Below, one piece after another: positions 1 through 64,000 of a DNA stretch of 64,000 nt. The notes under the pieces were generated by a model, which had not been told where the DNA came from, ran no database searches, and saw nothing but the letters and a program-made list of their open reading frames with translations. Within the stretch, counting starts at the first letter, position 1. The number at the start of each line of letters is the position of its first letter. The position numbers and the translations under genes are program-made. Source of the stretch: a virus; IMG/VR virus record IMGVR_UViG_3300017971_000001, positions 62,001 through 126,000 of that record. One strand, written 5' to 3'.

Positions 1-564
1 CCTGGACGACTCGACCACGGCGATCAGATCCGTGTTGTTGCACGTCTCCTGCACACACTCGACCGCGACCCCCAGCGACTTGAGGTAGATCTCCAGGCTC
101 GCCCTGTCGTTCGACTTGGGAGCAGCCGAGACGATCTCTCCGGTCGCGACCGGATCCGGCAGGATCGCGGGGAGCACGAAGCGCAAATGGACCCACTGCA
201 ACTTCCCGCTCAGTTCGCTGGCCTCCATGAAGAGGTCGTCTAGCTGAATCCCTTCCTTCCAGGCCTTCTCGTCCTCCCCCTTGTTCCAACCGAGGATCAG
301 GTATCGGCCGCTCTCGTCCATGAGCGCCATGGCCTCCGCCATGGTCCCCGGCCCCTCGACGACCGCGCCTTCGGCCCTCAGTTCCCCAGCGACCCGGATT
401 GCCTCGACGATCGTTGGAGCCTTCTCGCAACGAGGGATCAGATCGACCGGCGCGCGATCAACGGTCGCCTTCGCGTCCTTCAGGTTCATTCCCGTCAGCC
501 TGCGCACGGCCTTGATCACAGCGATCTTACGCAAGCCGGGATTCTTGAGCACCAGAGAGATCAT
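1..564 (-). CDS. Protein with ribosomal L7/L12 C-terminal-like domain (3' end outside window)
   Basis: The frame is open from ATG at 564 to the left edge (188 codons, no stop), so the C-terminus is missing. Residues about 11-65 read KIAVIKAVRRLTGMNLKDAK, then a VDRAP-like turn, and end in AGELRAEGAVVEG. This matches the L7/L12 C-terminal fold (KIxVIKxVRxxTGLxLKEAK...VExAP...LExAGAxVEL). In ribosomes that domain recruits translational GTPases. The N-terminal dimerisation domain of bacterial L7/L12 is absent and the remaining 120 residues (Glu, Trp and Leu rich) match nothing I know. The ATG overlaps the stop of the upstream gene (ATGA). A role in steering host translation is inference from the domain. 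A second copy of the domain lies at 54485-54844. Confidence 0.7.
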   Translation of the reverse strand, partial: MISLVLKNPGLRKIAVIKAVRRLTGMNLKDAKATVDRAPVDLIPRCEKAPTIVEAIRVAGELRAEGAVVEGPGTMAEAMALMDESGRYLILGWNKGEDEKAWKEGIQLDDLFMEASELSGKLQWVHLRFVLPAILPDPVATGEIVSAAPKSNDRASLEIYLKSLGVAVECVQETCNNTDLIAVVESSR

Positions 565-767
565 GGCTTCACCTCTTGTTGCTGTTCTACGCTCGGGGTC
601 GGACATTCCGGGGACGCCGTCTCCATACCTTTGCAGAGCTTGCAGAAGTGCCAGCGCGAGCCGTCGCCTCGAGGTTCCGACCAGACACTCCATTCGTGCG
701 CGCAGCGTTCGTCGAGTGCCCCAGCGGGCCCACAGCGCTTCTTGCGGCGCTTATTCCTCTTCGGCAT
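561..767 (-). CDS. Small basic zinc-ribbon-like protein
   Basis: 68 residues. A strongly basic N-terminus (MPKRNKRRKKR) is followed by Cys/His positions (C-x-H near 22 and HFCKLC near 41-46) that could hold one metal ion. The stop overlaps the next start as ATGA, and the start lies inside the end of the upstream gene. Function unknown. The basic tail suggests nucleic-acid binding, which is inference. Confidence 0.6.
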   Translation of the reverse strand: MPKRNKRRKKRCGPAGALDERCAHEWSVWSEPRGDGSRWHFCKLCKGMETASPECPTPSVEQQQEVKP

Positions 768-1389
768 TTCGCTCCAATTCCTCTACCCTTTTCTTCATGG
801 ACGCGAACTCTCGGTAGAGATCGGCCGTCTCGTTGCTGATCAGGCCCCGGATCGCCTGCTGAAATGGATTGCCGTAAACCCAGTTGTGAGGACTGGACAT
901 GACCTCCGGGACCAGGGCGGCGAACGCCAGCCAGTTCAGCTGCTTCTGGGTGAAATCCCTGCCGGCCTCGAAGGCGTCACGGCGCTCGTGTCGATACAGA
1001 CCCTGATCCCGTTCAGCCCGAACGGGCTGAATGATCCCAGGGTTTACAAGAGGGGGGTTCACGTCGAACGAATCCAGGTTGTAGGTGACGTAGACCTCCT
1101 TCCCGTTTGCCTGCGCCGCCTGGCCGTCGTGCTCCGTGTACATTCCTTCGAAGGTCTCGTGCGTCCCTCCCCCGAGTTCCGGCTCGGGCAGCACCGATTC
1201 GATCGAATCTCCCTTCGGGCCGCAGACGATCCGCGCTAGGTTCGTCCAGCCAATCGCCTGGCCGACGATCGAGATTGCGTCGGCGCCGTTCGATCGCGAC
1301 CAGGAGCGGACGACGCGCTCGGCGAGCTCAGGGTCCGATCGATCCGCGAGCCACTCGTTAACCGCGTTCAAGAGATCGTCGTCGCTCAA
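751..1389 (-). CDS. Hypothetical protein, 212 residues
   Basis: I place the start at TTG 1389 because the stop of the last block-A mini-gene overlaps it exactly (TTGA); an ATG at 1425 would intrude 39 bases into that gene. The protein starts MSDDDLLNAVNEWLADRSDP, ends in a short coiled coil (EFASMKKRVEELERNAEEE) and has normal soluble composition. A central segment rich in Asn, Pro and Val is followed by an Asn/Trp-containing helix. No family recognised. Confidence 0.7.
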   Translation of the reverse strand: MSDDDLLNAVNEWLADRSDPELAERVVRSWSRSNGADAISIVGQAIGWTNLARIVCGPKGDSIESVLPEPELGGGTHETFEGMYTEHDGQAAQANGKEVYVTYNLDSFDVNPPLVNPGIIQPVRAERDQGLYRHERRDAFEAGRDFTQKQLNWLAFAALVPEVMSSPHNWVYGNPFQQAIRGLISNETADLYREFASMKKRVEELERNAEEE

Positions 1390-1667
1390 AACCCCTCCAT
1401 GAGTTCTTCCGTGCGCGTATCCCAAAACAACTGGACCCAGTCGCCCATGTTTCCTTGATTCTTTCGTTGGTAGTCGGCCCAGAGCGTCGCGCTCCCCATG
1501 GTGAAGCTAATGCCAGAGGCGAACGTATAGGACGAAAAGGAGAAGTCGCTGAGCGAAAGGGAGAACCCTTTCCCAAGCCCTGCTGAATATGCAGAAGACA
1601 GCCCCCTGCCGTAGGCCAGAAAGCTGAGCAGGGGCCGGGGGCGAAGCCGGCGCCGTCGCCTCTTCAT
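1386..1667 (-). CDS. Mini-gene A11 (long form)
   Basis: 93 residues, the longest member. MKRRRRRLRPRP opens it, then YGRGLSSAYSAGLGKGFSLS shows the alternating-Gly core. The last 40 residues (Trp/Asp/Glu-rich, ending ELMEGF) are acidic and unlike the family, so the gene may be a fusion of a member with a different C-terminus. Confidence 0.65.
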   Translation of the reverse strand: MKRRRRRLRPRPLLSFLAYGRGLSSAYSAGLGKGFSLSLSDFSFSSYTFASGISFTMGSATLWADYQRKNQGNMGDWVQLFWDTRTEELMEGF

Positions 1668-1885
1668 AGGAAGGCTGATCCCATGCGGTAGTTCAGGCCG
1701 GCACCCACGGGCGCTGATCGCTTCCAACTTTCAGAGCAGTCATAGGGAAAGCGGCCGGGTCTAAGCCTCCAGAACGACATGGAGCGGTTGCCCCCCTTCC
1801 CCCTGACCCGATCCTGACCCCAGCCAAGCGCGAACTGACTCGAGGGCGGGTGGTCACGAAGGTAGGTTCGACGGCGTCGTTTCAA
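1664..1885 (-). CDS. Mini-gene A10
   Basis: 73 residues from TTG (TTGA junction). Starts MKRRRRTYLRDH; contains GWGQDRVRGKGG and ends VGAGLNYRMGSAFL. The middle is less glycine-rich than in its neighbours. Confidence 0.6.
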   Translation of the reverse strand: MKRRRRTYLRDHPPSSQFALGWGQDRVRGKGGNRSMSFWRLRPGRFPYDCSESWKRSAPVGAGLNYRMGSAFL

Positions 1886-2100
1886 GTCGCCAATCCGAAG
1901 AGTCGAGGCCGGCGAACCTGACTGGAACCCAACGCTTGCTCCAGCCCCCGGCCGAACGATAGCCCCCTGCCGCCTGCACTGCCTCGGGCAAAGTATCCGC
2001 CTTCTCCGCGCCGGCACTTACCCCTGCCAACAGGCCTCCAGATCCCGATCCCGCGTTGGGACCAAAAGAGGCAGCGTGCCTTGCTCTTGCGTCGCTTCAT
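1882..2100 (-). CDS. Mini-gene A9
   Basis: 72 residues from ATG (ATGA). Starts MKRRKSKARCLFW; core RGIGIWRPVGRGKCRRGEGG followed by GRGLSFGRGLEQALG. Two Cys. Confidence 0.65.
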   Translation of the reverse strand: MKRRKSKARCLFWSQRGIGIWRPVGRGKCRRGEGGYFARGSAGGRGLSFGRGLEQALGSSQVRRPRLFGLAT

Positions 2101-2303
2101 TGCCAGAAAGACCTCGGGAAGGTCATGGCCCAACTCGCAGCGCGAAGCTGTCCCCTGCCCTGCCTCGAGAACAGGCCAGCCCCGCTGTGATAGATCGACG
2201 GGGTAGGGTCGAGCTCGGAAGAGCGCGTCCATGCCAGAGATTTTCCTATTCCCTTCCCCCTCATTCTGACCTTGGTGATCCGGCACCTATGCCTTCTCTT
2301 CAT
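2097..2303 (-). CDS. Mini-gene A8
   Basis: 68 residues from ATG. Starts MKRRHRCRITKVRMRGKGIG, then a Ser/Trp/Phe-rich second half with GAGLFSRQGRGQ. Confidence 0.65.
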   Translation of the reverse strand: MKRRHRCRITKVRMRGKGIGKSLAWTRSSELDPTPSIYHSGAGLFSRQGRGQLRAASWAMTFPRSFWQ

Positions 2304-2482
2304 GCAGCGAGCCTCTTCGTCCAGGATCCTTCTCGTCCTAGACCAGCGCCCCACTTCATGATCAAGCCGCTGCCGAACCCATACCCCCAGAGAAGCAAGG
2401 AGGACCCACGGCCAAGCGCGGTTGACCTGCGAAGGCCTCGGCCCCGAAGGGAGGCCAGTCTATTTCTTCGGCGCCTGCTCAT
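2300..2482 (-). CDS. Mini-gene A7
   Basis: 60 residues from ATG. Starts MSRRRRNRLASLRGRGLRRS; core LLLWGYGFGSGLIMKWGAGL, one of the clearest alternating-Gly stretches of block A. Confidence 0.7.
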   Translation of the reverse strand: MSRRRRNRLASLRGRGLRRSTALGRGSSLLLWGYGFGSGLIMKWGAGLGREGSWTKRLAA

Positions 2483-2661
2483 GGAAACATTCCAATTCCA
2501 AAAGGGATCCGAAATCCGTTGCCGACCGGGCGGCGCTGACCATGGCCGAGTGAAGAACGGCGGCGGCGGGCCAGGCCGCGCCCGAAACCTCGAGACAAGC
2601 CCTGACCCTTTCCTTTGTTGAGTCCTACGACCATTCGGAACCTTCGATCCCTACGCTTCAT
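2479..2661 (-). CDS. Mini-gene A6
   Basis: 60 residues from ATG. Starts MKRRDRRFRMVVGLNKGKGQ, has a second internal Arg block (ARRRRSS) and ends GNGFRIPFGIGMFP. Confidence 0.7.
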   Translation of the reverse strand: MKRRDRRFRMVVGLNKGKGQGLSRGFGRGLARRRRSSLGHGQRRPVGNGFRIPFGIGMFP

Positions 2662-2837
2662 GCTGACCCATGGGACCGGCCTAGCCCAAAAGAGATCCAG
2701 AGATAGACCCCTGCGCCTACCGAGCACCTAAGTCCAGATCGGATCTCGCTGACGCCAGCGCCGAGCCCAACGTAAAGTCCCCGAGCTCGCTGTCGGTATC
2801 TCGATACGACAACGCTTGGCCTGCGACGACGCCTCAC
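2658..2837 (-). CDS. Mini-gene A5
   Basis: 59 residues from GTG. Starts MRRRRRPSVVVSRYRQRARG; core GLYVGLGAGVSEIRSGLRCS, ending WISFGLGRSHGSA. Confidence 0.7.
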   Translation of the reverse strand: MRRRRRPSVVVSRYRQRARGLYVGLGAGVSEIRSGLRCSVGAGVYLWISFGLGRSHGSA

Positions 2838-3016
2838 CAGATCCTCCTCCCCGGGCCCGCCAGGGAAATGCCGAGGCCGTAACCGAGGCTTCGCCCGACC
2901 CCTCTGTTCGCCCAAGCTCGAAACCTCCCGCGGCGGCGAGAGACGCCCCTCCCCATTCGGCCCCTAATGGCCGTGGCGTAGCGCCAATGAAGACAGCGGG
3001 GTCGACGCCTCTTCAC
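2834..3016 (-). CDS. Mini-gene A4
   Basis: 60 residues from GTG. Starts MKRRRPRCLHWRYATAIRGR; core GVGRSLGYGLGISLAGPG. Confidence 0.7.
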   Translation of the reverse strand: MKRRRPRCLHWRYATAIRGRMGRGVSRRRGRFRAWANRGVGRSLGYGLGISLAGPGRRIW

Positions 3017-3177
3017 TTGAACGGCCCTGCGAGCGCGTATCCAGATCCGTAGCCGGCGCCGCGTTTTGACATGATCATAGACCCCACCCCGACCGCCGTT
3101 CTCATTCCTGCTCCACGTCTGCGCCGGCTGCCCCAGCTAAGCTCCCAATGCACGGTATTCCTTCTGCGGCGCTTCAC
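3013..3177 (-). CDS. Mini-gene A3
   Basis: 54 residues from GTG. Starts MKRRRRNTVHWELSWGSRRR; core GAGMRTAVGVGSMIM then GAGYGSGYALAGPFK. Confidence 0.7.
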   Translation of the reverse strand: MKRRRRNTVHWELSWGSRRRRGAGMRTAVGVGSMIMSKRGAGYGSGYALAGPFK

Positions 3178-3326
3178 GGAAGCGCGCACCAGAATCTTCG
3201 CAGGCCCGAGCCGAAACTTTCCCACTCTCCCCGGCCTCGGTATCGCCGGAAGCCAGCCCCGAACGTCAAGCTCTGGCCGCTTACCGCGCGAATCCAGATC
3301 GACAGGTGGCGCTTCCGTCGCTTCAC
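3174..3326 (-). CDS. Mini-gene A2
   Basis: 50 residues from GTG (GTGA overlaps at both ends). Starts MKRRKRHLSIWIRAVSGQSL; core FGAGFRRYRGRGEWESFGSG. Too short for usual ORF cut-offs and found from the junction pattern. Confidence 0.7.
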   Translation of the reverse strand: MKRRKRHLSIWIRAVSGQSLTFGAGFRRYRGRGEWESFGSGLRRFWCALP

Positions 3327-3508
3327 GGGTAACAGCCAATCCCGACGCCCTTCAGCGTTCCCTGGCCAGTGTTTCTCCAGGAGCCCGCCCCGAATGAACG
3401 CCTGAAAAGCCAGTGCCTCGTTCGAGACCCTCCGCCGGAAAAACAGGCTGTGCCGACGCCCAGGAGGTCCAAAGCGTAATTGAACGGAGGCCTTCTGCGT
3501 CGCTTCAC
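3323..3508 (-). CDS. Mini-gene A1
   Basis: 61 residues from GTG, which overlaps the stop of the SLOG-like gene. Starts MKRRRRPPFNYALDLLGVGT; ends GAGSWRNTGQGTLKGVGIGC-YP. Confidence 0.7.
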   Translation of the reverse strand: MKRRRRPPFNYALDLLGVGTACFSGGGSRTRHWLFRRSFGAGSWRNTGQGTLKGVGIGCYP

Positions 3509-3990
3509 AGGCGCCGCTCGAGCAACTTCGTGATCAGGCGCTCGACGCCGAGCTCGAGCCCGAGGCACACCGACTCTCGGTGGCCGGCGACGTTCAGCGT
3601 CCTGACGTCGTGACGCTCGATCAGGAGCTCGATCACGTCCAGCATTCCACCCGTGTGCCCGATCGCGACCAGATCGGGATCGAGGACGCGGACCGGGCGG
3701 CCCTCTTCGCGGCAGAAGCGCAGAGTCAACTTGCAGCCTCCCGAGAGGGGCATGCGCCCGAAGATCACGGTTGCGTCCCCCAGGCGGACGTTCTCTCGCG
3801 TGCGGGGAGGGTAGCCGCGCACGAGAAGTTCGACGAGCTCGGTGAAGCACGCAGGAACCTCGCCGTCCTCCGCGCGGCGGCCCTTGGGCACGAACCCGCC
3901 GTAAGGGGTTCCGAGCTTGAACGCGGCCGCGATCCCGCCGCGGTCGGCTCCGGTCTGCCCGCCGCTAACGATCTTCAGAAATCTCTTCAC
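3505..3990 (-). CDS. SLOG-superfamily protein (molybdenum-carrier / cpYpsA-like)
   Basis: 161 residues from GTG. The N-terminus KIVSGGQTGADRGGIAAA is the nucleotide-binding loop typical of proteins annotated as putative molybdenum carriers (circularly permuted YpsA, SLOG superfamily). GGFVPKGRRAEDG and the late LNVAGHRES motif also fit. The family is thought to bind nucleotide-like ligands; its reaction is not established, and phage versions may make or sense signalling nucleotides (inference). The stop is coupled to mini-gene A1. Confidence 0.75.
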   Translation of the reverse strand: MKRFLKIVSGGQTGADRGGIAAAFKLGTPYGGFVPKGRRAEDGEVPACFTELVELLVRGYPPRTRENVRLGDATVIFGRMPLSGGCKLTLRFCREEGRPVRVLDPDLVAIGHTGGMLDVIELLIERHDVRTLNVAGHRESVCLGLELGVERLITKLLERRL

Positions 3991-4522
3991 GTTCGTCCCA
4001 GAGGAATCCGTATTTGCGAAGAAGTTTCGGGAGGGCCTTATGTGCCGCTTCGGTCGCCCCCTCGAGCGTGCGGAAGCGGTGCGTTTCGGACCAGCCTTCA
4101 GGGCGACTCGAAGGGAAGTTCTCGTAGTCCCAGTCTCCGTCCTTGCTCAAGGCATGCCTTCCGGTGCGGACTGCCCAGAGGATCGATCCGTCCTCCTGGA
4201 CTGCACGGTCGATCACAATCCGATCGTGATCTCCGAACCGAGCGAGCTCGTACGAAAGCGGCACCGGCTCCGAATGGACGCTCTTGATCATGGACTCAAC
4301 CGTGCCCTCTTCGAAGTCCTTGACGGCGAAGTCGCGCATGGCGCTCTTGTCGGCGTCGTAGGCCCTGAGGAACAACTGCTCTTCCGGGTGCCATTCGGTA
4401 GACCCCGTCCAGAGTTTGATCGGAACGAACCAGCGCCAGTCGGTCTCGCCGCGGTGGTTCGTGTAGCGCCCTTTGTGAAACTGCTTCATGCGGAAGTTGG
4501 GGATCATGTCAGGGCCTTCCAA
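3965..4522 (-). CDS. Hypothetical protein, 185 residues
   Basis: TTG at 4522 has an AAGGAG element 6 bases upstream; an ATG six codons in (MIPNF) is an alternative. Aromatic- and charge-rich soluble protein with a helical C-terminus (GATEAAHKALPKLLRKYG). A 16-codon ORF (GTG 4559 to TGA 4509) bridges it to the upstream gene and preserves stop/start coupling. No family recognised. Confidence 0.65.
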   Translation of the reverse strand: MEGPDMIPNFRMKQFHKGRYTNHRGETDWRWFVPIKLWTGSTEWHPEEQLFLRAYDADKSAMRDFAVKDFEEGTVESMIKSVHSEPVPLSYELARFGDHDRIVIDRAVQEDGSILWAVRTGRHALSKDGDWDYENFPSSRPEGWSETHRFRTLEGATEAAHKALPKLLRKYGFLWDEREEISEDR

Positions 4523-4555
4523 CGTGAACTCCTTGCTGCTCCATGTCGTTCTTGT

Positions 4556-5089
4556 TCACGCCTTCTCCTTCAGGGCCCTGTCCAGCAGGTGTTCAGGGAC
4601 GTGCCAGCCGTGAGCCCAATGCTCAAGGCAGTTGGCGCAGGTGACCGACTCCCCAACGGTGACCCGGTGGGTCCTCCGCATGATCTTTGAGCTCAGGATC
4701 CACGGAGCCTTCGGGTCGACCACGAGAAAACTACGCATGCAAGAACGCATGGCGTCGACCGTCAAAACCTTTTCGCTGGATTGGTAAGGCTTGCAGATCC
4801 TGAACGCAGCGCGGTGGACGATTCTTCCCTTGGAGCTCTTCGCCGAGACGCCGATCAACGTTCTCGTATTTTGGGGGCGAGCGTCCGGATTGATCAATCC
4901 GTCAATCCTGAGCGGAACGCGCCGAAGGTTGAAGAGGAACTTCTCCTGGTCGGCGAGCTTCTTGGCCTCGGCGGCAGCGTGCCAGCGAGCGTTGAGTTCG
5001 TGCTCCACGGCCCCCTTTAGTCGATCAAGGTCTGCCTGAGAGAACGCGCTCAGGTGGCCAATGAACCGCGTGAGGTTGTAGTCCGTCAC
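4556..5089 (-). CDS. Hypothetical protein, 177 residues
   Basis: Starts at GTG 5089, overlapping the DHFR stop (GTGA). The N-terminus MTDYNLTRFIGHLSAFSQAD is related to that of the protein at 29306-29773 (MSDFNLARLLGTFPALTIGE): both pair a short start motif with a helix of type (L/I)xR(L/I)K. A late CANC / H motif may bind zinc. Function unknown. Confidence 0.65.
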   Translation of the reverse strand: MTDYNLTRFIGHLSAFSQADLDRLKGAVEHELNARWHAAAEAKKLADQEKFLFNLRRVPLRIDGLINPDARPQNTRTLIGVSAKSSKGRIVHRAAFRICKPYQSSEKVLTVDAMRSCMRSFLVVDPKAPWILSSKIMRRTHRVTVGESVTCANCLEHWAHGWHVPEHLLDRALKEKA

Positions 5090-5595
5090 TTGGAGCGCAC
5101 CCAGACCTCGAATTCCATATCGTGGTCGTCGTGCTTGCCGGCCGGCTCGCTCTTCCAAACCGTCCTGAACCAGTCGTCGTCGAGGAGTTCGCTGGGGAAG
5201 AAGGAGCCTCCGCCTTCGACCTCGGTCTTCACGACCGTGCGCAGAACCTTCGTCGCATGAGGAAAGGCAGCGCGGTAGATCTGCTCACCGCCGCAGACGA
5301 AGACCTTGCCGTCGCCGAGGACTTCCGCCAGGTCCAGCGCGCTGAGGATATCGGTCGAGACCATGACGCCCTCAGGGACCGGGTATTCGGCCCTGCGCGT
5401 CATGACGATCGTCTCCCGCCCCGGAAGCGGACGCGAGCCGATCGACTCCCAGGTCTTGCGCCCCATGATCAGCGGGCACCCAGCGGTCTTGCGCTTGAAG
5501 TACTTCAGATCGGAGCGCTGGTGCCACGGCATTTTTCCGCCCTTGCCGATCACGTCGTTCAAGGAGGCCGCGACGATCAGAATGACTTCAGACAT
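5086..5595 (-). CDS. folA: Dihydrofolate reductase
   Basis: 169 residues, the usual length of bacterial and phage DHFR. It reduces dihydrofolate to tetrahydrofolate with NADPH, supporting thymidylate synthesis in the infected cell. Diagnostic motifs: IVAASLNDVIGKGGKMPWH near the N-terminus, FKRKTAGCPLIMGRKTWESI with the folate-site Arg, LPGRETIVMTR, and VFVCGGEQIYRAA (NADPH-binding GG). ATG 5595 lies at the end of the upstream gene. With the dNMP kinase at 62750-63304 it suggests phage control of nucleotide pools. Confidence 0.95.
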   Translation of the reverse strand: MSEVILIVAASLNDVIGKGGKMPWHQRSDLKYFKRKTAGCPLIMGRKTWESIGSRPLPGRETIVMTRRAEYPVPEGVMVSTDILSALDLAEVLGDGKVFVCGGEQIYRAAFPHATKVLRTVVKTEVEGGGSFFPSELLDDDWFRTVWKSEPAGKHDDHDMEFEVWVRSK

Positions 5596-5836
5596 TGGGG
5601 TCCGCCTTCGGAACGAACGTGGGGCCGCGGTAGCCGCAGGTGCAATTCGGCCAGGGGTTATGCCCGCAGCGAGCCTGCTTGCGGAGCGTCTTGTTCTCGG
5701 CTTCGAGCTTCGAGATCCGTTCGCGCAGCGCTTCGATCAGCTGCGGAGCGTGGATCGTCGGCCGCTTGTCGCCGCGGGGCGCCTTCTCGCGAAAGTAGCC
5801 GCAGCCGGCGTATTCGCTGTTGTCGAGATCGATCAC
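5588..5836 (-). CDS. Small coiled-coil / Cys-rich protein
   Basis: 82 residues. Residues 33-52 (LIEALRERISKLEAENKTLR) form a leucine-zipper-like coiled coil, followed by CGHNPWPNCTCGYRG, a probable metal site. Coupled on both sides by short overlaps. Function unknown. Confidence 0.65.
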   Translation of the reverse strand: MIDLDNSEYAGCGYFREKAPRGDKRPTIHAPQLIEALRERISKLEAENKTLRKQARCGHNPWPNCTCGYRGPTFVPKADPNV

Positions 5837-6225
5837 TCGCCGATCAACTCCAAGACCTCGACCGCGGCGACGTGGTGCTGCGTCGTCGTCGCCCAGGACC
5901 TGAGCGTGGACTTGAGCGCTCCCTCCTTCGCCTTGAGCGCCGCTTCGAAATCTCTGGCCGCTCGATCGAGTTCGGGCTGCACGAACTTCTTGAACGCCTC
6001 GTCGATCAGAGGGGCAGAGATCTCCTTGACGAACTCCTTATCGTTCAGCTGGAGGATCACCTCGAACGCGAAGAAGGCGAGCTCAGGGTCGATCGCGCGC
6101 TGGGTGCCCCCCCAGATCAAGTCCCGCTCGCGGCGGATCCGCTCGTAGATCTCGCCGTCCTCTCTGCCTTGAAGGATCTCCAGGAAGCCCTTGTCCTTCT
6201 CCTCGCCTTCCTTCTCTTCACTCAC
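5833..6225 (-). CDS. Hypothetical helical protein, 130 residues
   Basis: MSEEKEGEEKDKGFLEILQG opens a highly charged, Ala/Glu-rich, apparently all-helical protein ending VAAVEVLELIGE. No Cys motif, signal or membrane segment. No family recognised. Confidence 0.65.
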   Translation of the reverse strand: MSEEKEGEEKDKGFLEILQGREDGEIYERIRRERDLIWGGTQRAIDPELAFFAFEVILQLNDKEFVKEISAPLIDEAFKKFVQPELDRAARDFEAALKAKEGALKSTLRSWATTTQHHVAAVEVLELIGE

Positions 6226-6649
6226 CCAGGATCTCCTTTAACTGCTTCAGCGCTTCCTCGCAGCGCTCGCGCGCCGGAACGTCGTTGATCAGGCGCGCGT
6301 GGCTCGCGCACCTCTCCATGATTTTCACGCAGCGCTGGCGCTGGCGCTTGCTCGTTCGCTTGATCAGCCAGGCGTTCTCAGCGTTGGCAGCCAGGCAATG
6401 GATCAGCCAGTTGATCGCGTTGCGCAACTGGACGTATTCGTTCTGCTCACAGATCTCCTCGAGCAGCGTCTTGCGCTTGGTCTTGTCGTCCTCGAGCAGC
6501 CTGACCTTCTCGATCAAGTCGTTCCGCTCGTCGAGCATGTGCAGAATCAAGCCCGCGCTGACGCTCAGGTGGCAGGCCCGATCCTCGCCGGCGTCGTTCG
6601 CTTCTTTCCGGAGCTCGGACAGACGCTTCATGTATGCGTCGCTGATCAC
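6218..6649 (-). CDS. Hypothetical helical protein, 143 residues
   Basis: All-helical composition with coiled-coil stretches (MKRLSELRKEANDAGE; LLEDDKTKRKTLLEEI). Three scattered Cys, no clear metal site. Start ATG 6649 overlaps the upstream stop. No family recognised. Confidence 0.65.
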   Translation of the reverse strand: MISDAYMKRLSELRKEANDAGEDRACHLSVSAGLILHMLDERNDLIEKVRLLEDDKTKRKTLLEEICEQNEYVQLRNAINWLIHCLAANAENAWLIKRTSKRQRQRCVKIMERCASHARLINDVPARERCEEALKQLKEILGE

Positions 6650-6903
6650 TCGCCCTCCACCGTCACGAAGACTCCGTAGGTCGGGTCATTGAACACCTGG
6701 CCGAGCCGGCGGTCGTCGTCCTCGGCCCAGGCGTAGATCTGGTAGCGACGGCGCACGATCTCTTCGCGCTGCTCGTCGCTCAGGAGCTTGGCCCAGTAGT
6801 CAGCCTTCGACTCCTGCTCGAGGGCGGCGCGGAGTTCGGAAGCCGAGTCGTATGCCTGGACGTTCATGCCTCCCTCTTCGCTCTCAAAGCGCATGAACTT
6901 CAA
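6646..6903 (-). CDS. Hypothetical protein, 85 residues
   Basis: TTG 6903 is chosen because it overlaps the stop of mini-gene B17 (TTGA). A downstream ATG (MNVQAYDSASEL) preceded by GAGGGAGG is the alternative. Acidic helical protein with EQREEIVRRRYQIYAWAEDD and a C-terminal Phe/Val strand. No family recognised. Confidence 0.6.
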   Translation of the reverse strand: MKFMRFESEEGGMNVQAYDSASELRAALEQESKADYWAKLLSDEQREEIVRRRYQIYAWAEDDDRRLGQVFNDPTYGVFVTVEGE

Positions 6904-7088
6904 CGAACACCTCTGACGCACAAGAACCCTCGATCCGTTCCACGTCCGTGCGTCCTGATTTGCCCTCTGCCGAGGAATCTGGCAGGAATGAATCCGCAGG
7001 AAATGGAGCGCGCTAGACCACGAGACGTTCGCTGACCTCTGAATCCAGAGCTCGCGAACAAGCGGAAGCGTCGGCGGTGCCTGATCAC
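6900..7088 (-). CDS. Mini-gene B17
   Basis: 62 residues from GTG. Starts MIRHRRRFRLFASSGFRGQR; later LGRGQIRTHGRGTDRG. Its stop overlaps the TTG of the next ordinary gene. Confidence 0.65.
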   Translation of the reverse strand: MIRHRRRFRLFASSGFRGQRTSRGLARSISCGFIPARFLGRGQIRTHGRGTDRGFLCVRGVR

Positions 7089-7123
7089 GCGACAACCATA
7101 TCGAATGTCTCGGACATGTTCAC
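7085..7123 (-). CDS. 12-codon bridging ORF
   Basis: GTG-AAC-ATG... encodes MNMSETFDMVVA. Its GTG overlaps the stop of B16 and its TGA overlaps the GTG of B17, so it could carry terminating ribosomes between them. It may act as a translational bridge without a functional peptide. Confidence 0.45.
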   Translation of the reverse strand: MNMSETFDMVVA

Positions 7124-7374
7124 GGAAAACATTGGTTCAACACGATTCCGCGAGACCCGACGATTCCGCGAGACCCGGCGACGCCGTTTCCGATCGAGCG
7201 ACTGAAACCGCACCCCTGACTGGCCCGTATGCTGAATTTCCTGAGAAGGGGATTCAAAGCGGACCCCTGCCCGGCTCCGACATAACGTCTAAGTCCATGC
7301 GATCGGCCCCGCTGTGTCCCAGGGGTCACTTGGACGTGAAACATGAAGTTGATACTCCGCTTCCTGCGATTCAG
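7120..7374 (-). CDS. Mini-gene B16, apparent CTG start
   Basis: 84 residues, reading (L)NRRKRSINFMFHVQV. No ATG/GTG/TTG lies at the expected place: the in-frame codon at the junction is CTG (GCGCTGAATCGC) with GAGGGAG about 7 bases upstream. The C-terminus holds an exact tandem DNA repeat (about 18 bases, near 7141-7178) giving VAGSRGIVGSRGIV. Confidence 0.55.
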   Translation of the reverse strand: MNRRKRSINFMFHVQVTPGTQRGRSHGLRRYVGAGQGSALNPLLRKFSIRASQGCGFSRSIGNGVAGSRGIVGSRGIVLNQCFP

Positions 7375-7384
7375 CGCAACTCCC

Positions 7385-7603
7385 TCACCGTCTTGCTCTG
7401 TCGGCCCTGAGTCCCCGCCCGCGGTTCCGCTGGAAACCGCAGCCATGGCGGGCCGTTCGATACAGCCTCCGGACCGGGTTTCCTGGTATTCCAAAGTCGT
7501 TCGTCGACCCCGATCCGATCGAGCAGCCCAGGCCCCTGGCGCGAACTCTTAGCCGCCTGGGCAGAGGCCCTCTCGTCATGCTTCTACAGCGCCTTCTTCT
7601 CAC
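7385..7603 (-). CDS. Mini-gene B15
   Basis: 72 residues from GTG. Starts MRRRRCRSMTRGPLPRRLRV; core GLGCSIGSGSTNDFGIPG. Ends in an Arg-rich tail (RGRGLRADRARR). Confidence 0.65.
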   Translation of the reverse strand: MRRRRCRSMTRGPLPRRLRVRARGLGCSIGSGSTNDFGIPGNPVRRLYRTARHGCGFQRNRGRGLRADRARR

Positions 7604-7779
7604 ACCCACGAGGAGCACGTCCAACCTGAGGACCGAAGGAGGCCGAGTCCGTAAACTCGATTCTGAGCCCTGCCGAACATGGTGATCTCGATTGGCCAGC
7701 GACCCGTCAGGTCCGCATTCCCGACCGACCGGAGCAATCCGCGACCGCGAGTCCACTTCCTCAGGCGCCTCCTCCTCAA
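7600..7779 (-). CDS. Mini-gene B14
   Basis: 59 residues from TTG (TTGA). Starts MRRRRLRKWTRGRGLLRSVG; ends VYGLGLLRSSGWTCSSWV. Found from the junction pattern. Confidence 0.65.
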   Translation of the reverse strand: MRRRRLRKWTRGRGLLRSVGNADLTGRWPIEITMFGRAQNRVYGLGLLRSSGWTCSSWV

Positions 7780-7943
7780 AACGGATCGAGTCCTAAGCCC
7801 CAGCTGAAGAAGTCGCCTCGGCCCTCAGGGCTTCTCATTCCGCTTCCTTGCGATCGGTGAAGGCCGAACGACCCGCCGAGCCTCAGTCCATACCCCATGA
7901 GCGCGGGGGTCAAGTTGGTCCGCAGGCGCCTGGATCGACTCAT
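7776..7943 (-). CDS. Mini-gene B13
   Basis: 55 residues from ATG. Starts MSRSRRLRTNLTPALMGYGL; then RLGGSFGLHRSQGSGM and a final FSWGLGLDPF. Confidence 0.65.
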   Translation of the reverse strand: MSRSRRLRTNLTPALMGYGLRLGGSFGLHRSQGSGMRSPEGRGDFFSWGLGLDPF

Positions 7944-8131
7944 GTTCGTCCTGACCAGAGGCCAACATTTCTGAACAGGCCCGATCCAAACGACGCCGTC
8001 TGACCCGTCCCCAGAGATCGGTTGAAGAGGAATGTGTATCCAGGCGTTGGGCAGCCCCAGCCGTGACCTAGCTTCAGCCCGAACCCGAAAAAGTCATAGC
8101 GCGCCGCTCCGCGACACCTCCTACGATTCAT
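7940..8131 (-). CDS. Mini-gene B12
   Basis: 63 residues from ATG. Starts MNRRRCRGAARYDFFGFGLK; core LGHGWGCPTPG, ending GSGLFRNVGLWSGRT. Overlaps B11 by 11 bases. Confidence 0.65.
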   Translation of the reverse strand: MNRRRCRGAARYDFFGFGLKLGHGWGCPTPGYTFLFNRSLGTGQTASFGSGLFRNVGLWSGRT

Positions 8132-8309
8132 TGAACAGGCCTCGAAAGCGGTGAGATCCAAAGCCCGAGACTCGACCCAGCCCGAGGCCGGCGGCGATTC
8201 GGACCAGAGTCCCGCCCCAGTTGGAGTAGGTGAAGCCCCATTCGCAGTGCGTGCCGGCGCCGAGGTTTCCCAGGCGTGCCGCGCCCTTATTTCTTCTCCG
8301 GCGCTTCAT
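8121..8309 (-). CDS. Mini-gene B11
   Basis: 62 residues from ATG. Starts MKRRRRNKGAARLGNLGAGT; then GGTLVRIAAGLGLGRVSGFG. One of few members ending in TAG. Confidence 0.65.
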   Translation of the reverse strand: MKRRRRNKGAARLGNLGAGTHCEWGFTYSNWGGTLVRIAAGLGLGRVSGFGSHRFRGLFNES

Positions 8310-8500
8310 TCTGATCCCTGGCCGCACCCGAGGTCGTGATCAAGTCCAATTCCGGAGTGAAAGCCGACTGCCCGCGAGGGGACCTCCATGCACCCAGACC
8401 CGAATCCCCAGGCTCTATCTCGTCCGTAGCCCATGGCGCAGTCGCGTCCGATACCTCCGGGCGACAGTGAGAACCGCGCCCGTCGTCGGCGATTCCTCAT
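8306..8500 (-). CDS. Mini-gene B10
   Basis: 64 residues from ATG. Starts MRNRRRRARFSLSPGGIGRD; core AMGYGRDRAWGFGSGC, ending LGCGQGSE. Confidence 0.7.
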   Translation of the reverse strand: MRNRRRRARFSLSPGGIGRDCAMGYGRDRAWGFGSGCMEVPSRAVGFHSGIGLDHDLGCGQGSE

Positions 8501-8694
8501 TGACCGCGCACCCCTCGCCCATAGTCGCAAAGCAGTCCGAGCCCGTAGAACGTTACCGTCGCCGCGACGCCCGGCGAGAGGGGAAGGCCTTCACCGAAGG
8601 CGACGCGAAGCCCAGTGGCTGCGTGGCGCCTCTGGCCGCGGCCTCTAATTGGCCCCCTGCAGACCACGACTTTTCGCCGGAGCCGCCGCGTCAA
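8497..8694 (-). CDS. Mini-gene B9
   Basis: 65 residues from TTG. Starts MTRRLRRKVVVCRGPIRGRG; ends TFYGLGLLCDYGRGVRGQ. Confidence 0.65.
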   Translation of the reverse strand: MTRRLRRKVVVCRGPIRGRGQRRHAATGLRVAFGEGLPLSPGVAATVTFYGLGLLCDYGRGVRGQ

Positions 8695-8918
8695 CTTTCG
8701 ATCCCCTCGCCGCGGTAGAAAGCCAGTCCGTATCCCCACCACACTTTCTTGGTGCCCCTTGAGACACTTCCTCCCCCGACCGCAATTCTGAAGGGCCCTT
8801 TGATCCCGCCGACTCCCCAGCACTTCCAGGACCCATACCCGCAACGCATTCCATGAATGGAGAATAGATCGTCGGTCTTGGTGAAGAGGCCGCCCTGCGC
8901 TCGCCGTCGTCTTTTCAT
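8691..8918 (-). CDS. Mini-gene B8
   Basis: 75 residues from ATG. Starts MKRRRRAQGGLFTKTDDLFS; core GYGSWKCWGVGGIKG, ending WWGYGLAFYRGEGIES. Confidence 0.7.
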   Translation of the reverse strand: MKRRRRAQGGLFTKTDDLFSIHGMRCGYGSWKCWGVGGIKGPFRIAVGGGSVSRGTKKVWWGYGLAFYRGEGIES

Positions 8919-9157
8919 GGAACAGGAATCTCGAAAGTTAGAGTGATCACGCGCGGAGGCGCGATCCCGTTCGCAATCAGGGTCATGGTCGTCGTGCAGC
9001 GCGCGTTCCCCTGGCCGTTGCCTGCGAAGTATCGCAGTCCGCTCGAACCAGGAGCGAACACAGGGAACTTGCTGAAGCCTAGGCCGACTCTGCGGAGCTC
9101 GAGCCCGAGCGCTCGGAAGTGCCAGCCGGAGTGAATGCGGCGTCGTCTGCGGTTCAT
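8915..9157 (-). CDS. Mini-gene B7
   Basis: 80 residues from ATG. Starts MNRRRRRIHSGWHFRALGLE; GLGFSKFPVF and YFAGNGQGN follow. The C-terminal 25 residues (Thr/Ile/Pro-rich) are atypical. Confidence 0.65.
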   Translation of the reverse strand: MNRRRRRIHSGWHFRALGLELRRVGLGFSKFPVFAPGSSGLRYFAGNGQGNARCTTTMTLIANGIAPPRVITLTFEIPVP

Positions 9158-9312
9158 GGGAGAACGTAGTCTCCGAATCCGTAGTAGCGCGTCGTCTTCC
9201 AGTCAATCAGGGACCCCTTCTCGGACAAGGCGTCCGCGACCGCTGCGGGGGAAGGGTCGCTCGGAACGTAAAAAGTGACGAGCGGGGACTCCGCAGCCGG
9301 CCTCGCAGTCAA
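9154..9312 (-). CDS. 52-residue ORF overlapping B6 out of frame
   Basis: TTG 9312 follows GGGAG; the peptide contains FYVPSDPSPAAVADALSEKG and ends YYGFGDYVLP. It is not a family member but has ordinary protein composition. Its stop, unlike that of B6, makes the ATGA junction with B7. It overlaps B6 by about 110 bases, so one of the two frames may be non-coding. Confidence 0.45.
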   Translation of the reverse strand: MTARPAAESPLVTFYVPSDPSPAAVADALSEKGSLIDWKTTRYYGFGDYVLP

Positions 9313-9439
9313 CTCCCGTTCCTTCAGACTCGCCCTGGCCCGATCCGTCGAAGCTCCTGAGGCCCAGGCCTATGTTTTCCCATAGCCCGTAGCCAGAGGT
9401 CGAATAGGTTGCGTCGAGCCGAACTCGCCGTCGCCTCAC
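9203..9439 (-). CDS. Mini-gene B6
   Basis: 78 residues from GTG (ATG three bases earlier is possible). Starts MRRRRVRLDATYSTSGYGLW; core ENIGLGLRSFDGSGQG. The last third (RHFLRSERPFPRSGRGR) is atypical and overlaps the ORF at 9154-9312. Confidence 0.6.
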   Translation of the reverse strand: MRRRRVRLDATYSTSGYGLWENIGLGLRSFDGSGQGESEGTGVDCEAGCGVPARHFLRSERPFPRSGRGRLVREGVPD

Positions 9440-9663
9440 CATGAGGAATCGCTCACGATCGCCATGCGGAGGTCAACGACACAGCGCTGAAGCCCGCAGC
9501 CCATAGAGAAAGCCCGAGAGGAACCAACAGCCCGCTCGGTGGACCTGCCCAAGAACCCGAGGCAGGTGTATTCCGCGTTCGACAGACCGCGGCCTAGTCC
9601 TTTGCCAATCCCAATGGACCAGCGCCTTTGGACCGCAGCAGCAATTCTGGATCTTCTCTTCAT
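9436..9663 (-). CDS. Mini-gene B5
   Basis: 75 residues from ATG. Starts MKRRSRIAAAVQRRWSIGIG; core KGLGRGLSNAEYTCLGFLGR. The C-terminal 25 residues are Val/Met/Asp-rich. Confidence 0.65.
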   Translation of the reverse strand: MKRRSRIAAAVQRRWSIGIGKGLGRGLSNAEYTCLGFLGRSTERAVGSSRAFSMGCGLQRCVVDLRMAIVSDSSW

Positions 9664-9869
9664 ATCGACCAACACGTTTCGCGCATAAGGCCCCGCCCGA
9701 TCATGGACTCGCAGCCCGAGCTCAACTCGTCGGGGAAAAAGCAGGCGCGTCCGAACGTCAACCCAAATAGACTCCCTCCCGACCCGAAGGAGCTTCGCTG
9801 GCCCGTGGCCGGCTCGAGCTTCCCGCCGCGGTAGTAGAAGAACGTGACCCGGCGCCTCTTGCGGCTCAC
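9660..9869 (-). CDS. Mini-gene B4
   Basis: 69 residues from GTG. Starts MSRKRRRVTFFYYRGGKLEP; then SSFGSGGSLFGLTFGRAC and GRGLMRETCWSI. Confidence 0.7.
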   Translation of the reverse strand: MSRKRRRVTFFYYRGGKLEPATGQRSSFGSGGSLFGLTFGRACFFPDELSSGCESMIGRGLMRETCWSI

Positions 9870-10033
9870 CATGCCCTCGACCGGCTGACGCCGACACCGG
9901 ACGATCTCATGGCCCCGCTGCCGATACATGACCTCATGAACAGACCATGAATTCGAAGTCCATGGCCATACGACGCCCTCAAGCCTCCGCCCGACGACTT
10001 TATGTGAATGAGGTGTCGCTTTCGACGAATCAT
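9866..10033 (-). CDS. Mini-gene B3
   Basis: 55 residues from ATG. Starts MIRRKRHLIHIKSSGGGLRA; core SYGHGLRIHG, then GSGAMRSSGVGVSRSRAW. Found from the junctions. Confidence 0.65.
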   Translation of the reverse strand: MIRRKRHLIHIKSSGGGLRASYGHGLRIHGLFMRSCIGSGAMRSSGVGVSRSRAW

Positions 10034-10236
10034 GGAATTTTGAGCCTGACCCTTCCTAGTCCGCAGTAGAGACCGGTGGCAATGCTGCGACCCAGGGCAA
10101 CGCCTGCTCGATTGGAAACAAAGAAAAAGGGGGTTCGTGTAACCCCTCTCCCAAAGACTCGGCTGCAGCCAAACCCAGACCCAAACCCAGACCCGCGGAG
10201 CCCGAGCGCGCCGCCCTTGTATCTTCGACGCCTCAT
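10030..10236 (-). CDS. Mini-gene B2
   Basis: 68 residues from ATG. Starts MRRRRYKGGALGLRGSGFGS, continuing GFGCSRVFGRGVTRT; ends GLYCGLGRVRLKIP. Confidence 0.7.
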   Translation of the reverse strand: MRRRRYKGGALGLRGSGFGSGFGCSRVFGRGVTRTPFFFVSNRAGVALGRSIATGLYCGLGRVRLKIP

Positions 10237-10439
10237 ACCGGAGTCCTCAGAGCCATGCCACTGCTCGACCTCCAGGCGCCGTGGCCAACCCTGGCACCGC
10301 AGCCGACTCCAGTGTGCGCGCAGCCCGAGAACCTCTTCAGGCCACGGCCGTTCAGGCCTCTGCCCCGGAGGCAATTGAGCCCCCAGCTGACGTTGAGCGC
10401 AGCGCGCGCCTCAATTCGGCTCCTCCTCCTGCGCCTCAC
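10233..10439 (-). CDS. Mini-gene B1
   Basis: 68 residues from GTG, first of the block. Starts MRRRRRSRIEARAALNVSWG; core GRGLNGRGLKRFSGC, then VGCGARVGHGAWRSS. Confidence 0.7.
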   Translation of the reverse strand: MRRRRRSRIEARAALNVSWGLNCLRGRGLNGRGLKRFSGCAHTGVGCGARVGHGAWRSSSGMALRTPV

Positions 10440-10444
10440 CTACC

Positions 10445-10639
10445 TCAGCGCTCCCAGCCGCTCCAGTCGCTCAGCGCCGCCTCGGCCGAGCACTCGCGGA
10501 TCCCGTCCTGGCGGCCCTGGTGGTGACCAGCACTCCAGGCGTCGTGGTAGGCCTCCACCAGGAGCTCCTTGTCTTCGATCTTTTCCCAGAGCTTGCACCA
10601 CGCCGGGTTGCTCTGGGCGACCTTCTCTACGTCCCTCAC
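10445..10639 (-). CDS. Hypothetical helical protein, 64 residues
   Basis: GTG 10639 overlaps the upstream stop. MRDVEKVAQSNPAWCKLWEK opens an acidic helical protein with GHHQGRQDGIRE near the end, a G-x3-G pattern like that of the small proteins at 30356-30750. Function unknown. Confidence 0.6.
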   Translation of the reverse strand: MRDVEKVAQSNPAWCKLWEKIEDKELLVEAYHDAWSAGHHQGRQDGIRECSAEAALSDWSGWER

Positions 10640-10848
10640 GTAACCTTCTCCTTGAAGTCCCTGACCGCTCCCCTCAGGGCGCTGAGTTCCCGCAGGGCGA
10701 GGTAGAGGTCCGACACGAAGTCGCGCTTGATCGCCTCCTCTTCCCAACGAGCCACGCGATCGTCCCAGTTCGACAGTCGCTCCCCGCTCAGCTTGACCAG
10801 GTATTCGAGCTCGGCGTCGTTGATCTTTCTTAGCTTGTGGTTACCCAC
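10636..10848 (-). CDS. Hypothetical coiled-coil protein, 70 residues
   Basis: Amphipathic helical protein (LEYLVKLSGERLSNWDDRVA; LRELSALRGAVRDFKEKVT). No Cys motif. Coupled by GTGA to the next gene. Confidence 0.6.
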   Translation of the reverse strand: MGNHKLRKINDAELEYLVKLSGERLSNWDDRVARWEEEAIKRDFVSDLYLALRELSALRGAVRDFKEKVT

Positions 10849-11017
10849 GCGGCCTCCAGAACTGAGGAGTGTAGTAGACGTAGTGCCCTTCGACGCAGAT
10901 CCAGAGCTTGCCGTTGAGCTCGCCGTCCACTTCGACGGCGTTCGGGCTCAGCCACGTCACCTTCTGTCCCTGCTCGGGCGCACGGGCGCTCGTCGCAATC
11001 CAACTACTCTTCGTCAT
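10841..11017 (-). CDS. DUF551-like small protein
   Basis: 58 residues from ATG 11017, overlapping the upstream gene by 14 bases. SSWIATSARAPEQGQKVTWL followed by a beta-rich middle and YYTPQFWRPRG resembles DUF551 proteins of phages (WIxxxxxxPExxxxV...WxPLP). The role of DUF551 is unknown. Assignment moderate. Confidence 0.5.
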   Translation of the reverse strand: MTKSSWIATSARAPEQGQKVTWLSPNAVEVDGELNGKLWICVEGHYVYYTPQFWRPRG

Positions 11018-11252
11018 GCCTCTCCTTGCCAATCTCCCACTGGCAGTCGTCGCAGATTCTGCGGCGCTTCCCGTCGTAGGTCATTCGGCGCGAGCAGTAT
11101 CGATCCGTGCAGACTGGATCCCCGCAACGGTAGCAGGTCGCTCTCGTCGATCCAGTCCCTTCGCCGATCGCACCGCCGAGGCCTCCGACTTGGATCCCAG
11201 CGGGGGCCTTGCACCCTCCGTTGCTGATCTTGCAGGAGCGGCGCTCCGTCAT
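11004..11252 (-). CDS. Small zinc-ribbon protein
   Basis: 82 residues. Cys pairs CYRCGDPVC, YCSRR and CDDC in the second half form a probable treble-clef or ribbon; the first half is Gly-rich (GIQVGGLGGAIGEGTG) but lacks the Arg block. Likely a metal-binding adaptor; partner unknown. Confidence 0.6.
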   Translation of the reverse strand: MTERRSCKISNGGCKAPAGIQVGGLGGAIGEGTGSTRATCYRCGDPVCTDRYCSRRMTYDGKRRRICDDCQWEIGKERHDEE

Positions 11253-11255
11253 GCC

Positions 11256-11462
11256 CTACCGCTCCTCGGCGATCACGTTCTCGACCTCGAGCGACGAGTC
11301 GCCGGCCTCGTCCGTGCAGCTGTAGCAGAAGCTGGGCCCGTCGATCAAGCCCTCTTCGTCGGCCTTCTCCTTGGCCTCCTCTTCACTGCTCGCGCGGACC
11401 GTGCCGACGAACTTGCAGCCCGAGAAGGTGACGTAGATCGAATACTCTTTCTCGTCGCTCAC
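11256..11462 (-). CDS. Hypothetical protein, 68 residues
   Basis: YSIYVTFSGCKFVGTVRASS then EEEAKEKADEEGL: a beta-beta-alpha arrangement seen in small phage proteins that carry a strand pair and a helix of 'EEEAxExA' type. Two Cys (YSC). Coupled to the upstream gene. Confidence 0.6.
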   Translation of the reverse strand: MSDEKEYSIYVTFSGCKFVGTVRASSEEEAKEKADEEGLIDGPSFCYSCTDEAGDSSLEVENVIAEER

Positions 11463-11737
11463 GCCCCGACTCCTTCCGCGGACTTCACGGAGCCGATCAA
11501 AGCGGCGAGACTGCCCTCGATCCCGGGCACGGCCTCGAGCGCACCCTTGACCGTCTCGTCCCAGCCATTGACGCGCTTCTCGATCTCACCCTCGAGCGCG
11601 AAAATGATCGGGTTCGGCAGGTCGCTGCCGATCTCGATCTTGGTGCGCCGAATGGCGATCGCCGTCAGGGCCTGCATGGCCTTGACCTTCTCCTGCTCAA
11701 GCGACGCCTCAGCGCGCCTGCGTTCCTGTTCGTTCAT
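11459..11737 (-). CDS. Hypothetical helical protein, 92 residues
   Basis: MNEQERRRAEASLEQEKVKA starts a coiled coil; the rest is Ala/Glu-rich helix. ATG 11737 overlaps the stop of mini-gene C6. Confidence 0.6.
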   Translation of the reverse strand: MNEQERRRAEASLEQEKVKAMQALTAIAIRRTKIEIGSDLPNPIIFALEGEIEKRVNGWDETVKGALEAVPGIEGSLAALIGSVKSAEGVGA

Positions 11738-11913
11738 TCTGATCTCCTGTAGCGAGAGATTCCCCGGAGGAGTCCATGCCCTCTCGAGAATCCCGTGGTG
11801 TTTCTTTGAAAGCCCCTAGACAGCCAAGGCCTCGGCCACGCTTTCCCGACTCTGAGCCCGACTCCGAATCGGAAGCCGCCTGCACCCGGAGCCCTTCTCC
11901 TTAGACGCCTCAC
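11734..11913 (-). CDS. Mini-gene C6
   Basis: 59 residues from GTG. Starts MRRLRRRAPGAGGFRFGVGL; ends GHGLLRGISRYRRSE. Found from the junctions. Confidence 0.65.
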   Translation of the reverse strand: MRRLRRRAPGAGGFRFGVGLRVGKAWPRPWLSRGFQRNTTGFSRGHGLLRGISRYRRSE

Positions 11914-12071
11914 CTGACGCCGTACCAGCCGGTGCCGAGATATCGACTTCGGAAGGATCCTACCGAATACCAGCGACCGAACCCCTGGCTGAACTCAAGG
12001 CCGAGGCCGTTTGCGTAATCGAGCCCGAAGCAAACCTCCTGGCAGACGCGTCCGTGGCGAATCCTCCTCAC
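11910..12071 (-). CDS. Mini-gene C5
   Basis: 53 residues from GTG. Starts MRRIRHGRVCQEVCFGLDYA; core NGLGLEFSQGFGRWYSVG, ending LGTGWYGVR. Confidence 0.7.
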   Translation of the reverse strand: MRRIRHGRVCQEVCFGLDYANGLGLEFSQGFGRWYSVGSFRSRYLGTGWYGVR

Positions 12072-12259
12072 CGATAGCCCCAAACATGGCCCTTGCTTCG
12101 ATAGCAACCGAGGCCATACGGTCTGCCGCCCCCGGCGCCCAAGCCAGAGAAGGCCCCGGACCCGAAGTGGTAGCCAACCCCAAACCCAACGAGCACGATC
12201 GATCGATACCTTCGAGGAAAAACGAACGACCTAGACCTCCTGTTTCGCAAACGATTCAA
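12068..12259 (-). CDS. Mini-gene C4
   Basis: 63 residues from TTG. Starts MNRLRNRRSRSFVFPRRYRS; core GFGVGYHFGSGAFSGLGAGG. Confidence 0.65.
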   Translation of the reverse strand: MNRLRNRRSRSFVFPRRYRSIVLVGFGVGYHFGSGAFSGLGAGGGRPYGLGCYRSKGHVWGYR

Positions 12260-12267
12260 TCAAGTCC

Positions 12268-12465
12268 TCAATACGGCGTGTAGTTGCCTTCGTCCCCTCG
12301 GCCCTGAGCCCTCTCTAGCCCAGTTCCCCTCCACCTCGGGTAACGGCCTTCTGGCCGACAGCCCCGCCCAGCAAAAACGCTGAGCAGGCCGCAGCCGAAG
12401 CCGAACATAAGCCCGCAGCAGATCGCGTCCGAAGAGGCATACGAGAACCTTTTCCTGCGCCTCAA
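12268..12465 (-). CDS. Mini-gene C3
   Basis: 65 residues from TTG. Starts MRRRKRFSYASSDAICCGLM, then FGFGCGLLSVFAGRGC. Three Cys in the first 26 residues. Confidence 0.7.
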   Translation of the reverse strand: MRRRKRFSYASSDAICCGLMFGFGCGLLSVFAGRGCRPEGRYPRWRGTGLERAQGRGDEGNYTPY

Positions 12466-12650
12466 GGAACGAGCCTTCCCAGCGCGTATCCGTTTTCCCT
12501 GTCGAGCCCGGTGCCGACCGAGACCGTGGGAAAGTAATGGCCGACGCCTCTAGCAAGGCCGATCGCTTTCCAGCAAGAGAATCGACTCAATCCGTACCCC
12601 TGCCACGTTGTCAAAATGCACACGCACGAAGGCCTTCGCCTGCGCCTCAC
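12462..12650 (-). CDS. Mini-gene C2
   Basis: 62 residues from GTG. Starts MRRRRRPSCVCILTTWQGYG; then GLARGVGHYFPTVSVGTGLD. Confidence 0.7.
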   Translation of the reverse strand: MRRRRRPSCVCILTTWQGYGLSRFSCWKAIGLARGVGHYFPTVSVGTGLDRENGYALGRLVP

Positions 12651-12844
12651 CGGAATGACTTTCCGCCCATGCCCCTGCCTAGACCTCTGCCCCGAAACGA
12701 CGTCACGAACGAGTGAGCATTGAGCAGGCCCATTCCGATCAGGTTCTTGACACCGGACCCAAAGGCTGCTTCGGTCCCGGACCCGTATCCGTGCCCGCTC
12801 GGGAAGTTGTTGAACCTCAGGCGCTTCCTCCCTGCCCTCAGCAC
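12647..12844 (-). CDS. Mini-gene C1
   Basis: 65 residues. The junction reads GTGCTGAGG: GTG 12844 is the canonical start, CTG 12841 would give the usual 4-base overlap. MLRAGRKRLRFNNFPSGHGY is a weaker Arg block; core GSGTEAAFGSGVKNLIGMGL, ending GRGLGRGMGGKSFR. Confidence 0.6.
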   Translation of the reverse strand: MLRAGRKRLRFNNFPSGHGYGSGTEAAFGSGVKNLIGMGLLNAHSFVTSFRGRGLGRGMGGKSFR

Positions 12845-13044
12845 GCTTCGCTCTCTCCGTCCATGACGTTGGGGTAGCCCAGCCTGCGGTGCTGCTCCTC
12901 GAGGTCATGAAGCGCCCTGTCGATTCGCTCAGCGTCCTTGACGGAGACGCCGTCGAAGGTTTTCGGGCTGTCCCCCATGCGCCAATGAAGAATCAAGTTC
13001 GAGGCGATCGCATGCGCAACCTTCTTCGCCTCGCGCCGGTTCAC
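12838..13044 (-). CDS. Hypothetical helical protein, 68 residues
   Basis: MNRREAKKVAHAIASNLILH begins an amphipathic helix; later RIDRALHDLEEQHRRLGYPN. Compact helical fold likely. Coupled on both sides. Confidence 0.6.
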   Translation of the reverse strand: MNRREAKKVAHAIASNLILHWRMGDSPKTFDGVSVKDAERIDRALHDLEEQHRRLGYPNVMDGESEAC

Positions 13045-13448
13045 GGAACGAGCTCAAGGATTTCGTCCACAGTGAACAGCTTGCACGCCGCCATGAGGTC
13101 TGCGACCTCGACTCGATCGCCGCTCTGATTGGCATAGAACTCAGGCTGATCGTCTTCAACTGGCTTCTTGTCGAGGAGTGCCTCGAGCGTCTGGTTCATT
13201 CCCGCCAGGAGCTCGAGGAGGTGCGCGCTGTCCCAGCTGCCCTTGTCGGCGACCTCCTCCACCGAGGGAAGGTCTAGGCCCGCCGGAACGCGGCCGTTCA
13301 TGTGATAGCCGCGCTCCGCGAGCGCCTTGACCAGCTTGTAGTGAGCGTTCCTGCTGACCTGCTTGTTCTTGGAGTAGATCGCCGGAATGAATTGGACTCG
13401 GGCCTCGGCGATCTCGTAGGTCCCGTCGTCGCAGCGGATCATGGTCAT
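13041..13448 (-). CDS. Hypothetical protein, 135 residues
   Basis: ATG 13448 overlaps the upstream stop. The N-terminal half (YEIAEARVQFIPAIYSKNKQ; NAHYKLVKALAERGYHMNGR) could be a small winged or Arc-like DNA-binding unit; the C-terminus is acidic and helical (LFTVDEILELVP). No confident family. Confidence 0.6.
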   Translation of the reverse strand: MTMIRCDDGTYEIAEARVQFIPAIYSKNKQVSRNAHYKLVKALAERGYHMNGRVPAGLDLPSVEEVADKGSWDSAHLLELLAGMNQTLEALLDKKPVEDDQPEFYANQSGDRVEVADLMAACKLFTVDEILELVP

Positions 13449-13882
13449 GCCTCGGACCCCTCGGTGACCACGTCGTTCTCGCTGACCTCGTGCTCCTGGA
13501 CGTCGACCGCGATCCACCAGTTCGGGTGAATGCTCTTCTCCTCGAAGAAATCCATGACCGTCTTCTGGATCCGGTCAGCGAGCTCGTCGTCGAGCTTGCG
13601 GGAGTCACCTCCCTTGTAGCCAGGGGGCCAGTATTCGGACCAGTCTCCGCCGCCGTAGTCGTGGTCGTAGAGGGCCTCTCCGATCTGCTCGAAGGGAGAG
13701 CAGGGCCGCAGGCAGGACGAGAGGTCTTCGAGCGTCACCTGCTTGACACGCGCCGTGAAGAACCGCTCACCCCCTTCGAGGTCCATGCCCACCTTGAAGT
13801 CCTCGATCGCCTCTTCCCGACTGTCGTAGAAGGTGCTCGACCAGACCTCTTCGTTCTGACTGGCTGCGTATTGTTCGCTCAT
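13445..13882 (-). CDS. Hypothetical acidic protein, 145 residues
   Basis: MSEQYAASQNEEVWSSTFYD then a YDSREEAIEDFKVGMDLEGG segment typical of phage proteins of unknown role; GDWSEYWPPGYKGG mid-protein. No catalytic motif seen. Confidence 0.65.
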   Translation of the reverse strand: MSEQYAASQNEEVWSSTFYDSREEAIEDFKVGMDLEGGERFFTARVKQVTLEDLSSCLRPCSPFEQIGEALYDHDYGGGDWSEYWPPGYKGGDSRKLDDELADRIQKTVMDFFEEKSIHPNWWIAVDVQEHEVSENDVVTEGSEA

Positions 13883-14112
13883 GGGATCAGCCTTACCTCT
13901 CCACGCTTCTGATCGATCGCCTTCTTCGTGCAGTCCGGGCAGAGATCTTCCGTCCGGTCGTAATGAGGGAAAGAGCCCCAGCCGCCCGAGGTGCAGTGAC
14001 TCCAGCCCTTAGGCGGCATAGCGCCGGCAAGAGCCGAGCAGAACGTGTAGGGCTCAGACCGGTGGTGACACCAGTCGCAGGTCGCGACCACCGTTTTGAT
14101 TTCTTTGATCAT
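13879..14112 (-). CDS. Small zinc-binding protein
   Basis: 77 residues. CDWCHHRS near the N-terminus and LCPDCTKKA near the C-terminus form a two-knuckle zinc ribbon around a Trp/His-rich loop. One of a run of ten small Cys-rich genes between 13.8 and 16.7 kb. Confidence 0.65.
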   Translation of the reverse strand: MIKEIKTVVATCDWCHHRSEPYTFCSALAGAMPPKGWSHCTSGGWGSFPHYDRTEDLCPDCTKKAIDQKRGEVRLIP

Positions 14113-14388
14113 TCAACTTTCCAGCAAAACGCCGTCAGGGCAGCCGCCTTCTTCCTTGGAACACACTTCACCGGCGCCGCCTTGGTAGTCGAACAAGTCC
14201 CCGTCCACGAAGGGGCGCTTGCACGTCGCGCACCTCCCAACCCGGAGGAACAGGGTGTCCAGGCGGTGATCGCACGCGACGACGATCCGATCGTCCTCAG
14301 GACAGACGCAGCGAGCTCCGCCGCAGTTAGCACAGTACACGCCCTTGTTTTCACAGCGGACGCAGGCCCAGCCCTTCTTGATCTTCAC
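14113..14388 (-). CDS. Small multi-CxxC zinc protein
   Basis: 91 residues from GTG 14388 (GTGA with the upstream gene). CVRCENKGVYCANCGGARCV and CATCKRPF, CSKEEGGC follow one another, enough for two zinc sites. Rubredoxin- or DnaJ-type knuckles in form; function unknown. Confidence 0.65.
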   Translation of the reverse strand: MKIKKGWACVRCENKGVYCANCGGARCVCPEDDRIVVACDHRLDTLFLRVGRCATCKRPFVDGDLFDYQGGAGEVCSKEEGGCPDGVLLES

Positions 14389-14585
14389 GAGCGCTGCTCT
14401 AGCTGGGCCAGGTCCCAGAGCGTCAAGTGGTGGTCGGACCGATCGCGCTCGCGACAGAGCTCGGGCAGCACGCGCCCAGACCCGTCTCGGGGGCACGCGC
14501 CGCAGGTTCCCCAGCAGCCGTTGCGGGACAGCTGGCTGAGCGCCGACCGGATCTTCCCGCTGGGGCGAGTCCAGGGCTCACTCAC
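14385..14585 (-). CDS. Hypothetical protein, 66 residues
   Basis: From GTG 14585 (GTGA). MSEPWTRPSGKIRSALSQLS with CWGTCGAC near the middle, then a helical acidic tail ending WDLAQLEQRS. Confidence 0.6.
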   Translation of the reverse strand: MSEPWTRPSGKIRSALSQLSRNGCWGTCGACPRDGSGRVLPELCRERDRSDHHLTLWDLAQLEQRS

Positions 14586-14800
14586 GATTCCTCCTTCTTC
14601 GGCCTGGGCTTCTTGCTGTCCTTGTAGTCCGTGCAGTAGAAGCCCGAGCCCTTGAAGATCACGCCTCCGCCCGACCCAATCAGCCGCCGAAGTTCGTGCT
14701 CGCTGCACTCCGTGCATTCCGTCAGCGGGTCAGAGCTCATGGGCTGGAAGTGATCAAAGCGGTGACCGCAGTTTCTGCAGACGTAGTCATAGGTCGGCAC
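14582..14800 (-). CDS. FmdB-type zinc ribbon protein
   Basis: 72 residues from GTG 14800. MPTYDYVCRNCGHRFDHFQP with a second pair CTECSEHE and LIGSGGGVIFKGSGFYCTDY is the FmdB/CxxC_CxxC_SSSS regulatory-protein signature, including the characteristic GSGFYxTDY end. FmdB-type proteins are small putative regulators; exact role unknown. Overlaps the upstream membrane peptide by 14 bases. Confidence 0.8.
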   Translation of the reverse strand: MPTYDYVCRNCGHRFDHFQPMSSDPLTECTECSEHELRRLIGSGGGVIFKGSGFYCTDYKDSKKPRPKKEES

Positions 14801-14930
14801 GGTCGTTGCCCTCCTCGAGCTCCCGGGCTCGCTTTTTGATCTGATCCTCGATTCGCTTCCAGCGCTCGTACATTCCGCTGACAAGCAAGCAGGCTCCGAC
14901 GATACCCAGGAATATCGCAGCAAAGCTCAT
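14787..14930 (-). CDS. Single-pass membrane peptide, 47 residues
   Basis: ATG 14930 to TGA 14787. MSFAAIFLGIVGACLLVSGM is a membrane helix; the rest (YERWKRIEDQIKKRAREL...) is a charged coiled coil. Similar helix-plus-coil architecture to the gene at 17612-17842; spanin-like or membrane-anchor roles are possible but unproven. Confidence 0.6.
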   Translation of the reverse strand: MSFAAIFLGIVGACLLVSGMYERWKRIEDQIKKRARELEEGNDRADL

Positions 14931-15161
14931 TCAGCAGGTGTATCCGTCAACCTTGACGAACTTGGTCTTGGCCGGGTGGGCGCGGAACGCTCGCGAAGAG
15001 ACGATCTTCTTCTCGAGCCTGGCTCGGTGATCGTCGTCGGTGTAGCAGGCGATCAACACCCACTCGCCGCCTTCCTTCCGGACGCCAATGTCGTCCTCGG
15101 CTAGAACGCCGTCGCTGAGCAGGCGCGCATGCAACTTAATGGCTGAGGGCTCACTGCTCAC
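14931..15161 (-). CDS. Hypothetical protein, 76 residues
   Basis: GTG 15161. Basic, mixed alpha/beta composition (GGEWVLIACYTDDDHRARLE; FVKVDGYTC). No motif recognised. Confidence 0.55.
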   Translation of the reverse strand: MSSEPSAIKLHARLLSDGVLAEDDIGVRKEGGEWVLIACYTDDDHRARLEKKIVSSRAFRAHPAKTKFVKVDGYTC

Positions 15162-15696
15162 CGCGGCACTCCTTCATGGCCTCGTAGAGATCCTCCCAGC
15201 GCTCCTCTTCGTAGAGCTTCTCGAGCTCGTCCCAGCGATCAATGAGGCCCCTCCACTCAGGGTTTGCGTCGCCGACGCGCTCGAGGTTCTGCCGCCACTC
15301 CTTGGGTGCGACGGCGAGCAGACGGAAACAGCGGCCAATGTCAGCCGGGTCGAGGGGGGTGGCCGGCTTGTAGCTGTAGTTCTTGAACACGCCCCAGATA
15401 ACAAGCGAGCTCAAGCCCGTGTCCCAGCTGTTCCGCCATTCGTACTCGTCCGAATAGTCGAACCTCGATTCGCCGGCTTCGCTGGGCTCGCAGTCCTTGT
15501 GGTCCTCAATGAAGCCATTGCTAGCACCGACGAGGACGTTGATCGAGCAGGGCATGGCGACCTTCTGTTCAATGCCGCAGTGAAGGCAGCGGAAGCTGTT
15601 GGGGCCCATGACGACGTGCTTGGCCTCCTGCTCACCTTCCTCGCACTCGATATCGTGAGATCCGCCCTCTCGATTGAACTCAATCGACCCACTCAC
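15151..15696 (-). CDS. Hypothetical protein with CxxC, 181 residues
   Basis: GTG 15696 overlaps the stop of the upstream Cys-rich gene. FRCLHCGIEQKVAMPC near residue 38 is a probable zinc knuckle and the C-terminal 60 residues are helical (LIDRWDELEKLYEEERWEDL). Function unknown. Confidence 0.65.
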   Translation of the reverse strand: MSGSIEFNREGGSHDIECEEGEQEAKHVVMGPNSFRCLHCGIEQKVAMPCSINVLVGASNGFIEDHKDCEPSEAGESRFDYSDEYEWRNSWDTGLSSLVIWGVFKNYSYKPATPLDPADIGRCFRLLAVAPKEWRQNLERVGDANPEWRGLIDRWDELEKLYEEERWEDLYEAMKECRGEQ

Positions 15697-15866
15697 CGCC
15701 GGCTCCTCGGCCACTTGATATGACCGCACTGCCTCGCCTCGTCCCAGCACCCTGAGCGCTGGCCAATCTCAGCGGGCTCGCTGAACACGGTCGCCCCCTC
15801 GGGCAAGGTATCGAGGCAGTCTTCGCAGACGGCGCCATGACCCGGAGAGTAGAAGACGATCGGCAC
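15693..15866 (-). CDS. Small Cys/His protein, 57 residues
   Basis: From GTG 15866, which overlaps the upstream TAG. MPIVFYSPGHGAVCEDCLDT and SGCWDEARQCGHIKWPRSRR supply a C-x2-C...C-x6-C-x-H set for one zinc. Below usual ORF cut-offs. Confidence 0.6.
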   Translation of the reverse strand: MPIVFYSPGHGAVCEDCLDTLPEGATVFSEPAEIGQRSGCWDEARQCGHIKWPRSRR

Positions 15867-16072
15867 TACTTGACCTCGATCACGCTCAAGGCGCCGTCGC
15901 AGTTGAAGGCCTCCTGGTAGATCTCGTCCAGGTCGCCGAGCTTGCGCCAGCCCCCCGGCAGGACCGGAGGATTGACCGCCTCGATCGCGTCGAGTTCGTT
16001 GGCGGCCTCGACCTGCCTCTGCTCGAGCAGGTTGTCGAAGAAGTTGATCCAGGCGACAACGTAGGTCTTCAT
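15866..16072 (-). CDS. Hypothetical protein, 68 residues
   Basis: MKTYVVAWINFFDNLLEQRQ then VEAANELDAIEAVNPP: the beta-hairpin plus 'EAANELDAI' helix occurs in many small phage proteins of unknown function. No catalytic residues evident. Confidence 0.6.
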   Translation of the reverse strand: MKTYVVAWINFFDNLLEQRQVEAANELDAIEAVNPPVLPGGWRKLGDLDEIYQEAFNCDGALSVIEVK

Positions 16073-16234
16073 TTAGAACCCCGATTCAATCGTTTTGCAG
16101 TTTTCGCAGTCCGAGTCGTCCGTGCATTCTTCGCACGCAAACCATTGATTCCAGCAATCGGCGCAGAGAATGGCAGGGCTATCAAACTCAGCTTCGTTCG
16201 TGCAGCCCGGTCGAGAACATGGCTCGTAGCTCAT
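16073..16234 (-). CDS. Small zinc-finger protein, 53 residues
   Basis: MSYEPCSRPGCTNEAEFDSP, then CADCWNQWFACEECTDDSDC and CENC. The first C-x4-C...C-x2-C group is an LIM/treble-clef-like knuckle that recurs in the proteins at 43963 and 56805. Confidence 0.6.
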   Translation of the reverse strand: MSYEPCSRPGCTNEAEFDSPAILCADCWNQWFACEECTDDSDCENCKTIESGF

Positions 16235-16437
16235 TTCTTGTAGCGAGGGTGGGCCTGCTCGGCCTTCTCGGACGCGAGCTCGGACAGGTCGCGATACTCC
16301 TTCGCGATCTTGTCGTCCCCGTCCACGAAGGCGTCCTTGGCGTAGTCGAGCAGCCACCTGCTCGCCTGATCCCAGCCCGAGGAGATCCCGAGCAGGTAGC
16401 TCTTATTGCAGTTGGGGCATTCTCCGCTCTCGCTCAT
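16231..16437 (-). CDS. Hypothetical protein with N-terminal CxxC, 68 residues
   Basis: MSESGECPNCNKSYLLGISS then an acidic helix (KEYRDLSELASEKAEQAHPR). ATG overlaps the upstream stop. Confidence 0.6.
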   Translation of the reverse strand: MSESGECPNCNKSYLLGISSGWDQASRWLLDYAKDAFVDGDDKIAKEYRDLSELASEKAEQAHPRYKK

Positions 16438-16703
16438 GAGCGATACACCAGAGGGCCGAGCTCCCAGGGCAGCCCCGTCCGCACACCCAACTGCCTGGCC
16501 TTCGGAGCGTTCTGAATCATGGAGCAGAGCTCTTCGACGCGCTCGGCGAGCGAGCAGCCCTCCTCGTGGACGAACTCGGCCTCGAGACACTCGGGGCAGC
16601 GCGTGAGCTCGAAGGCGTGTCGTTCGAGAATGCTGCTGACCGCGTGGTCGTGGATCTGGGCGAGGTTCAGCCTTACGGCTTCCTGGTGGGTCAGTTCCTT
16701 CAC
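16434..16703 (-). CDS. Hypothetical protein, 89 residues
   Basis: GTG 16703. Helical protein (HQEAVRLNLAQIHDHAVSSI) with CPECLEAEFVHEEGC in the middle, possibly one zinc site. Confidence 0.6.
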   Translation of the reverse strand: MKELTHQEAVRLNLAQIHDHAVSSILERHAFELTRCPECLEAEFVHEEGCSLAERVEELCSMIQNAPKARQLGVRTGLPWELGPLVYRS

Positions 16704-16999
16704 AGCGGTCCCTCCATGCTCGAAACGGGATCCCCGAAACTCTCGGCGAGGGACGCGAGAATGCGGCGGGCGTCGGCGACGGCCTCGGGCAGCGTCTTGC
16801 GCTGGACCATGAAACTAGCCTTCGTGGGCTCGCCCTTTCGGTCTCGGCGCACCATGAACATGCGCGCCAGGGAGACCTCGACCTCCCCGTTGCGCCAGCG
16901 GACCTCGGCGCTCTGCTTCTCGCACCAGGCGACCGCCGCGATCAGGGCGAGGGTCGCGTCCAGGTCGATCGTTGCCGGAGCTTGCTCCTGGATCGCCAT
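16700..16999 (-). CDS. Hypothetical protein, 99 residues
   Basis: ATG 16999. An alpha-helical start (TIDLDATLALIAAVAWCEKQ), a basic strand region (MFMVRRDRKGEPTKASFMVQ) and a helix with ADARRILASLAESFG. No family recognised. Confidence 0.6.
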   Translation of the reverse strand: MAIQEQAPATIDLDATLALIAAVAWCEKQSAEVRWRNGEVEVSLARMFMVRRDRKGEPTKASFMVQRKTLPEAVADARRILASLAESFGDPVSSMEGPL

Positions 17000-17001
17000 G
17001 C

Positions 17002-17319
17002 CTAGACCTCGAGCTTCTTGATCTTTGCGTAGCACTTCTTGCCGAGGCGGGTCACGCCCCACAGCTGAATCTGGCTGATCAGGTAGCGGCTCGCGCGGGG
17101 GCCGATAGCGCCCTCGAATCCGTTGAGCCTGACCTCCTCACAGAATCGCCAGACGAAGTCGATCGCGCCTTCAGTGCGCCCGAGCAGCTTGGCGAGCGCA
17201 GCAGCGTTCTCCGGCGTGTTCTTGACCTGCCAGATCAGACAAATCTCGTGATCTTCGTAAGCCTTGCCGCGATTTGCGGCCGACTTGGTCGGAGTGCGCT
17301 TTCCGGTCGTAGCAGCCAT
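17002..17319 (-). CDS. Hypothetical basic protein, possible DNA-binding
   Basis: 105 residues. Start ATG 17319 is preceded by AAGGAG. ENAAALAKLLGRTEGAIDFV resembles a recognition helix of Myb/SANT-like or HTH proteins (spacing LAxLLGRTxxAI), and the C-terminus is Lys-rich. First gene after the transcription gap at 17320-17405. Confidence 0.6.
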   Translation of the reverse strand: MAATTGKRTPTKSAANRGKAYEDHEICLIWQVKNTPENAAALAKLLGRTEGAIDFVWRFCEEVRLNGFEGAIGPRASRYLISQIQLWGVTRLGKKCYAKIKKLEV

Positions 17320-17405
17320 GGACTCTCCTTGCTCGTGAGACTAGTTCTAGCAAAAGGGTCCGACGGATACATCTAGCTTGTTCTAGGAAATCGCAATCTC
17401 TTTAT
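17320..17405 (-). promoter_or_regulatory. Intergenic gap with candidate leftward promoter/operator
   Basis: One of the few non-coding gaps of the leftward half, between mini-gene D1 (which ends in TAA) and the gene starting at 17319. It contains two CTAGAAC elements (within CTAGAACAAGCTAG and GCTAGAACTAG on the minus strand) and an AT-rich start. I infer a promoter with paired operator sites; no good -35/-10 pair is obvious. Confidence 0.35.
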
Positions 17406-17615
17406 TTAGGCGCCGACGCAGGCGTCCCTGTCAAGTCCACGCCCAGCCCAGCGACTAAGGCCCCAGCCTGACTCTCCCCACCATTCCTGCACGGCATAAC
17501 CGTGCGAGCTACCAAGGCCGCACCCCGCCTCATTGGAGCAGAGGCGGGCTGCCTTCCTGCCAAAGATCACGGAACGACAAAGAGGAGCAACGTGAGAGAA
17601 GCGCCGCCGCCTCAC
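17406..17615 (-). CDS. Mini-gene D1
   Basis: 69 residues from GTG. Starts MRRRRFSHVAPLCRSVIFGR; core GCGLGSSHGYAVQEWWGESG, WGLSRWAGRGLDRDACVGA. Confidence 0.7.
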   Translation of the reverse strand: MRRRRFSHVAPLCRSVIFGRKAARLCSNEAGCGLGSSHGYAVQEWWGESGWGLSRWAGRGLDRDACVGA

Positions 17616-17842
17616 TCGCGCTCCCAGAGCTTGCGCGGCCGCGCCGCCTCCTTCTCGGCCTCGATCCGCTCGTGCTCGAGTTGCTTCTCAGCCTCGATCT
17701 TTTCCTGCTGGATCCTGTATTCCAGGTTCGCCTTGGAGGACTTCAGCACCATGACCGCAAAGATCGCCATGCAGACGATCCCGGCCAGAGACGCGATCGC
17801 GACCGCAGCGAACTTCCAGGGACCCCAATCCTCTCGACTCAT
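17612..17842 (-). CDS. Membrane-anchored coiled-coil protein, 76 residues
   Basis: MSREDWGPWKFAAVAIASLA leads into a 22-residue membrane helix (to about residue 34), followed by a long charged coiled coil (IQQEKIEAEKQLEHERIEAE). Topology N-in or N-out cannot be decided. Comparable to phage i-spanins in layout, with no lysis genes nearby. Confidence 0.65.
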   Translation of the reverse strand: MSREDWGPWKFAAVAIASLAGIVCMAIFAVMVLKSSKANLEYRIQQEKIEAEKQLEHERIEAEKEAARPRKLWERE

Positions 17843-18024
17843 TCTTGACTCCAGTTCCAAGCGAACTCTCGGTTCTTCCCTCTTCCGAACCAGCGCCCCG
17901 AGCCTACACCTGAGCACCGACGGACCCCAAATCCTTCGCCGTATTGGTGATCAAGGCCTCTCCTGCTGCCCGGTAGAGCATGAACAGGAACGAACCAGCG
18001 CGCGTTCCTGCGCCTCCGCCTCAC
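17839..18024 (-). CDS. Mini-gene D2
   Basis: 61 residues from GTG. Starts MRRRRRNARWFVPVHALPGS; then YGEGFGVRRCSGVGSGRWFG, ending in Trp-containing EFAWNWSQE. Confidence 0.7.
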   Translation of the reverse strand: MRRRRRNARWFVPVHALPGSRRGLDHQYGEGFGVRRCSGVGSGRWFGRGKNREFAWNWSQE

Positions 18025-18215
18025 CAGCGAAGCCCCATAGCAAGGGCGTAAGGACGCTTGGTGCCGATCCCCCAATGACAACCGAACGCCGTTGCAGCGC
18101 CGGACCACCTAAAAAGTCCCAACTTCCAGACGTAGGACCCGCACCCCCAGTGCCGATCCATGCCGAAGCCGCGGCGGTGAAAGACAGGGGGCCTGCGCTT
18201 CCTCCTTCGCTTCAT
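18021..18215 (-). CDS. Mini-gene D3
   Basis: 64 residues from ATG. Starts MKRRRKRRPPVFHRRGFGMD; core HWGCGSYVWKLGLFRWSGAA, then HWGIGTKRPYALAMGL. Confidence 0.7.
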   Translation of the reverse strand: MKRRRKRRPPVFHRRGFGMDRHWGCGSYVWKLGLFRWSGAATAFGCHWGIGTKRPYALAMGLRW

Positions 18216-18367
18216 TCGCCCCACCCCGCCGCCCGGCAAAGACCCCAGCCGTGCGAACTCCTGTAGTAGTTCAAGCCATTGATCAAAGACGAGCCGACGT
18301 TGCACTCGAGGCCAATGCCCCAGATCGCTGGCGAGTATCCGACCTTCATGCGGCGGCGCCTAATCAC
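18212..18367 (-). CDS. Mini-gene D4
   Basis: 51 residues from GTG. Starts MIRRRRMKVGYSPAIWGIGL; ends SSHGWGLCRAAGWGE. Confidence 0.7.
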   Translation of the reverse strand: MIRRRRMKVGYSPAIWGIGLECNVGSSLINGLNYYRSSHGWGLCRAAGWGE

Positions 18368-18545
18368 AGCCCCCTCCCCCACCAATACAGTCGGAATCCC
18401 GTCCCACAACCTCTTCCGAAGACGGGTCCCGAGTAGCCAATAGATCGGCAGAGCCCAACGCCCCAGGCGATCCTTCCGTTCTGAGCGCCCGCAGCGAACT
18501 CCAGCCCGCGGGCCTGGGGACCACATTTCCCCTACGGCGCTTCAC
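18360..18545 (-). CDS. Mini-gene D5 with apparent -1 frameshift
   Basis: From GTG 18545. The unshifted frame (61 residues, stop TAG 18360) begins MKRRRGNVV but then loses family character. The -1 frame after the GGGAAAT heptamer near codons 5-7 reads IAWGVGLCRSIGYSGPVFGR and ends in TGA 18364, exactly the GTGA junction with D4. So the real product may need one extra G or -1 slippage at G GGA AAT, a canonical slippery sequence. Confidence 0.5.
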   Translation of the reverse strand: MKRRRGNVVPRPAGWSSLRALRTEGSPGALGSADLLATRDPSSEEVVGRDSDCIGGGGGCD

Positions 18546-18736
18546 TGCCAAAACGCTTCCGTGCCGACGCCGACCGCGCGATTGACGCCGGCTCCATAGC
18601 AACGAAAGGTCTCCGAGGTTCCGCAGACAGACCGCAGAGCGAACCTCTGGTACATCCCGCCAAGCGCGTGGTAAAGGCCCCTGGAGGTTGCCCTGTTCTC
18701 ACAGTTGAGGTGTCTGGATCTGCGACGGCGCTTCAC
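18542..18736 (-). CDS. Mini-gene D6
   Basis: 64 residues from GTG. Starts MKRRRRSRHLNCENRATSRG; GLYHALGGMYQRFALRSVCG, ending VGVGTEAFWQ. Confidence 0.65.
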   Translation of the reverse strand: MKRRRRSRHLNCENRATSRGLYHALGGMYQRFALRSVCGTSETFRCYGAGVNRAVGVGTEAFWQ

Positions 18737-18899
18737 GGATAAACCCAGCCGAACGATCTGCGAAGCCCGCGTGCGGGAGGGGGGGGCTTTTGGCCAGGCC
18801 GGCGCCTCCAAAGGAAGAACACAGACCAACGCCCACGTTAAGCGCTCTCCTAATGAACATGAACTTGTGGTGCAGGGCGCGCCTCCCTCTTCTACTCAC
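18733..18899 (-). CDS. Mini-gene D7 with a C8 tract and apparent frameshift
   Basis: GTG 18899. Starts MSRRGRRALHHKFMFIRRAL, then NVGVGLCSSFGGAGLAKS and a run of eight C (18783-18790 on the minus strand). One more C continues into ARGLRRSFGWVYP and the TGA at 18733 that makes the GTGA junction with D6; as given, the frame runs through to 18699 with unrelated sequence. Confidence 0.5.
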
Positions 18900-19261
18900 C
18901 GTCTCCCCTTACCTCGTCCGTGCGACCGCGTCCGCGCGACCACCTGACGACGAGGGTCATGCCCTCTTCCCTGCCTCTGCTTGGGCCGAGACCTCCTCAA
19001 CTCCTTCCTCCGCTCCTTCTCGCGCAGCGCTCGCTCGTCGAGCTCCTTCTTCGCCTTCTTGTAGAGCTCCTCGAGTTCCTCGAGGTCCGAATCGATTGAA
19101 GGCGAACTCGAGGAGCAGTCAACCATGACGACCGCGTCGGTGCTTGCCGACGAAGTCGTGAGGTTCGTATCCCTCGACTGCTCGTGCCCGCTGCAGACCG
19201 TGAACGGACAGCGGTGCTTGGGGTATCCGCAGTCGCCCGGCTTTTCGGTGGACCAGATCAC
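18896..19261 (-). CDS. Hypothetical coiled-coil protein with Cys motif, 121 residues
   Basis: GTG 19261 (GTGA). CGYPKHRCPFTVCSGHEQSR near the N-terminus is a probable zinc finger; a Ser-rich linker leads to a coiled coil (LEELEELYKKAKKELDERAL) and a very basic tail (PKQRQGRGHDPRRQ). Nucleic-acid binding is plausible. Confidence 0.6.
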   Translation of the reverse strand: MIWSTEKPGDCGYPKHRCPFTVCSGHEQSRDTNLTTSSASTDAVVMVDCSSSSPSIDSDLEELEELYKKAKKELDERALREKERRKELRRSRPKQRQGRGHDPRRQVVARTRSHGRGKGRR

Positions 19262-19611
19262 TGCTCGTCAGGTCGGGCGAGTCGCCAAGCGGCGATCGTG
19301 TAGTCCTTTTCGTTCTCTCTCTCTTCATTGAGGTAGCGAACATGATCCGCTCCGGAATCCCAGCCCGTATCTACGAACACGCCCTTGACGCCCGTGAGCT
19401 TATTGATCACCAGGTCGCCGTTCTCGATCTCCTTCGTGCGCGAATGAACAGCGGCGACGCCGCCGACGCAATCGCAGCGCGCTCGAGACGGGCCAATGAC
19501 CACGAAGGCAAAGCAGGCGACGCTGGAAACAGCAGCAATCCAGAGCAGCGTTCCATGATCGTCGCCCTTGACCACTGCGCCGACCGCGCCGACGGATTCC
19601 TTGAGACTCAC
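19258..19611 (-). CDS. Membrane-anchored hypothetical protein, 117 residues
   Basis: One membrane helix at about residues 22-40 (LLWIAAVSSVACFAFVVIG), then a soluble domain with KEIENGDLVINKLTGVKGVF and WRLARPDEQ, an SH3/KOW-like pattern similar to the triplicated segments of the protein at 30963-32471. Confidence 0.6.
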   Translation of the reverse strand: MSLKESVGAVGAVVKGDDHGTLLWIAAVSSVACFAFVVIGPSRARCDCVGGVAAVHSRTKEIENGDLVINKLTGVKGVFVDTGWDSGADHVRYLNEERENEKDYTIAAWRLARPDEQ

Positions 19612-19612
19612 G

Positions 19613-20539
19613 TTACTCCTCCTTGAGAGGCAAGTTCTCGTCCACGAAGCGAAGCAGGCTGATCGCGTCGGTGAAGCTCGGGCGCTTGCCGTTGAGCTTC
19701 TGCACGGCGCCGAAGCCCGGGAGCTCCAGAATGAAGGAGAAGGGCGTGATCGTCACGAGCACGCCGTCTCCGCGCACCCAGGCCGACCGGCCGGCCCGGT
19801 CCCAGTTGGGAACGTCTTCCGGCTGAATCTCCCTCGGGGGATTCTTCAGAGTCAGGGTCGCGCCCTTCGTCTCCAGTTCGTCAACCTGCCCGCAGTCGCA
19901 CACCCGCTCCGGATTCGCCTTGCAGAGCACGCAGGGTCCGACGGAGACGCGAAGGAGGCGATCCTCGGCCCGGTCGCGTTCGTGGTTGCGAATCGCGCTG
20001 AAGACAGCGTGCTTCTTGATCGAGCAGATTGCCGAGTCGCGCGCGCGATCCCGCTCTTTCTTCAACTTCTCGAAATTATGCCGAGCGCTCTCGACTTCCT
20101 TCCAAAGGCGCTGGTTGTGCTCCTCCCACTCGCGCTTGCGGCGCTCCGTCTCGCGTTCGATCTCCATGCGCATGCGCTCCTCGCGCTCGCGGCGCTCCTC
20201 ACGGAGGAGGTGCTCCTGCTTAGCTCGAGCCCTCTTCTCCAGGTTGGACCGGACGAGCTCATGAACCGTAGGCAGGCCGGTCTCGTCCTCGCGCCCGCGA
20301 TCTCGTTCCTTCAGCTTTTCGATCCGCTCCGCCGGCCTCTGCCTCCACTCCTCGACCTGGAGCCTGATCTTTTCGACCGTCCTCAGATACGCCTCCCGCT
20401 TGGCGGCCTGCTCCCGCTTGCGGTCCATTTCCTCGCAGCGCTTACGCAGGCTTTCCAGCGCACTGCTGACCCGCTCATGCCTCACGTAAGCAGGCTCCCA
20501 GAGCGTCCGTCCCTTCTCCCGCTCAGAACTATCACTCAT
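19613..20539 (-). CDS. Long coiled-coil protein, 308 residues
   Basis: ATG 20539 overlaps the upstream stop by 8 bases. Residues about 25-190 are almost continuous charged coiled coil (REEERREREERMRMEIERET-like), followed by a CVLCKANPERVCDCG zinc motif and a mixed C-terminal domain. Resembles structural or scaffold filaments; function unknown. Confidence 0.7.
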   Translation of the reverse strand: MSDSSEREKGRTLWEPAYVRHERVSSALESLRKRCEEMDRKREQAAKREAYLRTVEKIRLQVEEWRQRPAERIEKLKERDRGREDETGLPTVHELVRSNLEKRARAKQEHLLREERREREERMRMEIERETERRKREWEEHNQRLWKEVESARHNFEKLKKERDRARDSAICSIKKHAVFSAIRNHERDRAEDRLLRVSVGPCVLCKANPERVCDCGQVDELETKGATLTLKNPPREIQPEDVPNWDRAGRSAWVRGDGVLVTITPFSFILELPGFGAVQKLNGKRPSFTDAISLLRFVDENLPLKEE

Positions 20540-20819
20540 GCTCTTGACCTCCACCGTTCATGACCTTGTAGACCGTCTTTCCCAAGTGACCCTGGATCAA
20601 CTTGGCCCCGGCCTTCGTTGGGCGCAAGTTGTGGTAGCTGTTCCGATAGATCAGGCCGGAGTCGAGGAGCGCCTCGACTGCCTCCTGTCGATCCGTCACG
20701 TATCCCGCGCCGATCCGCCTGCACTTGTTGCACTTGTAGCGGTAGTAGGACTCGCAGCTGCACGAATCGCATGCGAAGTCGAGGATCTCGAGCTCGGCCT
20801 GCGTGAACTCGACGTTCAC
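20532..20819 (-). CDS. Winged-helix-like protein with zinc knuckles, 95 residues
   Basis: GTG 20819 (GTGA). CDSCSCESYYRYKCNKCRRI binds one or two metals; EAVEALLDSGLIYRNSYHNL then RPTKAGAKLIQGHLGK looks like a winged-helix with a final 'T(K/E)AG' strand. A transcription factor is likely, by composition only. Confidence 0.6.
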   Translation of the reverse strand: MNVEFTQAELEILDFACDSCSCESYYRYKCNKCRRIGAGYVTDRQEAVEALLDSGLIYRNSYHNLRPTKAGAKLIQGHLGKTVYKVMNGGGQEHE

Positions 20820-21046
20820 TTGCCTTTCGCGACCTCAAAGCGGTCCTGCAACGTCGGCGGCACGCTCTCCCAGTTATCCTTCGCGATCCGGAGCAGCAGC
20901 TGATCGATCCCCTTCCTACTCGCCCCGAACACCTCCGGCACGCTTCCGAAGGAGAGCGCGCCGAACGCGATCCGGTAGAGAAACCAGAAGTCGGGCTCGC
21001 TGACCTTGATCTCTTTGGTTTCGACCTTGTTGACCTTCACGCTCAT
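20816..21046 (-). CDS. Hypothetical protein, 76 residues
   Basis: ATG 21046 carries a strong Shine-Dalgarno (AGGAGG 5 bases upstream), unusual here where most genes rely on coupling. VNKVETKEIKVSEPDFWFLY then a helical second half. It restarts translation after mini-gene E1 ends in TAA. Confidence 0.65.
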   Translation of the reverse strand: MSVKVNKVETKEIKVSEPDFWFLYRIAFGALSFGSVPEVFGASRKGIDQLLLRIAKDNWESVPPTLQDRFEVAKGK

Positions 21047-21056
21047 ATCGACCTCC

Positions 21057-21242
21057 TTACGCGACGCATTGTCTAAGATCGCCGGCCCCGATTCCATAAG
21101 ATCTCGAGATCCCCCGAAGAGAAGTCGACTTGGCGCAGGACCAGCCACCTCCGCCCTTGCCGAGCGACCTCCTGAGTCCCCTGGCCCTGAAGGAACCGAC
21201 CGCCGCCCCGCTGCGCCGAAAAACAACTCGCCGCCGCCTCAT
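21057..21242 (-). CDS. Mini-gene E1 (solitary member)
   Basis: 61 residues from ATG (ATGA with the upstream gene). Starts MRRRRVVFRRSGAAVGSFRA; core RGLRRSLGKGGGGWSC, then YGIGAGDLRQCVA. The only member outside a cluster; ends in TAA. Confidence 0.7.
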   Translation of the reverse strand: MRRRRVVFRRSGAAVGSFRARGLRRSLGKGGGGWSCAKSTSLRGISRSYGIGAGDLRQCVA

Positions 21243-21430
21243 AGCTCGCGCTCCATGGCGCGCTTCCCCAGCAGGCTTAGCCCACGTCCGTCCGGGCTGT
21301 AGCCGCGGTCGACTGCTTTCTCGATCAAGATCATGACGAACTCGCGCGGATCCTCGCAGTAGATCGCCTCGGCGAGCAGTTGGCGGTAGTTCTTGGCGTC
21401 CTCTTCGTCGCTCAGGAATCGGTCGGACAC
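21239..21430 (-). CDS. Hypothetical helical protein, 63 residues
   Basis: GTG 21430. MSDRFLSDEEDAKNYRQLLA, then EFVMILIEKAVDRGYSPDGR: two helices with a short basic end. Overlaps the upstream gene by 19 bases. Confidence 0.55.
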   Translation of the reverse strand: MSDRFLSDEEDAKNYRQLLAEAIYCEDPREFVMILIEKAVDRGYSPDGRGLSLLGKRAMEREL

Positions 21431-21660
21431 GAGTCCACCCTTCTCAGTTCGCTCGCCTTGCAACTCACCGTCGTGAACTCCAGGTCGCCGACGAGCTCGG
21501 TGTTCGTTCTCCAGATCTCGACGATCAAGTCGCGTCCGTCGGGGGAGACCCAGACGACGCTTCCCTCTTGACCTTGCTCAACGCGCCCGCCGTCAGAAGC
21601 GGGGCGGTCAGGGTCGAGGTAGACCAAGACCGAATCGAGCTCTTCGTAGGCCGCGCTCAC
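21412..21660 (-). CDS. Hypothetical protein, 82 residues
   Basis: GTG 21660 overlaps the upstream stop. Small beta-rich protein (VVWVSPDGRDLIVEIWRTNT), SH3-like in pattern. No motif. Confidence 0.6.
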   Translation of the reverse strand: MSAAYEELDSVLVYLDPDRPASDGGRVEQGQEGSVVWVSPDGRDLIVEIWRTNTELVGDLEFTTVSCKASELRRVDSCPTDS

Positions 21661-22028
21661 AGAGGGACCTCGAACACGAATTCCCTGGGCCCGGCGGCAA
21701 AACAAACAGAGACCGAGCGACCGCTGTAGCTGGTCATGTTGACCGGAACTTCCTTCTCTACAGTGATTCTGGGGAGGTAGGTGCCGCAGATCATGCACAT
21801 GCTTGGGCGCAAGGAAATATGGTGGTCAGTCGGAAGACCGAGCTCAGCTTTCAGCTTCTCGTGAATGAGCTCTGTGAAACGAGGCGCGGAGACCTGAACG
21901 CTCAGGCGGAAAGCTTCTGGGTGCTCGCCCCGCCTGCACATGTCGCGCAGGCGACTGGCTACCTCTTCAGGGGTGGGTAGCTCGGCCGAGGACCTGGCGC
22001 GCTTCCTGGACGTTGAGTCGGTTGTCAT
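21657..22028 (-). CDS. Hypothetical protein, 123 residues
   Basis: ATG 22028 lies 5 bases after a solitary CRISPR-like repeat. An N-terminal helical part (TPEEVASRLRDMCRRGEHPE) precedes MCMICGTYLPRITVEKEVPV and a beta-rich end. Function unknown; the repeat in its leader is the notable feature. Confidence 0.65.
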   Translation of the reverse strand: MTTDSTSRKRARSSAELPTPEEVASRLRDMCRRGEHPEAFRLSVQVSAPRFTELIHEKLKAELGLPTDHHISLRPSMCMICGTYLPRITVEKEVPVNMTSYSGRSVSVCFAAGPREFVFEVPL

Positions 22029-22033
22029 GCCTA

Positions 22034-22069
22034 TGGGCAGGTAAATGGGCCCCCGCCGGGACCTGTTAG
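22034..22069 (-). repeat. Solitary CRISPR-like repeat in a gene leader
   Basis: Matches the array repeat at 28 of 32 central positions, about 29 kb from the array. On the minus strand the hairpin arms become GGCGGG and CCTGCC, so pairing survives through a G-T wobble. It fills most of the gap between the genes at 22066-22524 and 21657-22028. Confidence 0.7.
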
Positions 22070-22524
22070 AACTTCTCGGGGACCTCAGGATCGTAGGGAG
22101 GAATGTGGAGGCCTCGCCTACGGAGCTCCTCTTTCGCTCGGTCAAACTGCTCGACCTCGACGTTGGACTTCGACTCGACAAGGGCAATGCCCGAGGTCCG
22201 GGCGATCAGGCCATTGCGAGCGCTCAGCGGATCCTCGACGCGAGCGTACGCCCAGCGATCGGCTAGGAAGATCTTGTTCCCGTTCTCGTCGGTGAACCCT
22301 AGCACGCCATGCATGCTGCGAGTGGGTCCGCTCTTCGTCCACCAGGTCGCAGCAGCGCTCCCTCGGTCGTCGTATCGAACGACGAGCCAAAGATCGCCCT
22401 GAAGAGACCCGCTCTCAGAGGCGGCTTTTCCTTCGTTCACGCAAGCAAGCGTGATCACGTAAACGCAGGTCAAGAACACGAGGAGCGCAAAGGCAGAGAG
22501 AACGATTCGATCGTTCTTGCTCAC
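22066..22524 (-). CDS. Membrane-anchored hypothetical protein, 152 residues
   Basis: Membrane helix at residues 8-28 (VLSAFALLVFLTCVYVITLA). The periplasm- or cytoplasm-facing domain has LWLVVRYDDRGSAAATWWTK and FTDENGNKIFLADRWAYARV, matching VVRYSDSGRPLASWETKTVY of the gene at 22853-23308: the two are paralogues. Function unknown. Confidence 0.65.
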   Translation of the reverse strand: MSKNDRIVLSAFALLVFLTCVYVITLACVNEGKAASESGSLQGDLWLVVRYDDRGSAAATWWTKSGPTRSMHGVLGFTDENGNKIFLADRWAYARVEDPLSARNGLIARTSGIALVESKSNVEVEQFDRAKEELRRRGLHIPPYDPEVPEKF

Positions 22525-22835
22525 GATACCTCCCCCATGACCGTCACCTTCGTGTTCGGGGGCACTTCGAGGCGCAGGGCCTCGCTGTAACCCTCCCAGG
22601 ACCGCTTCTGAGGAAACAGGTCGCCGTCCTCTTCGTCGACCTTGCTGACTGCGAACGACCAGCAGCCGTCGTAGACCGCGTAGACGTTGCAGCGTCCCTT
22701 GTTGCTGTGAACGAGGAAGTGCGACGTCTTATCGGAGTTGACGTAAGCCTCCTCCGACAAGACCACGTCCTTGTTGTGGGTCGTGTATTCGTAGCTGACG
22801 ATATCGTCGCTGTGGCCAATGAACGTCAGGAACAT
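22521..22835 (-). CDS. Hypothetical protein, 104 residues
   Basis: MFLTFIGHSDDIVSYEYTTH; Asp/Tyr/Val-rich beta protein placed between two membrane-anchored paralogues. ATG has GGAG upstream (AAAGGAGAATTC). No family. Confidence 0.6.
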   Translation of the reverse strand: MFLTFIGHSDDIVSYEYTTHNKDVVLSEEAYVNSDKTSHFLVHSNKGRCNVYAVYDGCWSFAVSKVDEEDGDLFPQKRSWEGYSEALRLEVPPNTKVTVMGEVS

Positions 22836-22852
22836 GAATTCTCCTTTTTGGC

Positions 22853-23308
22853 CTAATCGGCCGCGGCGGCCTCGAGGAGACGGGCGAGCTCAAGCGAGTC
22901 CGCCCAGGACTGCGACTTAACAGCCTCTTCTCGATTCATTCGGTGGACGATCTCAAGCGCCATTCGAAGTGCTTCCTTGCGCCGGCTGGTTGAAGCCGAA
23001 GATACAGCCACGACCCTTGAGCTCAATGCGCTCGGGTCGTCCGTCACGACGTATTTGATCGAAGGCGAGAGGAGGACAAAGCGACCCCGTAGGTCCGTGA
23101 AATAGAGCGAGCCCCCTGACTCATAGACGGTCTTTGTTTCCCAGGAAGCAAGGGGTCGGCCCGAGTCGCTGTAACGGACAACGTATCTCGTGCTCTCGCC
23201 CCCGGTCTCCGCGGACGTCTCGCCCGAATCGCCGTGACTGTAGAGAAAGGCGAGGACGATCACCAAAACTATGATCCCTACCAGGGGCGGTCGGTTCTCT
23301 TGATTCAT
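22853..23308 (-). CDS. Membrane-anchored hypothetical protein, paralogue of 22066-22524
   Basis: 151 residues. Membrane helix PLVGIIVLVIVLAFLYSHG at residues 8-26, then the shared domain (RYVVRYSDSGRPLASWETK; LYFTDLRGRFVLLSPSIKYV). The helical C-terminus (RRKEALRMALEIVHRMNREE) is not shared. Confidence 0.65.
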   Translation of the reverse strand: MNQENRPPLVGIIVLVIVLAFLYSHGDSGETSAETGGESTRYVVRYSDSGRPLASWETKTVYESGGSLYFTDLRGRFVLLSPSIKYVVTDDPSALSSRVVAVSSASTSRRKEALRMALEIVHRMNREEAVKSQSWADSLELARLLEAAAAD

Positions 23309-23535
23309 TCAACTTCCTCAGGCCAGCGCTCAAGGTTCCGGCACAGCACGAACTCGTTCCCGTTCTCGTCGGGCTCCGCGCCGCCGAAGCGCGGACAGGT
23401 TTTCGTGAGCCCGTCGCAGAGGTAGCGCTCTTCCGGACACTTGACCGGGCGCACGGTGCCGAAAGCGATCGAGCACGGACGAAGGTCGTGCAGCGCCACG
23501 TATTCTTCGTGGCTGTTCCAAGGGACTTGGCTCAT
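23305..23535 (-). CDS. Small Cys-containing hypothetical protein, 76 residues
   Basis: CSIAF...VKCPEERYLCDGLTKTCP...LCRNLE gives five Cys, possibly one zinc site. ATG overlaps the upstream stop. Confidence 0.6.
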   Translation of the reverse strand: MSQVPWNSHEEYVALHDLRPCSIAFGTVRPVKCPEERYLCDGLTKTCPRFGGAEPDENGNEFVLCRNLERWPEEVE

Positions 23536-24035
23536 ATCGTCCTCATGAGGTATCCCGTCCCTTCGAACGGATCGGGGAGAAACTCAACCTTCAGAACCTG
23601 GAGGCGGACCCCTTCGTGGCGCAGGGCCGGAATTCCGCTGTGGACGAGGTCCGCGCAATGTCCGCAGAAGATAGGGTTCCTGCGGTTCCTGTGAATCCTT
23701 CGCTCGGGCTCGCGATTCATGTCGGCAATGCAGAGCTCGAACCTGCGCCAGTCGCTGTAATGAACGCGCTGGATCTTGCGGCACAACGACCAGCCGCCGT
23801 CCATTTCCGCGACCGGCTTCCTTCCAGTGACGAACTTCGTGATCCTGTATTGGAAGACGCAGGGCTGCCACGCATGGAGCTTGAAGGCGTTCGCAGTCTT
23901 TCCTTCGAGCCAGGCGACAGGGCCCTCATTGTTCAGCAGGCCCAAGCGCTCCCGCTCGAGCAGGTAGTTGAACTCGTCCTCCTTGGAGCCGGTGAGGGCG
24001 GCGCGCTCGAGTCGTAGCAGGCGTGCGTCGCTCAC
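23532..24035 (-). CDS. Hypothetical protein with LERAA motif, 167 residues
   Basis: The N-terminus SDARLLRLERAALTGSKEDE matches those of the proteins at 34347 (DKRIRELEKAAAGGDTDA) and 62163 (DERIRRLERAAKEGDYEA): a helix-turn-helix hairpin of unknown role. The rest is basic with FCGHCADLVHSG. Confidence 0.65.
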   Translation of the reverse strand: MSDARLLRLERAALTGSKEDEFNYLLERERLGLLNNEGPVAWLEGKTANAFKLHAWQPCVFQYRITKFVTGRKPVAEMDGGWSLCRKIQRVHYSDWRRFELCIADMNREPERRIHRNRRNPIFCGHCADLVHSGIPALRHEGVRLQVLKVEFLPDPFEGTGYLMRTI

Positions 24036-24229
24036 TCGGACCTCGCCTCGATCGCGCGGATCACGCCGCGCAATCGGCGCACCTCCTTCAGCAGCGCCTC
24101 CTTCTCGAAGTTGAGCAGGTCGAGCTCGCGGATCGTGCCTGCATACTTTGGGTTGACGATCTCCCGCTCAGGCAGCTGCCCTTCTGCCCAGGCGCGCAAC
24201 TCGACCGTGTTGTCCGGGACTCTATCCAC
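24032..24229 (-). CDS. Small coiled-coil protein, 65 residues
   Basis: MDRVPDNTVELRAWAEGQLP, then IRELDLLNFEKEALLKEVRR, a leucine-zipper-like helix. Coupled on both sides. Confidence 0.6.
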   Translation of the reverse strand: MDRVPDNTVELRAWAEGQLPEREIVNPKYAGTIRELDLLNFEKEALLKEVRRLRGVIRAIEARSE

Positions 24230-24485
24230 GACCGGGCTCCGTCTCTTCGATCAGAGACTCTTCCCAGAGGTAGGAATCAGGCCCGCCGGTCTCAAGGCGG
24301 TAACGAAGGATCCTTGGGTCGAGCGAAGAGGGGTGGATCCCGCCTCCGTTGCCAGCAGCCCGGAAGACAGCAGGAGGCTCCACCTCCTCGAGGGCTTCTT
24401 GCTCGGTCTCGGTGAACACGTCGTAAACCAGTTCGATCCGAACCGGAACCCGAACCGTCCGGACGACCCGCTTCTCTTTGCTCAT
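24222..24485 (-). CDS. Hypothetical protein, 87 residues
   Basis: ATG 24485. VVRTVRVPVRIELVYDVFTE then TEQEALEEVEPPAVF: beta strand plus helix, and a proline/glycine-rich end. No motif. Confidence 0.55.
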   Translation of the reverse strand: MSKEKRVVRTVRVPVRIELVYDVFTETEQEALEEVEPPAVFRAAGNGGGIHPSSLDPRILRYRLETGGPDSYLWEESLIEETEPGRG

Positions 24486-24865
24486 GAGCACTCTGCCCGC
24501 AGCATGGCGGCGAGCTCCTGGACCTTCTCTGCGCGCCTCATGTTCTCGACCCCCTCCTTCCAGTAATTGAGGGGCATGGATACGCCCGAGTGGACCGCCT
24601 CCATGGCCGAGATCATGCACCAGTGGCTCAGGTCGTAATCGATCCCGAGCTCCTCGCAGACGATCCATTCGACGGCGCGCGCCTCGACCTCCTGGCGGAC
24701 TCGATACGGGCGGTCGAGCTCCATGATCGCGGCGTGAATCTCTTCTCGGTCCCAGTTGCTCACTCCGAGCGACCAGCCGTGATATCCCTCGTGCGCCGCG
24801 TCGCGCGGCTCCTTGGCGTCGGACCCGTGCGCCTGGGCCCATTGGACGATCAGTTCGCTGTTCAT
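24482..24865 (-). CDS. Hypothetical protein, 127 residues
   Basis: ATG 24865. Mixed helical protein rich in Glu, Trp and His (AVEWIVCEELGIDYDLSHWC). No catalytic pattern recognised. Confidence 0.6.
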   Translation of the reverse strand: MNSELIVQWAQAHGSDAKEPRDAAHEGYHGWSLGVSNWDREEIHAAIMELDRPYRVRQEVEARAVEWIVCEELGIDYDLSHWCMISAMEAVHSGVSMPLNYWKEGVENMRRAEKVQELAAMLRAECS

Positions 24866-25176
24866 TCGGGGATCTCGTAGACGGTCTTGACCTGCTTCGC
24901 CACGGGAACGATCACCGAATCGGCCTTGAAAATGATCATGCCCCTCGGCCCGGTGTTCGCGAAGTCCCAGGACCCGGCTCGGCTCTCGCATTCGCCGCGG
25001 ATATCCCGCTCGCTGAGCGCGCGAGGATCGACCTCGTCGTCCGAGAACTCGGCGAGCAGGTCGAGCAGGCCCTCGCGGGTGACATGGGTCAAGCGCACGT
25101 CGCCGTCCTCGGAGTTCTCGAGAATGAAGTAACCGGACTCCACCGGCTTCACCTTGCGCGGATTCTTCTTGGCCAC
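24862..25176 (-). CDS. Hypothetical protein, 104 residues
   Basis: Lys-rich start (MAKKNPRKVKPVESGYFILE), then DDEVDPRALSERDIRGECES and a beta-rich end. No family. Confidence 0.6.
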   Translation of the reverse strand: MAKKNPRKVKPVESGYFILENSEDGDVRLTHVTREGLLDLLAEFSDDEVDPRALSERDIRGECESRAGSWDFANTGPRGMIIFKADSVIVPVAKQVKTVYEIPE

Positions 25177-25179
25177 GAC

Positions 25180-25401
25180 CTAAGCTCCCACGTAGAGAAC
25201 TTCGACCCTGGGGCCCATGTCCTTCTCGAACTTCTTGCCGCCGTACTCGCCGAACTCGGGCGAGCCAGGGCGCTGATCGTGGGCTTCGCAGGTGTAGAAG
25301 ATCGCCTTGTGGAAGTTGTGATCGTGCGCCGCGACCACCACCGGCATGCTCTTGTCCTTGATCCCGGACAAATACTTCTCCAAGTCTCCAACGGTGTGCA
25401 T
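25180..25401 (-). CDS. Hypothetical protein, 73 residues
   Basis: ATG 25401 has AAGGAG about 10 bases upstream; upstream codons up to 25548 would overlap mini-gene F14 and are excluded. MHTVGDLEKYLSGIKDKSMP then VVVAAHDHNFHKAIFYTCEA and a Lys/Glu-rich end. First conventional gene after block F. Confidence 0.6.
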   Translation of the reverse strand: MHTVGDLEKYLSGIKDKSMPVVVAAHDHNFHKAIFYTCEAHDQRPGSPEFGEYGGKKFEKDMGPRVEVLYVGA

Positions 25402-25429
25402 ATCCTCGATCTCCTTGCTGGGTCGAATC

Positions 25430-25687
25430 CTATCCAGGAACTCCGACAGGTTCAATGAAATCCCATAAGAGCCTGCCTGTCGCTCGACCGCGCCCTTCGC
25501 CAACAGCGCCGCCGACGCCCCAGCCATTTCTCGGGAACGTGGTTCCAATGCAGTTCGAGCCCTGACCTCTTCCCGACCAGTTCCCGCGGAACGAACTGGA
25601 GACGCAGCCGAAGGCGTAAGCGGTTCCGGTCGATAGCCAGAATGGAACGCTGCCCTTAGCGCACCCCCGGCGCCTTCTTACCACCAT
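25430..25687 (-). CDS. Mini-gene F14
   Basis: 85 residues from ATG 25687 (GTG 25684 also possible). Starts MVVRRRRGCAKGSVPFWLST; then SGRGQGSNCIGTTFPRNGWG and VGGAVGEGRGRATGR. Ends TAG. Confidence 0.65.
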   Translation of the reverse strand: MVVRRRRGCAKGSVPFWLSTGTAYAFGCVSSSFRGNWSGRGQGSNCIGTTFPRNGWGVGGAVGEGRGRATGRLLWDFIEPVGVPG

Positions 25688-25908
25688 TGAGGCAATCCCG
25701 ATTCGTGCTCCTTGTACCGCTCGAGCGGGCCACTTCTTCCCATGCCCGCCGTGAGCCCGCAGCCCAAAGAGAACCACTCCGCCCCGCGAAAGGTGCGAAG
25801 AACGCAGCCACGCGCGATCGCGAATCTGAGCGCGAGTCCGTAGGGGCTGCCGGCGCCCGATCCACACGACCCCTCCAGGCGGGAGTTTCTGGATCTTCGA
25901 CGCTTCAC
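25678..25908 (-). CDS. Mini-gene F13
   Basis: 76 residues from GTG. Starts MKRRRSRNSRLEGSCGSGAG; GLALRFAIARGC, then SLGCGLTAGMGRSG. Stop TAA, overlapped by the start of F14. Confidence 0.65.
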   Translation of the reverse strand: MKRRRSRNSRLEGSCGSGAGSPYGLALRFAIARGCVLRTFRGAEWFSLGCGLTAGMGRSGPLERYKEHESGLPQWW

Positions 25909-26087
25909 GGAGAGCCGCTACCTTGCATAGACGACATGCCCCAGCCAAGCCCTCTTTTGAAGTAGAAGTTGGCAGGGCCTGGGCCGCGGATTTGCCAGAT
26001 CCTGCCGGAGACGTAGCCCCGCCTACAAAAGAGCCCGCTTGACATACAGCCCCAGTGGAGGGCGGCACTCCTTCTTCTGCGCCTCAC
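25905..26087 (-). CDS. Mini-gene F12
   Basis: 60 residues from GTG. Starts MRRRRRSAALHWGCMSSGLF; then YFKRGLGWGMSSMQGSGSP. Confidence 0.7.
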   Translation of the reverse strand: MRRRRRSAALHWGCMSSGLFCRRGYVSGRIWQIRGPGPANFYFKRGLGWGMSSMQGSGSP

Positions 26088-26350
26088 CAGTCGGACCCCA
26101 TTCCGATCCTTCGCTTGAGGCCGCGGCCCGTTGAGTAGGTGTCGGCCCAGGGCTTCGATCGGTTTGCAATCGAGGCGCTCCCGCTGGCCCGCATGCGCGT
26201 CATGGTTGACGTCCAGCGGGCAAGGAGGAACTCGTTCCCACAGGGGGATCCGCGCCCCCGGTCACCCGATCGATACGGCCGGTCGCTGCGGTGGGCGGTG
26301 TCGAGCATGATCCCGAAGCAGAGGCCGGTAAATCTTCGACGACGTTTCAC
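26084..26350 (-). CDS. Mini-gene F11
   Basis: 88 residues from GTG. Starts MKRRRRFTGLCFGIMLDTAH; the middle (DRGRGSPCGNEFLLARWT) and late GRGLKRRIGMGSDW are weaker in Gly than in most members. Confidence 0.6.
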   Translation of the reverse strand: MKRRRRFTGLCFGIMLDTAHRSDRPYRSGDRGRGSPCGNEFLLARWTSTMTRMRASGSASIANRSKPWADTYSTGRGLKRRIGMGSDW

Positions 26351-26351
26351 G

Positions 26352-26540
26352 TCAACCTCGGCGGGGGTAGAAAATTGAATAGAACCTTCTGAGTCCTGAT
26401 CCGACCGCGCAGTAGTTGGACCCTCGGCCTCTGAAGCAGCCATGCCTGAACATGGCGAAGTCGCGCAACCCGCTCCCAGCGCCCCTTGAAAGCCCTCTTC
26501 TCCACATGCTCTTGCTGGAAGGCCTCCTTCGCCGTCTCAT
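26352..26540 (-). CDS. Mini-gene F10
   Basis: 62 residues from ATG. Starts MRRRRRPSSKSMWRRGLSRG; core GAGSGLRDFAMFRHGCFRGR, then GSGLRRFYSIFYPRRG. Confidence 0.7.
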   Translation of the reverse strand: MRRRRRPSSKSMWRRGLSRGAGSGLRDFAMFRHGCFRGRGSNYCAVGSGLRRFYSIFYPRRG

Positions 26541-26583
26541 GACGACCTCCGAACTCGGAACCACTTCGCAGAACGACTCAGAG

Positions 26584-26754
26584 CTAGACCGAACGGGCGG
26601 CCGAGGCCATGCCCGAGCACAACCCTTGCGCGCTTCCAGCGTGTATATGAAACCAAGGACACCCGAATCCGATACTCCTGCGGAGGCCATAGCCATAGTC
26701 GTGGTGGTTGCTGTGACTATGAGTGACCAAGCCAATCCTGCGTCGACGCCTCAT
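26584..26754 (-). CDS. Mini-gene F9 with apparent -1 frameshift
   Basis: 56 residues from ATG to TAG 26584 (MRRRRRIGLVTHSHSNHHDY, then GYGLRRSIGFGCPW). The -1 frame continues GHGLGRPFGLALSRSAKWFR to TGA 26537, which makes the ATGA junction with F10 and matches the C-terminus of F8 (FGRGLSRSAKWFRRRSS). So the gene appears to have lost one base near the FGCPW codons. Confidence 0.5.
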   Translation of the reverse strand: MRRRRRIGLVTHSHSNHHDYGYGLRRSIGFGCPWFHIHAGSAQGLCSGMASAARSV

Positions 26755-26981
26755 GAAGACCTCCGACGGAACCACTTCGCAGAGCGGCTTAAGCCTCGGC
26801 CGAACGAACGAAAGAGCCCGTAGCCCAGAACCCCCCTTGTAATCTTCCACCCCGGAAGGTCGGTGACCGGGTTACCGAAGCCGCGCTGCCTGTAGAGGCC
26901 GCAGCCGCGCTCACGAGGGTGAGTGCTGTGACCCCGGCCCTTGAGTTGAGTGATCAAGCCGGCCCTGCGTCGACGCCTCAT
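26751..26981 (-). CDS. Mini-gene F8
   Basis: 76 residues from ATG. Starts MRRRRRAGLITQLKGRGHST; ends YGLFRSFGRGLSRSAKWFRR. Near-duplicate of F9 at both ends. Confidence 0.7.
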   Translation of the reverse strand: MRRRRRAGLITQLKGRGHSTHPRERGCGLYRQRGFGNPVTDLPGWKITRGVLGYGLFRSFGRGLSRSAKWFRRRSS

Positions 26982-27205
26982 GCAGACACTTGGATCCGCC
27001 GGACGTTTCCGGCCACCTTCCTCAGGCCGCGTCCCCAGCTGTTCGATTGGCCGTGCCCGCGCCGCCGTCTGTATCCACCAAGGTTCCTCCACCACCGAAT
27101 GCCGGCGCGGCTTGACCCGCCTCCCATTTCGCTTCGCAGTCCTGCCCCCGTCGACTTGCCGCTGCGTCGCCGAAAGACGGCTCCATGTCTTCTCCTGCGC
27201 TTCAT
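26978..27205 (-). CDS. Mini-gene F7
   Basis: 75 residues from ATG. Starts MKRRRRHGAVFRRRSGKSTG; then AGIRWWRNLGGYRRRRGHGQ and WGRGLRKVAGNVRR. Several internal Arg runs. Confidence 0.65.
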   Translation of the reverse strand: MKRRRRHGAVFRRRSGKSTGAGLRSEMGGGSSRAGIRWWRNLGGYRRRRGHGQSNSWGRGLRKVAGNVRRIQVSA

Positions 27206-27369
27206 AGGACCCAATAGGGTCCGGCGACGGACCTTCCAAAGCCGTGGCCCTTTGCCGTGCTCCACGGACCGTAGTCCCTGCCTCCGCCAAAGCTGCGAGA
27301 CTTCCCCCTCCCGAGCGCCGCCTTGGTCAAGCGCCTCCAGTTGGAAGCTGGTCTCCTCCTTCGCCTCAT
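27202..27369 (-). CDS. Mini-gene F6
   Basis: 55 residues from ATG. Starts MRRRRRPASNWRRLTKAALG; then GHGFGRSVAGPYWVL. Confidence 0.7.
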   Translation of the reverse strand: MRRRRRPASNWRRLTKAALGRGKSRSFGGGRDYGPWSTAKGHGFGRSVAGPYWVL

Positions 27370-27569
27370 TGCCCGTATCCCAACCCGCCGAACAAACTCA
27401 CAAAGACGTACGGGTGGAACGGGCTCGGCACGTATCGACTGATCGCGCCGGACTTCATTGCATACCCCCTCGTCGACCAGAGCCCGCCGCCGCGGCCGAT
27501 CTTGTTCACAATCAACGCCTCGCCCCAGCGCATGCTCCAGTTGCGTGCTGTTCTTCTCCTTCGCTTCAT
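27366..27569 (-). CDS. Mini-gene F5
   Basis: 67 residues from ATG. Starts MKRRRRTARNWSMRWGEALI; GRGGGLWSTRGYA, ending VSLFGGLGYGQ. Confidence 0.7.
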   Translation of the reverse strand: MKRRRRTARNWSMRWGEALIVNKIGRGGGLWSTRGYAMKSGAISRYVPSPFHPYVFVSLFGGLGYGQ

Positions 27570-27748
27570 TGAGAACGCCCGCGGAAGTGAAAAAAGGAGT
27601 GACGAATCCCTCGGCCGTACGACCGATTGGAGCCGCAGCCAGACAGTCGGATTCCATGACCAGGAACGACCAAGCACGACATGGCGAACCCCAGCCCGTA
27701 TCCACCTGCGCCGCCTCGAACCCAGACCTGCCTTCGTCTTCTGATCAA
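27566..27748 (-). CDS. Mini-gene F4
   Basis: 60 residues from TTG. Starts MIRRRRQVWVRGGAGGYGLG, then GHGIRLSGCGSNRSYGRGIR. Confidence 0.7.
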   Translation of the reverse strand: MIRRRRQVWVRGGAGGYGLGFAMSCLVVPGHGIRLSGCGSNRSYGRGIRHSFFHFRGRSQ

Positions 27749-27984
27749 GAGAACACCCTTAGAGAGAACACCGAGCTCGAGTAGCCGCCGCAACCTCCGC
27801 CGCAGCCGAGCGCGTGGCCAATCCCAGCGCCGCACCTCGATTTCATTGAGACCAAGAGCTTGTCGCCCCACGTTGGATTGCCTCGCCCCATGTTCCGCCT
27901 TAGCCCGCTCCCGAGCCTGAGGATCTCTACGCCCTGGCCGTAGAGGCCCTGGAATCCCTTCCGGTGCCGGTGACGTCGCCTCAT
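27745..27984 (-). CDS. Mini-gene F3
   Basis: 79 residues from ATG. Starts MRRRHRHRKGFQGLYGQGVE; core RLGSGLRRNMGRGN and GAGIGHALGCGGGCGGYSSS. Confidence 0.7.
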   Translation of the reverse strand: MRRRHRHRKGFQGLYGQGVEILRLGSGLRRNMGRGNPTWGDKLLVSMKSRCGAGIGHALGCGGGCGGYSSSVFSLRVFS

Positions 27985-28172
27985 TGCCCGATTGGCCACC
28001 AGGCTGCCCTGTACCGCCTGAGCCCGTGTCCGCACTTCACCTTTGAGGAAATGAACGTGTCTGAACTAGGTGGCTGCCCCCTGCTGATCGAACGGCGAAT
28101 CCCGGACCCGAGGACGCGTGAAAGCGCAGGTACGAACGTGAACTTCAAGACTGAACTCCGGCGCCTCTTCAT
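27981..28172 (-). CDS. Mini-gene F2
   Basis: 63 residues from ATG. Starts MKRRRSSVLKFTFVPALSRV; LGSGIRRSISRGQ, then CGHGLRRYRAAWWPIGQ. Confidence 0.65.
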   Translation of the reverse strand: MKRRRSSVLKFTFVPALSRVLGSGIRRSISRGQPPSSDTFISSKVKCGHGLRRYRAAWWPIGQ

Positions 28173-28354
28173 GACGGAAGCGTCTCCGGCTCCCTGAGCG
28201 AGTGACCACGGTAGACGCCTAGCCCTCGCCCGACGCTTGGCGCGTATCCGTAGCAAGAGCTCAAGCCGTAGCCGATCATGCTAAAGAGGCAGAGCGGCAG
28301 GCCGCTGATTTTCATAGTCCTTCGAAAGTAGACTTTTCGCCGAAGCCTCCTCAT
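28169..28354 (-). CDS. Mini-gene F1
   Basis: 61 residues from ATG. Starts MRRLRRKVYFRRTMKISGLP; core MIGYGLSSCYGYAPSVGRGL, GVYRGHSL. In the sequence as given it is in frame with the broken gene upstream, giving an artefactual 119-codon ORF. Confidence 0.65.
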   Translation of the reverse strand: MRRLRRKVYFRRTMKISGLPLCLFSMIGYGLSSCYGYAPSVGRGLGVYRGHSLREPETLPS

Positions 28355-28358
28355 GCTC

Positions 28359-28528
28359 TCAGTCCCACTCCTCGTCCCGAAAGACGCCGGCGTCGTGCAG
28401 CCAGCGGTGGTGACGATCGCGCGCGGCGGCGCCTTCTCCGGGATCGGCATGACCGTCTCGGCGCGGATCTTGTCGTTGAACGCCAGCGACAGGCAGCGCT
28501 GGCAGGGCTCGAGAGCGGTCGTCTTCAT
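28359..28528 (-). pseudogene. Small CxxC protein with apparent frameshift
   Basis: ATG 28528 (ATGA with the upstream gene) opens MKTTALEPCQRCLSLAFNDK...PIPEKAPPRA in one frame. The natural-looking end, HHRWLHDAGVFRDEEWD, lies in the -1 frame and stops at TGA 28359, just before F1. The break falls in a CCGCCGCGCGCG stretch. A one-base deletion, sequencing error or slippage would each explain it. Intact length would be about 56 residues. Confidence 0.55.
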
Positions 28529-29064
28529 TCAGGTGCTTCCGTGTAGGGAACGAGCTCGACGTCGTAAGGAACGTAGAGCGGGTGCTTGGGGAAGCCGGCC
28601 TTCGTGACGGCCAGCGCGCAGATCTTCTTGTGCTGCGCCTCGGGCAAGTTCTGCTTGAGACAGCGAAGGGCGCGCTTGTCCCCGAGCACCTTGTCGTCCC
28701 CGCGCCCCCAGCGACACTTCGTGCCCCAGCCGAGCACGATCCGGTCCAGGTTGGGCTGGCGCGCCGTCGTCGAGAGCACGTATTCGTTCTCGGGCCCGAA
28801 GGGGTTCTCGGCGTCCTTGAGCTCGGACGGATCGGTCGCGCGAAAGGCGAAGGCGTTGACGACGACGATCTCGCCGTAGCCCCAGCGCTTCGCGAACCCG
28901 ACGCACTTGCGGATCGTGGGGTCGTCCTTACTCGCGTCAGCCGTGCTCGGATTGAGCATGACGAACACGCAGGACGGTCGATCGAGGTCCCAGGTTCGAG
29001 AGAGTCGGTAGCGATACGTCTCGCAGCTGCTGATCCAGGCGTCCGAGGCAACGGCAGTGGTCAT
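28525..29064 (-). CDS. DUF1643-family protein
   Basis: 179 residues from ATG 29064. CVFVMLNPSTADASKDDPTI, RKCVGFAKRWGYGEIVVVNA and FAFRATDPSELKDAENPFGP are the DUF1643 signature (LNPSxAD...DPT...A...G...vvNLfa.RatdP). The domain is common in phages and bacteria; its biochemical activity is not established. Coupled downstream to the frameshifted gene and block F. Confidence 0.85.
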   Translation of the reverse strand: MTTAVASDAWISSCETYRYRLSRTWDLDRPSCVFVMLNPSTADASKDDPTIRKCVGFAKRWGYGEIVVVNAFAFRATDPSELKDAENPFGPENEYVLSTTARQPNLDRIVLGWGTKCRWGRGDDKVLGDKRALRCLKQNLPEAQHKKICALAVTKAGFPKHPLYVPYDVELVPYTEAPE

Positions 29065-29309
29065 TCTTCCTCCTTGCAGGGGGTCGGGTAGTAGTTGGGG
29101 GTGTAGTCCACGGTGATATCGAAGGCTTTGACCTCGCCTTCGGGGGAGCGGATCCAGACCTTGAATCCGCGCCACTCTTCCTCGACGTCCCACGAGTGGC
29201 ATGAGGCCGCCCACTCGTGGTCAAGGAACTCGCCTTCGATCTCCTCCCACTCGCTTTCGTATTCGGGTTCGTAGTGACAGGCGCCGTACCAGCCGGGTCG
29301 AGACTTCAT
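29061..29309 (-). CDS. Hypothetical acidic protein, 82 residues
   Basis: ATG 29309. Very rich in Glu, Trp and Tyr (YEPEYESEWEEIEGEFLDHE); a DNA-mimic-like charge is suggestive, but nothing specific is seen. Confidence 0.6.
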   Translation of the reverse strand: MKSRPGWYGACHYEPEYESEWEEIEGEFLDHEWAASCHSWDVEEEWRGFKVWIRSPEGEVKAFDITVDYTPNYYPTPCKEEE

Positions 29310-29773
29310 GCTTGAACCGCCTTTTCCCGCTCTCTCAGCAGATAGCACGCGTATTCCAGGCCCTCGGCCCATGAAAACTCCCAGTGACCGACCTTGTTCT
29401 TCCTCGCGTGGGGGAGCGCGGCGACGATCTCGCGCGCGAACGTGCCAGTGAGCCCGAGAATGGTTTCGAGGTCGCGCGTCTTCGCGTTGTAGAGCACCGA
29501 CTCCTCGTTGATCTTCTGGCCTGAAAACTCCTCGATCGTCATGCGGACGCAGGTCGGGCAGTCGAACACATACCCCGGATCGAACTCACTGTTCAGCAGG
29601 TCGGCCTCGGCCATGGATCCGCACAGCGGGTTGCCTTCGTGATCGCGGTGAACGACCGCGCGCTTGACCTTCTCCATGATCTCCTTGCTGGCCGCGTTCT
29701 TGATCCGCCGCAACTCGCCGATCGTGAGAGCAGGAAAGGTTCCGAGCAGGCGCGCGAGGTTGAAGTCGCTCAT
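29306..29773 (-). CDS. Hypothetical protein, 155 residues
   Basis: MSDFNLARLLGTFPALTIGE parallels the start of 4556-5089. FDCPTCVRMTIEEFSG supplies a CxxC; helical C-terminal half. Function unknown. Confidence 0.65.
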   Translation of the reverse strand: MSDFNLARLLGTFPALTIGELRRIKNAASKEIMEKVKRAVVHRDHEGNPLCGSMAEADLLNSEFDPGYVFDCPTCVRMTIEEFSGQKINEESVLYNAKTRDLETILGLTGTFAREIVAALPHARKNKVGHWEFSWAEGLEYACYLLREREKAVQA

Positions 29774-30051
29774 GCCTGACTCTGACCCTCGCCGGCGTCC
29801 ATGGGAGCCCGGTCTCCGTATTCGTCTTTGAACACGACCTTGTGGCCTTCGTGCTCGATCAGGAACCGGGCGACCAGGTCGACGTAGTTCCCCCAGCCGT
29901 TGCAGAATTCGTCCCAGCCCGCGTCAATCAAAGGTCGAAGGTGCGGAAGAAAGCGAGCGACCTCGCGGAACTGCTCTTCTCCGTGATTGATTCCGTCGGT
30001 CTCGTCCTGCTCGCCGCAATCGACGCACCACAAGTTCACGTAGCGACTCAC
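29770..30051 (-). CDS. Hypothetical protein with N-terminal CxxC, 93 residues
   Basis: MSRYVNLWCVDCGEQDETDG, then REVARFLPHLRPLIDAGWDE and YVDLVARFLIEHEGHKVVFK: a zinc-knuckle start with a helical body. No family. Confidence 0.6.
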   Translation of the reverse strand: MSRYVNLWCVDCGEQDETDGINHGEEQFREVARFLPHLRPLIDAGWDEFCNGWGNYVDLVARFLIEHEGHKVVFKDEYGDRAPMDAGEGQSQA

Positions 30052-30359
30052 CGAAGCTTCGCCTCGCGTTCGATCGCCTGGATCAACGTCTCCCTTGCCT
30101 CTACGTGCCGCGTGCAGCCCGTGCCAAACGTTTGCGCGACCGCCTTGCTCATGGCAGCGATCAACCGCTCCGATCGTGCGCGCTCTCGAAGGTAGTCCGA
30201 CTCCGCAGCCTTCACGATCCTCGTCGCTTCTTCGAACCGGCCTTGCGACTGGGCGTAGAAGCGATCCAGGTTGGCGCGCTGCTCGTTAACGATTTCCTCG
30301 AGACCGTCTCGCTGCTTTTCGACGAGCTTGATCTTCTCGAGTGCCTCTTCGAGGTTCAT
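30048..30359 (-). CDS. Coiled-coil hypothetical protein, 103 residues
   Basis: MNLEEALEKIKLVEKQRDGL continuing as charged helix; HVEARETLIQAIEREAKLR at the end. No motif. Confidence 0.6.
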   Translation of the reverse strand: MNLEEALEKIKLVEKQRDGLEEIVNEQRANLDRFYAQSQGRFEEATRIVKAAESDYLRERARSERLIAAMSKAVAQTFGTGCTRHVEARETLIQAIEREAKLR

Positions 30360-30472
30360 GGGCGATACGCCTCCTTGCCGTCTTCGTATCCGCAGCGGTA
30401 GCCGAGGCCGAAGAAGACGCCCGCGACCATGAACAACGCGATCATGCCGAAGACGTAGGGAAGCGCGGTCAC
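30356..30472 (-). CDS. Small membrane protein with G-x3-G tail, 38 residues
   Basis: GTG 30472 (GTGA). Membrane helix LPYVFGMIALFMVAGVFFGL, then GYRCGYEDGKEAYRP. The tail is a short version of the G(Y/F)xxG repeats in the next gene upstream. Confidence 0.6.
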   Translation of the reverse strand: MTALPYVFGMIALFMVAGVFFGLGYRCGYEDGKEAYRP

Positions 30473-30750
30473 GACGCTTCCTTCAGGCCGGCCGAGTAGC
30501 CGTCCTCGTAACCGTCGGCGAAGCCTTCGTTGCGGCCGCGGTTGAACGTCTCTTCGTCCGCTTCCTCTCGGCCGTCCTCGAACCCTCGTTCGTAACCGCA
30601 TTCGATCCCTCGAGTGAAGGCCTTGACGGCAATCAACTCAAGCTCGCGCTGCCGGGGCAGCAACTCGGCGTCGATTCCGAGCTCCTTGAGGAGGCGGGTG
30701 AAGGCCGGCTTGTAGCTCTGGCTCGTGGGGGGTTTCGCGTCGGTCGTCAT
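30469..30750 (-). CDS. Protein with G-x3-G repeats (Yae1-like pattern), 93 residues
   Basis: After a helical start (FTRLLKELGIDAELLPRQRE), residues about 50-90 carry repeated GYERGFEDGREE, NEGFADGYEDGYSAG units, the deca-GX3 pattern known from Yae1/Lto1-type proteins and many phage proteins. First gene of its transcription unit. Confidence 0.6.
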   Translation of the reverse strand: MTTDAKPPTSQSYKPAFTRLLKELGIDAELLPRQRELELIAVKAFTRGIECGYERGFEDGREEADEETFNRGRNEGFADGYEDGYSAGLKEAS

Positions 30751-30962
30751 GTGGCGCTCGTGTGGCTCGTGTGGGGTCGAAACGGGGCAAAATGGGAGGC
30801 CCCTTAGATTATGCGTAACTTACCGAAAATAAAGGACTTATGAGAGGCACATAATGGTGTTTAAGACGCTCCCCAGATATCCGAGAAGACTACCAGGGCG
30901 CCACGACACGGCGCGCTCACAGGGGGCTCAGCGAACGATCGCGCGGGAGCTCGTGGGGGGGG
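30751..30962 (-). promoter_or_regulatory. Intergenic gap, probable leftward promoter and possible terminator
   Basis: 212 bases between two leftward genes. The right part holds a GCGCC(N7)GGCGC hairpin near 30900-30917 (minus strand) after the stop of 30963-32471; the left part (about 30790-30860) is AT-rich with CATAAT on the minus strand, 40 bases before the gene at 30750. A + strand ORF here (30854-31084) has no support. Confidence 0.4.
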
Positions 30963-32471
30963 TTACCGACACCGAGGGTAGTGCCTCCAGCCCGCCTTGC
31001 CCTTGCGGGAGCAGGCGCGCTCCCCCGGAGGGATCCGCCCCTTGCAGTGAATGCAGCGAATGCCGTAGTTGCCGCCGAGCGTGATCACGTTGTGATCGTC
31101 TTCGGGCGCCCCGCCAACCTCCCGGACCAACTTGCCGACGTCGTCCATGGGCTCGGTGCCGAGCGTATTCGCCTCGCTGCTGCGAACAGCGTCGTACAGC
31201 TGATCGATCAGATCAACAGCAGCCTCGAAGGAAAGCGGCAGGCTGTAGTTCTCGCCGACCAGTCGAGCGACGCCCGCAGACGATTGCACCCTGATCTTTC
31301 CCGGCTGCACGACGAAGAACGAGCCGCGGGGAGTCTTGAACTCCCTGTCTTCGTTCGCGACCTTTTCCAGGTGCAGGTTTGCCGCGTGCAGCTGCTCCTG
31401 CAGCTTGACGATCTCCGCGTTCCGGGCCTCGACCTTAGCGCTCCACTCGAGCGCGGCGTCCGCCCACTCCTTCGCGCCGAGCTCGAGCTCGCTCTTCCAC
31501 TTCAGAGCCTGGCTCGCCCAGTGCTGCTCGTCCCTGACGTAGTCTTCCCGGATCTTCGCATTCTGAGAGAGCAGGCGGCGCACTTCGTCGACGTGCTTCT
31601 CGTTACTGGTCTCGTGACCAACGGCGCACAGCCGACGTTCGAGGGCCCGAGTGCGTTCAAGCTGCCACCGCTGATTCGCTACTGCGCGCTTCCTCTCGCG
31701 GTCCAGCTGCTTGAGGGCAGCGTCGCGGTCGCCGCGCGCCTCCTCGAGGAGCGCCTTGAACATGTCGCGGCGGGACTCGGCGTGAGCGAGCTTGGCCTTG
31801 AGATTTTCGATCTCGCTCTTGGGCTCTTCTCCGGCCAGCGCGGCAGCCAGAGCGTTCCAATCGTCCCCGATAGCGCGGACCATTTCGTCCCACTGATCCT
31901 CGTGAACGTACAGCTTCCGCGGCGTTCCGAGTCCCCGCCCCCGCTCCTCGAGCCAAGCGCCGATCTTGCGCTTTCCCGACGGAAAGGCCTCTTTGTGAAT
32001 TCCAGTCACGGCCGCGGGGCACCAGTCCGACCCCGGAAAGCGGCAGAGCAAGTGGTCGCCAATCGAAACGTCCTGAAGAGGCGGCGCGCCGCAACCGCGA
32101 ACGATCAGCGGGTTCTCCCACTGCTCTTGAGCGACGGAGGTCATGACATTGTCGAAGGAGCGGAGCTCGAAGCTCACGTCGGTGTATCCGTTCACGCGGA
32201 ACAGCTTCCACTGACCCAAGACGTTGTATTCGACGACGTCGCCGACCTTGACGTCTTCCCACTTCGGAGGCTCGATCCTCTTAGGAAGGAGAACGAACCT
32301 TTCCTCAGTCGAGTGCCACCGCTTCGACTTGTCGATCGGGTCGATCAGCGTCAGGTCGCTGTTCCGCACGGTGTCCACGACCGCGATCCGCCAGCTTCTC
32401 TCCTCGGTTCGATACTTGACCCGATCGCCCGCCTTCAGGTCCCTGCCCTTGACCGTGCTCATTTGACTCAT
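30963..32471 (-). CDS. Large protein with three SH3/KOW-like repeats and a coiled coil
   Basis: 502 residues from ATG 32471 (ATGA with mini-gene G3). Three N-terminal repeats of the type GDRVKYRTEERSWRIAVVDT, GDVVEYNVLGQWKLFRVNGY and GDHLLCRFPGSDWCPAAVTG look like tandem SH3/KOW barrels (about residues 10-180). Then a long coiled coil (about 215-400) and a C-terminal domain with CIHCKGRIPPGERACSRKGK. Largest gene of the leftward half. KOW-type repeats can bind RNA or protein; role unknown. Confidence 0.75.
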   Translation of the reverse strand: MSQMSTVKGRDLKAGDRVKYRTEERSWRIAVVDTVRNSDLTLIDPIDKSKRWHSTEERFVLLPKRIEPPKWEDVKVGDVVEYNVLGQWKLFRVNGYTDVSFELRSFDNVMTSVAQEQWENPLIVRGCGAPPLQDVSIGDHLLCRFPGSDWCPAAVTGIHKEAFPSGKRKIGAWLEERGRGLGTPRKLYVHEDQWDEMVRAIGDDWNALAAALAGEEPKSEIENLKAKLAHAESRRDMFKALLEEARGDRDAALKQLDRERKRAVANQRWQLERTRALERRLCAVGHETSNEKHVDEVRRLLSQNAKIREDYVRDEQHWASQALKWKSELELGAKEWADAALEWSAKVEARNAEIVKLQEQLHAANLHLEKVANEDREFKTPRGSFFVVQPGKIRVQSSAGVARLVGENYSLPLSFEAAVDLIDQLYDAVRSSEANTLGTEPMDDVGKLVREVGGAPEDDHNVITLGGNYGIRCIHCKGRIPPGERACSRKGKAGWRHYPRCR

Positions 32472-32665
32472 ACCCCGAATCCTCTCTCGAGGAACTGCCC
32501 GCGACCAAATTCGCGGCGTGTCCACCTGTTACCCCACCTGTCGGAAAACCTAACAACCGACAGCGACCCAAATCCAAAACGGAGACCCTCGCCGTAGCGA
32601 AAGCCTTGTCCGAACCCATTGGTCCGAACCCCCCAGCACGCCTGGTAACGCCGGCGCCTGATCAC
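32468..32665 (-). CDS. Mini-gene G3
   Basis: 65 residues from GTG. Starts MIRRRRYQACWGVRTNGFGQ, GFRYGEGLRFGFGSLSV; ends FGRGQFLERGFGV. Confidence 0.7.
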   Translation of the reverse strand: MIRRRRYQACWGVRTNGFGQGFRYGEGLRFGFGSLSVVRFSDRWGNRWTRREFGRGQFLERGFGV

Positions 32666-32847
32666 CGATTCCCGCCCGCAGCGCTGCCGACACCGACGCC
32701 GCATGCCTTGCCAAGTCCCCCCCGAGACGGAAGCGAGTTGCTGCCGCTGCCGGAGATCCTGCTCTGAGCGACTCCGAACCTCGCTCCGTTGCCAGCCGAG
32801 AACTCGACTGCGACCAAGGCCAGCCTCCTCCTCCGCGTTCTCTTCAT
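32662..32847 (-). CDS. Mini-gene G2
   Basis: 61 residues from ATG. Starts MKRTRRRRLALVAVEFSAGN; then ISGSGSNSLPSRGGLGKACG, VGVGSAAGGNR. Confidence 0.7.
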   Translation of the reverse strand: MKRTRRRRLALVAVEFSAGNGARFGVAQSRISGSGSNSLPSRGGLGKACGVGVGSAAGGNR

Positions 32848-33005
32848 GCGTCCTCGAAGTGCCGAATGACGAAGTGGAATCCGAGGACCCCGAAGAGGAA
32901 GCCGAACGATCGGACCGAGGCCGGAAGCACGCAGAGCATGAGCACGCACCACCAGGCTCCGATCGTGCAGATCGTGTTCACCGCTTGTTTCTGCTGAGCG
33001 GTCAC
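32844..33005 (-). CDS. Small membrane protein, 53 residues
   Basis: GTG 33005 overlaps the stop of G1; its TGA overlaps the ATG of G2. Two hydrophobic stretches (ICTIGAWWCVLMLCVLPA; FGFLFGVLGFHFVI) suggest a hairpin of two membrane helices. Confidence 0.6.
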   Translation of the reverse strand: MTAQQKQAVNTICTIGAWWCVLMLCVLPASVRSFGFLFGVLGFHFVIRHFEDA

Positions 33006-33232
33006 GGCGAAGACCACTGCGACGAGAATTGACGGTGAACAAGGCCGCCGCCGTCGCGATAACGAAAGCTCGTGATCCCCAGGGTCCGGTACATGCCCCT
33101 GCCTCGAATGCGCGGGAAGGCCAGCTTGGCGAAGCGCCGCCCTCCAGAAGAAAAGTTGAGTCCAGATCCAATCCTCCGCCGGTGGTCCAGGGAGTACCAG
33201 AAGAAAAGCATTCGGCGCCGCCTCCTCAGCAT
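33002..33232 (-). CDS. Mini-gene G1
   Basis: 76 residues. Junction ATGCTGA as at C1: ATG 33232 or CTG 33229. Starts MLRRRRRMLFFWYSLDHRRR; core IGSGLNFSSGGRRF and GRGMYRTLGITSFRYRDGGG. Confidence 0.65.
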   Translation of the reverse strand: MLRRRRRMLFFWYSLDHRRRIGSGLNFSSGGRRFAKLAFPRIRGRGMYRTLGITSFRYRDGGGLVHRQFSSQWSSP

Positions 33233-33693
33233 TCGTCGAACGCGAATCCTCGCTCGGCTGCCCGCGCGCAGCGATCGCACTGGTAGCCGCGCTCGAGGTC
33301 CTGTCCCGTCAGGACGCCAGGGTCCTTGCACGTCGGGCAGGCGTAGACCCGCGGATTGCCGGGCCCTGCAGCACGAAGCGCCGATTCGCTGCCCGGGTCC
33401 GCAAACTCGCAGCGGTCGGCCGTGTAGTGGTTATAGGCGAGCGCGTTGTAGCAGGCCCAGCAGACCGCCTGCTCCATGAAGACGGTCACGGGCTCCTGAA
33501 CCTTGCAGCCGTAGCACCCGCCGTCGCCGAGCTCCTCGCCCGCGAAGCACTCGGGGCACTCCTCGAGCCGGATCGAATAGAGCCGGCCGCAGGCAGAGCA
33601 CTGGCTCAGCCCGCCCTCGGTAAGGGACTCGCTGTAGCCGGCGTCGTGAGCCGAGCGAAGATCGCCGGCGTCTTCGTTGTCGTAGTAGCTCAC
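33226..33693 (-). CDS. Multi-zinc-ribbon protein, 155 residues
   Basis: Six Cys pairs: CSACGRLYS, CPECFAGEE, CYGC, CWACYNA, CPTCKDPG and CDRCARAAE, spaced for at least three ribbons. The acidic N-terminus (MSYYDNEDAGDLRSAHDAGY) has no clear fold. Adaptor or nucleic-acid-binding role likely. Confidence 0.7.
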   Translation of the reverse strand: MSYYDNEDAGDLRSAHDAGYSESLTEGGLSQCSACGRLYSIRLEECPECFAGEELGDGGCYGCKVQEPVTVFMEQAVCWACYNALAYNHYTADRCEFADPGSESALRAAGPGNPRVYACPTCKDPGVLTGQDLERGYQCDRCARAAERGFAFDEC

Positions 33694-33956
33694 TCTTCTT
33701 CTTCCGTGGGAACCATGAACAGCACCTGACTCTTGTTCAGGACGAAGTTGGTCCCCCCCTCGAGGGTCGTGACGTTGTCTCGCTGCCCGCGGCTGCTGTG
33801 CGTCAGGAGCGGCTCGAAGACCCCGTGCATGCCGTTCGTCCGATTCGTCGTCTCCAGGACCTGGACCTCAAGGAATCCCGAAAACTCCTTGCTGTCCCAG
33901 ACCTCCATGAGCCCGCAGAACTGAATGTGATCCCAGTTCAAAAGCTTGACGCGCAT
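33690..33956 (-). CDS. Hypothetical protein, 88 residues
   Basis: Beta-rich (MRVKLLNWDHIQFCGLMEVW; FSGFLEVQVLETTNRTNGMH). Small sandwich-type fold plausible. Stop coupled to the next gene. Confidence 0.6.
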   Translation of the reverse strand: MRVKLLNWDHIQFCGLMEVWDSKEFSGFLEVQVLETTNRTNGMHGVFEPLLTHSSRGQRDNVTTLEGGTNFVLNKSQVLFMVPTEEEE

Positions 33957-34138
33957 TATTCGACTCCCTCTTCGTCGAGTTGCTTGATCGTGAGATTGAG
34001 AATGGCGCTGGATCTCGTCCAGTTGCCGCCGGGGTTCTCTGCCCTCAGACGCTCGAGATAGCGGTCGATCCGATCCGCGAGCTCGGGAGAGCAGCGAAAG
34101 CTACAGACGACCCGCTTGCCGTCCTCGTCTTCGCTCAT
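33956..34138 (-). CDS. Ribbon-helix-helix-like regulator
   Basis: 60 residues. RVVCSFRCSPELADRIDRYL followed by a helix and NWTRSSAILNLTIKQLDEEG has the strand-helix-helix pattern of Arc/MetJ-type repressors (polar strand, then ELADRIDRYLERLR and TRSSAILNLTIKQL). First gene of the leftward unit, directly beside the divergent promoters, so it may regulate them. Assignment from pattern only. Confidence 0.65.
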   Translation of the reverse strand: MSEDEDGKRVVCSFRCSPELADRIDRYLERLRAENPGGNWTRSSAILNLTIKQLDEEGVE

Positions 34139-34205
34139 TTTCGAATTCCTTTGCGTTTACCTGATCCGCCAAAGAGGACCGCACCCCTTGCGATCACGAG
34201 AGATA

Positions 34206-34234
34206 TGTATACACGAAGAATCTCTTGTAGACAA
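34206..34234 (-). promoter_or_regulatory. Leftward sigma70-like promoter
   Basis: On the minus strand TTGTCT (34234-34229), a 17-base spacer and TATACA (34211-34206). Good match to -35/-10 with ideal spacing, about 70 bases before the regulator gene at 34138. Probably drives much of the leftward half. Confidence 0.65.
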
Positions 34235-34254
34235 CGTCAGACTTCGCTGATATT
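34225..34254 (+). promoter_or_regulatory. Rightward promoter overlapping the leftward one
   Basis: TTGTAG (34225-34230), 18 bases, GATATT (34249-34254), about 90 bases before ATG 34347. The -35 boxes of the two promoters overlap, so use of one may exclude the other. Confidence 0.45.
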
Positions 34255-34346
34255 GTTCTGCCTCGCAAGTCAAGGGGCGTCGTGTCCGGCTCCGGTGTGG
34301 TGTCGATCCTTCGCCCTCTTTCAAACGCTCAAGCAAGGAGAAAGCA

Positions 34347-34748
34347 ATGAGCGACAAGCGGATTCGGGAACTGGAAAAGGCCGCGGCCGGCGGCGATACG
34401 GACGCGGCGGCTGAGCTCGAGCGCGTGCGCAGCAGGTCCTTCCAGGACCCCATGACGGCCTACTTCTCCAAGTTCATTGGGAAGGAGATCTATATCGAGG
34501 GAGCTCGCATGAACTACCTCGGCAAGCTCCTCGGCGTCGCCCAGGCGCCCGACGGCCAGCCGACCGGCCTGCTCATGTCGCCGATCCAGCGCGTCGGTGA
34601 CTGGAGCCGCACCGGCCCCGACCACGAGCACGTCATGGAAATGCCCTCGAGCGAGGAGCTCCCCGGGCTGATCCCGACGGCCGCGATCGACCAGTTCAGC
34701 GAGGCTCCGAAGGGCTGGCTGCGCCCCGTCGAGAACAACTTCGGCTAG
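34347..34748 (+). CDS. Hypothetical protein with LEKAA motif, 133 residues
   Basis: AAGGAG six to seven bases upstream of ATG. N-terminal DKRIRELEKAAAGGDTDAAA belongs with the proteins at 23532 and 62163. The body (FIGKEIYIEGARMNYLGKLL, then PIQRVGDWSRTG) suggests a small Sm-like or beta-barrel domain. First rightward gene; followed by a strong terminator, so it may be expressed alone. Confidence 0.7.
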   Translation: MSDKRIRELEKAAAGGDTDAAAELERVRSRSFQDPMTAYFSKFIGKEIYIEGARMNYLGKLLGVAQAPDGQPTGLLMSPIQRVGDWSRTGPDHEHVMEMPSSEELPGLIPTAAIDQFSEAPKGWLRPVENNFG

Positions 34749-34788
34749 GCCGAGAACACAGCTTCGGTTGTCCCCCGAGGTGTCCCCT

Positions 34789-34838
34789 GAAGCGCCCGCC
34801 GGCCACGCTCCCCCTCGTGCCGGCGGGCGCTTCTCTTT
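34789..34838 (+). terminator. Rho-independent terminator or attenuator
   Basis: 15-base perfect arms (34789-34803 and 34819-34833) around a 15-base loop, followed by TCTTT. It separates the gene at 34347-34748 from block H, which has no evident promoter of its own; readthrough could set block H expression. Confidence 0.8.
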
Positions 34839-34850
34839 AGAAGGTATCGC

Positions 34851-35078
34851 ATGAATCGCCGACGCAGGAACAATGCCGCCTTCGATTTCTCGCCTAAGAA
34901 TTGGCGCTGGTGTGAAGGTCTAGGCTGGGGGCTCGGACGGTCGCTGGGATCCGGAGTGAATGATTCGCGGGGAGTCGGGCAAGGATTCGCTGCATTCGAC
35001 AAACTCGAGTTCGACTACTGGCGCTGGGAGTCCATGTCCGACGAGTGTCTGGCCGGCTTTCTTGAAAGCGTTGAGTGA
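34851..35078 (+). CDS. Mini-gene H1
   Basis: 75 residues; AGAAGG precedes ATG. Starts MNRRRRNNAAFDFSPKNWRW; core CEGLGWGLGRSLGSGVNDSR, GVGQGF; acidic end SDECLAGFLESVE. Shares core and acidic end with H4. Confidence 0.75.
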   Translation: MNRRRRNNAAFDFSPKNWRWCEGLGWGLGRSLGSGVNDSRGVGQGFAAFDKLEFDYWRWESMSDECLAGFLESVE

Positions 35079-35293
35079 CCCGACGCAGAAGACGAATGAT
35101 CTACTACAGCAGCGGAGTCGGCCTTATGTCCCCGCGCCGGCGAGGTGAAGGTGAACCCTGCGGCGCCGGCCTCGGCCTCGGCAGAGGAAGAGCTCTTCTT
35201 CAGGGCGGGTACGCACTCTTGCTGTTTCCACACCGACCTGAGAGCGGCTGGGGGTTGGGTGCCGACTGCGGCTGGGGTGTGGAGTATCTGTGA
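35075..35293 (+). CDS. Mini-gene H2
   Basis: 72 residues from GTG. Starts MTRRRRRMIYYSSGVGLMSP; GAGLGLGRGRALLQGG, ending ESGWGLGADCGWGVEYL. Paralogue of H8. Confidence 0.75.
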   Translation: MTRRRRRMIYYSSGVGLMSPRRRGEGEPCGAGLGLGRGRALLQGGYALLLFPHRPESGWGLGADCGWGVEYL

Positions 35294-35448
35294 GGCGACG
35301 CAGGCGCGCTTATGGACGGGTTTTTAGCACCTGGCTCGGAATCGGACAGACCAGGTTCGCAGGATCTGCTCAACGCCTGGCCGTTGGGATCGGCCGGAGT
35401 GAATACATAGGGCACGGCATGGGAATCGGAATCGGGAGGGGGTCATGA
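35290..35448 (+). CDS. Mini-gene H3
   Basis: 52 residues from GTG. Starts MRRRRRAYGRVFSTWLGIGQ; ends IGHGMGIGIGRGS, an almost pure Gly-x repeat. Confidence 0.7.
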   Translation: MRRRRRAYGRVFSTWLGIGQTRFAGSAQRLAVGIGRSEYIGHGMGIGIGRGS

Positions 35449-35708
35449 AGCGAATCAGGCGACGCGGCGGCCTCTCGATCGACTTCTCGCCCAAGCGCCC
35501 GCTGGATTGTGAAGGGTGGGGCGTAAAGAGAGCGCTCGGCGCAGGGTCGGCCAGCGTCCGCGGAGTCGGTCTCATGGTCGCTGACTTCGGTTGCATTGAG
35601 TCGCTTGGGCCCTCTGTTCTTGGAGATAACTTCGAATGGCTTGGCTGGGAAGGGCTCTCAGACGAAGTGCTCCAAGCAGAGATCGAATCACTGGAGGAAT
35701 CCACTTGA
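35445..35708 (+). CDS. Mini-gene H4
   Basis: 87 residues from ATG. Starts MKRIRRRGGLSIDFSPKRPL; DCEGWGVKRALGAGSASVRG, then EGLSDEVLQAEIESLEEST. DFSPK and the acidic C-terminus match H1. Confidence 0.75.
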   Translation: MKRIRRRGGLSIDFSPKRPLDCEGWGVKRALGAGSASVRGVGLMVADFGCIESLGPSVLGDNFEWLGWEGLSDEVLQAEIESLEEST

Positions 35709-35857
35709 GGCGGATCCGCCATGCAAGGCTTATCGGGCAGACTGGTATCGGCGTCGACTTCGGCGTGGGGACGGGCGTCGAGGACTGGCAGGAGCTCCAA
35801 ATTGGAGTCGGGGCCGGGATCTACCATTGGTGCTCCTGGCTCAGGTGGACCCAATGA
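35705..35857 (+). CDS. Mini-gene H5
   Basis: 50 residues from TTG. Starts MRRIRHARLIGQTGIGVDFG, VGTGVEDWQELQIGVGAGIY. Confidence 0.7.
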   Translation: MRRIRHARLIGQTGIGVDFGVGTGVEDWQELQIGVGAGIYHWCSWLRWTQ

Positions 35858-36012
35858 AGCGAAGGAGGCGAGTCTTTTTCTTGAACACCCGGCTCGCAGG
35901 GCAGTGGAGGAGAGTCGGCGCTGGCTGTGCGAGCCTCTTCGGCAGCGGGACGCCAGGTCGGTATCAAGTCGTGCGTGGCTGGGGCCTCGGCTATGCAGAC
36001 GGTTCGAGGTAG
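35854..36012 (+). CDS. Mini-gene H6
   Basis: 52 residues from ATG. Starts MKRRRRVFFLNTRLAGQWRR; VGAGCASLFGSGT, GWGLGYADGSR. Stop TAG. Confidence 0.7.
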   Translation: MKRRRRVFFLNTRLAGQWRRVGAGCASLFGSGTPGRYQVVRGWGLGYADGSR

Positions 36013-36014
36013 TC

Positions 36015-36155
36015 ATGACCAGACGGCGAAGAAGAAACGTTGGCCAAGTTGGCTGGGGGTTAGAGATCGCAGAAGGGATAGGGACGGGAGAATTCCCGCC
36101 TAATTATTCATGCGGGAGAGGACTCGACTTCGAGCATGGCTACTTCCTCCTCTAG
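36015..36155 (+). CDS. Mini-gene H7
   Basis: 46 residues, the shortest member; ATG follows the TAG of H6 by two bases. Starts MTRRRRRNVGQVGWGLEIAE; GIGTGEF, then GRGLDFEHGYFLL. Confidence 0.7.
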   Translation: MTRRRRRNVGQVGWGLEIAEGIGTGEFPPNYSCGRGLDFEHGYFLL

Positions 36156-36190
36156 GCGGGGCCGGGTTTCTTCCGAGGAGCGCAACTGTA

Positions 36191-36382
36191 ATGCGTCGGC
36201 GAAGAAGGCGGGTTGTCTACTATGCAGGCGCGTCGGGCTGCATGATCGTGACCGGAAGGGCAGAGGCAAGGCCGAGAGGGTCCGGCCTTGGCTTCAATCG
36301 ATCTCCGCCCCAGCAAGGACAGCTAACGAGCGGGGGCTGGGGACTGAATGCCGACTGCGGCTGGGGACTGGAGTACCCATGA
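36191..36382 (+). CDS. Mini-gene H8
   Basis: 63 residues from ATG after a 35-base gap with GAGGAG. Starts MRRRRRRVVYYAGASGCMIV; ends GGWGLNADCGWGLEYP, nearly the same as H2. Confidence 0.7.
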   Translation: MRRRRRRVVYYAGASGCMIVTGRAEARPRGSGLGFNRSPPQQGQLTSGGWGLNADCGWGLEYP

Positions 36383-36591
36383 GTATCAAGAAAGCCAGAC
36401 TCGATCACGCGGCGCGGAACGATCACAGTTGCTGCACCCGGCTTCCGGGCGAGAACTTCCACACAGAAGAGTGCCCGGTCTGCGGACGGCTCATGCTGGT
36501 CAGCAGGGCGCTCGTCTTCAAGTGCATGGGGATTGGGTTCTTCCTCGGCGCGTTCGCGGGCAGCGCGGTCATGGAATGGGCGACTTCGTGA
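36379..36591 (+). CDS. Zinc-knuckle membrane protein, 70 residues
   Basis: Not a family member but coupled on both sides (ATGA, GTGA). HTEECPVCGRLMLVSRALVF, then a C-terminal membrane helix (GIGFFLGAFAGSAVMEWA). An ordinary gene carried inside the mini-gene chain. Confidence 0.65.
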   Translation: MSIKKARLDHAARNDHSCCTRLPGENFHTEECPVCGRLMLVSRALVFKCMGIGFFLGAFAGSAVMEWATS

Positions 36592-36767
36592 CCCGAAGAA
36601 GGAGGAGGCTTATCAGCAGCGCGGCTGGCTGGTGTTGCGGAGAATTCTGCAAGCCGTTCGGCGTCGGTGTCTACACGGACATTGGAGTCGGGGCGACTAC
36701 GGACGCGGTCGGTCGAGGAACTCGATCCGCATACGGTCACGGACAGCGCAGAAAGGGCTGGTCGTGA
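36588..36767 (+). CDS. Mini-gene H9
   Basis: 59 residues from GTG. Starts MTRRRRRLISSAAGWCCGEF; GVGVYTDIGVGATTDAVGRG. Confidence 0.7.
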   Translation: MTRRRRRLISSAAGWCCGEFCKPFGVGVYTDIGVGATTDAVGRGTRSAYGHGQRRKGWS

Positions 36768-36952
36768 AGCGGCGTCGGCGCATGATCAGCTGCTACAAGA
36801 TCTCAGAGCGAGGGCTCGATCGGTTCAACGGGGCGGTCAGGCACCGAAAAGGTGAGTGGGGTGGGCTGCGGTCTGCAGTAACCGCGTTCGGAAGGCTGTC
36901 GATCGTAGGCATGGGGTTCGGCCTCGGTCGAAGGAACGGATTTTTTTGGTAA
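36764..36952 (+). CDS. Mini-gene H10
   Basis: 62 residues from GTG. Starts MKRRRRMISCYKISERGLDR; ends IVGMGFGLGRRNGFFW. Stop TAA within TGGTAAGGCG. Confidence 0.7.
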   Translation: MKRRRRMISCYKISERGLDRFNGAVRHRKGEWGGLRSAVTAFGRLSIVGMGFGLGRRNGFFW

Positions 36953-37152
36953 GGCGAAGGAGACACTCGAGGGGTGAATGGAGATCTCGCGGAAGGGGGC
37001 TCGGACGCTACTCGATCCAGGGTCGGTGGCGTTTCTACTACCCGCCCATTTACCCCTACCGCGCCCTCCCCAGGGGAGTCGAAATCGCCGCAGCCGTTGG
37101 CTGGGGCGCGGGTCACGCCAATGGATACGGTGGACGCAGGCGGTCGCATTGA
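36946..37152 (+). CDS. Mini-gene H11
   Basis: 68 residues from TTG overlapping TGGTAA. Starts MVRRRRHSRGEWRSRGRGLG; IYPYRALPRGVEIAAAVGWG, then AGHANGYGG. Confidence 0.65.
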   Translation: MVRRRRHSRGEWRSRGRGLGRYSIQGRWRFYYPPIYPYRALPRGVEIAAAVGWGAGHANGYGGRRRSH

Positions 37153-37397
37153 AGAGGAAGAGGCACAACCGATCGCTTGGATTCTACCTCGGGTCGTCTG
37201 GGGCCGGCGGTCCACGCCACAGACGGCGCCGCCCGAAGGGCCGAGTCTACGGAGCCGGTTTCAGAATCTCCATTGCGTGGGGCAGTCTGGGAGGCGCTCC
37301 CTGCGTAGTGTCCGGAGGGCTCGGTTACTCGGTCGGCACCGCAGGAAACAGGCACCCTTCCTGCGAATTTGGGTTCGGTTTGAACTGCTTGTCATGA
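37149..37397 (+). CDS. Mini-gene H12
   Basis: 82 residues from TTG. Starts MKRKRHNRSLGFYLGSSGAG, an internal Arg run (RHRRRRPKG), then GGLGYSVGTAGN and FGFGLNCLS. Confidence 0.7.
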   Translation: MKRKRHNRSLGFYLGSSGAGGPRHRRRRPKGRVYGAGFRISIAWGSLGGAPCVVSGGLGYSVGTAGNRHPSCEFGFGLNCLS

Positions 37398-37627
37398 AGC
37401 GACCGCGACGACGATACCGAGTCCCCGACGTTCACCTCCCGCTCGAGCTCGACGCGTTCGGCTGGGGACTGCGCTGCTTCGGGCAAACTCGCTGGGACTG
37501 GTTCGACGAGCTCGTGGTTGGAGGGCTGGGCTTGAGGCGAAAGACAGGCGCCGGTCAACGGCGCTGCGCAGGCGTTCACCACAGGCCAGACGAGTGGCCG
37601 CCGAGATCGCACGAGGTCATTTTCTAA
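37394..37627 (+). CDS. Mini-gene H13
   Basis: 77 residues from ATG. Starts MKRPRRRYRVPDVHLPLELD; AFGWGLRCFGQTRWDWFDEL, GGLGLRRKTGAG. Paralogue of H14. Stop TAA. Confidence 0.7.
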   Translation: MKRPRRRYRVPDVHLPLELDAFGWGLRCFGQTRWDWFDELVVGGLGLRRKTGAGQRRCAGVHHRPDEWPPRSHEVIF

Positions 37628-37858
37628 ATGAAGAGATCGAGGCGGAGGTATCGCGTTCACGACGCAAACTCGTTCGGCCAGCCTGACTCCTACGGCTGGG
37701 CCATGGACGGATTCGGTCAGCTGGACTGGCGCTGGTACGACCCCATGTATGTCGAGGGGAGGGGCCTCGGGCGGAAGTTGGGAGACGGGCTGTGGTATGG
37801 AGCGGGGGCGTCTCGACTCAACCGGCGCTACACGCTCATGTACGAGGGGCCTGAATGA
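37628..37858 (+). CDS. Mini-gene H14
   Basis: 76 residues from ATG directly after the TAA of H13. Starts MKRSRRRYRVHDANSFGQPD; YGWAMDGFGQLDWRWYDPMY, GRGLGRKLGDGLWYG. Confidence 0.7.
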   Translation: MKRSRRRYRVHDANSFGQPDSYGWAMDGFGQLDWRWYDPMYVEGRGLGRKLGDGLWYGAGASRLNRRYTLMYEGPE

Positions 37859-38010
37859 GAAGGCGGCGCAGAATGCCCCAGATTCGATTCAACTGCCCTG
37901 AGTCCGCAGGGTTCGGGCTGAATGAATCGGGCTTGAATTCGTGGTGGTCTCGTCAGCCTCCGCGGGGAAGCGGGCTATGGCTGCCGGTAGGGCTGGCGTG
38001 CTGGTCATGA
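37855..38010 (+). CDS. Mini-gene H15
   Basis: 51 residues from ATG. Starts MRRRRRMPQIRFNCPESAGF; GLNESGLNSWWS, GSGLWLPVGLACWS. Confidence 0.7.
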   Translation: MRRRRRMPQIRFNCPESAGFGLNESGLNSWWSRQPPRGSGLWLPVGLACWS

Positions 38011-38171
38011 AGCGTCGTCGACGGATCGGCAACCCCTGCTGCAGCCACATGCGTGGATACGGCCTGAGGAAAACGCTGAGCGTTGGGCTCTGTCCTTTGG
38101 TCTGGGATCGATTGAAGTCCCTTGAATCGGGGCGAGGTTTGGTCCACGCGTTCGGCTGGGGGATCGAATGA
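38007..38171 (+). CDS. Mini-gene H16
   Basis: 54 residues from ATG. Starts MKRRRRIGNPCCSHMRGYGL; ends GRGLVHAFGWGIE. Confidence 0.7.
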   Translation: MKRRRRIGNPCCSHMRGYGLRKTLSVGLCPLVWDRLKSLESGRGLVHAFGWGIE

Positions 38172-38338
38172 AGCGCAGGCGGAAATGCAGGCGGCCGAAG
38201 AGGTTCGTCTCGACGGGGCTCACTCCCTATCACTGGATCAACCTCGAGCGAGGCGTTGGGCTAAGGTGTTTTGTTGGGTCCGGGGTCATATCCTCTTGGG
38301 GTGACTATGTGATCGGCAGGAACCCCTCTCAAGCATGA
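38168..38338 (+). CDS. Mini-gene H17
   Basis: 56 residues from ATG. Starts MKRRRKCRRPKRFVSTGLTP; ERGVGLRCFVGSGVISSWGD. Confidence 0.7.
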   Translation: MKRRRKCRRPKRFVSTGLTPYHWINLERGVGLRCFVGSGVISSWGDYVIGRNPSQA

Positions 38339-38372
38339 AGTGAAACGCACAAACAAGGAGGAACTGGAATGA
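38335..38372 (+). CDS. Two minimal bridging ORFs
   Basis: ATG-AAG-TGA (38335-38343) overlaps GTG 38340, which opens a 10-codon ORF (MKRTNKEELE, 38340-38372). Its TGA overlaps ATG 38369. Both keep the stop/start chain and the MK(R) beginning, as if remnants of a mini-gene. Confidence 0.4.
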
Positions 38373-38791
38373 CGAAAGCGAACAAAGAGGTCCCCGGGGA
38401 TCTCGCGAAATTGATCCACTGCTACACCGGGCCGGGGGTCGCCCTCTACGCTCAGACGCAGCGAGGCGAGAAGAGCCGGCTGCCGAGGGAGCGCCTGGAG
38501 GAACTCGTCGAGGAGGGTTGGCTCTCGGCTCACGATCGATCGTTCGCTGAAGGCTGGGACGGGGAAGAGGAAGAGATCGCTCCCGAGTTCGAAGACGGGA
38601 GGTGGTGGAACCCCGGCACCGGCGACGAGATCCCCGCCGAGAAAGTCTACCGCTCCTACCTGACTCTTCCGGCGGCCCACGAAACGCACGCAGCAAAGCT
38701 GGCTCGACTCGAGCGCCTGCGGAGCCGAGTCCGCGAGACGCTCGACGAGATCGCCGCCCTGGAGCAAGAACTCGGAATTCAGGGCGAGTGA
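38369..38791 (+). CDS. Hypothetical acidic protein inside block H, 140 residues
   Basis: AAGGAGG upstream and coupled on both sides, yet unrelated to the mini-genes. RYSYL-type core (VALYAQTQRGEKSRLPRERL; ERLEELVEEGWLSA), an acidic middle, and a coiled coil at the end (LARLERLRSRVRETLDEIAA). Function unknown. Confidence 0.7.
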   Translation: MTKANKEVPGDLAKLIHCYTGPGVALYAQTQRGEKSRLPRERLEELVEEGWLSAHDRSFAEGWDGEEEEIAPEFEDGRWWNPGTGDEIPAEKVYRSYLTLPAAHETHAAKLARLERLRSRVRETLDEIAALEQELGIQGE

Positions 38792-38994
38792 GGCGGCACA
38801 GACTGCGATTCTGCAGACGGAAAGACGCTGGCGTCGGACTGCGCTACGCCATGAGCGGCATGCAGCACTTCGCGCCGCACCCATTCATGCTCGTGAGGTT
38901 GCACGTCATTGGACGAGGGGTCGGACGAGGCTATGTGGGCCAGGACGCGTCCCTGCGGCCCGATCCGAGCCGCGCCCTGAGGCGGGGCGTATGA
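38788..38994 (+). CDS. Mini-gene H18
   Basis: 68 residues from GTG. Starts MRRHRLRFCRRKDAGVGLRY; IGRGVGRGYVG, ending ALRRGV. Confidence 0.65.
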   Translation: MRRHRLRFCRRKDAGVGLRYAMSGMQHFAPHPFMLVRLHVIGRGVGRGYVGQDASLRPDPSRALRRGV

Positions 38995-39188
38995 GCCGTC
39001 GTCGCAGAACCTTCTGGCTCTTTGTGGACGGAGGTCTGGGCAAGGGCCTGGGCGACAACCACGCCGCCGGCGCCGAGTGCGACGCGTGGGAGCTCGGCGA
39101 ACTCGGGTTCGACATTGACCTCCCCTTCGAGGGAAGCGGGCTGCGCCGATCGTGCGGCTGGGGAATCGAGGGGCTGGGTCCGTGGTGA
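38991..39188 (+). CDS. Mini-gene H19
   Basis: 65 residues from ATG. Starts MSRRRRTFWLFVDGGLGKGL; GSGLRRSCGWGIEGLGPW. Confidence 0.7.
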   Translation: MSRRRRTFWLFVDGGLGKGLGDNHAAGAECDAWELGELGFDIDLPFEGSGLRRSCGWGIEGLGPW

Positions 39189-39333
39189 GGCGGCGCAAGC
39201 GAAGGAAGTGGTTCTTCACGGACGCCGGCGTCGGGCGCGGGGCTCAGGCCCGCCACGGAATTGGACTTGAGTACATGCCCTCGTCCATGGAAGGGTGCGG
39301 GCTGTGGCGCCCTTGGGCTGGGGGAACGAATGA
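39185..39333 (+). CDS. Mini-gene H20 with apparent -1 frameshift
   Basis: From GTG 39185: MRRRKRRKWFFTDAGVGRGA, then GIGLEYMPSSMEGCGLWRP. One extra C in the CCC run near 39310 would continue into LGWGNE and the TGA at 39331-39333 that overlaps H21, the usual family ending. As given, the frame runs on through H21 and fuses with H22 at 39679. Confidence 0.5.
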
Positions 39334-39500
39334 GGCGGAGAAGAAGGCCGGCGGGCGTCATTTCGGACGAACTCATGATCGGACTCGGGCTGGGCGACGA
39401 GATCGGCGGCGGTCAGTTCTGGGGAGCCGGGATCGGTTTGCGCCGTGGCTGGGGATCGTGGCGATCCAAGTCGGTCGCCCTGGAGGCCTTTGCTCTATGA
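39330..39500 (+). CDS. Mini-gene H21
   Basis: 56 residues from ATG. Starts MRRRRRPAGVISDELMIGLG, then LGDEIGGGQFWGAGIGLRRG. Confidence 0.7.
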   Translation: MRRRRRPAGVISDELMIGLGLGDEIGGGQFWGAGIGLRRGWGSWRSKSVALEAFAL

Positions 39501-39679
39501 GGCGACGCAGGAGAGTGAAGACCGGCATGCTTTGGGACTGGGAGATTGGAGTCGGGCTCGAGGGGACGGGCGGATTGCTCAATTACGCGCACGGCCTGCT
39601 GAGTTACATGTCGACCGCTTGGATCAGCTACAGCGGGCGAGGTGATTGCCGCGGGCTCGGTGAAGGAGATCCGCGTTGA
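39497..39679 (+). CDS. Mini-gene H22
   Basis: 60 residues from ATG. Starts MRRRRRVKTGMLWDWEIGVG; ends SGRGDCRGLGEGDPR. Shares RRVKTG(M/I)L with H23. Confidence 0.7.
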   Translation: MRRRRRVKTGMLWDWEIGVGLEGTGGLLNYAHGLLSYMSTAWISYSGRGDCRGLGEGDPR

Positions 39680-39837
39680 AGCGAGGAAGGCGAGTGAAGA
39701 CCGGGATCCTCCATTCGAAGGAAATCTCCGCGGGAATGATCAGTTACCAATGTATCCATTACGGAAGAGGGCTTAGGAACCACCTATCCCCTTGGCGCAC
39801 ATTCTTCTATCGAAGCCGTGGGCTTGGTAAATGGTGA
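39676..39837 (+). CDS. Mini-gene H23
   Basis: 53 residues from TTG. Starts MKRGRRVKTGILHSKEISAG; YGRGLRNHLSPW, then SRGLGKW. Confidence 0.7.
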   Translation: MKRGRRVKTGILHSKEISAGMISYQCIHYGRGLRNHLSPWRTFFYRSRGLGKW

Positions 39838-40061
39838 GGCGCAGGCGACTGGCAATCCTCGGCCTCGATAGCATGGAGGCCGTCGCCCTCATGACGGGAG
39901 AGGGCAAGATTGCGCCAGCCGACGAGCTCGGCGGCGAGGTCGGATACGGTCTGCTGGTCGAGGCTGGCTACGGTCACGCGACGACCAAAGGGAATAGCTA
40001 TCTGCGCTGCACGGGACGAGGTTTGAGGAAGAGCGTGTCTGGAGGCATTCGATCATGGTAA
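39834..40061 (+). CDS. Mini-gene H24
   Basis: 75 residues from GTG (ATG 39831 possible). Starts MRRRRLAILGLDSMEAVALM; EVGYGLLVEAGYGHAT, GRGLRKSVSGGIRSW. Stop TAA in TGGTAAGGCG. Confidence 0.7.
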   Translation: MRRRRLAILGLDSMEAVALMTGEGKIAPADELGGEVGYGLLVEAGYGHATTKGNSYLRCTGRGLRKSVSGGIRSW

Positions 40062-40246
40062 GGCGGAGGCGAAGGCTGAACTCCGGTTACTACTGGGGCG
40101 TCGCCGGGGCCGGGTTCGGCCGGCTGGTTGGCTGGGGGGCCTCTATCGCAATTGGGGAATCCGCAGAGCGCAACGTGGGAATCGGTGTCGGCGGTGGCGT
40201 CATGCCTTCCGGCGCTGCTTTGATCGACGCGGGGTGGCGGTGGTAA
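40055..40246 (+). CDS. Mini-gene H25
   Basis: 63 residues from ATG overlapping TGGTAA. Starts MVRRRRRLNSGYYWGVAGAG; FGRLVGWGASIAIGES, NVGIGVGGGV. Confidence 0.7.
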   Translation: MVRRRRRLNSGYYWGVAGAGFGRLVGWGASIAIGESAERNVGIGVGGGVMPSGAALIDAGWRW

Positions 40247-40485
40247 AGAGGCGTCGGCGCAGGCCGTTACCTGCGATCATTTTCTGCGCCGCTGGCGCAG
40301 GAGCGAACACCCACTCGGAATTCAATCGGCGGGACTTTGGCCTGGGGCAGCAGTCAGAGATCGGGTTCGCAAGAACGGGTCGAGACTCGTGCCTGGGCGG
40401 GGCCGGTTTCTCGGTATCGATCGGAGCAGGGATCGTCTCCGGGGCCGGGAAGGCCCTCACCGGTCACTACTGGGGGTACCTGTGA
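40240..40485 (+). CDS. Mini-gene H26
   Basis: 81 residues from GTG overlapping TGGTAA. Starts MVKRRRRRPLPAIIFCAAGA; GAGANTHSEFN, LGGAGFSVSIGAGIVSGAG. Confidence 0.7.
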   Translation: MVKRRRRRPLPAIIFCAAGAGANTHSEFNRRDFGLGQQSEIGFARTGRDSCLGGAGFSVSIGAGIVSGAGKALTGHYWGYL

Positions 40486-40691
40486 AAAGGCGGCGCAGGA
40501 CCATTCTCTCGAGCTTCTGCAGCTGGTTCTATCCGAAGCGGCGGGTCATGGGGCGAGGCCGCAGGCGGTACGTTGGAACCGGCCGGAACAAGCGGCCTGG
40601 GGTGCCTACGGCCTGGGGCGACGGGCAGTATCAGTGCCTCGCGATCGGCGTCGATCGAGCCACGGGCTTCGGGCGGGGGTCCTTTCATTGA
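40482..40691 (+). CDS. Mini-gene H27
   Basis: 69 residues from GTG. Starts MKRRRRTILSSFCSWFYPKR; MGRGRRRYVGTGRNK, IGVDRATGFGRGSFH. Confidence 0.7.
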   Translation: MKRRRRTILSSFCSWFYPKRRVMGRGRRRYVGTGRNKRPGVPTAWGDGQYQCLAIGVDRATGFGRGSFH

Positions 40692-40876
40692 GACGGCGCC
40701 GCTACCGCATTCACTACACTCGCTACCTCCAGCGCGGAGGGCCCTACCGCGGCTGCGGTCAAACGTTCTGCGTCGGCGTCTCGAACCTCGACTTCTTCAG
40801 GATCGGATCTGGAATGGGCTGCGGTAGAGAGTCGGGTCGCGCACAGCAGCGAGACGTCGGCGGGTCGTTCCAATGA
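40688..40876 (+). CDS. Mini-gene H28
   Basis: 62 residues from TTG. Starts MRRRRYRIHYTRYLQRGGPY; FRIGSGMGCGRESGR. Confidence 0.7.
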   Translation: MRRRRYRIHYTRYLQRGGPYRGCGQTFCVGVSNLDFFRIGSGMGCGRESGRAQQRDVGGSFQ

Positions 40877-41085
40877 ATCGGCGCCGTAGGCGGCGGGCGG
40901 TTCAAACTCCGTTCTTTGGTCCCTGCTCTTCAGGGCTGCGGCGAATCACAGGAGCCGCCATTACCGGGAGGTTTCATTACCGATACGTTGCTGGCTGCGG
41001 AGTTGGTGTATGCTTCGCGCGCCCTCCGAACCTAAGATCCTTCCAATTCACCCCCTGGCCGATCTCTGGCCGCCGCCCTAGTTAG
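40873..41085 (+). CDS. Mini-gene H29
   Basis: 70 residues from ATG, last of the block. Starts MNRRRRRRAVQTPFFGPCSS; AAITGRFHYRYVAGCGVGVC. Less Gly at the end; stop TAG, then AGGAG for the next gene. Confidence 0.65.
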   Translation: MNRRRRRRAVQTPFFGPCSSGLRRITGAAITGRFHYRYVAGCGVGVCFARPPNLRSFQFTPWPISGRRPS

Positions 41086-41094
41086 GAGAGCCGC

Positions 41095-41601
41095 ATGGCT
41101 GACGAAGGATTCCGCGAACTTCACCGAGACCTGGCACGCGCCGTGCCGAGCATGTCCCTCGACAAACTCGCTTACATGGCGATCACGATCAACGACGCTC
41201 TGATCGAAGCCTACCTCGAAGGGCATTCCTGGGAGTCCGTCTTGGGCCACCTCTCGCAAGGGAATCAGGATCGGACGCGGGCGGGGTGCGCTTCGATCTG
41301 GCAGATTCCCGAGGAAGAGGTTCGCTTCAGGCATGTGATCGTTCCTGGACCCGGGCACCTCGGCCTCGCGAGCGGAATCGGGCCTGCGACCATGACCAAC
41401 CTGTTCAGCGCGATCGAAAAAGCCGGGCTCATGGACGTCCGCTGGGAAGAGTGGGCCTCCCGGCTATACAGCCGGATCGACCGCGAGCGAAGGCTTGAGG
41501 CGCGAAAGAACGTGGCCAAAGAAGGGTTCACGGGTGATTGCTACCACCTGCTCGGACAGCCCTTGTGGTGGGTCGTCGCGCGCAAGTCGGGGGTCGTGTG
41601 A
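41095..41601 (+). CDS. Hypothetical protein, 168 residues
   Basis: AGGAGAG before ATG restarts translation after block H. Helical start (LDKLAYMAITINDALIEAYL), central Gly-rich turn (GPGHLGLASGIGPATMTNLF), Trp-rich end. GTGA couples it to the next gene. No family. Confidence 0.65.
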   Translation: MADEGFRELHRDLARAVPSMSLDKLAYMAITINDALIEAYLEGHSWESVLGHLSQGNQDRTRAGCASIWQIPEEEVRFRHVIVPGPGHLGLASGIGPATMTNLFSAIEKAGLMDVRWEEWASRLYSRIDRERRLEARKNVAKEGFTGDCYHLLGQPLWWVVARKSGVV

Positions 41602-42116
41602 TCCTTCCGCAAGCCGTCAACCAGTTGGACTGGGGCCCCGTAGAGGTGGTCGCCAATCTCCTGTTCGTCGAGGTCGAGCGCAGCGTCGATTTCGACAAGG
41701 CACGCTGGGACGGCCGCGTGATCCGCACGGACTATCCGGTCGACGCCCTGCACGACCTTGCCCATTTCCAGGTCGCACCCGCCTGGCGCCGAAAGCGCGT
41801 CGGGTTTGGGCTTGGCCTCGAGCCGACCGGGGGGAACGCCTATGCACCTTCCCTCGCCAGCAACGACCGCGCGATCGCCGAAGAAGAACTCGCGTCCATG
41901 CTCGGATTGATCTGGGCCTGCGAGCTCGGTTACGAGTGGAAGAAAGAGGCCTGCGAGCACTCATGGTGCGTCGAGGGCGTAGAGCACCCGGCCGCGCTCA
42001 GCCTCGGCCACAGCGACAAGCTGGACGCAATCGGCGTCACCAAGGACGGCGGAATCAACTGGCCGCCTCGCTGCGCCCGGCCCTGGCGATCCTCGGACTT
42101 CTGGCAGGCCGGCTAG
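41598..42116 (+). CDS. Hypothetical protein, 172 residues
   Basis: GTG 41598. LDWGPVEVVANLLFVEVERS, then FQVAPAWRRKRVGFGLGLEP and AEEELASMLGLIWACELGYE. Its stop shares bases with the stop of the convergent leftward gene at 42113. No family. Confidence 0.65.
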   Translation: MILPQAVNQLDWGPVEVVANLLFVEVERSVDFDKARWDGRVIRTDYPVDALHDLAHFQVAPAWRRKRVGFGLGLEPTGGNAYAPSLASNDRAIAEEELASMLGLIWACELGYEWKKEACEHSWCVEGVEHPAALSLGHSDKLDAIGVTKDGGINWPPRCARPWRSSDFWQAG

Positions 42117-42280
42117 TCGAGCTCGTCTTCGGGCTCTTCTTCAGAGGCCGTCAGCTTGTCTAGCTCCCTCTTGATCCTCCAGAACCAGTAGAGGTGCTTG
42201 ACCTTGGCGTAGAGGAGCTTGATCGCGGTGAGAGCGATCAGCGAACTCGCGGCCAGGAGAATCCAGTGCCTCAATTCCAC
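42113..42280 (-). CDS. Small membrane-anchored protein, 55 residues
   Basis: GTG 42280 (or TTG 42274, which overlaps a TGA of another frame as TTGA). LRHWILLAASSLIALTAIKL is a membrane helix; the tail is charged and acidic (KRELDKLTASEEEPEDELD). Confidence 0.6.
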   Translation of the reverse strand: MELRHWILLAASSLIALTAIKLLYAKVKHLYWFWRIKRELDKLTASEEEPEDELD

Positions 42281-42533
42281 AGCTGCGCCCCTTGGTTCGC
42301 TTGTGGTGAATCTTCATTCCGGTCATGCAGCCCAGACCGTACCCCAGGCCAACCGGCAAGAACGACCATACGCCGTGCTCGACAACGGAAGAAATGACGA
42401 AGACGTCGACGAATGAAACCGCGAGCGAGGTCGGCAGGATCGGAAGGTAGTTGCAAGAGACCGCGTTAAGCGAGTTCAGGGTGCGCAGAAGCGCGCTGGA
42501 GAACACAGCGACGGCGATCAGGAGGAACGTCAC
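42141..42533 (-). CDS. Polytopic membrane protein, C-terminus uncertain
   Basis: GTG 42533 overlaps the upstream stop. Hydrophobic helices at residues 1-20 (MTFLLIAVAVFSSALLRTLN) and about 33-65. From about residue 75 the frame becomes unlike protein and overlaps the next gene by 140 bases; the -1 frame would end at QGAQLWN with TGA exactly at the next TTG. A lost base near 42300 is likely. Confidence 0.55.
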   Translation of the reverse strand: MTFLLIAVAVFSSALLRTLNSLNAVSCNYLPILPTSLAVSFVDVFVISSVVEHGVWSFLPVGLGYGLGCMTGMKIHHKRTKGRSCGIEALDSPGREFADRSHRDQAPLRQGQAPLLVLEDQEGARQADGL

Positions 42534-43312
42534 CGACGCAAGCGCTCGCTCAGAGAAACGAAGACGTCAGCGTCTTCAAAGCGGGGGACCTCGAGCTCGG
42601 GGATCATGGCGATCCAGCGGTCGCTCAGGATCCGGTTCGGGCACGCTGTAATCAGCGCGACGCCGCCCTCTCGAACAGTAACTTGAAAGTTGATCGAGTC
42701 GTTGCTCATGAGCACGAAATCGCCGAGCACTTTTTCCGCTATCTCTGGACGGGTCTTCACGTAAAGGCTCGACCGCAGCGGATCGATCGGCCGAAACGAG
42801 CAGAAGGGAGACAACGTCAACGTCGCCCGTCCGTCCCAGCCCTCAACGGTGATCGAGTAGTCCCAGGGCGGCTGCTGAGTTTCTAGATAGAAACCGACTG
42901 AATCCCCCTCCGAATCCGCGAAGGGCCTGGCCGGGCCGCCCCTTCGGAAAAGCTCCGCCGGAAGATCGGAGAACTCGCCGCGCAAGAACGTAAGCACCTT
43001 CCCGAAATCCCATTGAGGTCGAGAGTAGCCATGAACCTTCCGGGTCAACTGGTCATACTCCTCGGCGGAGATCTCGACCTCGTACCGCCTGCGCCAAGGG
43101 AGCTCAGCCTCGAAGAGATCGCGCCAGGCGCGAACCTGCGGAAACAACAAGGGCTTGACCGAATTCTCGGCCTGGTCGTCTGCCTCGAGCAGCTGCTCGA
43201 CGTAGGGATCTCCGTAGCGCTGTCCCAAGCGAATCCAGCGCTCGCGATCTTCTTCTAGACCGCTCTCCTTATATCGCAGAAACGCGCGGCGGAGTCGTTC
43301 GTCAGGCGTCAT
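42530..43312 (-). CDS. Hypothetical protein, 260 residues
   Basis: Helical N-terminus (DERLRRAFLRYKESGLEEDR), then a beta-rich body rich in Phe, Leu and Asp with no visible catalytic set. Neighbour of a same-direction 214-residue protein of similar beta character. Unknown. Confidence 0.7.
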   Translation of the reverse strand: MTPDERLRRAFLRYKESGLEEDRERWIRLGQRYGDPYVEQLLEADDQAENSVKPLLFPQVRAWRDLFEAELPWRRRYEVEISAEEYDQLTRKVHGYSRPQWDFGKVLTFLRGEFSDLPAELFRRGGPARPFADSEGDSVGFYLETQQPPWDYSITVEGWDGRATLTLSPFCSFRPIDPLRSSLYVKTRPEIAEKVLGDFVLMSNDSINFQVTVREGGVALITACPNRILSDRWIAMIPELEVPRFEDADVFVSLSERLRR

Positions 43313-43953
43313 TCCTCGTACTCCAACATGCCGGGACCGAGGCTGGGGTTCTGGTGACTCTGCGGCATGTCAAGAATGTGCGGCTGCTCGCTGTAGGCGA
43401 ACTCGAACTGCTCGCCCGTGCTGTAGGGCGAAAGCGTGAATCCTCCGCCGTGCGAGCGCGGCAGGAAGAACAGGTTATGCGACTGCAACTCCTGGTTCTC
43501 CCAAATCGTGAGGTAGGGCAAGCCACCAGCGTTCTCAAAAGAAAGCAGTTGATTCGTCCAGGCCTCGTCGCTGCCGAGGCCGCCGAAGGACACGTCCCCA
43601 AACACATAGCCCGGGTAGTCCGACTCCTCGCGCGTGGCCAGCGTGATCGCGCCCGAGCCCTCAAAGTTGACGCCGGGCAGTGAAACGTATCCCCTGAGCT
43701 CGGGCGGGGCCGGGAGGACTTGCGGAGAACTGACCGGCCCGCCGAACTCGCTGAGGCTGAAGGGAATGTCAATGTAGCCCTCGACCTCTCGGGTCATGAT
43801 CGGCCAGACGCGATCCGGGTCCGCGGCCAGGTCCCGGCCCGCGCGCTCGTAGCAATACTCGACGCCGTAAACCGAGTCGTGGAACTCGTCCGCCAGGCCG
43901 GGCGTATTGCGCAGGATCGCCGCGGCGCGGCTGAGGATCTCGTCGGGGCTCAT
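43309..43953 (-). CDS. Hypothetical protein, 214 residues
   Basis: Helical start (DEILSRAAAILRNTPGLADE), then REVEGYIDIPFSLSEFGGPV and a Gly/Phe/Tyr-rich beta region ending HILDMPQSHQNPS. SMI1/KNR4-like arrangement is possible but not certain. Confidence 0.65.
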   Translation of the reverse strand: MSPDEILSRAAAILRNTPGLADEFHDSVYGVEYCYERAGRDLAADPDRVWPIMTREVEGYIDIPFSLSEFGGPVSSPQVLPAPPELRGYVSLPGVNFEGSGAITLATREESDYPGYVFGDVSFGGLGSDEAWTNQLLSFENAGGLPYLTIWENQELQSHNLFFLPRSHGGGFTLSPYSTGEQFEFAYSEQPHILDMPQSHQNPSLGPGMLEYEE

Positions 43954-43962
43954 ACCTTCAGT

Positions 43963-44418
43963 TTAGCCCGGACGACGATCCAAGACCTCCTCGCCCTCGG
44001 GGAGCAGGCGATAGATCGGGCGGTATTTCCTCCGCGGGCAGCAGAAGCGCTTAACAAGCCCGCCGCGCTGAAGTGCCTCCAGGTAATGCTTCACCAGGGA
44101 ACTCTCGAGCAAGAGGCACTTGCGGATCGCGCCGATCCCCTTGGGTTGCTCGAGCGCGAGCAGCACGTCATACGCGATCGATCCATTCAGGTCGACCTGG
44201 GTCCAGCCACGCTTCTTGACGCGCTCGATCTCCTCTTCTCGGGAGGCAATCTCCTGGATCACCTTCGCCGCATAGTCGTTTCCCTCGAGGTGGTCCGAGC
44301 AAAAGGCCTTGTAACCGTAGGTTCGGTTGAAGCAGCCCGGGTGCTCGCAAGGACGAGCTCCGCGCCGCTCGCTCTCCTCCCAATGGCTTTCGCGGGTGTC
44401 CCGGTGCCCTTCACTCAT
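43963..44418 (-). CDS. Zinc-finger winged-helix protein
   Basis: 151 residues from ATG 44418. CEHPGCFNRTYGYKAFCSDH is a C-x4-C...C-x2-H finger; SIAYDVLLALEQPKGIGAIR, LLESSLVKHYLEALQRGGLV then RFC is a winged-helix with ArsR/MarR-like spacing. Same two-domain layout as the protein at 56805-57344, so the two are paralogues. Probable DNA- or RNA-binding regulator. Confidence 0.65.
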   Translation of the reverse strand: MSEGHRDTRESHWEESERRGARPCEHPGCFNRTYGYKAFCSDHLEGNDYAAKVIQEIASREEEIERVKKRGWTQVDLNGSIAYDVLLALEQPKGIGAIRKCLLLESSLVKHYLEALQRGGLVKRFCCPRRKYRPIYRLLPEGEEVLDRRPG

Positions 44419-44752
44419 GCGCTTGATCCTGACCGGACGATCGCAGGTCCTGCAACTCGCTGTCAGCGAGCTCGTCAAGGAGGCGCGAAGCCTCGGCGTC
44501 GCAGCCGCCGTAGAGGTGCATGAGAACGAAGGTCATGCTCTCAGCGATCCCGCCCCAGACCACCAAGTCGGCGCTGAAGTCCCAAACGTCCTCCAGCAAC
44601 TCTCTGCGCTCTTGCTGCTCCTCCAGCGCCTCGGTCCGCGGGAGCTCGCGTGCCCGACGGGCGAACCGTCGGAGGGTGAGGCAGAACTCGTACTCGAGCT
44701 CGCCCGGCTTGGGGCCGTTTGTGTCGCGATCAGGATTCGGCGCCTTCCCCAC
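44411..44752 (-). CDS. Hypothetical helical protein, 113 residues
   Basis: Start uncertain: GTG 44752 with GAGG upstream, inside the 3' end of the integrase gene; TTG 44767 is another option. Helical (RTEALEEQQERRELLEDVWD; ADLVVWGGIAESMTFVLMHL). ATGA-type coupling to the next gene. Confidence 0.55.
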   Translation of the reverse strand: MGKAPNPDRDTNGPKPGELEYEFCLTLRRFARRARELPRTEALEEQQERRELLEDVWDFSADLVVWGGIAESMTFVLMHLYGGCDAEASRLLDELADSELQDLRSSGQDQAHE

Positions 44753-45740
44753 GCTCACCCTCGTCAATCTCGTCTGCCAACATGTTTCCGATCGCGCCCG
44801 CCTCGTCTCGGCGGTTGTCGTCGTATCGAATGAGCGTCTCGACGCTCTTGTGACGTGAGAACTTCTGGACGCGACGGACGTCGCCGTTGAGCCGGTCGAG
44901 CGCGCGCGTGATCGCAGCGTGTCGCAAGCCGTGCGGCCAGGTGTCGAGACCAGCGTTCTTGCCGATCTTCTTGACGATTTTGTGGACCGATCGCCCAGTG
45001 AGCCGCCCGTCGGAGCGGCGGCCGGCGCGATCGTAGGATTCGAACAGGGCGCCCGGGTGACTGCCGCGGCGCGCGATCCAGTCCCGCAGCGCCTCTGCCG
45101 TGCTCTCGGGGATCGTGACCTTGCGGCGCGCCTTGTCCCGCTTACCCAAGATCATGACGGTCTTCCGCTTGAGGTCAACGTGCTTCATGTCGAGGCCGAC
45201 GACCTCAAACCGACGCAGAGCCATGTCGTAGAGCATGCGCAGGATCGCGTAGTTGCGCCGGTCGAGATTGGAGTCGCCGAGCGTGCCGAGCATTTTGAGG
45301 AACCCGTCGTGGCCGGGGCCGCGGGTGTCCTTGTAGGTGTCGTTGCTGACGTTGGTGACGTCCAGCTGGTAGTTGCAGATCCCGAGCGTGTTGGCGAGCT
45401 TGATCATGCTGCGCAGCGCGGCGATCCGCCGGTTGACGGTGCCGGGTGCGTAGCTCTTCTCGTCGACCATGTATTGCTGGAACTCGAGGACGAGGTAGTT
45501 CGCGTCGCCGCGTCCCACGCTGAGCAGGGAGGCCGCGGCTTCGTCTACGGTCTCCACGCCCAGCCACTCGCAGAACACGCGAAGGTCACGCTGATAAGCG
45601 TCGACGGTGTTCTTGGACTTGTTGCGGAAGAAGGCCTGGATCAACTTTTCACTGTCTGATCCGGCCAACTTGTCGCGCACGGCGGGAGGCTGCGCGGCGC
45701 GTTTGGAGAGTTGCGTCTTCGGCTTGGCAGGCAGATCCAT
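44730..45740 (-). CDS. Tyrosine recombinase (phage integrase)
   Basis: 336 residues, normal for the family. N-terminal SAM-like core-binding domain (SKNTVDAYQRDLRVFCEWLG; APGTVNRRIAALRSMIKLAN), catalytic domain with MALRRFEVVGL (Arg I), GKRDKARRKVTIP (Lys), HGLRHAAITRAL (His-x-x-Arg) and SRHKSVETLIRYDDN (His and the nucleophilic Tyr). Catalyses site-specific strand exchange: integration, excision or dimer resolution. No attachment site recognised nearby. Confidence 0.9.
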   Translation of the reverse strand: MDLPAKPKTQLSKRAAQPPAVRDKLAGSDSEKLIQAFFRNKSKNTVDAYQRDLRVFCEWLGVETVDEAAASLLSVGRGDANYLVLEFQQYMVDEKSYAPGTVNRRIAALRSMIKLANTLGICNYQLDVTNVSNDTYKDTRGPGHDGFLKMLGTLGDSNLDRRNYAILRMLYDMALRRFEVVGLDMKHVDLKRKTVMILGKRDKARRKVTIPESTAEALRDWIARRGSHPGALFESYDRAGRRSDGRLTGRSVHKIVKKIGKNAGLDTWPHGLRHAAITRALDRLNGDVRRVQKFSRHKSVETLIRYDDNRRDEAGAIGNMLADEIDEGERGEGAES

Positions 45741-45767
45741 ACTGCCAGTTTAGCGCGAGCTCTCCAT

Positions 45768-46541
45768 TTACGATCCGAGCAAGACCTCTGCGATCCCGTC
45801 CGAGTCGATCACGACGCCCTCGAAGTAGAGGTCGTCGAGCGCATGACCCCACACTCCAAAATGCTCATGCCGCGCGTAAATGTCCCGATAGGTACGCGCA
45901 ATCGTCCAGAGAAAGTAGCCGGCCGTCATGATATTCGACCGCTTCCACGACTCTTCACCGCGGGTGAACTCGATTTCGTAAGGCTGAATCGTCAGCTTGA
46001 CCGATCGCATGAACGGATAGCTGAGCGTGGTCTCGATCGACCGCGGCTGGAAATCCGTCCAGTTCGTGTTGGGGTCCTTGATCTCCTCCTCCTCGACGTG
46101 GACCAGCGTGGTCATGCGATCCGCCTGCTCGAGCGTGAGAGACGCGAGCGTGTCCAGGTGCAAGTAGCAGAAGAAATTCCCGCACAAAGGCTCCGGACGC
46201 TGCGCCCTGACGCGGCGAATGTAGACGACGTCGTCCCGATCGAACTCCGGGATCTCGCCGTCCTTGAGGACGGAGATCCGCTTGCCCTGGTCTTCCTCGT
46301 CCAGGCTCAAGTCGTCCAGCGGCTTGTCGTCAGGAAGCAGGTAGACCGAGCGCGTGCGAAACCGATCCTCCAGCGTGCCGTCGATCAGGGCTTCGATCAT
46401 GGCTCGCTCCTGGGCGTCGCCTTCGTCCTGCTCCGAGTAGACCTCTTCCCGCTCCACGGCGGGCAGGTTCACCTTCTTGGTCACTTCCGGCCGCGGGCCT
46501 CGCGAGGGCGGCCAGTGCTCGGGATAGTCGTAGTTCTCCAT
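45768..46541 (-). CDS. Hypothetical protein, 257 residues
   Basis: ATG 46541 directly follows a hairpin whose 3' arm holds GGAGG. Acidic, beta-rich protein (FFCYLHLDTLASLTLEQADR; SVKLTIQPYEIEFTRGEESW) ending LYFEGVVIDSDGIAEVLLGS. Repeated Pro/Asp segments at the start. No family. Confidence 0.65.
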   Translation of the reverse strand: MENYDYPEHWPPSRGPRPEVTKKVNLPAVEREEVYSEQDEGDAQERAMIEALIDGTLEDRFRTRSVYLLPDDKPLDDLSLDEEDQGKRISVLKDGEIPEFDRDDVVYIRRVRAQRPEPLCGNFFCYLHLDTLASLTLEQADRMTTLVHVEEEEIKDPNTNWTDFQPRSIETTLSYPFMRSVKLTIQPYEIEFTRGEESWKRSNIMTAGYFLWTIARTYRDIYARHEHFGVWGHALDDLYFEGVVIDSDGIAEVLLGS

Positions 46542-46548
46542 AAGAAAA

Positions 46549-46570
46549 GCCTCCGCCTTTCAGCGGAGGC
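46549..46570 (-). terminator. Leftward terminator doubling as ribosome-site hairpin
   Basis: 8-base perfect arms (46549-46556, 46563-46570), 6-base loop, then TTTTCTT on the minus strand after the gene at 46607-47563. The GGAGG of its 3' arm is the only Shine-Dalgarno for ATG 46541, so folding may block initiation as well as end transcription. Confidence 0.75.
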
Positions 46571-46606
46571 CAATCTATCAGCGGGTGGCGATCGAGGAAG
46601 TCGGGG

Positions 46607-47563
46607 CTAGGCGCCGGCTTCCTCCAGCTGGACCACGACGATCTTCAGATCGCTGAGGTAGGGCTTGTAGCTCGAGGGCGAGCGAATGAAGGCCGCCTCC
46701 TTGCCCTCGGCGTGGAGGTTCCACGCCTTGGCGAGGATCACGGACTTCATTTCGTTCGAGCGGCGCTTGGCGTTGGCGAACCAGGACTTGGCGATCGAGA
46801 TCGGCGAGCGGACGTTGCCGTCGTTCCCGCGCGCGACCTGATTCAGGAACTCCTCGACCTCGGACGCGGGGTTGCCGCAGGAAATGAGCCAGTAGTGCGC
46901 CGCGGCGTAGGAGACCGCCGTGTGCCCCCGGATCCCGTTGGTCGCCTTGTAGGCGAAGTTGACCGACTTCTGGATCTGGGCGTCCTTGCGGATCAGGTCG
47001 ATCTTCTCCTTGTGCGGGATCTTGCTGCGCGTGCGCTCCCGCTCCTGGATCAGCGTGCGAGCGAGGGCCATGGCCTCCTTGCCGTTCTTGAGGCCCTCGA
47101 TCTTGGCGACGTCGAAGGCGCTGCGGACCTTGCCGAGGTCGTAGTTGTAGACCTCGTCCACGGGGCGGTTGAGCAGGATCTCGACGCAGGCCGTCTTGCC
47201 AGACTTGATCACGGCGCGACAAACGTGCTGACCGTCAGCGAGCTCACCCTTCACGTTGAACTTGATCGGGTCCGTGCGGACGTGGTCGCCCTCGTTGAGC
47301 GAGCGAGCGATCTTGTCGACGTGCGCCTTCTGGAACTTGCGCTGCGCCGAAGCCATGAGCTCCAAGAACGCCGTAGCCCGGTCGACCGTGAGCGGGAAGT
47401 TGCTGACCCGGTCGCCCTCCGGGTCGATCGAGGGCATGCCGTTGACGACGTTGTAGCGCGGAGCGCTGTACTGCTGCAGCAGTTCACCGATCCGGTTGGG
47501 GTTGATCACCTTGGGGGTGTCTTCGGCCTTCTTCTTGACGACCTTGACCTTCTTCTTAGCCAT
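46607..47563 (-). CDS. ParB/sulfiredoxin-like protein with DGQH motif
   Basis: 318 residues. Lys-rich N-terminus (MAKKKVKVVKKKAED); IKFNVKGELADGQHVCRAVI is the DGQHR-type motif of ParB-like nuclease and DndB-related proteins, here with V-C-R spacing. A long helical C-terminus follows. The family binds nucleotides or DNA; function here is unknown. A second DGQHR protein is encoded at 48978. Confidence 0.7.
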   Translation of the reverse strand: MAKKKVKVVKKKAEDTPKVINPNRIGELLQQYSAPRYNVVNGMPSIDPEGDRVSNFPLTVDRATAFLELMASAQRKFQKAHVDKIARSLNEGDHVRTDPIKFNVKGELADGQHVCRAVIKSGKTACVEILLNRPVDEVYNYDLGKVRSAFDVAKIEGLKNGKEAMALARTLIQERERTRSKIPHKEKIDLIRKDAQIQKSVNFAYKATNGIRGHTAVSYAAAHYWLISCGNPASEVEEFLNQVARGNDGNVRSPISIAKSWFANAKRRSNEMKSVILAKAWNLHAEGKEAAFIRSPSSYKPYLSDLKIVVVQLEEAGA

Positions 47564-47590
47564 GAGCTTCTCTTCTCTTCTCCGGCGGTT

Positions 47591-48220
47591 CTAGGAAACA
47601 GTCTTCCACACGTCCTTGCGCGCAGCGAGGTAACCCTCCCACCACTCTCGGTCGACCTTCTTGCGGGTGAAATCGCTGGGAGCGGGGGGAATGTAGTGCG
47701 CGTGGTTCAAGTGAGCCAGCGCGTAAGGCTTGGGGGCCACCTGGCCGTAGTGGTCGTAGTAGGCCACTTCGTGCCAGTGGCTGAGGAAGAGCTTGCCGAC
47801 CCAGCGCAGCGCGCGGGCCTCGATCTGGCCCGGCGGCAGCTGACCCTCGGCCAAGATCTTCTTCTGCTTGTGGTTCGGAACGTCCTTGAGCGTCTGGGCC
47901 GCCTGGTCGCTGAAGTCACCAGCTTCGTTGCGCACGACGAGGCGCGCCTTGTATTCGCGGTAGAGCGGGCCGTAGTAGCTCTTCTCCTTGTTGGAGAAGA
48001 CGCGGATCCGATCCCCGATCTTCCAGATCAGCACCTTGGCCCGCGCGTTCCAGGGCCGCATGGCGACCGCCTTGCGCAGCAGTTCCTTGGTCAGCCGGAT
48101 CTCGTCCTCGCCCTCGTCCTGGAGCAGAAAGCGCATGCGCTGCTGCAGTTGCTGCGGCTTGATCCCGACCTTGATCGCGATCTTGTCCACTTCGGCCTGG
48201 GTCGGCTTCTTGCCCTTCAC
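47591..48220 (-). CDS. C-terminal part of HhH (IS110-transposase-C-like) phage protein, split by TAG
   Basis: 209 residues from GTG 48220, the only usual start codon after the TAG at 48293-48295. The frame is open for 24 more codons upstream (RFCGVDGKVNWQSSAKAERI) and in frame with the preceding gene. MRPWNARAKVLIWKIGDRIR and YREYKARLVVRNEAGDFSDQ match the second half of phage proteins that carry an IS116/IS110/IS902-like HhH region. Expressed as a separate product only if it initiates internally. Confidence 0.65.
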   Translation of the reverse strand: MKGKKPTQAEVDKIAIKVGIKPQQLQQRMRFLLQDEGEDEIRLTKELLRKAVAMRPWNARAKVLIWKIGDRIRVFSNKEKSYYGPLYREYKARLVVRNEAGDFSDQAAQTLKDVPNHKQKKILAEGQLPPGQIEARALRWVGKLFLSHWHEVAYYDHYGQVAPKPYALAHLNHAHYIPPAPSDFTRKKVDREWWEGYLAARKDVWKTVS

Positions 48221-48292
48221 GTTCTGGCTGACGATCCGCTCCGCCTTGGCCGAGCTCTGCCAGTTGACCTTGCCGTCTACGCCGCAGAAGCG

Positions 48293-48742
48293 CTAGAGCG
48301 ACCCGGCAGTCGGGGCGCGCGTAATGTCGAGGTAGGCGATCAGGCCGCCAGCGAACACTTCGCCGAACCCGAAGAGGCCCAGCGTCCAGCGCCCCGTGTG
48401 CGACTGGCTGGCGTAAGCCTTCATGGCCATTTTGATCTTGGCCTCGAGCTCGACGTAGCGCCCGCCGACCCAGGACATGAACAGGTTGGGCTCCTGGTCC
48501 TCGGCCGCGGCGCGCTCGCGGTTCTTGTGGCTCTTGCGGTCCTCCTGGATCTGGTAGTAGGTGTCCACCAGGTAGCGCGCCTCGTCGCGCTCGAGCGTGG
48601 CCGCAGCCTTGCGCAAGTCTCCGTTGAGCCGGCGCGAGAACATGCGCAGTTCGCGGAGTTCTCCAGGCAGCGTCGACTTGTCGTCTTCGTCGGGGAGAGG
48701 GAGCGTCGCGCTCCCCGCCGTGAACTTGCTCTTCTTGGCCAT
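48293..48742 (-). CDS. N-terminal part of HhH (IS110-transposase-C-like) phage protein, split by TAG
   Basis: 149 residues from ATG 48742. WTLGLFGFGEVFAGGLIAYL and DITRAPTAGSL end at TAG. In homologues the next residue is Trp (IDIxxAPTxGHIWRFAGLDP), and the reading after TAG is RFCGVDG: TAG therefore stands where TGG is expected. No transposon ends or catalytic DEDD domain are seen, so it is not called an insertion sequence. Confidence 0.65.
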   Translation of the reverse strand: MAKKSKFTAGSATLPLPDEDDKSTLPGELRELRMFSRRLNGDLRKAAATLERDEARYLVDTYYQIQEDRKSHKNRERAAAEDQEPNLFMSWVGGRYVELEAKIKMAMKAYASQSHTGRWTLGLFGFGEVFAGGLIAYLDITRAPTAGSL

Positions 48743-48848
48743 GTTGTCCCTTGCTTTGGGCTTCCCGTTGTTCGCGGAAAAGGAAAGTATCAGGCCGCTC
48801 CGACAAGTTGTGGAGATCTGAGATAAGTCCAATACTCCGAACAAGAAG

Positions 48849-48880
48849 CGAGCCCGAGAAGATCGCTCTTCTCGGGCTCG
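48849..48880 (-). terminator. Leftward terminator
   Basis: 14-base perfect arms (48849-48862, 48867-48880) around a 4-base loop; the minus strand continues CTTCTTGTT. It ends the unit of the DGQHR gene at 48978 and precedes the promoter region of the gene at 48742. Confidence 0.75.
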
Positions 48881-48977
48881 CCGTGGAGGTCCTGCCCCGG
48901 CATTCTGCCGGCTCGGATCTCTATGCCCGCCAGTGCTGATCGCTCAGGACGGCGGGCAACATTGTCTGCTGGCTGGT

Positions 48978-49736
48978 CTACTCGATCTTGAGGTTGTCCA
49001 GAAGGTAGGTGCGAACGGCGTCGCGGAGCCTGCTCGAGTCGTTGATCCGGGATCCGAACCTCCCCTTGTCACCGAAGGCGGCACGGTCCTTGTAGAGGAC
49101 CATGACGAACTCCCTGCACTGGTCAGGAGTCAGAGGCCTTCCGCCGAAACCTTCGCGGCACGCCTTGCCGAGCGCCGCGAGCATTTTCGTCCCGAAGGCG
49201 ACCTTGCTGCGGCGCGAAGCGCTGGACTTGGAGGTGTTGCCGTGGTACGAGAACCAGCCCCTGAGGCTGACGAGCGAGGCGATAATCGCCTTCGCCTGGC
49301 TGAACACCCTCTCCTCGAGAACGACTCCGTTGTTGCTGTATCCGCGCTTCGAGCGCCCCTTGGTGAGGCCGGCGAACAGGTTGTGGATCTGCGCACCGCC
49401 GATATCGTAGGGTCCGCCATGGGAGCGCATGAGCGCCTTGATCCGCATGGCACAGTTGGTGTGACTCGCCTCGAGCGTCTCGATCTTGGTGACCAGAGTC
49501 GCCTTGCTGTTGAGCTTCAGGAAGAGGTGGCGGGCATACTCCAGCGGCATGCCCTTCACGACATGGCAGTAAAGAGACACGTCGGCGACGGCGAACCCAG
49601 CGATCCGGTGCTGGCCGTCAGAGATCACCAGGACGTAGAGCCGCCACACGCCGTCAGCGTCCCTGAGCTTCACGGTCGGAACGTTCTTGACGGGGAACTC
49701 GTCGAAGGGGATCGCGACGATCAACGGCGCGGGCAT
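48978..49736 (-). CDS. ParB-like DGQHR protein
   Basis: 252 residues from ATG 49736. VLVISDGQHRIAGFAVADVS carries the intact DGQHR motif; YARHLFLKLNSKATLVTKIE follows, as in DGQHR-domain (DndB/ParB-like) proteins. In-frame sequence upstream of the ATG (FPGLGFQRGLKDHKIKDIAR) looks coding and starts at a CTG that overlaps the stop of the HTH gene. So the true product may begin at CTG 49790 or be fused to the HTH gene through a -1 shift. Confidence 0.7.
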   Translation of the reverse strand: MPAPLIVAIPFDEFPVKNVPTVKLRDADGVWRLYVLVISDGQHRIAGFAVADVSLYCHVVKGMPLEYARHLFLKLNSKATLVTKIETLEASHTNCAMRIKALMRSHGGPYDIGGAQIHNLFAGLTKGRSKRGYSNNGVVLEERVFSQAKAIIASLVSLRGWFSYHGNTSKSSASRRSKVAFGTKMLAALGKACREGFGGRPLTPDQCREFVMVLYKDRAAFGDKGRFGSRINDSSRLRDAVRTYLLDNLKIE

Positions 49737-49786
49737 GAGTTCCCCGGCCAGGGCGTCGCGAGCGATATCCTTGATCTTGTGATCCT

Positions 49787-50191
49787 TCAGGCCGCGCTGA
49801 AAGCCCAGCCCCGGGAACCTGTCCGGCTGAAGCTGACGCAGCTGCGAAGCTGATCGGGGTTGAGCTCGACGCGTTCCTCGACCTTGTCGCGCAGGTCGAA
49901 GGTCACGTTGCTCGTTCCGAAGCCGGGGATCGAAGGGCTTGCGTCGGGATTGGCGGCTCCGACGGGGCCTTCGTTCGCCGGGCTCCCTCCGTTCCAGCCC
50001 AGATCCTCGGCATGCCGAAGGATCTTCCGCTGGTTCTCTTCCTTGGGGGTCGTCTTACCGGCCAGGTAACGAGAGACGGAGCTCTGGTCGAGACCAATCG
50101 CCCGAGCGACGCCGGACTTGCTCTCGCCGTTCTGGCTGAGAATCCATTGAAGGGCCGACTTCCAGTCGTCCTTGAAAGGGGTGCAGTTCAT
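49787..50191 (-). CDS. HTH DNA-binding protein, C-terminus uncertain
   Basis: 134 residues. ALQWILSQNGESKSGVARAI, then GLDQSSVSRYLAGKTTPKEE is a Xre/Cro-type helix-turn-helix. After NPDQLR the frame turns Ser/Arg-rich (CVSFSRTGSRG) while the -1 frame reads LRQLQPDRFPGLGFQRG and runs into the DGQHR gene. The two genes may be one HTH-ParB-like protein with a missing base. Direct repeats upstream could be its operator. Confidence 0.65.
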   Translation of the reverse strand: MNCTPFKDDWKSALQWILSQNGESKSGVARAIGLDQSSVSRYLAGKTTPKEENQRKILRHAEDLGWNGGSPANEGPVGAANPDASPSIPGFGTSNVTFDLRDKVEERVELNPDQLRSCVSFSRTGSRGWAFSAA

Positions 50192-50210
50192 ACAAAACCT
50201 AACGTCGATT

Positions 50211-50253
50211 GCTTTCGCTGTGACGGTTGTGCCGATAGCTTTCGCTGTGGCGG
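50211..50253. promoter_or_regulatory. Candidate operator: two direct repeats
   Basis: GCTTTCGCTGTGACGG (50211-50226) and GCTTTCGCTGTGGCGG (50238-50253) lie 20 to 60 bases upstream of the HTH gene start, 27 bases apart. Autoregulation by the HTH protein is inference. Confidence 0.45.
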
Positions 50254-50328
50254 CTGCTTTCTGATCGAAATGATTCTCAGCAGCAATGGCGGGCTTATTG
50301 ATCGCAGTGATACTCGCCCTGGAATTTC

Positions 50329-50347
50329 ACCGAACCACGTGTTCGGC
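50329..50347 (-). terminator. Weak hairpin after the methyltransferase gene
   Basis: CCGAAC/GTTCGG arms around a 5- to 7-base loop, 10 bases beyond the MT-A70 stop in the leftward direction. No T-run follows, so termination may be partial. Confidence 0.35.
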
Positions 50348-50356
50348 GAAGGGACT

Positions 50357-51160
50357 CTAACTAACTTCGGCCCCCCATGAAACCCATCCCTTCCTTTTTT
50401 TTCTGGAAAATAGCTCGAGCCTTCGCTCCATGTGAGGCCAGAGCTCTTCAATCTTCTCGTAAATGCTTTCCGGTTTCTCGCTGTGCGCGCCGACAGGGCC
50501 CTCAAGCTCAGCGCTCACGGACGTCGCCCCCTTTGCCCGGGGCGCGCTCCCCTTGATCGCCAGGGCTACAGGCTCGTAGCAACTCCTGCTATAGAAGCCC
50601 ATGCCGACGTAAAGCTTCCCGCTCTTGTAGGTCTTCCTCCAATTGAAAAGCTGGCCGGTCTTGAACTGGAAACCCCAGCTTTCAATCACCTTGATCGCTT
50701 CGGGGGTCTTGGGGCCGGTGTACCACATGATCAGCACGCAGTTTTCAGCGGCCAGAGAGTCCACAGGAAGCGCGGCGATCTCCTCCACCGTCATGCAGTA
50801 GTACTGGTCCTGGGCCTTACCCTGCTCCCCCACGCGCTTGTATTTCCAAGGCGGGTCAACAAGGATCAGATTGAACAGGCCCTTCCTGACATGCTTCTTC
50901 CTGAGGGCTCGCAGGCTATCGACAGTCTCCAGGAACGAGATAGGCTCGATCTTCTTGGTCCCGAAGTTCTTGGAGTCCTTCGGTTTCTTACGAGCCTTGC
51001 CCTTGACCTCGCCTTCCTTGGGCTCCCCCTTTGCCTTCTTGCGAGACTTGGAGGCGCTCTTCTTAGGAGGTTCGGAGGCGGACGGCTCCCCCTCGGAGCA
51101 CGTCCTGCGATTGTGTCCCTCCCCGCCGCACTTGCCGCACCTGACGATTCGCTTCTTCAT
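50357..51160 (-). CDS. MT-A70-family adenine methyltransferase with zinc knuckle
   Basis: 267 residues from ATG 51160; earlier codons come from the CRISPR array and are excluded. KKRIVRCGKCGGEGHNRRTC is a CCHC zinc knuckle, then a Lys/Glu/Ser-rich linker, and the MT-A70 domain with FNLILVDPPWKYK (DPPW catalytic motif), IMWYTGPKTPEAIKVIESWG, FNWRKTYKSG and HSEKPESIYEKIEELWPHME. Transfers a methyl group from SAM to N6 of adenine in DNA or RNA. The truncated CRISPR repeat lies in its leader. Confidence 0.85.
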   Translation of the reverse strand: MKKRIVRCGKCGGEGHNRRTCSEGEPSASEPPKKSASKSRKKAKGEPKEGEVKGKARKKPKDSKNFGTKKIEPISFLETVDSLRALRKKHVRKGLFNLILVDPPWKYKRVGEQGKAQDQYYCMTVEEIAALPVDSLAAENCVLIMWYTGPKTPEAIKVIESWGFQFKTGQLFNWRKTYKSGKLYVGMGFYSRSCYEPVALAIKGSAPRAKGATSVSAELEGPVGAHSEKPESIYEKIEELWPHMERRLELFSRKKRKGWVSWGAEVS

Positions 51161-51194
51161 GCCGGAAGGATAGCTACTGGCTCCGACAAGGGCC

Positions 51195-51216
51195 GTGGCA
51201 GGTAAATAGGCCCCTG
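51195..51216 (-). repeat. Truncated CRISPR repeat in the MT-A70 leader
   Basis: Matches the first 22 bases of the + strand repeat (GTGGCAGG to CCCCTG) and then diverges. It keeps the hairpin except its outer pairs, 35 bases before ATG 51160. It is either the decayed leader-distal repeat or a regulatory copy. Confidence 0.7.
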
Positions 51217-51248
51217 TCATGAAGGCCGCATGGCGGAGCGAAAGCAGC

Positions 51249-51937
51249 GTGACAGGTAAATAGGCCCCTGCCAGGACTTGTTGCTCGAGTCCGCCGCCGA
51301 CCAAGCCCTCGGGCTGCTCAGTGTGACAGGTAAATAGGCCCCTGCCAGGACTTGTTGCTTGGGGTCAGCCGCGGAGCAAAGGGAGTCTGCTGTCGTAGCA
51401 GGTAAATAGGCCCCTGCCAGGACTTGTTGCGACCTCGCCCCTCGTCGAGGTCGTCGGCGAGGTGGCAGGTAAATAGGCCCCTGCCAGGACTTGTTGCCAC
51501 CCGCCGCCTCAAGGGCGGCTCTCGGTATCAGAAGTGGCAGGTAAATAGGCCCCTGCCAGGACTTGTTGCCAGAAAAATCGCCTCCTACATATAGGGGGTC
51601 GCCCTCAAGTGGCAGGTAAATAGGCCCCTGCCAGGACTTGGTGTGTCATGCAGCACTTCTTGGACGCGATCAAGGTTGCCCGCGTGGCAGGTAAATAGGC
51701 CCCTGCCAGGACTTGTTGCCGGCACGATCCCGCTCGCGACGCTGGAGTCGTGGCAGGTAAATAGGCCCCTGCCAGGACTTGTTGCCCGCTGGGCAGAGGA
51801 GGCAAAGGTGGCCTCGGGTCTCGTGGCAGGTAAATAGGCCCCTGCCAGGACTTGTTGCGGCGCTCAATCGCGATCGCAACGCGCCGCCCACCGACCCCTC
51901 TGTGGCAGATAAATAGACCCCTGCCAGGACTTGTTGC
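51249..51937 (-). CRISPR. CRISPR array, ten 36-base repeats
   Basis: Repeats begin at 51249, 51323, 51395, 51462, 51534, 51609, 51684, 51750, 51823 and 51902; nine spacers are 38, 36, 31, 36, 39, 39, 30, 37 and 43 bases. On the minus strand the repeat reads GCAACAAGTCCT then hairpin GGCAGG-loop-CCTGCC then AC, so the hairpin sits at the 3' end before the spacer, as in type V crRNAs. This is the cas12 strand and the array starts 11 bases after cas12. The cas-proximal repeat has two substitutions; the one at 51609 has a degenerate end. Orientation is inferred from the hairpin. Confidence 0.95.
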
Positions 51938-51947
51938 GCCGTGCCTC

Positions 51948-54032
51948 CTAAGCCTCTTCGCCGCCTTCGTTTTTGCGCTTCATTTCGAGCGCTCGCTTTT
52001 TCGCAATCGTCTTCCTCCTTCGCTTGTTGGGCTTTTCGCTGTAAGTCCACACCTCGTCCGGCTCGAGCGCCGGTCGATCCCAGTTCACCTTCGCGCCGCT
52101 CGCGGCGAGGAGGTTGCGAGACGCGTTCACGTCTCGATTCCAGGTCTCTCCACAAGAGCAGGTGAACACCTGCGCAGAGCCGAGGCTGCGGTTCCGCTTC
52201 CCGCAAGACCAGCAGGTCTGGCTCGTGTAGGCCGGGTTCAGCGTGTCGATATCCTCGAAGAAGACGTTCTGAAGCGACTTCTTGAGAACGCTCAGCGCCG
52301 CGTGCCTCTTGTTCTTGTTGATCCGGTCCTGCTTCTTGTTGTCGCCCGCCTTGTTTCGCTCTTGCATGTGCGCGAGGTTCATTTCCTCGATCACGCAGTT
52401 CTTGTAGCGCCTCCCCATGTCGCGGGCGAATCGACGGTAAAGGTCCCGCCTGCTCCCCTGCAGCTGGCCGCGGAGAGGATCGCGCCAATCGGGCCCGAGG
52501 TGGAGTTGGCGGCCACGCCAGTGCCAGAGCCAGTCGAGGCAGCTGTCCTCGTCCTGGTCGCGCCACTTCTTGACGAGCTTGGACAGCTTCTTCGGGCTCC
52601 TGAACTGGTGAAGGTTCTTGAACTCCTTCCGGAGGCCTTTCGGAATACAGCCCCGCCCTTCGACCTTGAAGTAAGCGATCAGGTTATCGACCGCTTCGTT
52701 GAAGTCCTTCTTCACGAGGCTCTGGAGGTTCTCCACCTGCTTGGCCTCTCGAAGCCACCAGCAAGGCAAAGCGACCTTGCCCTCCCTGCCGTCGCTCCCG
52801 GAGAACGTCGCGACGACGATCGAGCCGTTGTCGTAGCGCCAGCCGACGTCGATCGCGACGGTGCCTTCCTTCGCTCGGTCCGGACGGGGTCCGACGTCAG
52901 CAAGGCTCAGCTGAACCGACCACTTCAGGCGACGCCCCTCCTTCTTTCGAACGACCTTGGCGTGAGTGATTCGGACTCCCTCAGGGATCTCGCGCTTCAT
53001 GAAGAACGGGATTCGAGCCCAGACGGGCTTCTTCCCCTCACTCCTTACGCGGAGGTAGAGGATCGCGTCACCCCTCTTGGCCGCGCGGTCCCTTCCCGCC
53101 ACCCAGACGCCAGTCGGATACCGAACGATTCGGGCATGGCCCTGGCCCAGGTCGCCGCTGAAGATTACCTCAGGGGCCTGCTTCTCCCGCGACTGGTAAG
53201 TCTGGCCACCAATAATTCCAGAGCCGTCCCAACTCTTGAACTTCGGCGGGGGGCCCTTCCGGTGTTGACGGAGTGCCTCGTGACGCGTGTTCCTGGTGTT
53301 CCAGTGTAGTTCAGGAAACCGCTCGCGTCCCTCCTTGGCGGCGTCGCTCTTCGCGTCGTCGAAAGCCTTCTTGTCGTAGGAGTCCAACTCGCGCGCCTCT
53401 TTGCATATTTTTTGCCGATCCTCCCAGGCATTCTTGAGCTTTTTGTGAAGCGCGGAGATCTCCGCCCTCTCTTCCGGGGTGAGCGTATCGTCTCGATTCT
53501 TCGAGTTGCGCTTGCGCTGCTCTTCGTGAACAGCATGAAGCGCCTTCTTGATCGCTGCGTACTTCGCGTCGGCCTCAAGGATCTCGTCCTTCAACTCGGT
53601 CTTGAGCATGAACTTCATGTCAAGGTCGCGCATGCTGTGGTCGATCTCCACAGTGTCGTTGCGCATGCGCTGACTGTGGAAGAAGTGATCGTCGACGAAC
53701 TCGACGCCCTCGAGGAGCAGACCTTCTTCATGCGCACGCCGCCGCATTTCGGCGGAGATCAGGTCTTTGTTGACGCGGTCGCCTTGCTCAGCAAGCTGGC
53801 CCAGGAATCGGTGCTCATTCTCGAACCCGAGGGGAAGGGTTCGGTTCGCCGGGTACTTGTAGACCCGAACCCCCGTGTCCTTGTACTTGATACCCTTTTC
53901 CTTGTCCTTCTCCTTGGCCTTCTTCTTGGCCTTGTTCCGCTTGCGCATGCGCGCACGCTGGGCCTCGCGCAACTCTTCCTTGCTGCGCTTCTTGCGCCCG
54001 CCACGCTTCTTGGTCTTGCTCTGAGTCGTCAC
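51948..54032 (-). CDS. cas12: Cas12-family (type V) CRISPR effector nuclease
   Basis: 694 residues from GTG 54032, which has GGAGG upstream; GTG 54071 or ATG 54065 would add 11-13 residues. An N-terminal Lys-rich extension (KTKKRGGRKKRSKEELREAQ) precedes a helical recognition region. Split RuvC: I, GTVAIDVGWRYDNG (Asp); II, NCVIEEMNLAHM (Glu); a zinc finger (CWSCGKRN...FTCSCG); III, WNRDVNASRNLL (Asp). All three acidic residues are present, so an active crRNA-guided DNA nuclease is likely. No cas1, cas2, cas4 or tracrRNA seen. Subtype not assigned: it lacks CasPhi motifs and IDVGWR recalls V-U1/V-M effectors. Upstream coupling suggests co-transcription with 54105-56645. Confidence 0.9.
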   Translation of the reverse strand: MTTQSKTKKRGGRKKRSKEELREAQRARMRKRNKAKKKAKEKDKEKGIKYKDTGVRVYKYPANRTLPLGFENEHRFLGQLAEQGDRVNKDLISAEMRRRAHEEGLLLEGVEFVDDHFFHSQRMRNDTVEIDHSMRDLDMKFMLKTELKDEILEADAKYAAIKKALHAVHEEQRKRNSKNRDDTLTPEERAEISALHKKLKNAWEDRQKICKEARELDSYDKKAFDDAKSDAAKEGRERFPELHWNTRNTRHEALRQHRKGPPPKFKSWDGSGIIGGQTYQSREKQAPEVIFSGDLGQGHARIVRYPTGVWVAGRDRAAKRGDAILYLRVRSEGKKPVWARIPFFMKREIPEGVRITHAKVVRKKEGRRLKWSVQLSLADVGPRPDRAKEGTVAIDVGWRYDNGSIVVATFSGSDGREGKVALPCWWLREAKQVENLQSLVKKDFNEAVDNLIAYFKVEGRGCIPKGLRKEFKNLHQFRSPKKLSKLVKKWRDQDEDSCLDWLWHWRGRQLHLGPDWRDPLRGQLQGSRRDLYRRFARDMGRRYKNCVIEEMNLAHMQERNKAGDNKKQDRINKNKRHAALSVLKKSLQNVFFEDIDTLNPAYTSQTCWSCGKRNRSLGSAQVFTCSCGETWNRDVNASRNLLAASGAKVNWDRPALEPDEVWTYSEKPNKRRRKTIAKKRALEMKRKNEGGEEA

Positions 54033-54104
54033 GACCCCCCCCCTCCTCACTTGAGCTCCCATCATACTCACACCCCTCCGACAGGTAGCGTAAGCCTTTG
54101 CCAG

Positions 54105-54488
54105 CTAAGACGCTTCGAGCTTCGCCAGCCCCTCGCGGAGCATGGCGCGAAACTCGTCCTCGAGCTTCATGGCGCGGTGAGCCTGGCCGAGCATGCTGCG
54201 CACGGACGTCAGGTCCTTCGGCTTGGGGTAGTCGCCCTGGCGGTTCATGAAGCTGTAGGCCTCCTCGATCACGGAGAGCGACTTCTGCTCCTTCTCGGTC
54301 AGCGGAAGAGGCTCGACGCCTTCGACCAGGTTGTGGCCGCGGACGACCTGGCGCACGTACTGGTTGCCGGTCCACACGTAGGCAGCCACGATCGTCTGGT
54401 TGCCCTCGACGCGCAGGCGCTCGATCTCGTCACGAACGGCCTGCTGCTTGCGGGCCTTGTTGGCCAACTTGTTCCTCTTCGCGCTCAA
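54105..54488 (-). CDS. Hypothetical helical protein upstream of cas12
   Basis: 127 residues from TTG 54488 (TTGA with the L7/L12-like gene). KLANKARKQQAVRDEIERLR opens a basic helical region; AAYVWTGNQYVRQVVRGHNL is beta-like; the rest is helical. 33 bases separate it from the longest cas12 start. Relation to CRISPR function is unknown. Confidence 0.6.
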   Translation of the reverse strand: MSAKRNKLANKARKQQAVRDEIERLRVEGNQTIVAAYVWTGNQYVRQVVRGHNLVEGVEPLPLTEKEQKSLSVIEEAYSFMNRQGDYPKPKDLTSVRSMLGQAHRAMKLEDEFRAMLREGLAKLEAS

Positions 54489-54844
54489 CGGGGCGCCTCC
54501 TTCTTGGTCACGATCTTTCGGTAAAGGCCCCCGGCTCCGGGTTCCTTGCTGCAGTAAAGGTGAGAGGCGATCTCGCCCCAGAGGCTCGCCTGAACGCGAA
54601 CCCAGCCCGGCTGACTCTCCTCGTCGACGAGCGCCTGCCCCGTCTCCGCTCCGTCCACGACGACCCTCGCGCCGGACTCTTCGAGGTCGCGGATCAACTC
54701 GTGGATCGTGTCGCAGGGAGGGATCTCGACAGGCGCTTGGTCCGCCAACTTCTTCGCCAGGACGAGCGAGAGGCCGAGGTGCTGGCGTAGGTCCTTGATC
54801 ACCGAGATCTTTCGGTGGCCCGTGCTCTCGAGGACAACTTTCAT
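54485..54844 (-). CDS. Protein with ribosomal L7/L12 C-terminal-like domain
   Basis: 119 residues from ATG 54844. HRKISVIKDLRQHLGLSLVL then AKKLADQAPVEIP and LIRDLEESGARVVV is the L7/L12 C-terminal pattern, placed at the N-terminus; the second half (PGWVRVQASLWGEIASHLYC) is unrelated. Huge phages are known to carry L7/L12-like genes; this differs from cellular L7/L12 in lacking the dimerisation domain and hinge. Confidence 0.7.
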   Translation of the reverse strand: MKVVLESTGHRKISVIKDLRQHLGLSLVLAKKLADQAPVEIPPCDTIHELIRDLEESGARVVVDGAETGQALVDEESQPGWVRVQASLWGEIASHLYCSKEPGAGGLYRKIVTKKEAPR

Positions 54845-54933
54845 AGGGACAACACTCCGATCAGGAGGATCAAACCAAGGCAGGCGGCCTGGAACAACCG
54901 CCACTCTTCCTCAGGCGTCAAATCGCGGCCCAC
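54841..54933 (-). CDS. 30-residue membrane peptide
   Basis: GTG 54933 to TGA 54841. MGRDLTPEEEWRLFQAACLG, then LILLIGVLSL: short acidic head and one hydrophobic helix. Stop overlaps ATG of the L7/L12-like gene (ATGA); start overlaps the end of the upstream gene. Confidence 0.55.
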   Translation of the reverse strand: MGRDLTPEEEWRLFQAACLGLILLIGVLSL

Positions 54934-55439
54934 CTAGGAGCACGCGGAGCTCGCAGGCGCGGGCAGGTCGCCATGGGAGACAGCGCCGACTGGGGAACGA
55001 AGAACGCCGGACGACCGGTGCCAGGATCCCTCCAGAACTTCTGCCGCTTGCCGTGCTCTCCGTAGATCCAGCCACGCAGCTGGAGGTAGGGAGCCCGGCC
55101 CGTGACGAGCACGAAGGGCCGGTGATCGGGCGAGGTCGCGTGGAGGATCAGACTTCCGTCCAAGCGAGGCGTCGTACGAACCTCGATCTCCCCCACGTCG
55201 CCGGCGCCGAACTCTCCGAACGACCCGCTCCAGAACATGTCCATGTAGCGCGCGACCGCGAGCTCGCCGGCGGCGCCTTCGACGTGAATCGACCAGCCGT
55301 TCGACGACCCGTTGGTGAGGCCGTGCTTATGCTGAAGTCCGTTCATGACGTTAGTGGCTTGGCGCTGAATTCCGACCTGCGCAGCAAGGCGGAACTCGCT
55401 CGGAGTGAGCGTAATCGGCACGGGGGCAGGGGCGGTCAT
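54918..55439 (-). CDS. Putative PD-(D/E)xK-like nuclease fold protein
   Basis: 173 residues from ATG 55439. EGAAGELAVARYMDMFWSGS, then DVGEIEVRTTPRLDGSLILH and PFVLVTGRAPYLQLRGWIYG have the E...(D)-x(n)-E-x-R strand order seen in phage restriction-like endonucleases (GxxGExAVA helix, GxxEVRTT strand). The canonical Lys is replaced by Arg, so activity is uncertain. Confidence 0.5.
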   Translation of the reverse strand: MTAPAPVPITLTPSEFRLAAQVGIQRQATNVMNGLQHKHGLTNGSSNGWSIHVEGAAGELAVARYMDMFWSGSFGEFGAGDVGEIEVRTTPRLDGSLILHATSPDHRPFVLVTGRAPYLQLRGWIYGEHGKRQKFWRDPGTGRPAFFVPQSALSPMATCPRLRAPRAPRWAAI

Positions 55440-55441
55440 TC

Positions 55442-55705
55442 TTAGCTCCGCTTCTCTAGAGCAGCCCGGCCAGGCAGGCTGAGGGCAGCGATCTTTTCCC
55501 AGCCCAACTCCCTGAAAAGGGCCTCGAAGGTCGCTCTGTAGCAGGTGTCGTAAGTGCCTTCGTGGCTTGCCGTCGAGGTGCCCGTTCGGAGGCACTCGTC
55601 CCGCTGCCGGATCGCGCGCTCGCCCTCCCAGATCGCCAGGAAGGAGAGCGCGTCAAGGACCGTATCCTCTTCGAGCGCGCGGTCGAGTGCCTCCTTGAGG
55701 TTCAC
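55442..55705 (-). CDS. Hypothetical helical protein, 87 residues
   Basis: MNLKEALDRALEEDTVLDAL, then REL-type helices ending LSLPGRAALEKRS. Acidic. Coupled to the MazG-like gene by overlap. Confidence 0.6.
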   Translation of the reverse strand: MNLKEALDRALEEDTVLDALSFLAIWEGERAIRQRDECLRTGTSTASHEGTYDTCYRATFEALFRELGWEKIAALSLPGRAALEKRS

Positions 55706-56436
55706 GCGTAAGCCTGTCGCTGTCGCTCGATCTCGCCAGCCACGTCAGGAGTCGGGTGACCCGGCGCCTTAATGAACTTGCCCGTCACGGGGTCCTTGCT
55801 GGCCGTTGCGATCTTGAGCAGGTTGTTCTCGTCCACGAGCTCGAGCAGCGGGCGGTTCTTCAGGCCGCAGGCGCTCATGGTCCCGATCGTCACGACCGAG
55901 ATATCGACGCAACCGTCCGCGATCTCGGTCAGGTCGGGATCGTGGGTGGCTGCGAACTCGAGACCGTCGAACTCGACCTTCGTCCCCTCGGCCCGCACCG
56001 TCACGCCGAGGGCCTCGATCGTCTCCAGGCACTCCTCGAGAATCAGGCGCGCCCGAAGCGTCCGCGTGTGGGCGTCGGGGACCGTCGGCACCTGAGGCAC
56101 TTCTTGGCCGAACCCGTACATCATGTGTTCGACGCGAATCTGGTGATTCGTCTGGTCGCGGTGCTTCGTTTCGACCTCGACGGGCGCGGCCTCAGCGATC
56201 GCGTCGTTGTAGGTGTCCTCACCGAGCCCGTCGAGCTCAGCCAAGCGACGGAGGCCATACCAGACCGCCTTGCCGACCTGCTCACGCAGGACACCCTTCT
56301 TGTTCCAGCGCGAGAGGTATTTGCCCACGTTCCACAGCAGCGCGTCCCGCTCGAGTCCCCAGGCCTTCAGGACCTTGATCGTCTCGTAGGCGTTCTCCTT
56401 GCCGCCGTAGTGATCCGGGTGATCGACCGAGCTCAC
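55702..56436 (-). CDS. DUF3310 / MazG-like NTP pyrophosphohydrolase fusion
   Basis: 244 residues from GTG 56436 (GTGA). N-terminal DUF3310: VDHPDHYGGKENAYETIKVL, then LWNVGKYLSRWNKKG. C-terminal all-alpha NTP-PPase (HisE/MazG-like): RARLILEECLETIEALG (EExxE), EIADGCVDISVVTIG (ExxD-type), LLKIATASKDPVTGKFIKAP. Such enzymes hydrolyse (d)NTPs to monophosphates and can prevent incorporation of altered nucleotides or blunt alarmone responses. Fusions of DUF3310 to MazG-like domains occur in phages; fits with DHFR and dNMP kinase here. Confidence 0.8.
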   Translation of the reverse strand: MSSVDHPDHYGGKENAYETIKVLKAWGLERDALLWNVGKYLSRWNKKGVLREQVGKAVWYGLRRLAELDGLGEDTYNDAIAEAAPVEVETKHRDQTNHQIRVEHMMYGFGQEVPQVPTVPDAHTRTLRARLILEECLETIEALGVTVRAEGTKVEFDGLEFAATHDPDLTEIADGCVDISVVTIGTMSACGLKNRPLLELVDENNLLKIATASKDPVTGKFIKAPGHPTPDVAGEIERQRQAYA

Positions 56437-56645
56437 AGGCCCTCCTTCACGTTGTTGATCAGGACCGAGGTCGCCTGCGGCCACTGCTCACGCGCCTGGT
56501 AGCTGGCGTGCGCCGCCGCGGCCTTGGAGTCGTCGGCGAAGACGTCGTAAGACTGCCACCAGCGGGAGTCGCGACTCAGCCGACCCTTCTCGCCCATTTC
56601 CTGGTGGCGGCACTCGACACGGACACGAAACATGGATCCAGACAC
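56433..56645 (-). CDS. Hypothetical protein, 70 residues
   Basis: GTG 56645 with AAGGAGG five bases upstream; ATG 56633 is an alternative. Beta-beta-alpha pattern (FRVRVECRHQEMGEKGRLSR; YDVFADDSKAAAAHASYQAR). First gene of the CRISPR-containing leftward unit; two degenerate CRISPR-like repeats lie in its leader. Confidence 0.6.
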   Translation of the reverse strand: MSGSMFRVRVECRHQEMGEKGRLSRDSRWWQSYDVFADDSKAAAAHASYQAREQWPQATSVLINNVKEGL

Positions 56646-56667
56646 AGCGACCTCCTTGTTGAGGAAA

Positions 56668-56743
56668 GTGGCAGGTAATAGGCCCCTGCCAGGAATTGTT
56701 GCCGAGAATGGCAGGCAAATAGGCCCTTGTTGGACTTACTGCC
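56668..56743 (-). repeat. Two degenerate CRISPR-like repeats in a divergent promoter region
   Basis: First copy 56668-56702 (35 bases, one A fewer, otherwise one substitution); second 56708-56743, with about nine differences; they are separated by 5 bases, too short for a spacer. They sit in the 158-base gap between leftward 56645 and rightward 56805, where promoters for both units must lie. Confidence 0.75.
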
Positions 56744-56804
56744 ACCCGCCGCACCAACCTAACAACCCCAGCCGACAAGTTCACGGAAAACTAAAGGTGG
56801 CAAG

Positions 56805-57344
56805 GTGAAAACCTGGATCTTGTCCGACCGGAGTCGTATCCTGGCCCCAGCAACGGAACGGGACTGGCAAGGGAGGACCGTGGACGGAATCGGAACGATC
56901 AATCACCTTTTGCAGCCGCCCCCGAAGCGAACTCGCCCCCGCCGTTGCAGCGTCGAAGGGTGCTCGAAGCCGACGAGGGAGAACAAGCCGGTCTGTACCG
57001 ACCATGTGCTTGAGCTCCCCTATGCACGCCGGGTTGCAGAAATGGCCCAGCGGATCGAGAAAGAGCACAAAATGCTCCTCCGGGGCCGGCGCCCGAACCA
57101 AGAATGGCTCCTGGTTGAGGACGCGCTGATCTCGATCGCCTTCCAGGAAGAGGAGGAGGTCCCGACGGTCAAGATCTGCAGGACGTGCGACGTCCCTCCC
57201 AAGCTTGCGCTCAAGCTGGCGCGGGCCGGCGGGCTTAGCTACCGAGCTCGGAGGCGGAGTCACGTCTTCAACGTGAAGGACGCGCGCAAGATCGTGATCG
57301 CGCGAATCATTGGCCGTGACGGGCCCAGGGCGCGCAGGTCGTAA
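56805..57344 (+). CDS. Zinc-finger winged-helix-like protein, paralogue of 43963
   Basis: 179 residues from GTG 56805. CSVEGCSKPTRENKPVCTDH repeats the C-x4-C...C-x2-H finger of 43963-44418; the same order of coiled helix (ARRVAEMAQRIEKEHKMLLR) and a C-terminal domain (VPTVKICRTCDVPPKLALKL) follows. First gene of a rightward unit; probable regulator. Confidence 0.65.
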   Translation: MKTWILSDRSRILAPATERDWQGRTVDGIGTINHLLQPPPKRTRPRRCSVEGCSKPTRENKPVCTDHVLELPYARRVAEMAQRIEKEHKMLLRGRRPNQEWLLVEDALISIAFQEEEEVPTVKICRTCDVPPKLALKLARAGGLSYRARRRSHVFNVKDARKIVIARIIGRDGPRARRS

Positions 57345-57835
57345 TGGACGACAGCATTCGGCCGCACGAACTCGAGATCATTGAGGAATACGAGGACGAC
57401 GACTACGAGGTCTTCCGACGCCACCTCCATTGGACCAGGAAAGAGGGTCGGCGAACCCCCTTCAATCAGCGGGCCTTCGAGGAGGCATGGAGGGGCTTCG
57501 TCGAGAATATCGGCTGGCGGGGCAGCGGGTCCAAGGTGACGGCCATGGTTCGAATGCTCAACTGGCTCCCCTCCCTGAAACAGCATGCTGAAAAGGGAAG
57601 CCTGCGACTCGGGCGCCCAGGTCGCTACTGGAGCGCCTCCGAGCTCGAGCGCTGGGCCGCGACGACTTGCGCCTCGCCGCGGGCGATTCACTCCGCCCGC
57701 TTCCTGCTCTACATTTGGGACCCTGACCAAGAGTGGGCCTGCGGCAACTTCAACCTCAAGCAGGCCTTCAACGCATGGGACGAGGAGCACCGCAGCGTCT
57801 TCGTGCGCTGGGCCGCGGATCCCTGGTGGGGATAG
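57344..57835 (+). CDS. Hypothetical protein, 163 residues
   Basis: The ATG overlaps the TAA of the upstream gene by one base. Helical with acidic N-terminus (LEIIEEYEDDDYEVFRRHLH), Trp-rich C-terminus (FVRWAADPWWG). RAIHSARFLLYIWDPDQEWA in the middle. No family. Confidence 0.65.
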   Translation: MDDSIRPHELEIIEEYEDDDYEVFRRHLHWTRKEGRRTPFNQRAFEEAWRGFVENIGWRGSGSKVTAMVRMLNWLPSLKQHAEKGSLRLGRPGRYWSASELERWAATTCASPRAIHSARFLLYIWDPDQEWACGNFNLKQAFNAWDEEHRSVFVRWAADPWWG

Positions 57836-57842
57836 GAGCGAC

Positions 57843-58082
57843 ATGATCGACGAGATTGTTGAATACGGAGACTTTATCGACGGCGACGCGAGCTCGATCA
57901 GCTTCGCCGCGATCACCTTCAAGAAGGACTTCGGGCCTTGGAAGAAGGGTCAGAAAATCGACAGTCTCACGCTCCAGTTTTGCCAACTGGGCGAGGACAA
58001 CGCCCCCTGCCCCACCCTTCAGGAGTGGAGTTTCGACGGTGACCTGATCCGCGAATGCAGGGTCAAGCTGGTGCCGGCATGA
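57843..58082 (+). CDS. Hypothetical protein, 79 residues
   Basis: ATG 57843 with GGAG upstream. Acidic start (MIDEIVEYGDFIDGDASSIS), beta-rich rest (KIDSLTLQFCQLGED; EWSFDGDLIRECRVKLVPA). Stop overlaps the next ATG. Confidence 0.6.
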   Translation: MIDEIVEYGDFIDGDASSISFAAITFKKDFGPWKKGQKIDSLTLQFCQLGEDNAPCPTLQEWSFDGDLIRECRVKLVPA

Positions 58083-58345
58083 GCGAGCTCTCCTCCGCCC
58101 AAGAACGCGTTCTCAAGGCCTTCCCGCCGGGATCTCGGTGCTGGACCTGCGGCGGCCCCAACTCGGCGCACCGGATCATGGACGAGATCCGCGGCCGGCA
58201 TGAAGCCGGCGACTCCGCCCGCAGGCTCGCCGAGGAGTTCGGCAAGCCCAAGATCGCGATCAACTGCCTGCTCCGCATGTCCGAAAAGGACTACGAGGCC
58301 ATGCTCTTGGCGTCTGCCCTGCCCGAGCACGAAGAGGTAGACTGA
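58079..58345 (+). CDS. Small HTH-like protein with zinc knuckle, 88 residues
   Basis: ATG 58079. SRCWTCGGPNSAHRIMDEIR, then AGDSARRLAEEFGKPKIAIN is a resolvase-type helix-turn-helix (SxxxLAxxFGxxxxAI). Last protein gene before the tRNA pair. Confidence 0.65.
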   Translation: MSELSSAQERVLKAFPPGSRCWTCGGPNSAHRIMDEIRGRHEAGDSARRLAEEFGKPKIAINCLLRMSEKDYEAMLLASALPEHEEVD

Positions 58346-58353
58346 ACAAAATT

Positions 58354-58425
58354 GCTGGAGTAGCTCAACCGGCAGAGCACTCGCCTTGTAAGCGAACGGC
58401 TGCGGGTTCGACCCCCGCCTCCAGC
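58354..58425 (+). tRNA. tRNA-Thr (anticodon UGU)
   Basis: 72 bases. Acceptor arms GCTGGAG/CTCCAGC pair fully; D-arm AGCTCAACCGGCAGAGC; anticodon loop CTTGTAA with TGT; T-arm GCGGGTTCGACCCCCGC. CCA not encoded. Complements codons common in GC-poor hosts or supplies translation demand; inference. Confidence 0.9.
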
Positions 58426-58584
58426 TTGCGCAGCCCGCGACGGTCGCGGTGCGTCGCGCGTTCAAGTGGTTACGTTTTTAAAGTGAGTCAGGAACGATCA
58501 GCGAGAATCGTTAAGCGCGCGCTTCGGATACGGGGAGTCCTGCACGGCTCAACACCGACCCCCTGCAAAGCGCGCTCTCGTCAT
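58426..58584 (+). ncRNA. Structured spacer between two tRNAs, possible small RNA
   Basis: 159 bases without ORF support. Two strong inverted repeats: AACGAT/ATCGTT near 58492-58512 and GCGCGCTT/AAGCGCGC (outer arms near 58516-58575), enclosing GGGG...CCCC. No T-arm (GGTTCGA) is present, so it is not a third tRNA. Confidence 0.35.
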
Positions 58585-58655
58585 GGCCCCGTCGACTAGT
58601 GGTTAGGTCACCAGCCTTTCAAGCTGGCTGCGCGGGTTCGAGTCCCGTCGGGGTC
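58585..58655 (+). tRNA. tRNA-Glu (anticodon UUC)
   Basis: 71 bases. Acceptor GGCCCCG/CGGGGTC (one G-T pair), anticodon loop CTTTCAA with TTC between CCAGC and GCTGG, T-arm GCGGGTTCGAGTCCCGT. Typical of tRNA-Glu; CCA not encoded. Confidence 0.9.
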
Positions 58656-58669
58656 AAAGGAGAAGAGAA

Positions 58670-58906
58670 ATGCAGAATCCCAGTCTCGGCCGAATCGTGA
58701 TCGTCAGGGAACGCATGGGCCCGGAGCCTGCGATCGTGATCAACGTCCGCAGTCCCACCTGCGTTGACGTGCGCCTGCTTGGCGCAGACCCGACCTGCCT
58801 GACTACGGGCGGAGCGACGAACGTCAAGAAGTGCCTCGACTTCGAGAGCCAGTCTGACTACAAGTCGATCAACCCGGGGACGTGGACGTGGCCGGCTCGC
58901 GTCTGA
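58670..58906 (+). CDS. Hypothetical protein, 78 residues
   Basis: AAGGAG upstream of ATG 58670, shortly after tRNA-Glu. Beta-rich (LGRIVIVRERMGPEPAIVIN; VDVRLLGADPTCLTTGGATN), SH3/OB-like in pattern. No family. Confidence 0.65.
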   Translation: MQNPSLGRIVIVRERMGPEPAIVINVRSPTCVDVRLLGADPTCLTTGGATNVKKCLDFESQSDYKSINPGTWTWPARV

Positions 58907-59091
58907 TCGTTCCCGAGGACCCGCTTGCCCAGAAGGCGGAGACCTGGCTCAAGGATAAGTCTGGAGCCGCCTGTCGGCGGTGCGGCGTCAACATAGACCT
59001 CGGTCACCGCTACTACGCCGAGGCGAACGGTCTGATCCACTACGCCTGCAAGGCAAGAGAAGAGGTTGACCTCCGCGCGATCGGATTCTAG
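58882..59091 (+). CDS. Small zinc-binding protein, 69 residues
   Basis: GTG 58882, inside the end of the upstream gene; start uncertain. AACRRCGVNIDLGHRYYAEA then GLIHYACKA gives a C-x2-C...H-x3-C treble-clef-like site. Convergent with the leftward unit at 59088. Confidence 0.6.
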   Translation: MDVAGSRLIVPEDPLAQKAETWLKDKSGAACRRCGVNIDLGHRYYAEANGLIHYACKAREEVDLRAIGF

Positions 59092-59312
59092 GCCAGTCGG
59101 AACTCCTCGAGCGTGTCCTCGATCACGTAGACCGTGACCTCTCGGTAGTCCCAAATGCCTGGAGAACTCGGCGCTGGATCCTTGCGGCGGAAGACTCGAC
59201 TTCCCCACACGCAGCACTCAGCAACGTGCTCGACCGGAACGATCGCGACCTCGTAGCCCATGCTGTCGAACAAGCGGACCCGAGGTTTGGAGCTTGGGGT
59301 CAGGTCAGCCAC
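59088..59312 (-). CDS. Hypothetical protein, 74 residues
   Basis: VRLFDSMGYEVAIVPVEHVA then VTVYVIEDTLEEFRLA: beta-rich. Overlaps the upstream gene by 13 bases. Confidence 0.6.
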   Translation of the reverse strand: MADLTPSSKPRVRLFDSMGYEVAIVPVEHVAECCVWGSRVFRRKDPAPSSPGIWDYREVTVYVIEDTLEEFRLA

Positions 59313-59524
59313 TCGAACTCCAACTCGTCGTCTGAGTCCTCGAGCGCGTCAACGCCCGTCTTGCTGCCGGCCGCCCTCCCCTCCAGTCGGTGCTCGTGGC
59401 TGAAGTCCGTCTTGCGGAGGTGCTCGAGGAGCTCGATCGCCTCGGCCCGATCTCGACAGAATCGCTCTTTGACGACCCGTCCAATCAAGTCCAGAGACAC
59501 GACGTAGTAAGCGATCGAACTCAC
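59300..59524 (-). CDS. Hypothetical protein, 74 residues
   Basis: GTG 59524. IAYYVVSLDLIGRVVKERFC then EAIELLEHLRKTDFSHEHRL and an acidic end (ALEDSDDELEFEWLT). Follows a terminator, so it needs its own promoter or readthrough. Confidence 0.6.
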   Translation of the reverse strand: MSSIAYYVVSLDLIGRVVKERFCRDRAEAIELLEHLRKTDFSHEHRLEGRAAGSKTGVDALEDSDDELEFEWLT

Positions 59525-59540
59525 CCGTTCAGTCTAAGAG

Positions 59541-59566
59541 AAAAGCCCGGCGAACGCTCGCCGGGC
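59541..59566 (-). terminator. Leftward terminator
   Basis: 8-base perfect arms GCCCGGCG/CGCCGGGC (59545-59552, 59559-59566) with 6-base loop; the minus strand continues TTTTCTCTT. Ends the unit of 59615-59947. Confidence 0.8.
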
Positions 59567-59614
59567 CCCTCCCCCTATGACGGCCTCGCGGCCTAAGCCG
59601 CTTGGTGACTTCGT

Positions 59615-59947
59615 TTACTTGCGACTGCGGACCAACTGCATGACCGCGTTGTAGCTGAGGATCAACCCCAGCGCCCCGCCCGCAATACCCAGAAAGGTGT
59701 TGACCTTGTTCCAGGTCTCGGCGCGGGCCACTCGCTTGAGCTCGTCCTCGCTCGGCTGCAGGTCCCAGGGCAGCGGCTTGATATCCGGCGTCTCGGTCGC
59801 GCCGAGCTCGCGGTAAAGGTCCGTGAATCCCGAACCAACCCGCCCATAGATCGGGTGAACAACACCGCTGCTGGCGAGGACCTTCCTTCCGCGGTCGGTC
59901 AGCCCGCTGCCAAGTGGGTCATTGGAAGTGAGTTCGAGATACGACAC
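59615..59947 (-). CDS. Tail-anchored membrane protein, 110 residues
   Basis: Soluble N-terminal part (LTSNDPLGSGLTDRGRKVLA) and one C-terminal membrane helix (VNTFLGIAGGALGLILSYNA) ending MQLVRSRK. Function unknown. Confidence 0.65.
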   Translation of the reverse strand: MSYLELTSNDPLGSGLTDRGRKVLASSGVVHPIYGRVGSGFTDLYRELGATETPDIKPLPWDLQPSEDELKRVARAETWNKVNTFLGIAGGALGLILSYNAVMQLVRSRK

Positions 59948-59966
59948 GGCGCGCCCCTGCTGGACT

Positions 59967-60521
59967 CTAGAAAGAGTATTTCTTCAGCGAGTGGTCGGCC
60001 ATGACCTTCGTGAACGTGCTGCGGACCGACCACTCGCTTCCGTCGGTCCGCTTGAGCGCCTTGCAGAGATCGCGCACGAGCGGGCTCGGGAACTCGCCCT
60101 GGGTCTTGCTGCTGGCCCGCTTCTTCTTCGTCCTGCGTCGTGAAGTCGTCAAGAGAGCTCCTCTCAGTGAGCCCAAAGGCTCCTTCTTCTTGGATTCGGG
60201 GCGCGGCGGCGTCGAGAAGAAGCTGCTCGCACGGCGCTTCTTGGTCTTCTTCCGAGGCTTGCGAGGCCTCATGATCTCCTCGGACGCCTCTTGCTGCTCC
60301 GGGTGGGAAACGATCGGCGTCTCGTCGTCCGGCTTGAGCGCGCGGGCGCCACGGACCAGCGAGCGACCGCTGACGTTCCCCTGGGCGTCGACCCGACGGA
60401 CCTTGAACTCCGTGCCGCCACCCTCCTTGGACTGCTTGGCGATCACCTTGACTCGAGTCGGGGTGCCCTGGATCGAAATCTTCCAGGTCGAACCGATCTT
60501 GACTTTGCTTGCGCTTGCCAT
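59967..60521 (-). CDS. Basic protein with SH3-like N-terminus, 184 residues
   Basis: KIGSTWKISIQGTPTRVKVI, then FKVRRVDAQGNVSGRSLVRG suggests an SH3/KOW barrel; a Lys/Arg/Ser-rich linker (RKPRKKTKKRRASSFF) and a helical tail follow. Nucleic-acid binding likely. Its Shine-Dalgarno lies in a hairpin. Confidence 0.65.
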   Translation of the reverse strand: MASASKVKIGSTWKISIQGTPTRVKVIAKQSKEGGGTEFKVRRVDAQGNVSGRSLVRGARALKPDDETPIVSHPEQQEASEEIMRPRKPRKKTKKRRASSFFSTPPRPESKKKEPLGSLRGALLTTSRRRTKKKRASSKTQGEFPSPLVRDLCKALKRTDGSEWSVRSTFTKVMADHSLKKYSF

Positions 60522-60528
60522 GTAAGAC

Positions 60529-60578
60529 TCCTGGCCGGGCTGTGGGGGGGGCTTGAGTGAAAGAAGGCCCGGCCAGGA
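60529..60578 (-). promoter_or_regulatory. Large hairpin covering the ribosome site of 59967-60521
   Basis: 12-base perfect arms (60529-60540, 60567-60578) with a 26-base loop. On the minus strand the AGGA of the Shine-Dalgarno AGGAG is in the 3' arm, 8 bases before ATG 60521, so folding would hide it. On the + strand it is followed by TTTCTTTCATTTT and could terminate rightward transcripts. Confidence 0.6.
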
Positions 60579-60602
60579 TTTCTTTCATTTTAGCAGCCAG
60601 GG

Positions 60603-60761
60603 TCACCCCTGCTCCGGCGCGCCTTCGCGGTGAAAGCGCGATCCGCAACTACATTCCGAGCTCAGGGTCGCTAGAGCGCGCTTGACGGATCGCTCGCCTG
60701 ATACCTGTTTGCGTTCAGGATCCTGGTCGTTAAACTGGATAACGTTCAGAATCGTGAACAT
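60603..60761 (-). CDS. Hypothetical protein, 52 residues
   Basis: ATG 60761. MFTILNVIQFNDQDPERKQV then SVKRALATLSSECSCGSRFH; a CxC-H metal motif is possible. More A/T-rich than its neighbours. A solitary CRISPR-like repeat lies 58 bases upstream. Confidence 0.55.
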   Translation of the reverse strand: MFTILNVIQFNDQDPERKQVSGERSVKRALATLSSECSCGSRFHREGAPEQG

Positions 60762-60815
60762 TATGGTTCGGTCGCTCTGTCTGGGTTGCATGAGGTGGAG
60801 ATCCAATAACGATCA

Positions 60816-61010
60816 CTAGCGGCAGGTAAATAGGCCCCTGCTAGGACTTGCTGCTTCACGAATTTCCGCCGGCGCGACCTCGTTCGCCCGAGCACGCTTC
60901 CTTGATTCTCGATCCGAACGAACCTTGGTCAACGCACAGATCCGGTCCATGATCTGCGAGCCCGATTCCTCAGCACCGAGCCCATGGAAGCAATCGAGCT
61001 CGGCGCTCAG
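60816..61010 (-). CDS. Hypothetical protein, 64 residues, apparent CTG start, CRISPR repeat as its end
   Basis: The frame begins at CTG 61010, which overlaps the TGA of the upstream gene (CTGA), and reads (L)SAELDCFHGLGAEESGSQIM...RANEVAPAEIREA. Its last 12 codons (ASPSRGLFTCR) are the solitary CRISPR-like repeat. No ATG/GTG/TTG start of similar quality exists. Confidence 0.5.
   Translation of the reverse strand: MSAELDCFHGLGAEESGSQIMDRICALTKVRSDRESRKRARANEVAPAEIREAASPSRGLFTCR
60819..60854 (-). repeat. Solitary CRISPR-like repeat, 33 of 36 identical
   Basis: Differs from the array repeat at positions 2, 24 and 33. Hairpin kept except the base pair at its foot. About 9 kb from the array, upstream of the gene at 60603-60761 and overlapping the end of 60816-61010. 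Confidence 0.8.
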
Positions 61011-61411
61011 AACGACTGCGGCCCGGTCGGGGGCGGCGGGGGAGCATGGCCGCGGGACCAGCCCGCGCTGCGACGGTGGTGCTGGTAGGCCTGCTGAGCC
61101 TGAGCCTGAGCTTGAGCCTGAGCCTCCAACTGCTTCTGCATGTTGCGCTCGTCCGCCCACTGCTGAGCCATTCGCGCCAGCTTGGGGATCAGCAGAGGCA
61201 AGGCCGCGGTCGCGCCGACGCCGATCACCTCTTGACTCTTGCAGCGAAAGCAAACCTCTTCGGCGCCGCAGCCCTTGCAGGCGAACTGCTTTTCGATTCG
61301 AGTCGCTCCGTCAGCGCTGACCTCGCGCTCAAAGTCGCGCAGAACCTGCTCCGGGTCGTGCTCGCCGTCAAACAGCTTCGCCAGCGTCTTGTGGATCCGA
61401 TCCTCGCTCAC
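61007..61411 (-). CDS. Zinc-ribbon protein with hydrophobic segment and Gln-rich coil, 134 residues
   Basis: GTG 61411. Helical start (HKTLAKLFDGEHDPEQVLRD), CKGCGAEEVCFRCKSQ zinc ribbon, hydrophobic VIGVGATAALPLLIPKLARM, then LEAQAQAQAQAQQAYQ, a simple repeat at DNA level (CAGGCTCAGG units) and a Pro-rich tail. Confidence 0.65.
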   Translation of the reverse strand: MSEDRIHKTLAKLFDGEHDPEQVLRDFEREVSADGATRIEKQFACKGCGAEEVCFRCKSQEVIGVGATAALPLLIPKLARMAQQWADERNMQKQLEAQAQAQAQAQQAYQHHRRSAGWSRGHAPPPPPTGPQSF

Positions 61412-61709
61412 GCTCGGCCTCCTCTCGTTGCTTCTGCAGGTGTATCTGGACGGCGCGGGCATTGATCAGCGCGATCTGGTCCTTCTCGGAGAGGGACTCG
61501 AACTCGTCACGATCGACGAACACGAGCTTGAGCGCCCCGCCCTCGCCGGCGACGGCCGAGAAGCGAAGGTAGGAGAGGCAGCTGCTGCATACCGACAAGT
61601 CGTTCTCGCGAGGCTTGCGCGCCCGGCTCTCGTCCGCACAGCCGCTGACCGGAATCGGCGTGAAGCAGGAAGGGCACTTCAGGTCGTTGTGAACCCAGTA
61701 TTCAGTCAC
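61368..61709 (-). CDS. Zinc-ribbon hypothetical protein, 113 residues
   Basis: GTG 61709. DLKCPSCFTPIPVSGC and SVCSSCLSYLRF form a four-Cys ribbon; the C-terminus is helical (INARAVQIHLQKQREEAERE). Overlaps the next gene by 44 bases. Confidence 0.65.
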   Translation of the reverse strand: MTEYWVHNDLKCPSCFTPIPVSGCADESRARKPRENDLSVCSSCLSYLRFSAVAGEGGALKLVFVDRDEFESLSEKDQIALINARAVQIHLQKQREEAERERGSDPQDAGEAV

Positions 61710-61939
61710 AAGGCCCCCTGAATCGGAATCTCGCCGACCGGCTTATTGCTGTAGAGCGTGCAGTCCTCAGCGAACTGCTTCATGGCCCCGCCCGGGTGAT
61801 AGTAAGCATAGCAGGCCCAGCACTCCAAGCAGCAGGCGTAAGACCCAAGCGTGATCGAACCCGGCCAAACTTGAAGTTCGAGCGGGCGCGAACACATGCC
61901 ACAGCGATCTGCTTCAGGCCCATGACTGCGGTCGTTCAT
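61706..61939 (-). CDS. Cys-rich hypothetical protein, 77 residues
   Basis: ATG 61939 (ATGA). DRCGMCSRPLELQVWPGSIT, then YACCLECWACYAYYHPGGAM: up to seven Cys, two zinc sites likely. Confidence 0.6.
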   Translation of the reverse strand: MNDRSHGPEADRCGMCSRPLELQVWPGSITLGSYACCLECWACYAYYHPGGAMKQFAEDCTLYSNKPVGEIPIQGAL

Positions 61940-62166
61940 GGCTTCCACCTCTTCACCTTGGACCTTAGCTCGCGAGCGCGATTCTCATGACCCTCGGCGA
62001 GCTTCAAGAGCCTCTCTGCCCAGGCCTCCCACGCCTCTTCGACCGTGGGGTAGAACTTCGTCGACGGGCTCGCGTTGGGAAACGTTTCCTTTTCCGACTC
62101 CTCAAAAGGAACGAAACCCCCGGAGGCGGAATAGGTAATTGCCCAGCGACGGACCTTGCCGCTCAT
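61936..62166 (-). CDS. Hypothetical protein, 76 residues
   Basis: ATG 62166. WAITYSASGGFVPFEESEKE then TVEEAWEAWAERLLKLAEGH, the beta-strand plus 'EEAWxAW' helix of small phage proteins. Ends basic. Confidence 0.6.
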   Translation of the reverse strand: MSGKVRRWAITYSASGGFVPFEESEKETFPNASPSTKFYPTVEEAWEAWAERLLKLAEGHENRARELRSKVKRWKP

Positions 62167-62753
62167 GCTCCACCCACTCCACGCTCGATCCGAACGCAGT
62201 TCCACTTGATCGAGGTGCGGTCGGAAAACGGGTTCGAGACGAGCTCGCTTCGATACACCCCGTTGTTGTCGAGCACGAGGCACGAGGCACCCGATCGAAC
62301 GTTGAGGGCGTCTCGCTCGGCCAGGGTCTTGACGACCATGAAGGGATAGCCGGGGGGAGACGAGGACAGGCGGGCAACCGCATGCCAGCGGTGATCTTCG
62401 CCGTAGCGGAACACGCGGCGTTGCTGCTGGGCGTAGATCGTCAGACCCGGCTCGCGGATCTCGCGCGGGACCGTGTGCAAACTGTCCGCGTCCGCGACCT
62501 CCCGAAAGAGCGCGCGGAGCGAGGTCAGCTGCTCCTCGCTCAACGACCTTCCCTCCTGGCGCAGCCAGTTGATCTTGTCCCAGACCCCAGGAATGCGCCC
62601 GTCCTGCTGAATCGTCAAGACGGCCTCGAGCAAGCGGTCGATCACCTCGCCGCCGTCATTGAGGCGCAGCAGCGACCAGTAGAGCTCTTCGGTGGCCTCG
62701 TAGTCGCCCTCCTTGGCGGCGCGCTCGAGTCGCCGAATTCGCTCGTCGCTCAC
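62163..62753 (-). CDS. Hypothetical protein with LERAA motif, 196 residues
   Basis: GTG 62753. SDERIRRLERAAKEGDYEAT is shared with 23532 and 34347. A helical body (LLEAVLTIQQDGRIPGVWDK), then LTIYAQQQRRVFRYGEDHRW, close to VALYAQTQRGEK of the gene at 38369, suggesting common ancestry of parts. Confidence 0.65.
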   Translation of the reverse strand: MSDERIRRLERAAKEGDYEATEELYWSLLRLNDGGEVIDRLLEAVLTIQQDGRIPGVWDKINWLRQEGRSLSEEQLTSLRALFREVADADSLHTVPREIREPGLTIYAQQQRRVFRYGEDHRWHAVARLSSSPPGYPFMVVKTLAERDALNVRSGASCLVLDNNGVYRSELVSNPFSDRTSIKWNCVRIERGVGGA

Positions 62754-63304
62754 AGCAAGAGGAACCGCTTGACCGCTTCCGCGGCCTTCGCCCCTAACTC
62801 CTGAGGCGTTCCGTCGTTGACGAGGACTTCGTGCCAGGGGTAGTCCTCGGGGATCATGTGATCGAGGGCCTGGGTCGAAGGTGCGTCGGGGCGGACGATC
62901 TTCAACAAGAGGCCGCCACGCTCGCGAATGGCCTCGGCTTCGTTCACTCCACGGACGTCGGTGAAGATACAGAGCCCCTTGTCGGGCAGATCGTCGAGGG
63001 CCTGATCGCGCCATACGTGCTCGTGAATCTCGCGCCCCTTGCCGCCAACTTCGATCATGAGCTCGAGCGGCGTCTTACCGATCCCGGGGAGCGGCTTGGA
63101 TCGCTCTTCTCTGTGCTGCTCGTAGTAGTCCGGCGGCTGCATGCCGTAGCACTTGAACATGAGGTAGGTGATGTACTTCAGGTCGTAGGCGAACTTGCGC
63201 ACCTCGACGCTGATCCAGGGGAGGTAGGCGCGGATCCCGCGCGCGGCGGTGTCCTTGCCTACCCCCGTCTGGTGCCCCATTCCGATCAGGACGAGCTTGG
63301 ACAC
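62750..63304 (-). CDS. Deoxynucleoside monophosphate kinase-like P-loop protein
   Basis: 184 residues from GTG 63304. LVLIGMGHQTGVGKDTAARG is the Walker A loop of phage dNMP kinases (T4 gp1-type; GxxGVGKDT). FTDVRGVNEAEAIRERGGLL and KIVRPDAPSTQALDHMIPED are the following conserved blocks. Phosphorylates dNMPs with ATP for phage DNA synthesis; partner of DHFR and the MazG-like enzyme in nucleotide metabolism. Confidence 0.85.
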   Translation of the reverse strand: MSKLVLIGMGHQTGVGKDTAARGIRAYLPWISVEVRKFAYDLKYITYLMFKCYGMQPPDYYEQHREERSKPLPGIGKTPLELMIEVGGKGREIHEHVWRDQALDDLPDKGLCIFTDVRGVNEAEAIRERGGLLLKIVRPDAPSTQALDHMIPEDYPWHEVLVNDGTPQELGAKAAEAVKRFLLL

Positions 63305-63305
63305 G

Positions 63306-63743
63306 CTACCGCCGGGGCGTCTTGGGGAGGACGTCCTTCTCGCAGCCAGCGACCCGCTTCTTGGCGGGGTTCGCGACCTCGCACATGTAGTGGTAGCTGT
63401 CGGGGTCGTAGTTGGAGTGCTTCTTGAGCGCCGTCGAGAAGACCCCGTCGTAGTTCTCCTCGCCGTCCTGGAAGTTGTCGTAGACCGCGATCACGTTGGC
63501 GAGCGTCTTGCCGCCCTGACCAGGAATCCAGATCTGGTCGCCGACCTTGTAGAGGGGCTTGGGCTTCACCGGGCGGATCGGCTTGGGGGGCTTCGGAGGG
63601 CTGACCGGCTTCGGCAGATCGGCGACGGTGGGCGTCTCGGCCGCAGGAGCAGGGGCGTCCGCCGGAGCAGGAGGGGAAGCGTCGATCACCTCGCCCTCGA
63701 TCTCCTCGGGGTCAATGGGGGTCGGATCGTTTTCGTTCGTCAT
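63306..63743 (-). CDS. Pro/Lys-rich linker protein, 145 residues
   Basis: ATG 63743. Acidic then Pro/Ala-rich stretch (DASPPAPADAPAPAAETPTV; KPVSPPKPPKPIRPVKPKPL), then KVGDQIWIPGQGGKTLANVI, an SH3/hinge-like domain. Possibly a structural or scaffolding protein. Confidence 0.6.
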   Translation of the reverse strand: MTNENDPTPIDPEEIEGEVIDASPPAPADAPAPAAETPTVADLPKPVSPPKPPKPIRPVKPKPLYKVGDQIWIPGQGGKTLANVIAVYDNFQDGEENYDGVFSTALKKHSNYDPDSYHYMCEVANPAKKRVAGCEKDVLPKTPRR

Positions 63744-63751
63744 GACGGGTC

Positions 63752-63997
63752 CTAGCAGTTGAATGTGCAGCTGGCACGGTTGGCGTTCCAGAGCATGCAC
63801 TTCTCGCGCACGCAGGGAACCTTGATCGTATCCGCTACGAGCGGCGGATTTGGGTTTTCCTTGGTCGGCTGGGTCTTGGCGTTGTAGCCGAGACCACCCT
63901 GAACCTCGTAGACCGGGACCTCGCGCCCGCCCGCCTGGGGTAGCTGGAGCGCCGACTTGAGATCCGCTGTGTTCAGCTGGGGCCCCATTTGTGCCAT
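63752..63997 (-). CDS. Hypothetical protein, 81 residues
   Basis: ATG 63997 near the right edge; a further upstream start outside the window is possible. Soluble start (LNTADLKSALQLPQAGGREV), C-terminal CVREKCMLWNANRASCTFNC with four Cys. Confidence 0.6.
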   Translation of the reverse strand: MAQMGPQLNTADLKSALQLPQAGGREVPVYEVQGGLGYNAKTQPTKENPNPPLVADTIKVPCVREKCMLWNANRASCTFNC

Positions 63998-64000
63998 GCC

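Follow-up and report, generated by a model that had tools for sequence, protein, structure and literature searches.

Do phages rely on large mixtures of simple assembling peptides for tasks that others leave to a single structural or nucleoid protein? The question is raised by a stretch of 64,000 bases (the window), positions 62001-126000 of the 245,276-base IMG/VR record IMGVR_UViG_3300017971_000001 of a huge phage, in which tiny genes with an arginine-rich start and a glycine-rich tail follow one another in chains. If they do not, the locus stands out as an example of genes proliferating like cassettes inside operons. Coordinates below are those of the window, unless marked as genome positions.

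Genome setting

The record was assembled from a metagenome, and some of its frameshifts may be errors. It encodes a phage integrase, an MT-A70 methyltransferase, DHFR, helicases and a primase-like protein, together with several tRNAs and one tmRNA. This phage tmRNA lies at genome 127997-128557 (L003:1997-2557, outside the window), has the tag ADQKAHLPTATSRA and adjoins tRNA-Gly(TCC). A 43.7-kb contig, IMGVR_UViG_3300017991_004323, is essentially the same virus (99.98% identity across 12.3 kb). Searches with four large anchor proteins returned only the same virus and remote helicases, and no closer relative.

A CRISPR array is present at 51194-54071, with 11 repeats of approximately 36 nt, most of them spaced 66-79 nt. 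Next to it is a Cas12m-like effector of around 700 aa (PDB 23vw, E 3.5e-43). A fragment of the repeat is found again at genome 118677, and an inverted copy near 241895. The genome also encodes a collagen-like protein of 911 aa at genome 3490-6225 (L006:1490-4225, outside the window; Pfam Collagen, E 1.3e-50).

Size of the mini-gene family

All start codons were scanned for ORFs with at least 3 Arg/Lys in residues 2-7, and ORFs that did not look like the family were dropped by eye. This left 83 mini-ORFs between 1386 and 41085, with an N-terminal Arg/Lys block followed by G-x-G repeats. Five chain neighbours with weaker heads (7120-7344, 11910-12071, 35705-35857, 38788-38994 and one beginning at 39185) bring the total to about 88, the number given in the original prediction. 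The 83 members alone occupy 16,446 bases, or 25.7% of the window, which agrees with the quarter estimated there. Furthermore, at least 21 members lie outside the window, at genome 51.3-58.7, 146.8-147.3, 175.8-176.4 and 190.0 kb, giving at least 104 across the 245-kb record.

A strict scan found 76 members in positions 1-42000 and 0 in 42001-64000. Applied to ten first-order Markov sequences the same scan returned 0-1, and the reversed sequence had 0; by chance, about none would be expected. An HMM built from the member alignment matched the record at 70 places, with a best E of 3e-11. A codon-scored gene path recovered 81 of the 83 members, with codon models partly trained on the family itself. 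The observation of a chained Arg-block/Gly-rich mini-gene family is confirmed. The members are arranged as follows.

Block A, 1386..3508, minus strand: 11 chained mini-genes, all with 4-base overlaps, flanked by the ordinary genes 751-1389 and 3505-3990
Block B, 6900..10439, minus strand: 16 mini-genes, mostly chained, plus the weaker 7120-7344
Block C, 11734..12844, minus strand: 5 mini-genes plus the weaker member 11910-12071
Block D, 17406..18899, minus strand: 7 mini-genes, with an ordinary membrane-protein-like gene (17612-17842) in between; 18360-18545 is a doubtful case
Block E, 21057..21242, minus strand: a single mini-gene, chained to ordinary gene 21239-21430
Block F, 25430..28354, minus strand: 14 mini-genes, mostly chained, including the frameshifted 26584-26754
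Block G, 32468..33232, minus strand: 3 mini-genes, interrupted by ordinary gene 32844-33005
Gap between divergent gene runs, 34139..34346, no strand: 208 bases, with one sigma-70-like match on the plus strand
Block H, 34851..41085, plus strand: 26 mini-genes of lower net charge, with the ordinary genes 36379-36591 and 38369-38791 in between

The blocks A-H of the original prediction are present, but they are not made of mini-genes only, since ordinary genes are interleaved. At least one member (26584-26754) is frameshifted. All members were also said to point away from 34.2 kb. This is the case within the window, where those left of approximately 34.1 kb are on the minus strand and those right of 34.85 kb on the plus strand. 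It does not extend to the whole genome, where the members at 146.8-147.3 kb are on the minus strand. The gap at 34139..34346 is a candidate divergent promoter region.

Chaining of the genes

The predicted NTGA overlaps are the rule: 73 of the 83 starts fall in a 4-base overlap with the upstream stop, 51 of them with another member as the upstream ORF. The genes thereby form chains of the translationally coupled kind, with NTGA overlaps on one strand. The ordinary small genes interleaved with the blocks are mostly joined through the same 4-base overlaps, which account for 79 of the 119 same-strand junctions in 1-34.2 kb. An SD-like motif is found ahead of 36 of the 83 starts (43%), compared with 18% at control positions. 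This is a large, phage-specific family of translated-looking mini-genes, chained inside ordinary small-gene operons.

The overlap also shapes the peptide. The start had been described as M(K/R/N/S/T)RRRR; the second residue can also be I, and its restriction to these six is mostly set by the overlapping TGA, which requires a codon beginning with A. When Arg is at this position, the codon is AGR in 26 of 28 cases. The AGR codon as a special signal was considered and rejected, as with position 2 set aside it is only slightly commoner in the block than in the tail.

Peptide architecture

Members have a median length of 63 aa. The head is (K/R)RRRR, with Arg at each of positions 3-6 in 65-79 of the 83. 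A variable stretch follows, and the first G-x-G is mostly at residues 14-23. In the tail, distances between glycines peak at 2, 6, 8, 10, 14 and 16, with short odd distances depleted. The underlying unit is the octad G-x-G-[LQV]-x-R-[SA]-[FIVWY], a new addition to the earlier observation. The two-unit pattern G-x-G-x5-G-x-G occurs 107 times for 6.5 expected, G.GL 122 times for 18, and G[FYW]G 73 times for 26. This pattern belongs to one frame, with 6.6 G.G per 100 aa against 2.4 and 1.2 in the other two.

Relative to base composition, F (2.5x), Y (1.8x), G (1.5x) and I (1.5x) are enriched, with P (0.45x), V and A depleted. RGG is depleted (6 observed vs 25 expected, z -3.8) and GRG is enriched instead, which leads us to reject an RGG/RG-box RNA-binding domain and disfavours the canonical RGG-like RNA/DNA binding suggested originally. 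Glycine-zipper spacing is not enriched (G...G 218 vs 208 expected, z 0.8), and a membrane-like, hydrophobic segment is seen in 1 of 104 members; glycine-zipper peptides and membrane peptides were both rejected on these counts.

In terms of charge, the mean net value is +11 for the minus-strand members and +6 for block H. Block H tails have a mean of +1.5 and a minimum of -9. Charge is not a conserved property of the tail, and there are members that are net acidic.

Codon usage and selection on the peptide

All six Arg codons occur in the Arg block, and 82 of the 83 15-mers are distinct, as was claimed from the differing codons of each member. All four kinds of Gly codon are used in the octad. 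The synonymous codons of the Arg block vary freely, which points to the peptide as the conserved element. A comparison of paralogue pairs had been suggested as a check. In the best pairs pS is approximately 0.7-0.8 and pN 0.3-0.4 (for example 0.72/0.33 and 0.81/0.40), with pN below pS in all pairs listed; pS is saturated and the pairs were chosen by protein score, so the comparison agrees with selection on the peptide without being proof. Together with the free Arg and Gly codon variation and the frame-specific G-x-G, it supports the earlier proposal that selection acts on the peptides.

The family differs from the ordinary genes of the same operons, with GC3 of 0.69 vs 0.83 and AGA making up 12.7% of Arg codons vs 2.1%. 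These values fit relaxed codon selection, low expression or youth. Being unlike that of neighbouring genes, this codon usage argues against very high expression, and against very abundant structural proteins.

Searches for relatives

The statement that no known domain fits is borne out by the databases. In Pfam (80 members, E<=1) and PHROGs there was no significant profile match, the best E being 0.033 and hits being to single members only. PDB gave only a Gly-Ser linker, aquaporins and the like (E>3), and Rfam only tRNAs. A DNA pattern search of IMG/VR for two coupled Arg-block starts returned chance matches only. The coupled-start pattern in GTDB contigs, scored with the family HMM, had a best E outside the virus itself of 0.01 among the matches listed, again attributable to chance. 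In phages, tblastn with the consensus and one member gave nothing or E>=0.5, and the family profile found no relative in 398 sampled bacterial genomes. Beyond the record, the family was sought with degenerate patterns, with single proteins or with a profile run over sampled genomes, and its absence elsewhere is only as strong as these methods. AlphaFold runs with 80 and 30 sequences gave pLDDT of 55.8 and 56.3 with little or no regular structure, which does not prove disorder. We regard the family as real and as an orphan.

Divergence and recombination

Members are mostly unalignable as DNA. One exact tract of 103 nt is common to 26751-26981 and a member at genome 52453, 36 kb apart, and its end falls within the Arg block of the following gene. 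Between neighbouring members, the heads are identical over 17-19 nt. From this one tract and these head identities, recombination does occur, and recent copying is rare. The frameshifted member (26584-26754, in the region 26540-26754) has an alternative frame in which a family tail can still be read, running into the next NTGA.

A diversity reservoir of the DGR type had been among the suggested roles. It is disfavoured, even though recombination occurs, and DGR variable genes were rejected: the RVT_1 reverse transcriptase model has no match in the 245-kb record.

Comparison with known systems

In 2014, Hernandez-Garcia reportedly joined a basic block to a silk-like octapeptide block, a head-plus-silk design. 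Designed silk-like (GAGAGAGQ)n beta-solenoid coat proteins share with the mini-gene peptides a Gly-alternating block of 8-residue period (PMC5388506). Such octad blocks form beta-solenoid fibrils and have been used for DNA coating, as coats of artificial viruses (PMC5388506). They are designed, long and highly regular, whereas the phage octads are short and irregular, with many Arg and aromatic residues, and their assembly is putative. We regard the designed coat as the nearest working analogue, not as a demonstrated relative.

Bacterial ice-nucleation proteins, with AGYGST-type octads and 16-residue repeats, form a beta-solenoid and assemble into fibres (PMC9418140, PMC10727499). The 8/16-residue G-x-G period is found in the mini-genes too, in the Gly autocorrelation at 8 and 16 and in the 107 octad pairs, as a shared period and not as homology. 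Ice-nucleation proteins are, however, very long single proteins with threonine/tyrosine arrays, and their repeat model is absent among the Pfam matches of 80 members at E<=1.

The FUS-type low-complexity/LARKS and RGG domains are similar in their Gly-aromatic-Gly and GRG motifs and low proline, but the family differs in its RGG depletion, octad phase and N-terminal Arg block. Finally, Arg-rich viral nucleic-acid-condensing proteins and protamines also carry an Arg cluster on a small protein; in the mini-genes, by contrast, net charge is not conserved, as seen in the block H tails.

In our judgement, the combination of an Arg head with the octad G-x-G-L-x-R-S-[aromatic] is a new architecture, with no relatives found in these searches. 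Among phages, we are not aware of a gene family whose members number at least 104 and are tiny, mutually diverged and translationally chained.

Possible function

Among the roles originally suggested, condensates or nucleic-acid packing are possible. Our tentative preference, which we consider well short of established, is that nucleic-acid-binding heads and self-associating beta-type tails are made as a mixture. Because family matches are absent and AlphaFold is uninformative, we infer the mechanism. Where two genes overlap, termination-reinitiation is a known mode of translation (PMC6728339), and the products of such pairs are often subunits of heteromeric complexes (PMC10666635). Ribosomes would likewise go from mini-gene to mini-gene, and the product would be a set of many non-identical peptides, each made in a similar amount. 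Through its free N-terminus, the Arg head would bind nucleic acid, be it the phage genome, transcripts, or host RNA or DNA. The tail, in which small and large residues alternate around each G-x-G and which is aromatic-rich and proline-poor, may self-associate as a beta-type sheet or solenoid, or as a condensate. In the infected cell, the mixture would then co-assemble into a nucleoprotein coat, scaffold or condensate. Dosage, together with low sequence specificity, could explain the retention of many diverged copies, with constraint on the head and octad and drift in the remainder.

Several results count against this reading: the GC3 and AGA usage, the non-conserved tail charge (negative in some block H members), the AlphaFold pLDDT of about 56 in both runs, and the absence of relatives tying the family to a virion or early module. 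A more specific version, which we consider unlikely, is that the family is nature's equivalent of engineered minimal coat proteins, with more than 100 different basic-head, Gly-octad-tail peptides from polycistronic chains co-assembling on nucleic acid as a sequence-tolerant sheath or condensate during infection.

The next explanation, rather doubtful in our opinion, is an anti-host or anti-defence arsenal, in which each small basic early peptide binds a particular host or competitor target, and an arms race accounts for how many and how diverged they are. Operon-rich regions of small orphan genes are where phages usually keep their takeover genes, and the members do lie among such genes; they are also highly diverged, with tails mixed by recombination. 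Nevertheless, all members have the same head and octad, no member matches a known inhibitor in Pfam or PHROGs, and diversifying selection is not seen, with pN below pS in all the (saturated) pairs listed.

It is also unlikely, to our mind, that the family has only a weak function, as an NTGA and Arg-block unit that can be copied into any 4-base overlap with the coupling unbroken, multiplied largely for itself and with a loosely constrained product. Block borders at the NTGA overlaps of ordinary genes fit such a cassette, as do the 103-nt tract that is shared with another block and ends in the next Arg block, the relaxed codon usage and the persistence of broken members. What it explains poorly is the strong protein-level pattern in more than 100 diverged members; in addition, the single recent long copy found implies low current mobility.

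Secreted, lytic or antimicrobial cationic peptides, the first two suggested originally, would be small, Arg-rich and Gly-rich like the members, but this role is disfavoured and very improbable given the near absence of membrane-like segments, the unenriched GxxxG, sequences that do not look like signal peptides and the net acidic members. Least credible of all is a DNA or RNA element (a binding array or structured RNA) left open by chance, which would suit the unusual codon usage, but not the free synonymous variation beneath conserved Arg and Gly, the NTGA chaining, the frame pattern kept past a frameshift or the restriction of Rfam matches to tRNAs.

Other repeated elements

A second, scattered paralogous family is found at 23532-24035, 34347-34748, 42530-43312 and 62163-62753, with several copies in L004 and L008. 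Its members start like RIRxLERxAxxGDPxAxxxLxxxRLRxGEL and possibly consist of helical repeats. Lastly, an exact inverted repeat pair of 43 nt lies far apart, at genome 133730 and 172069.
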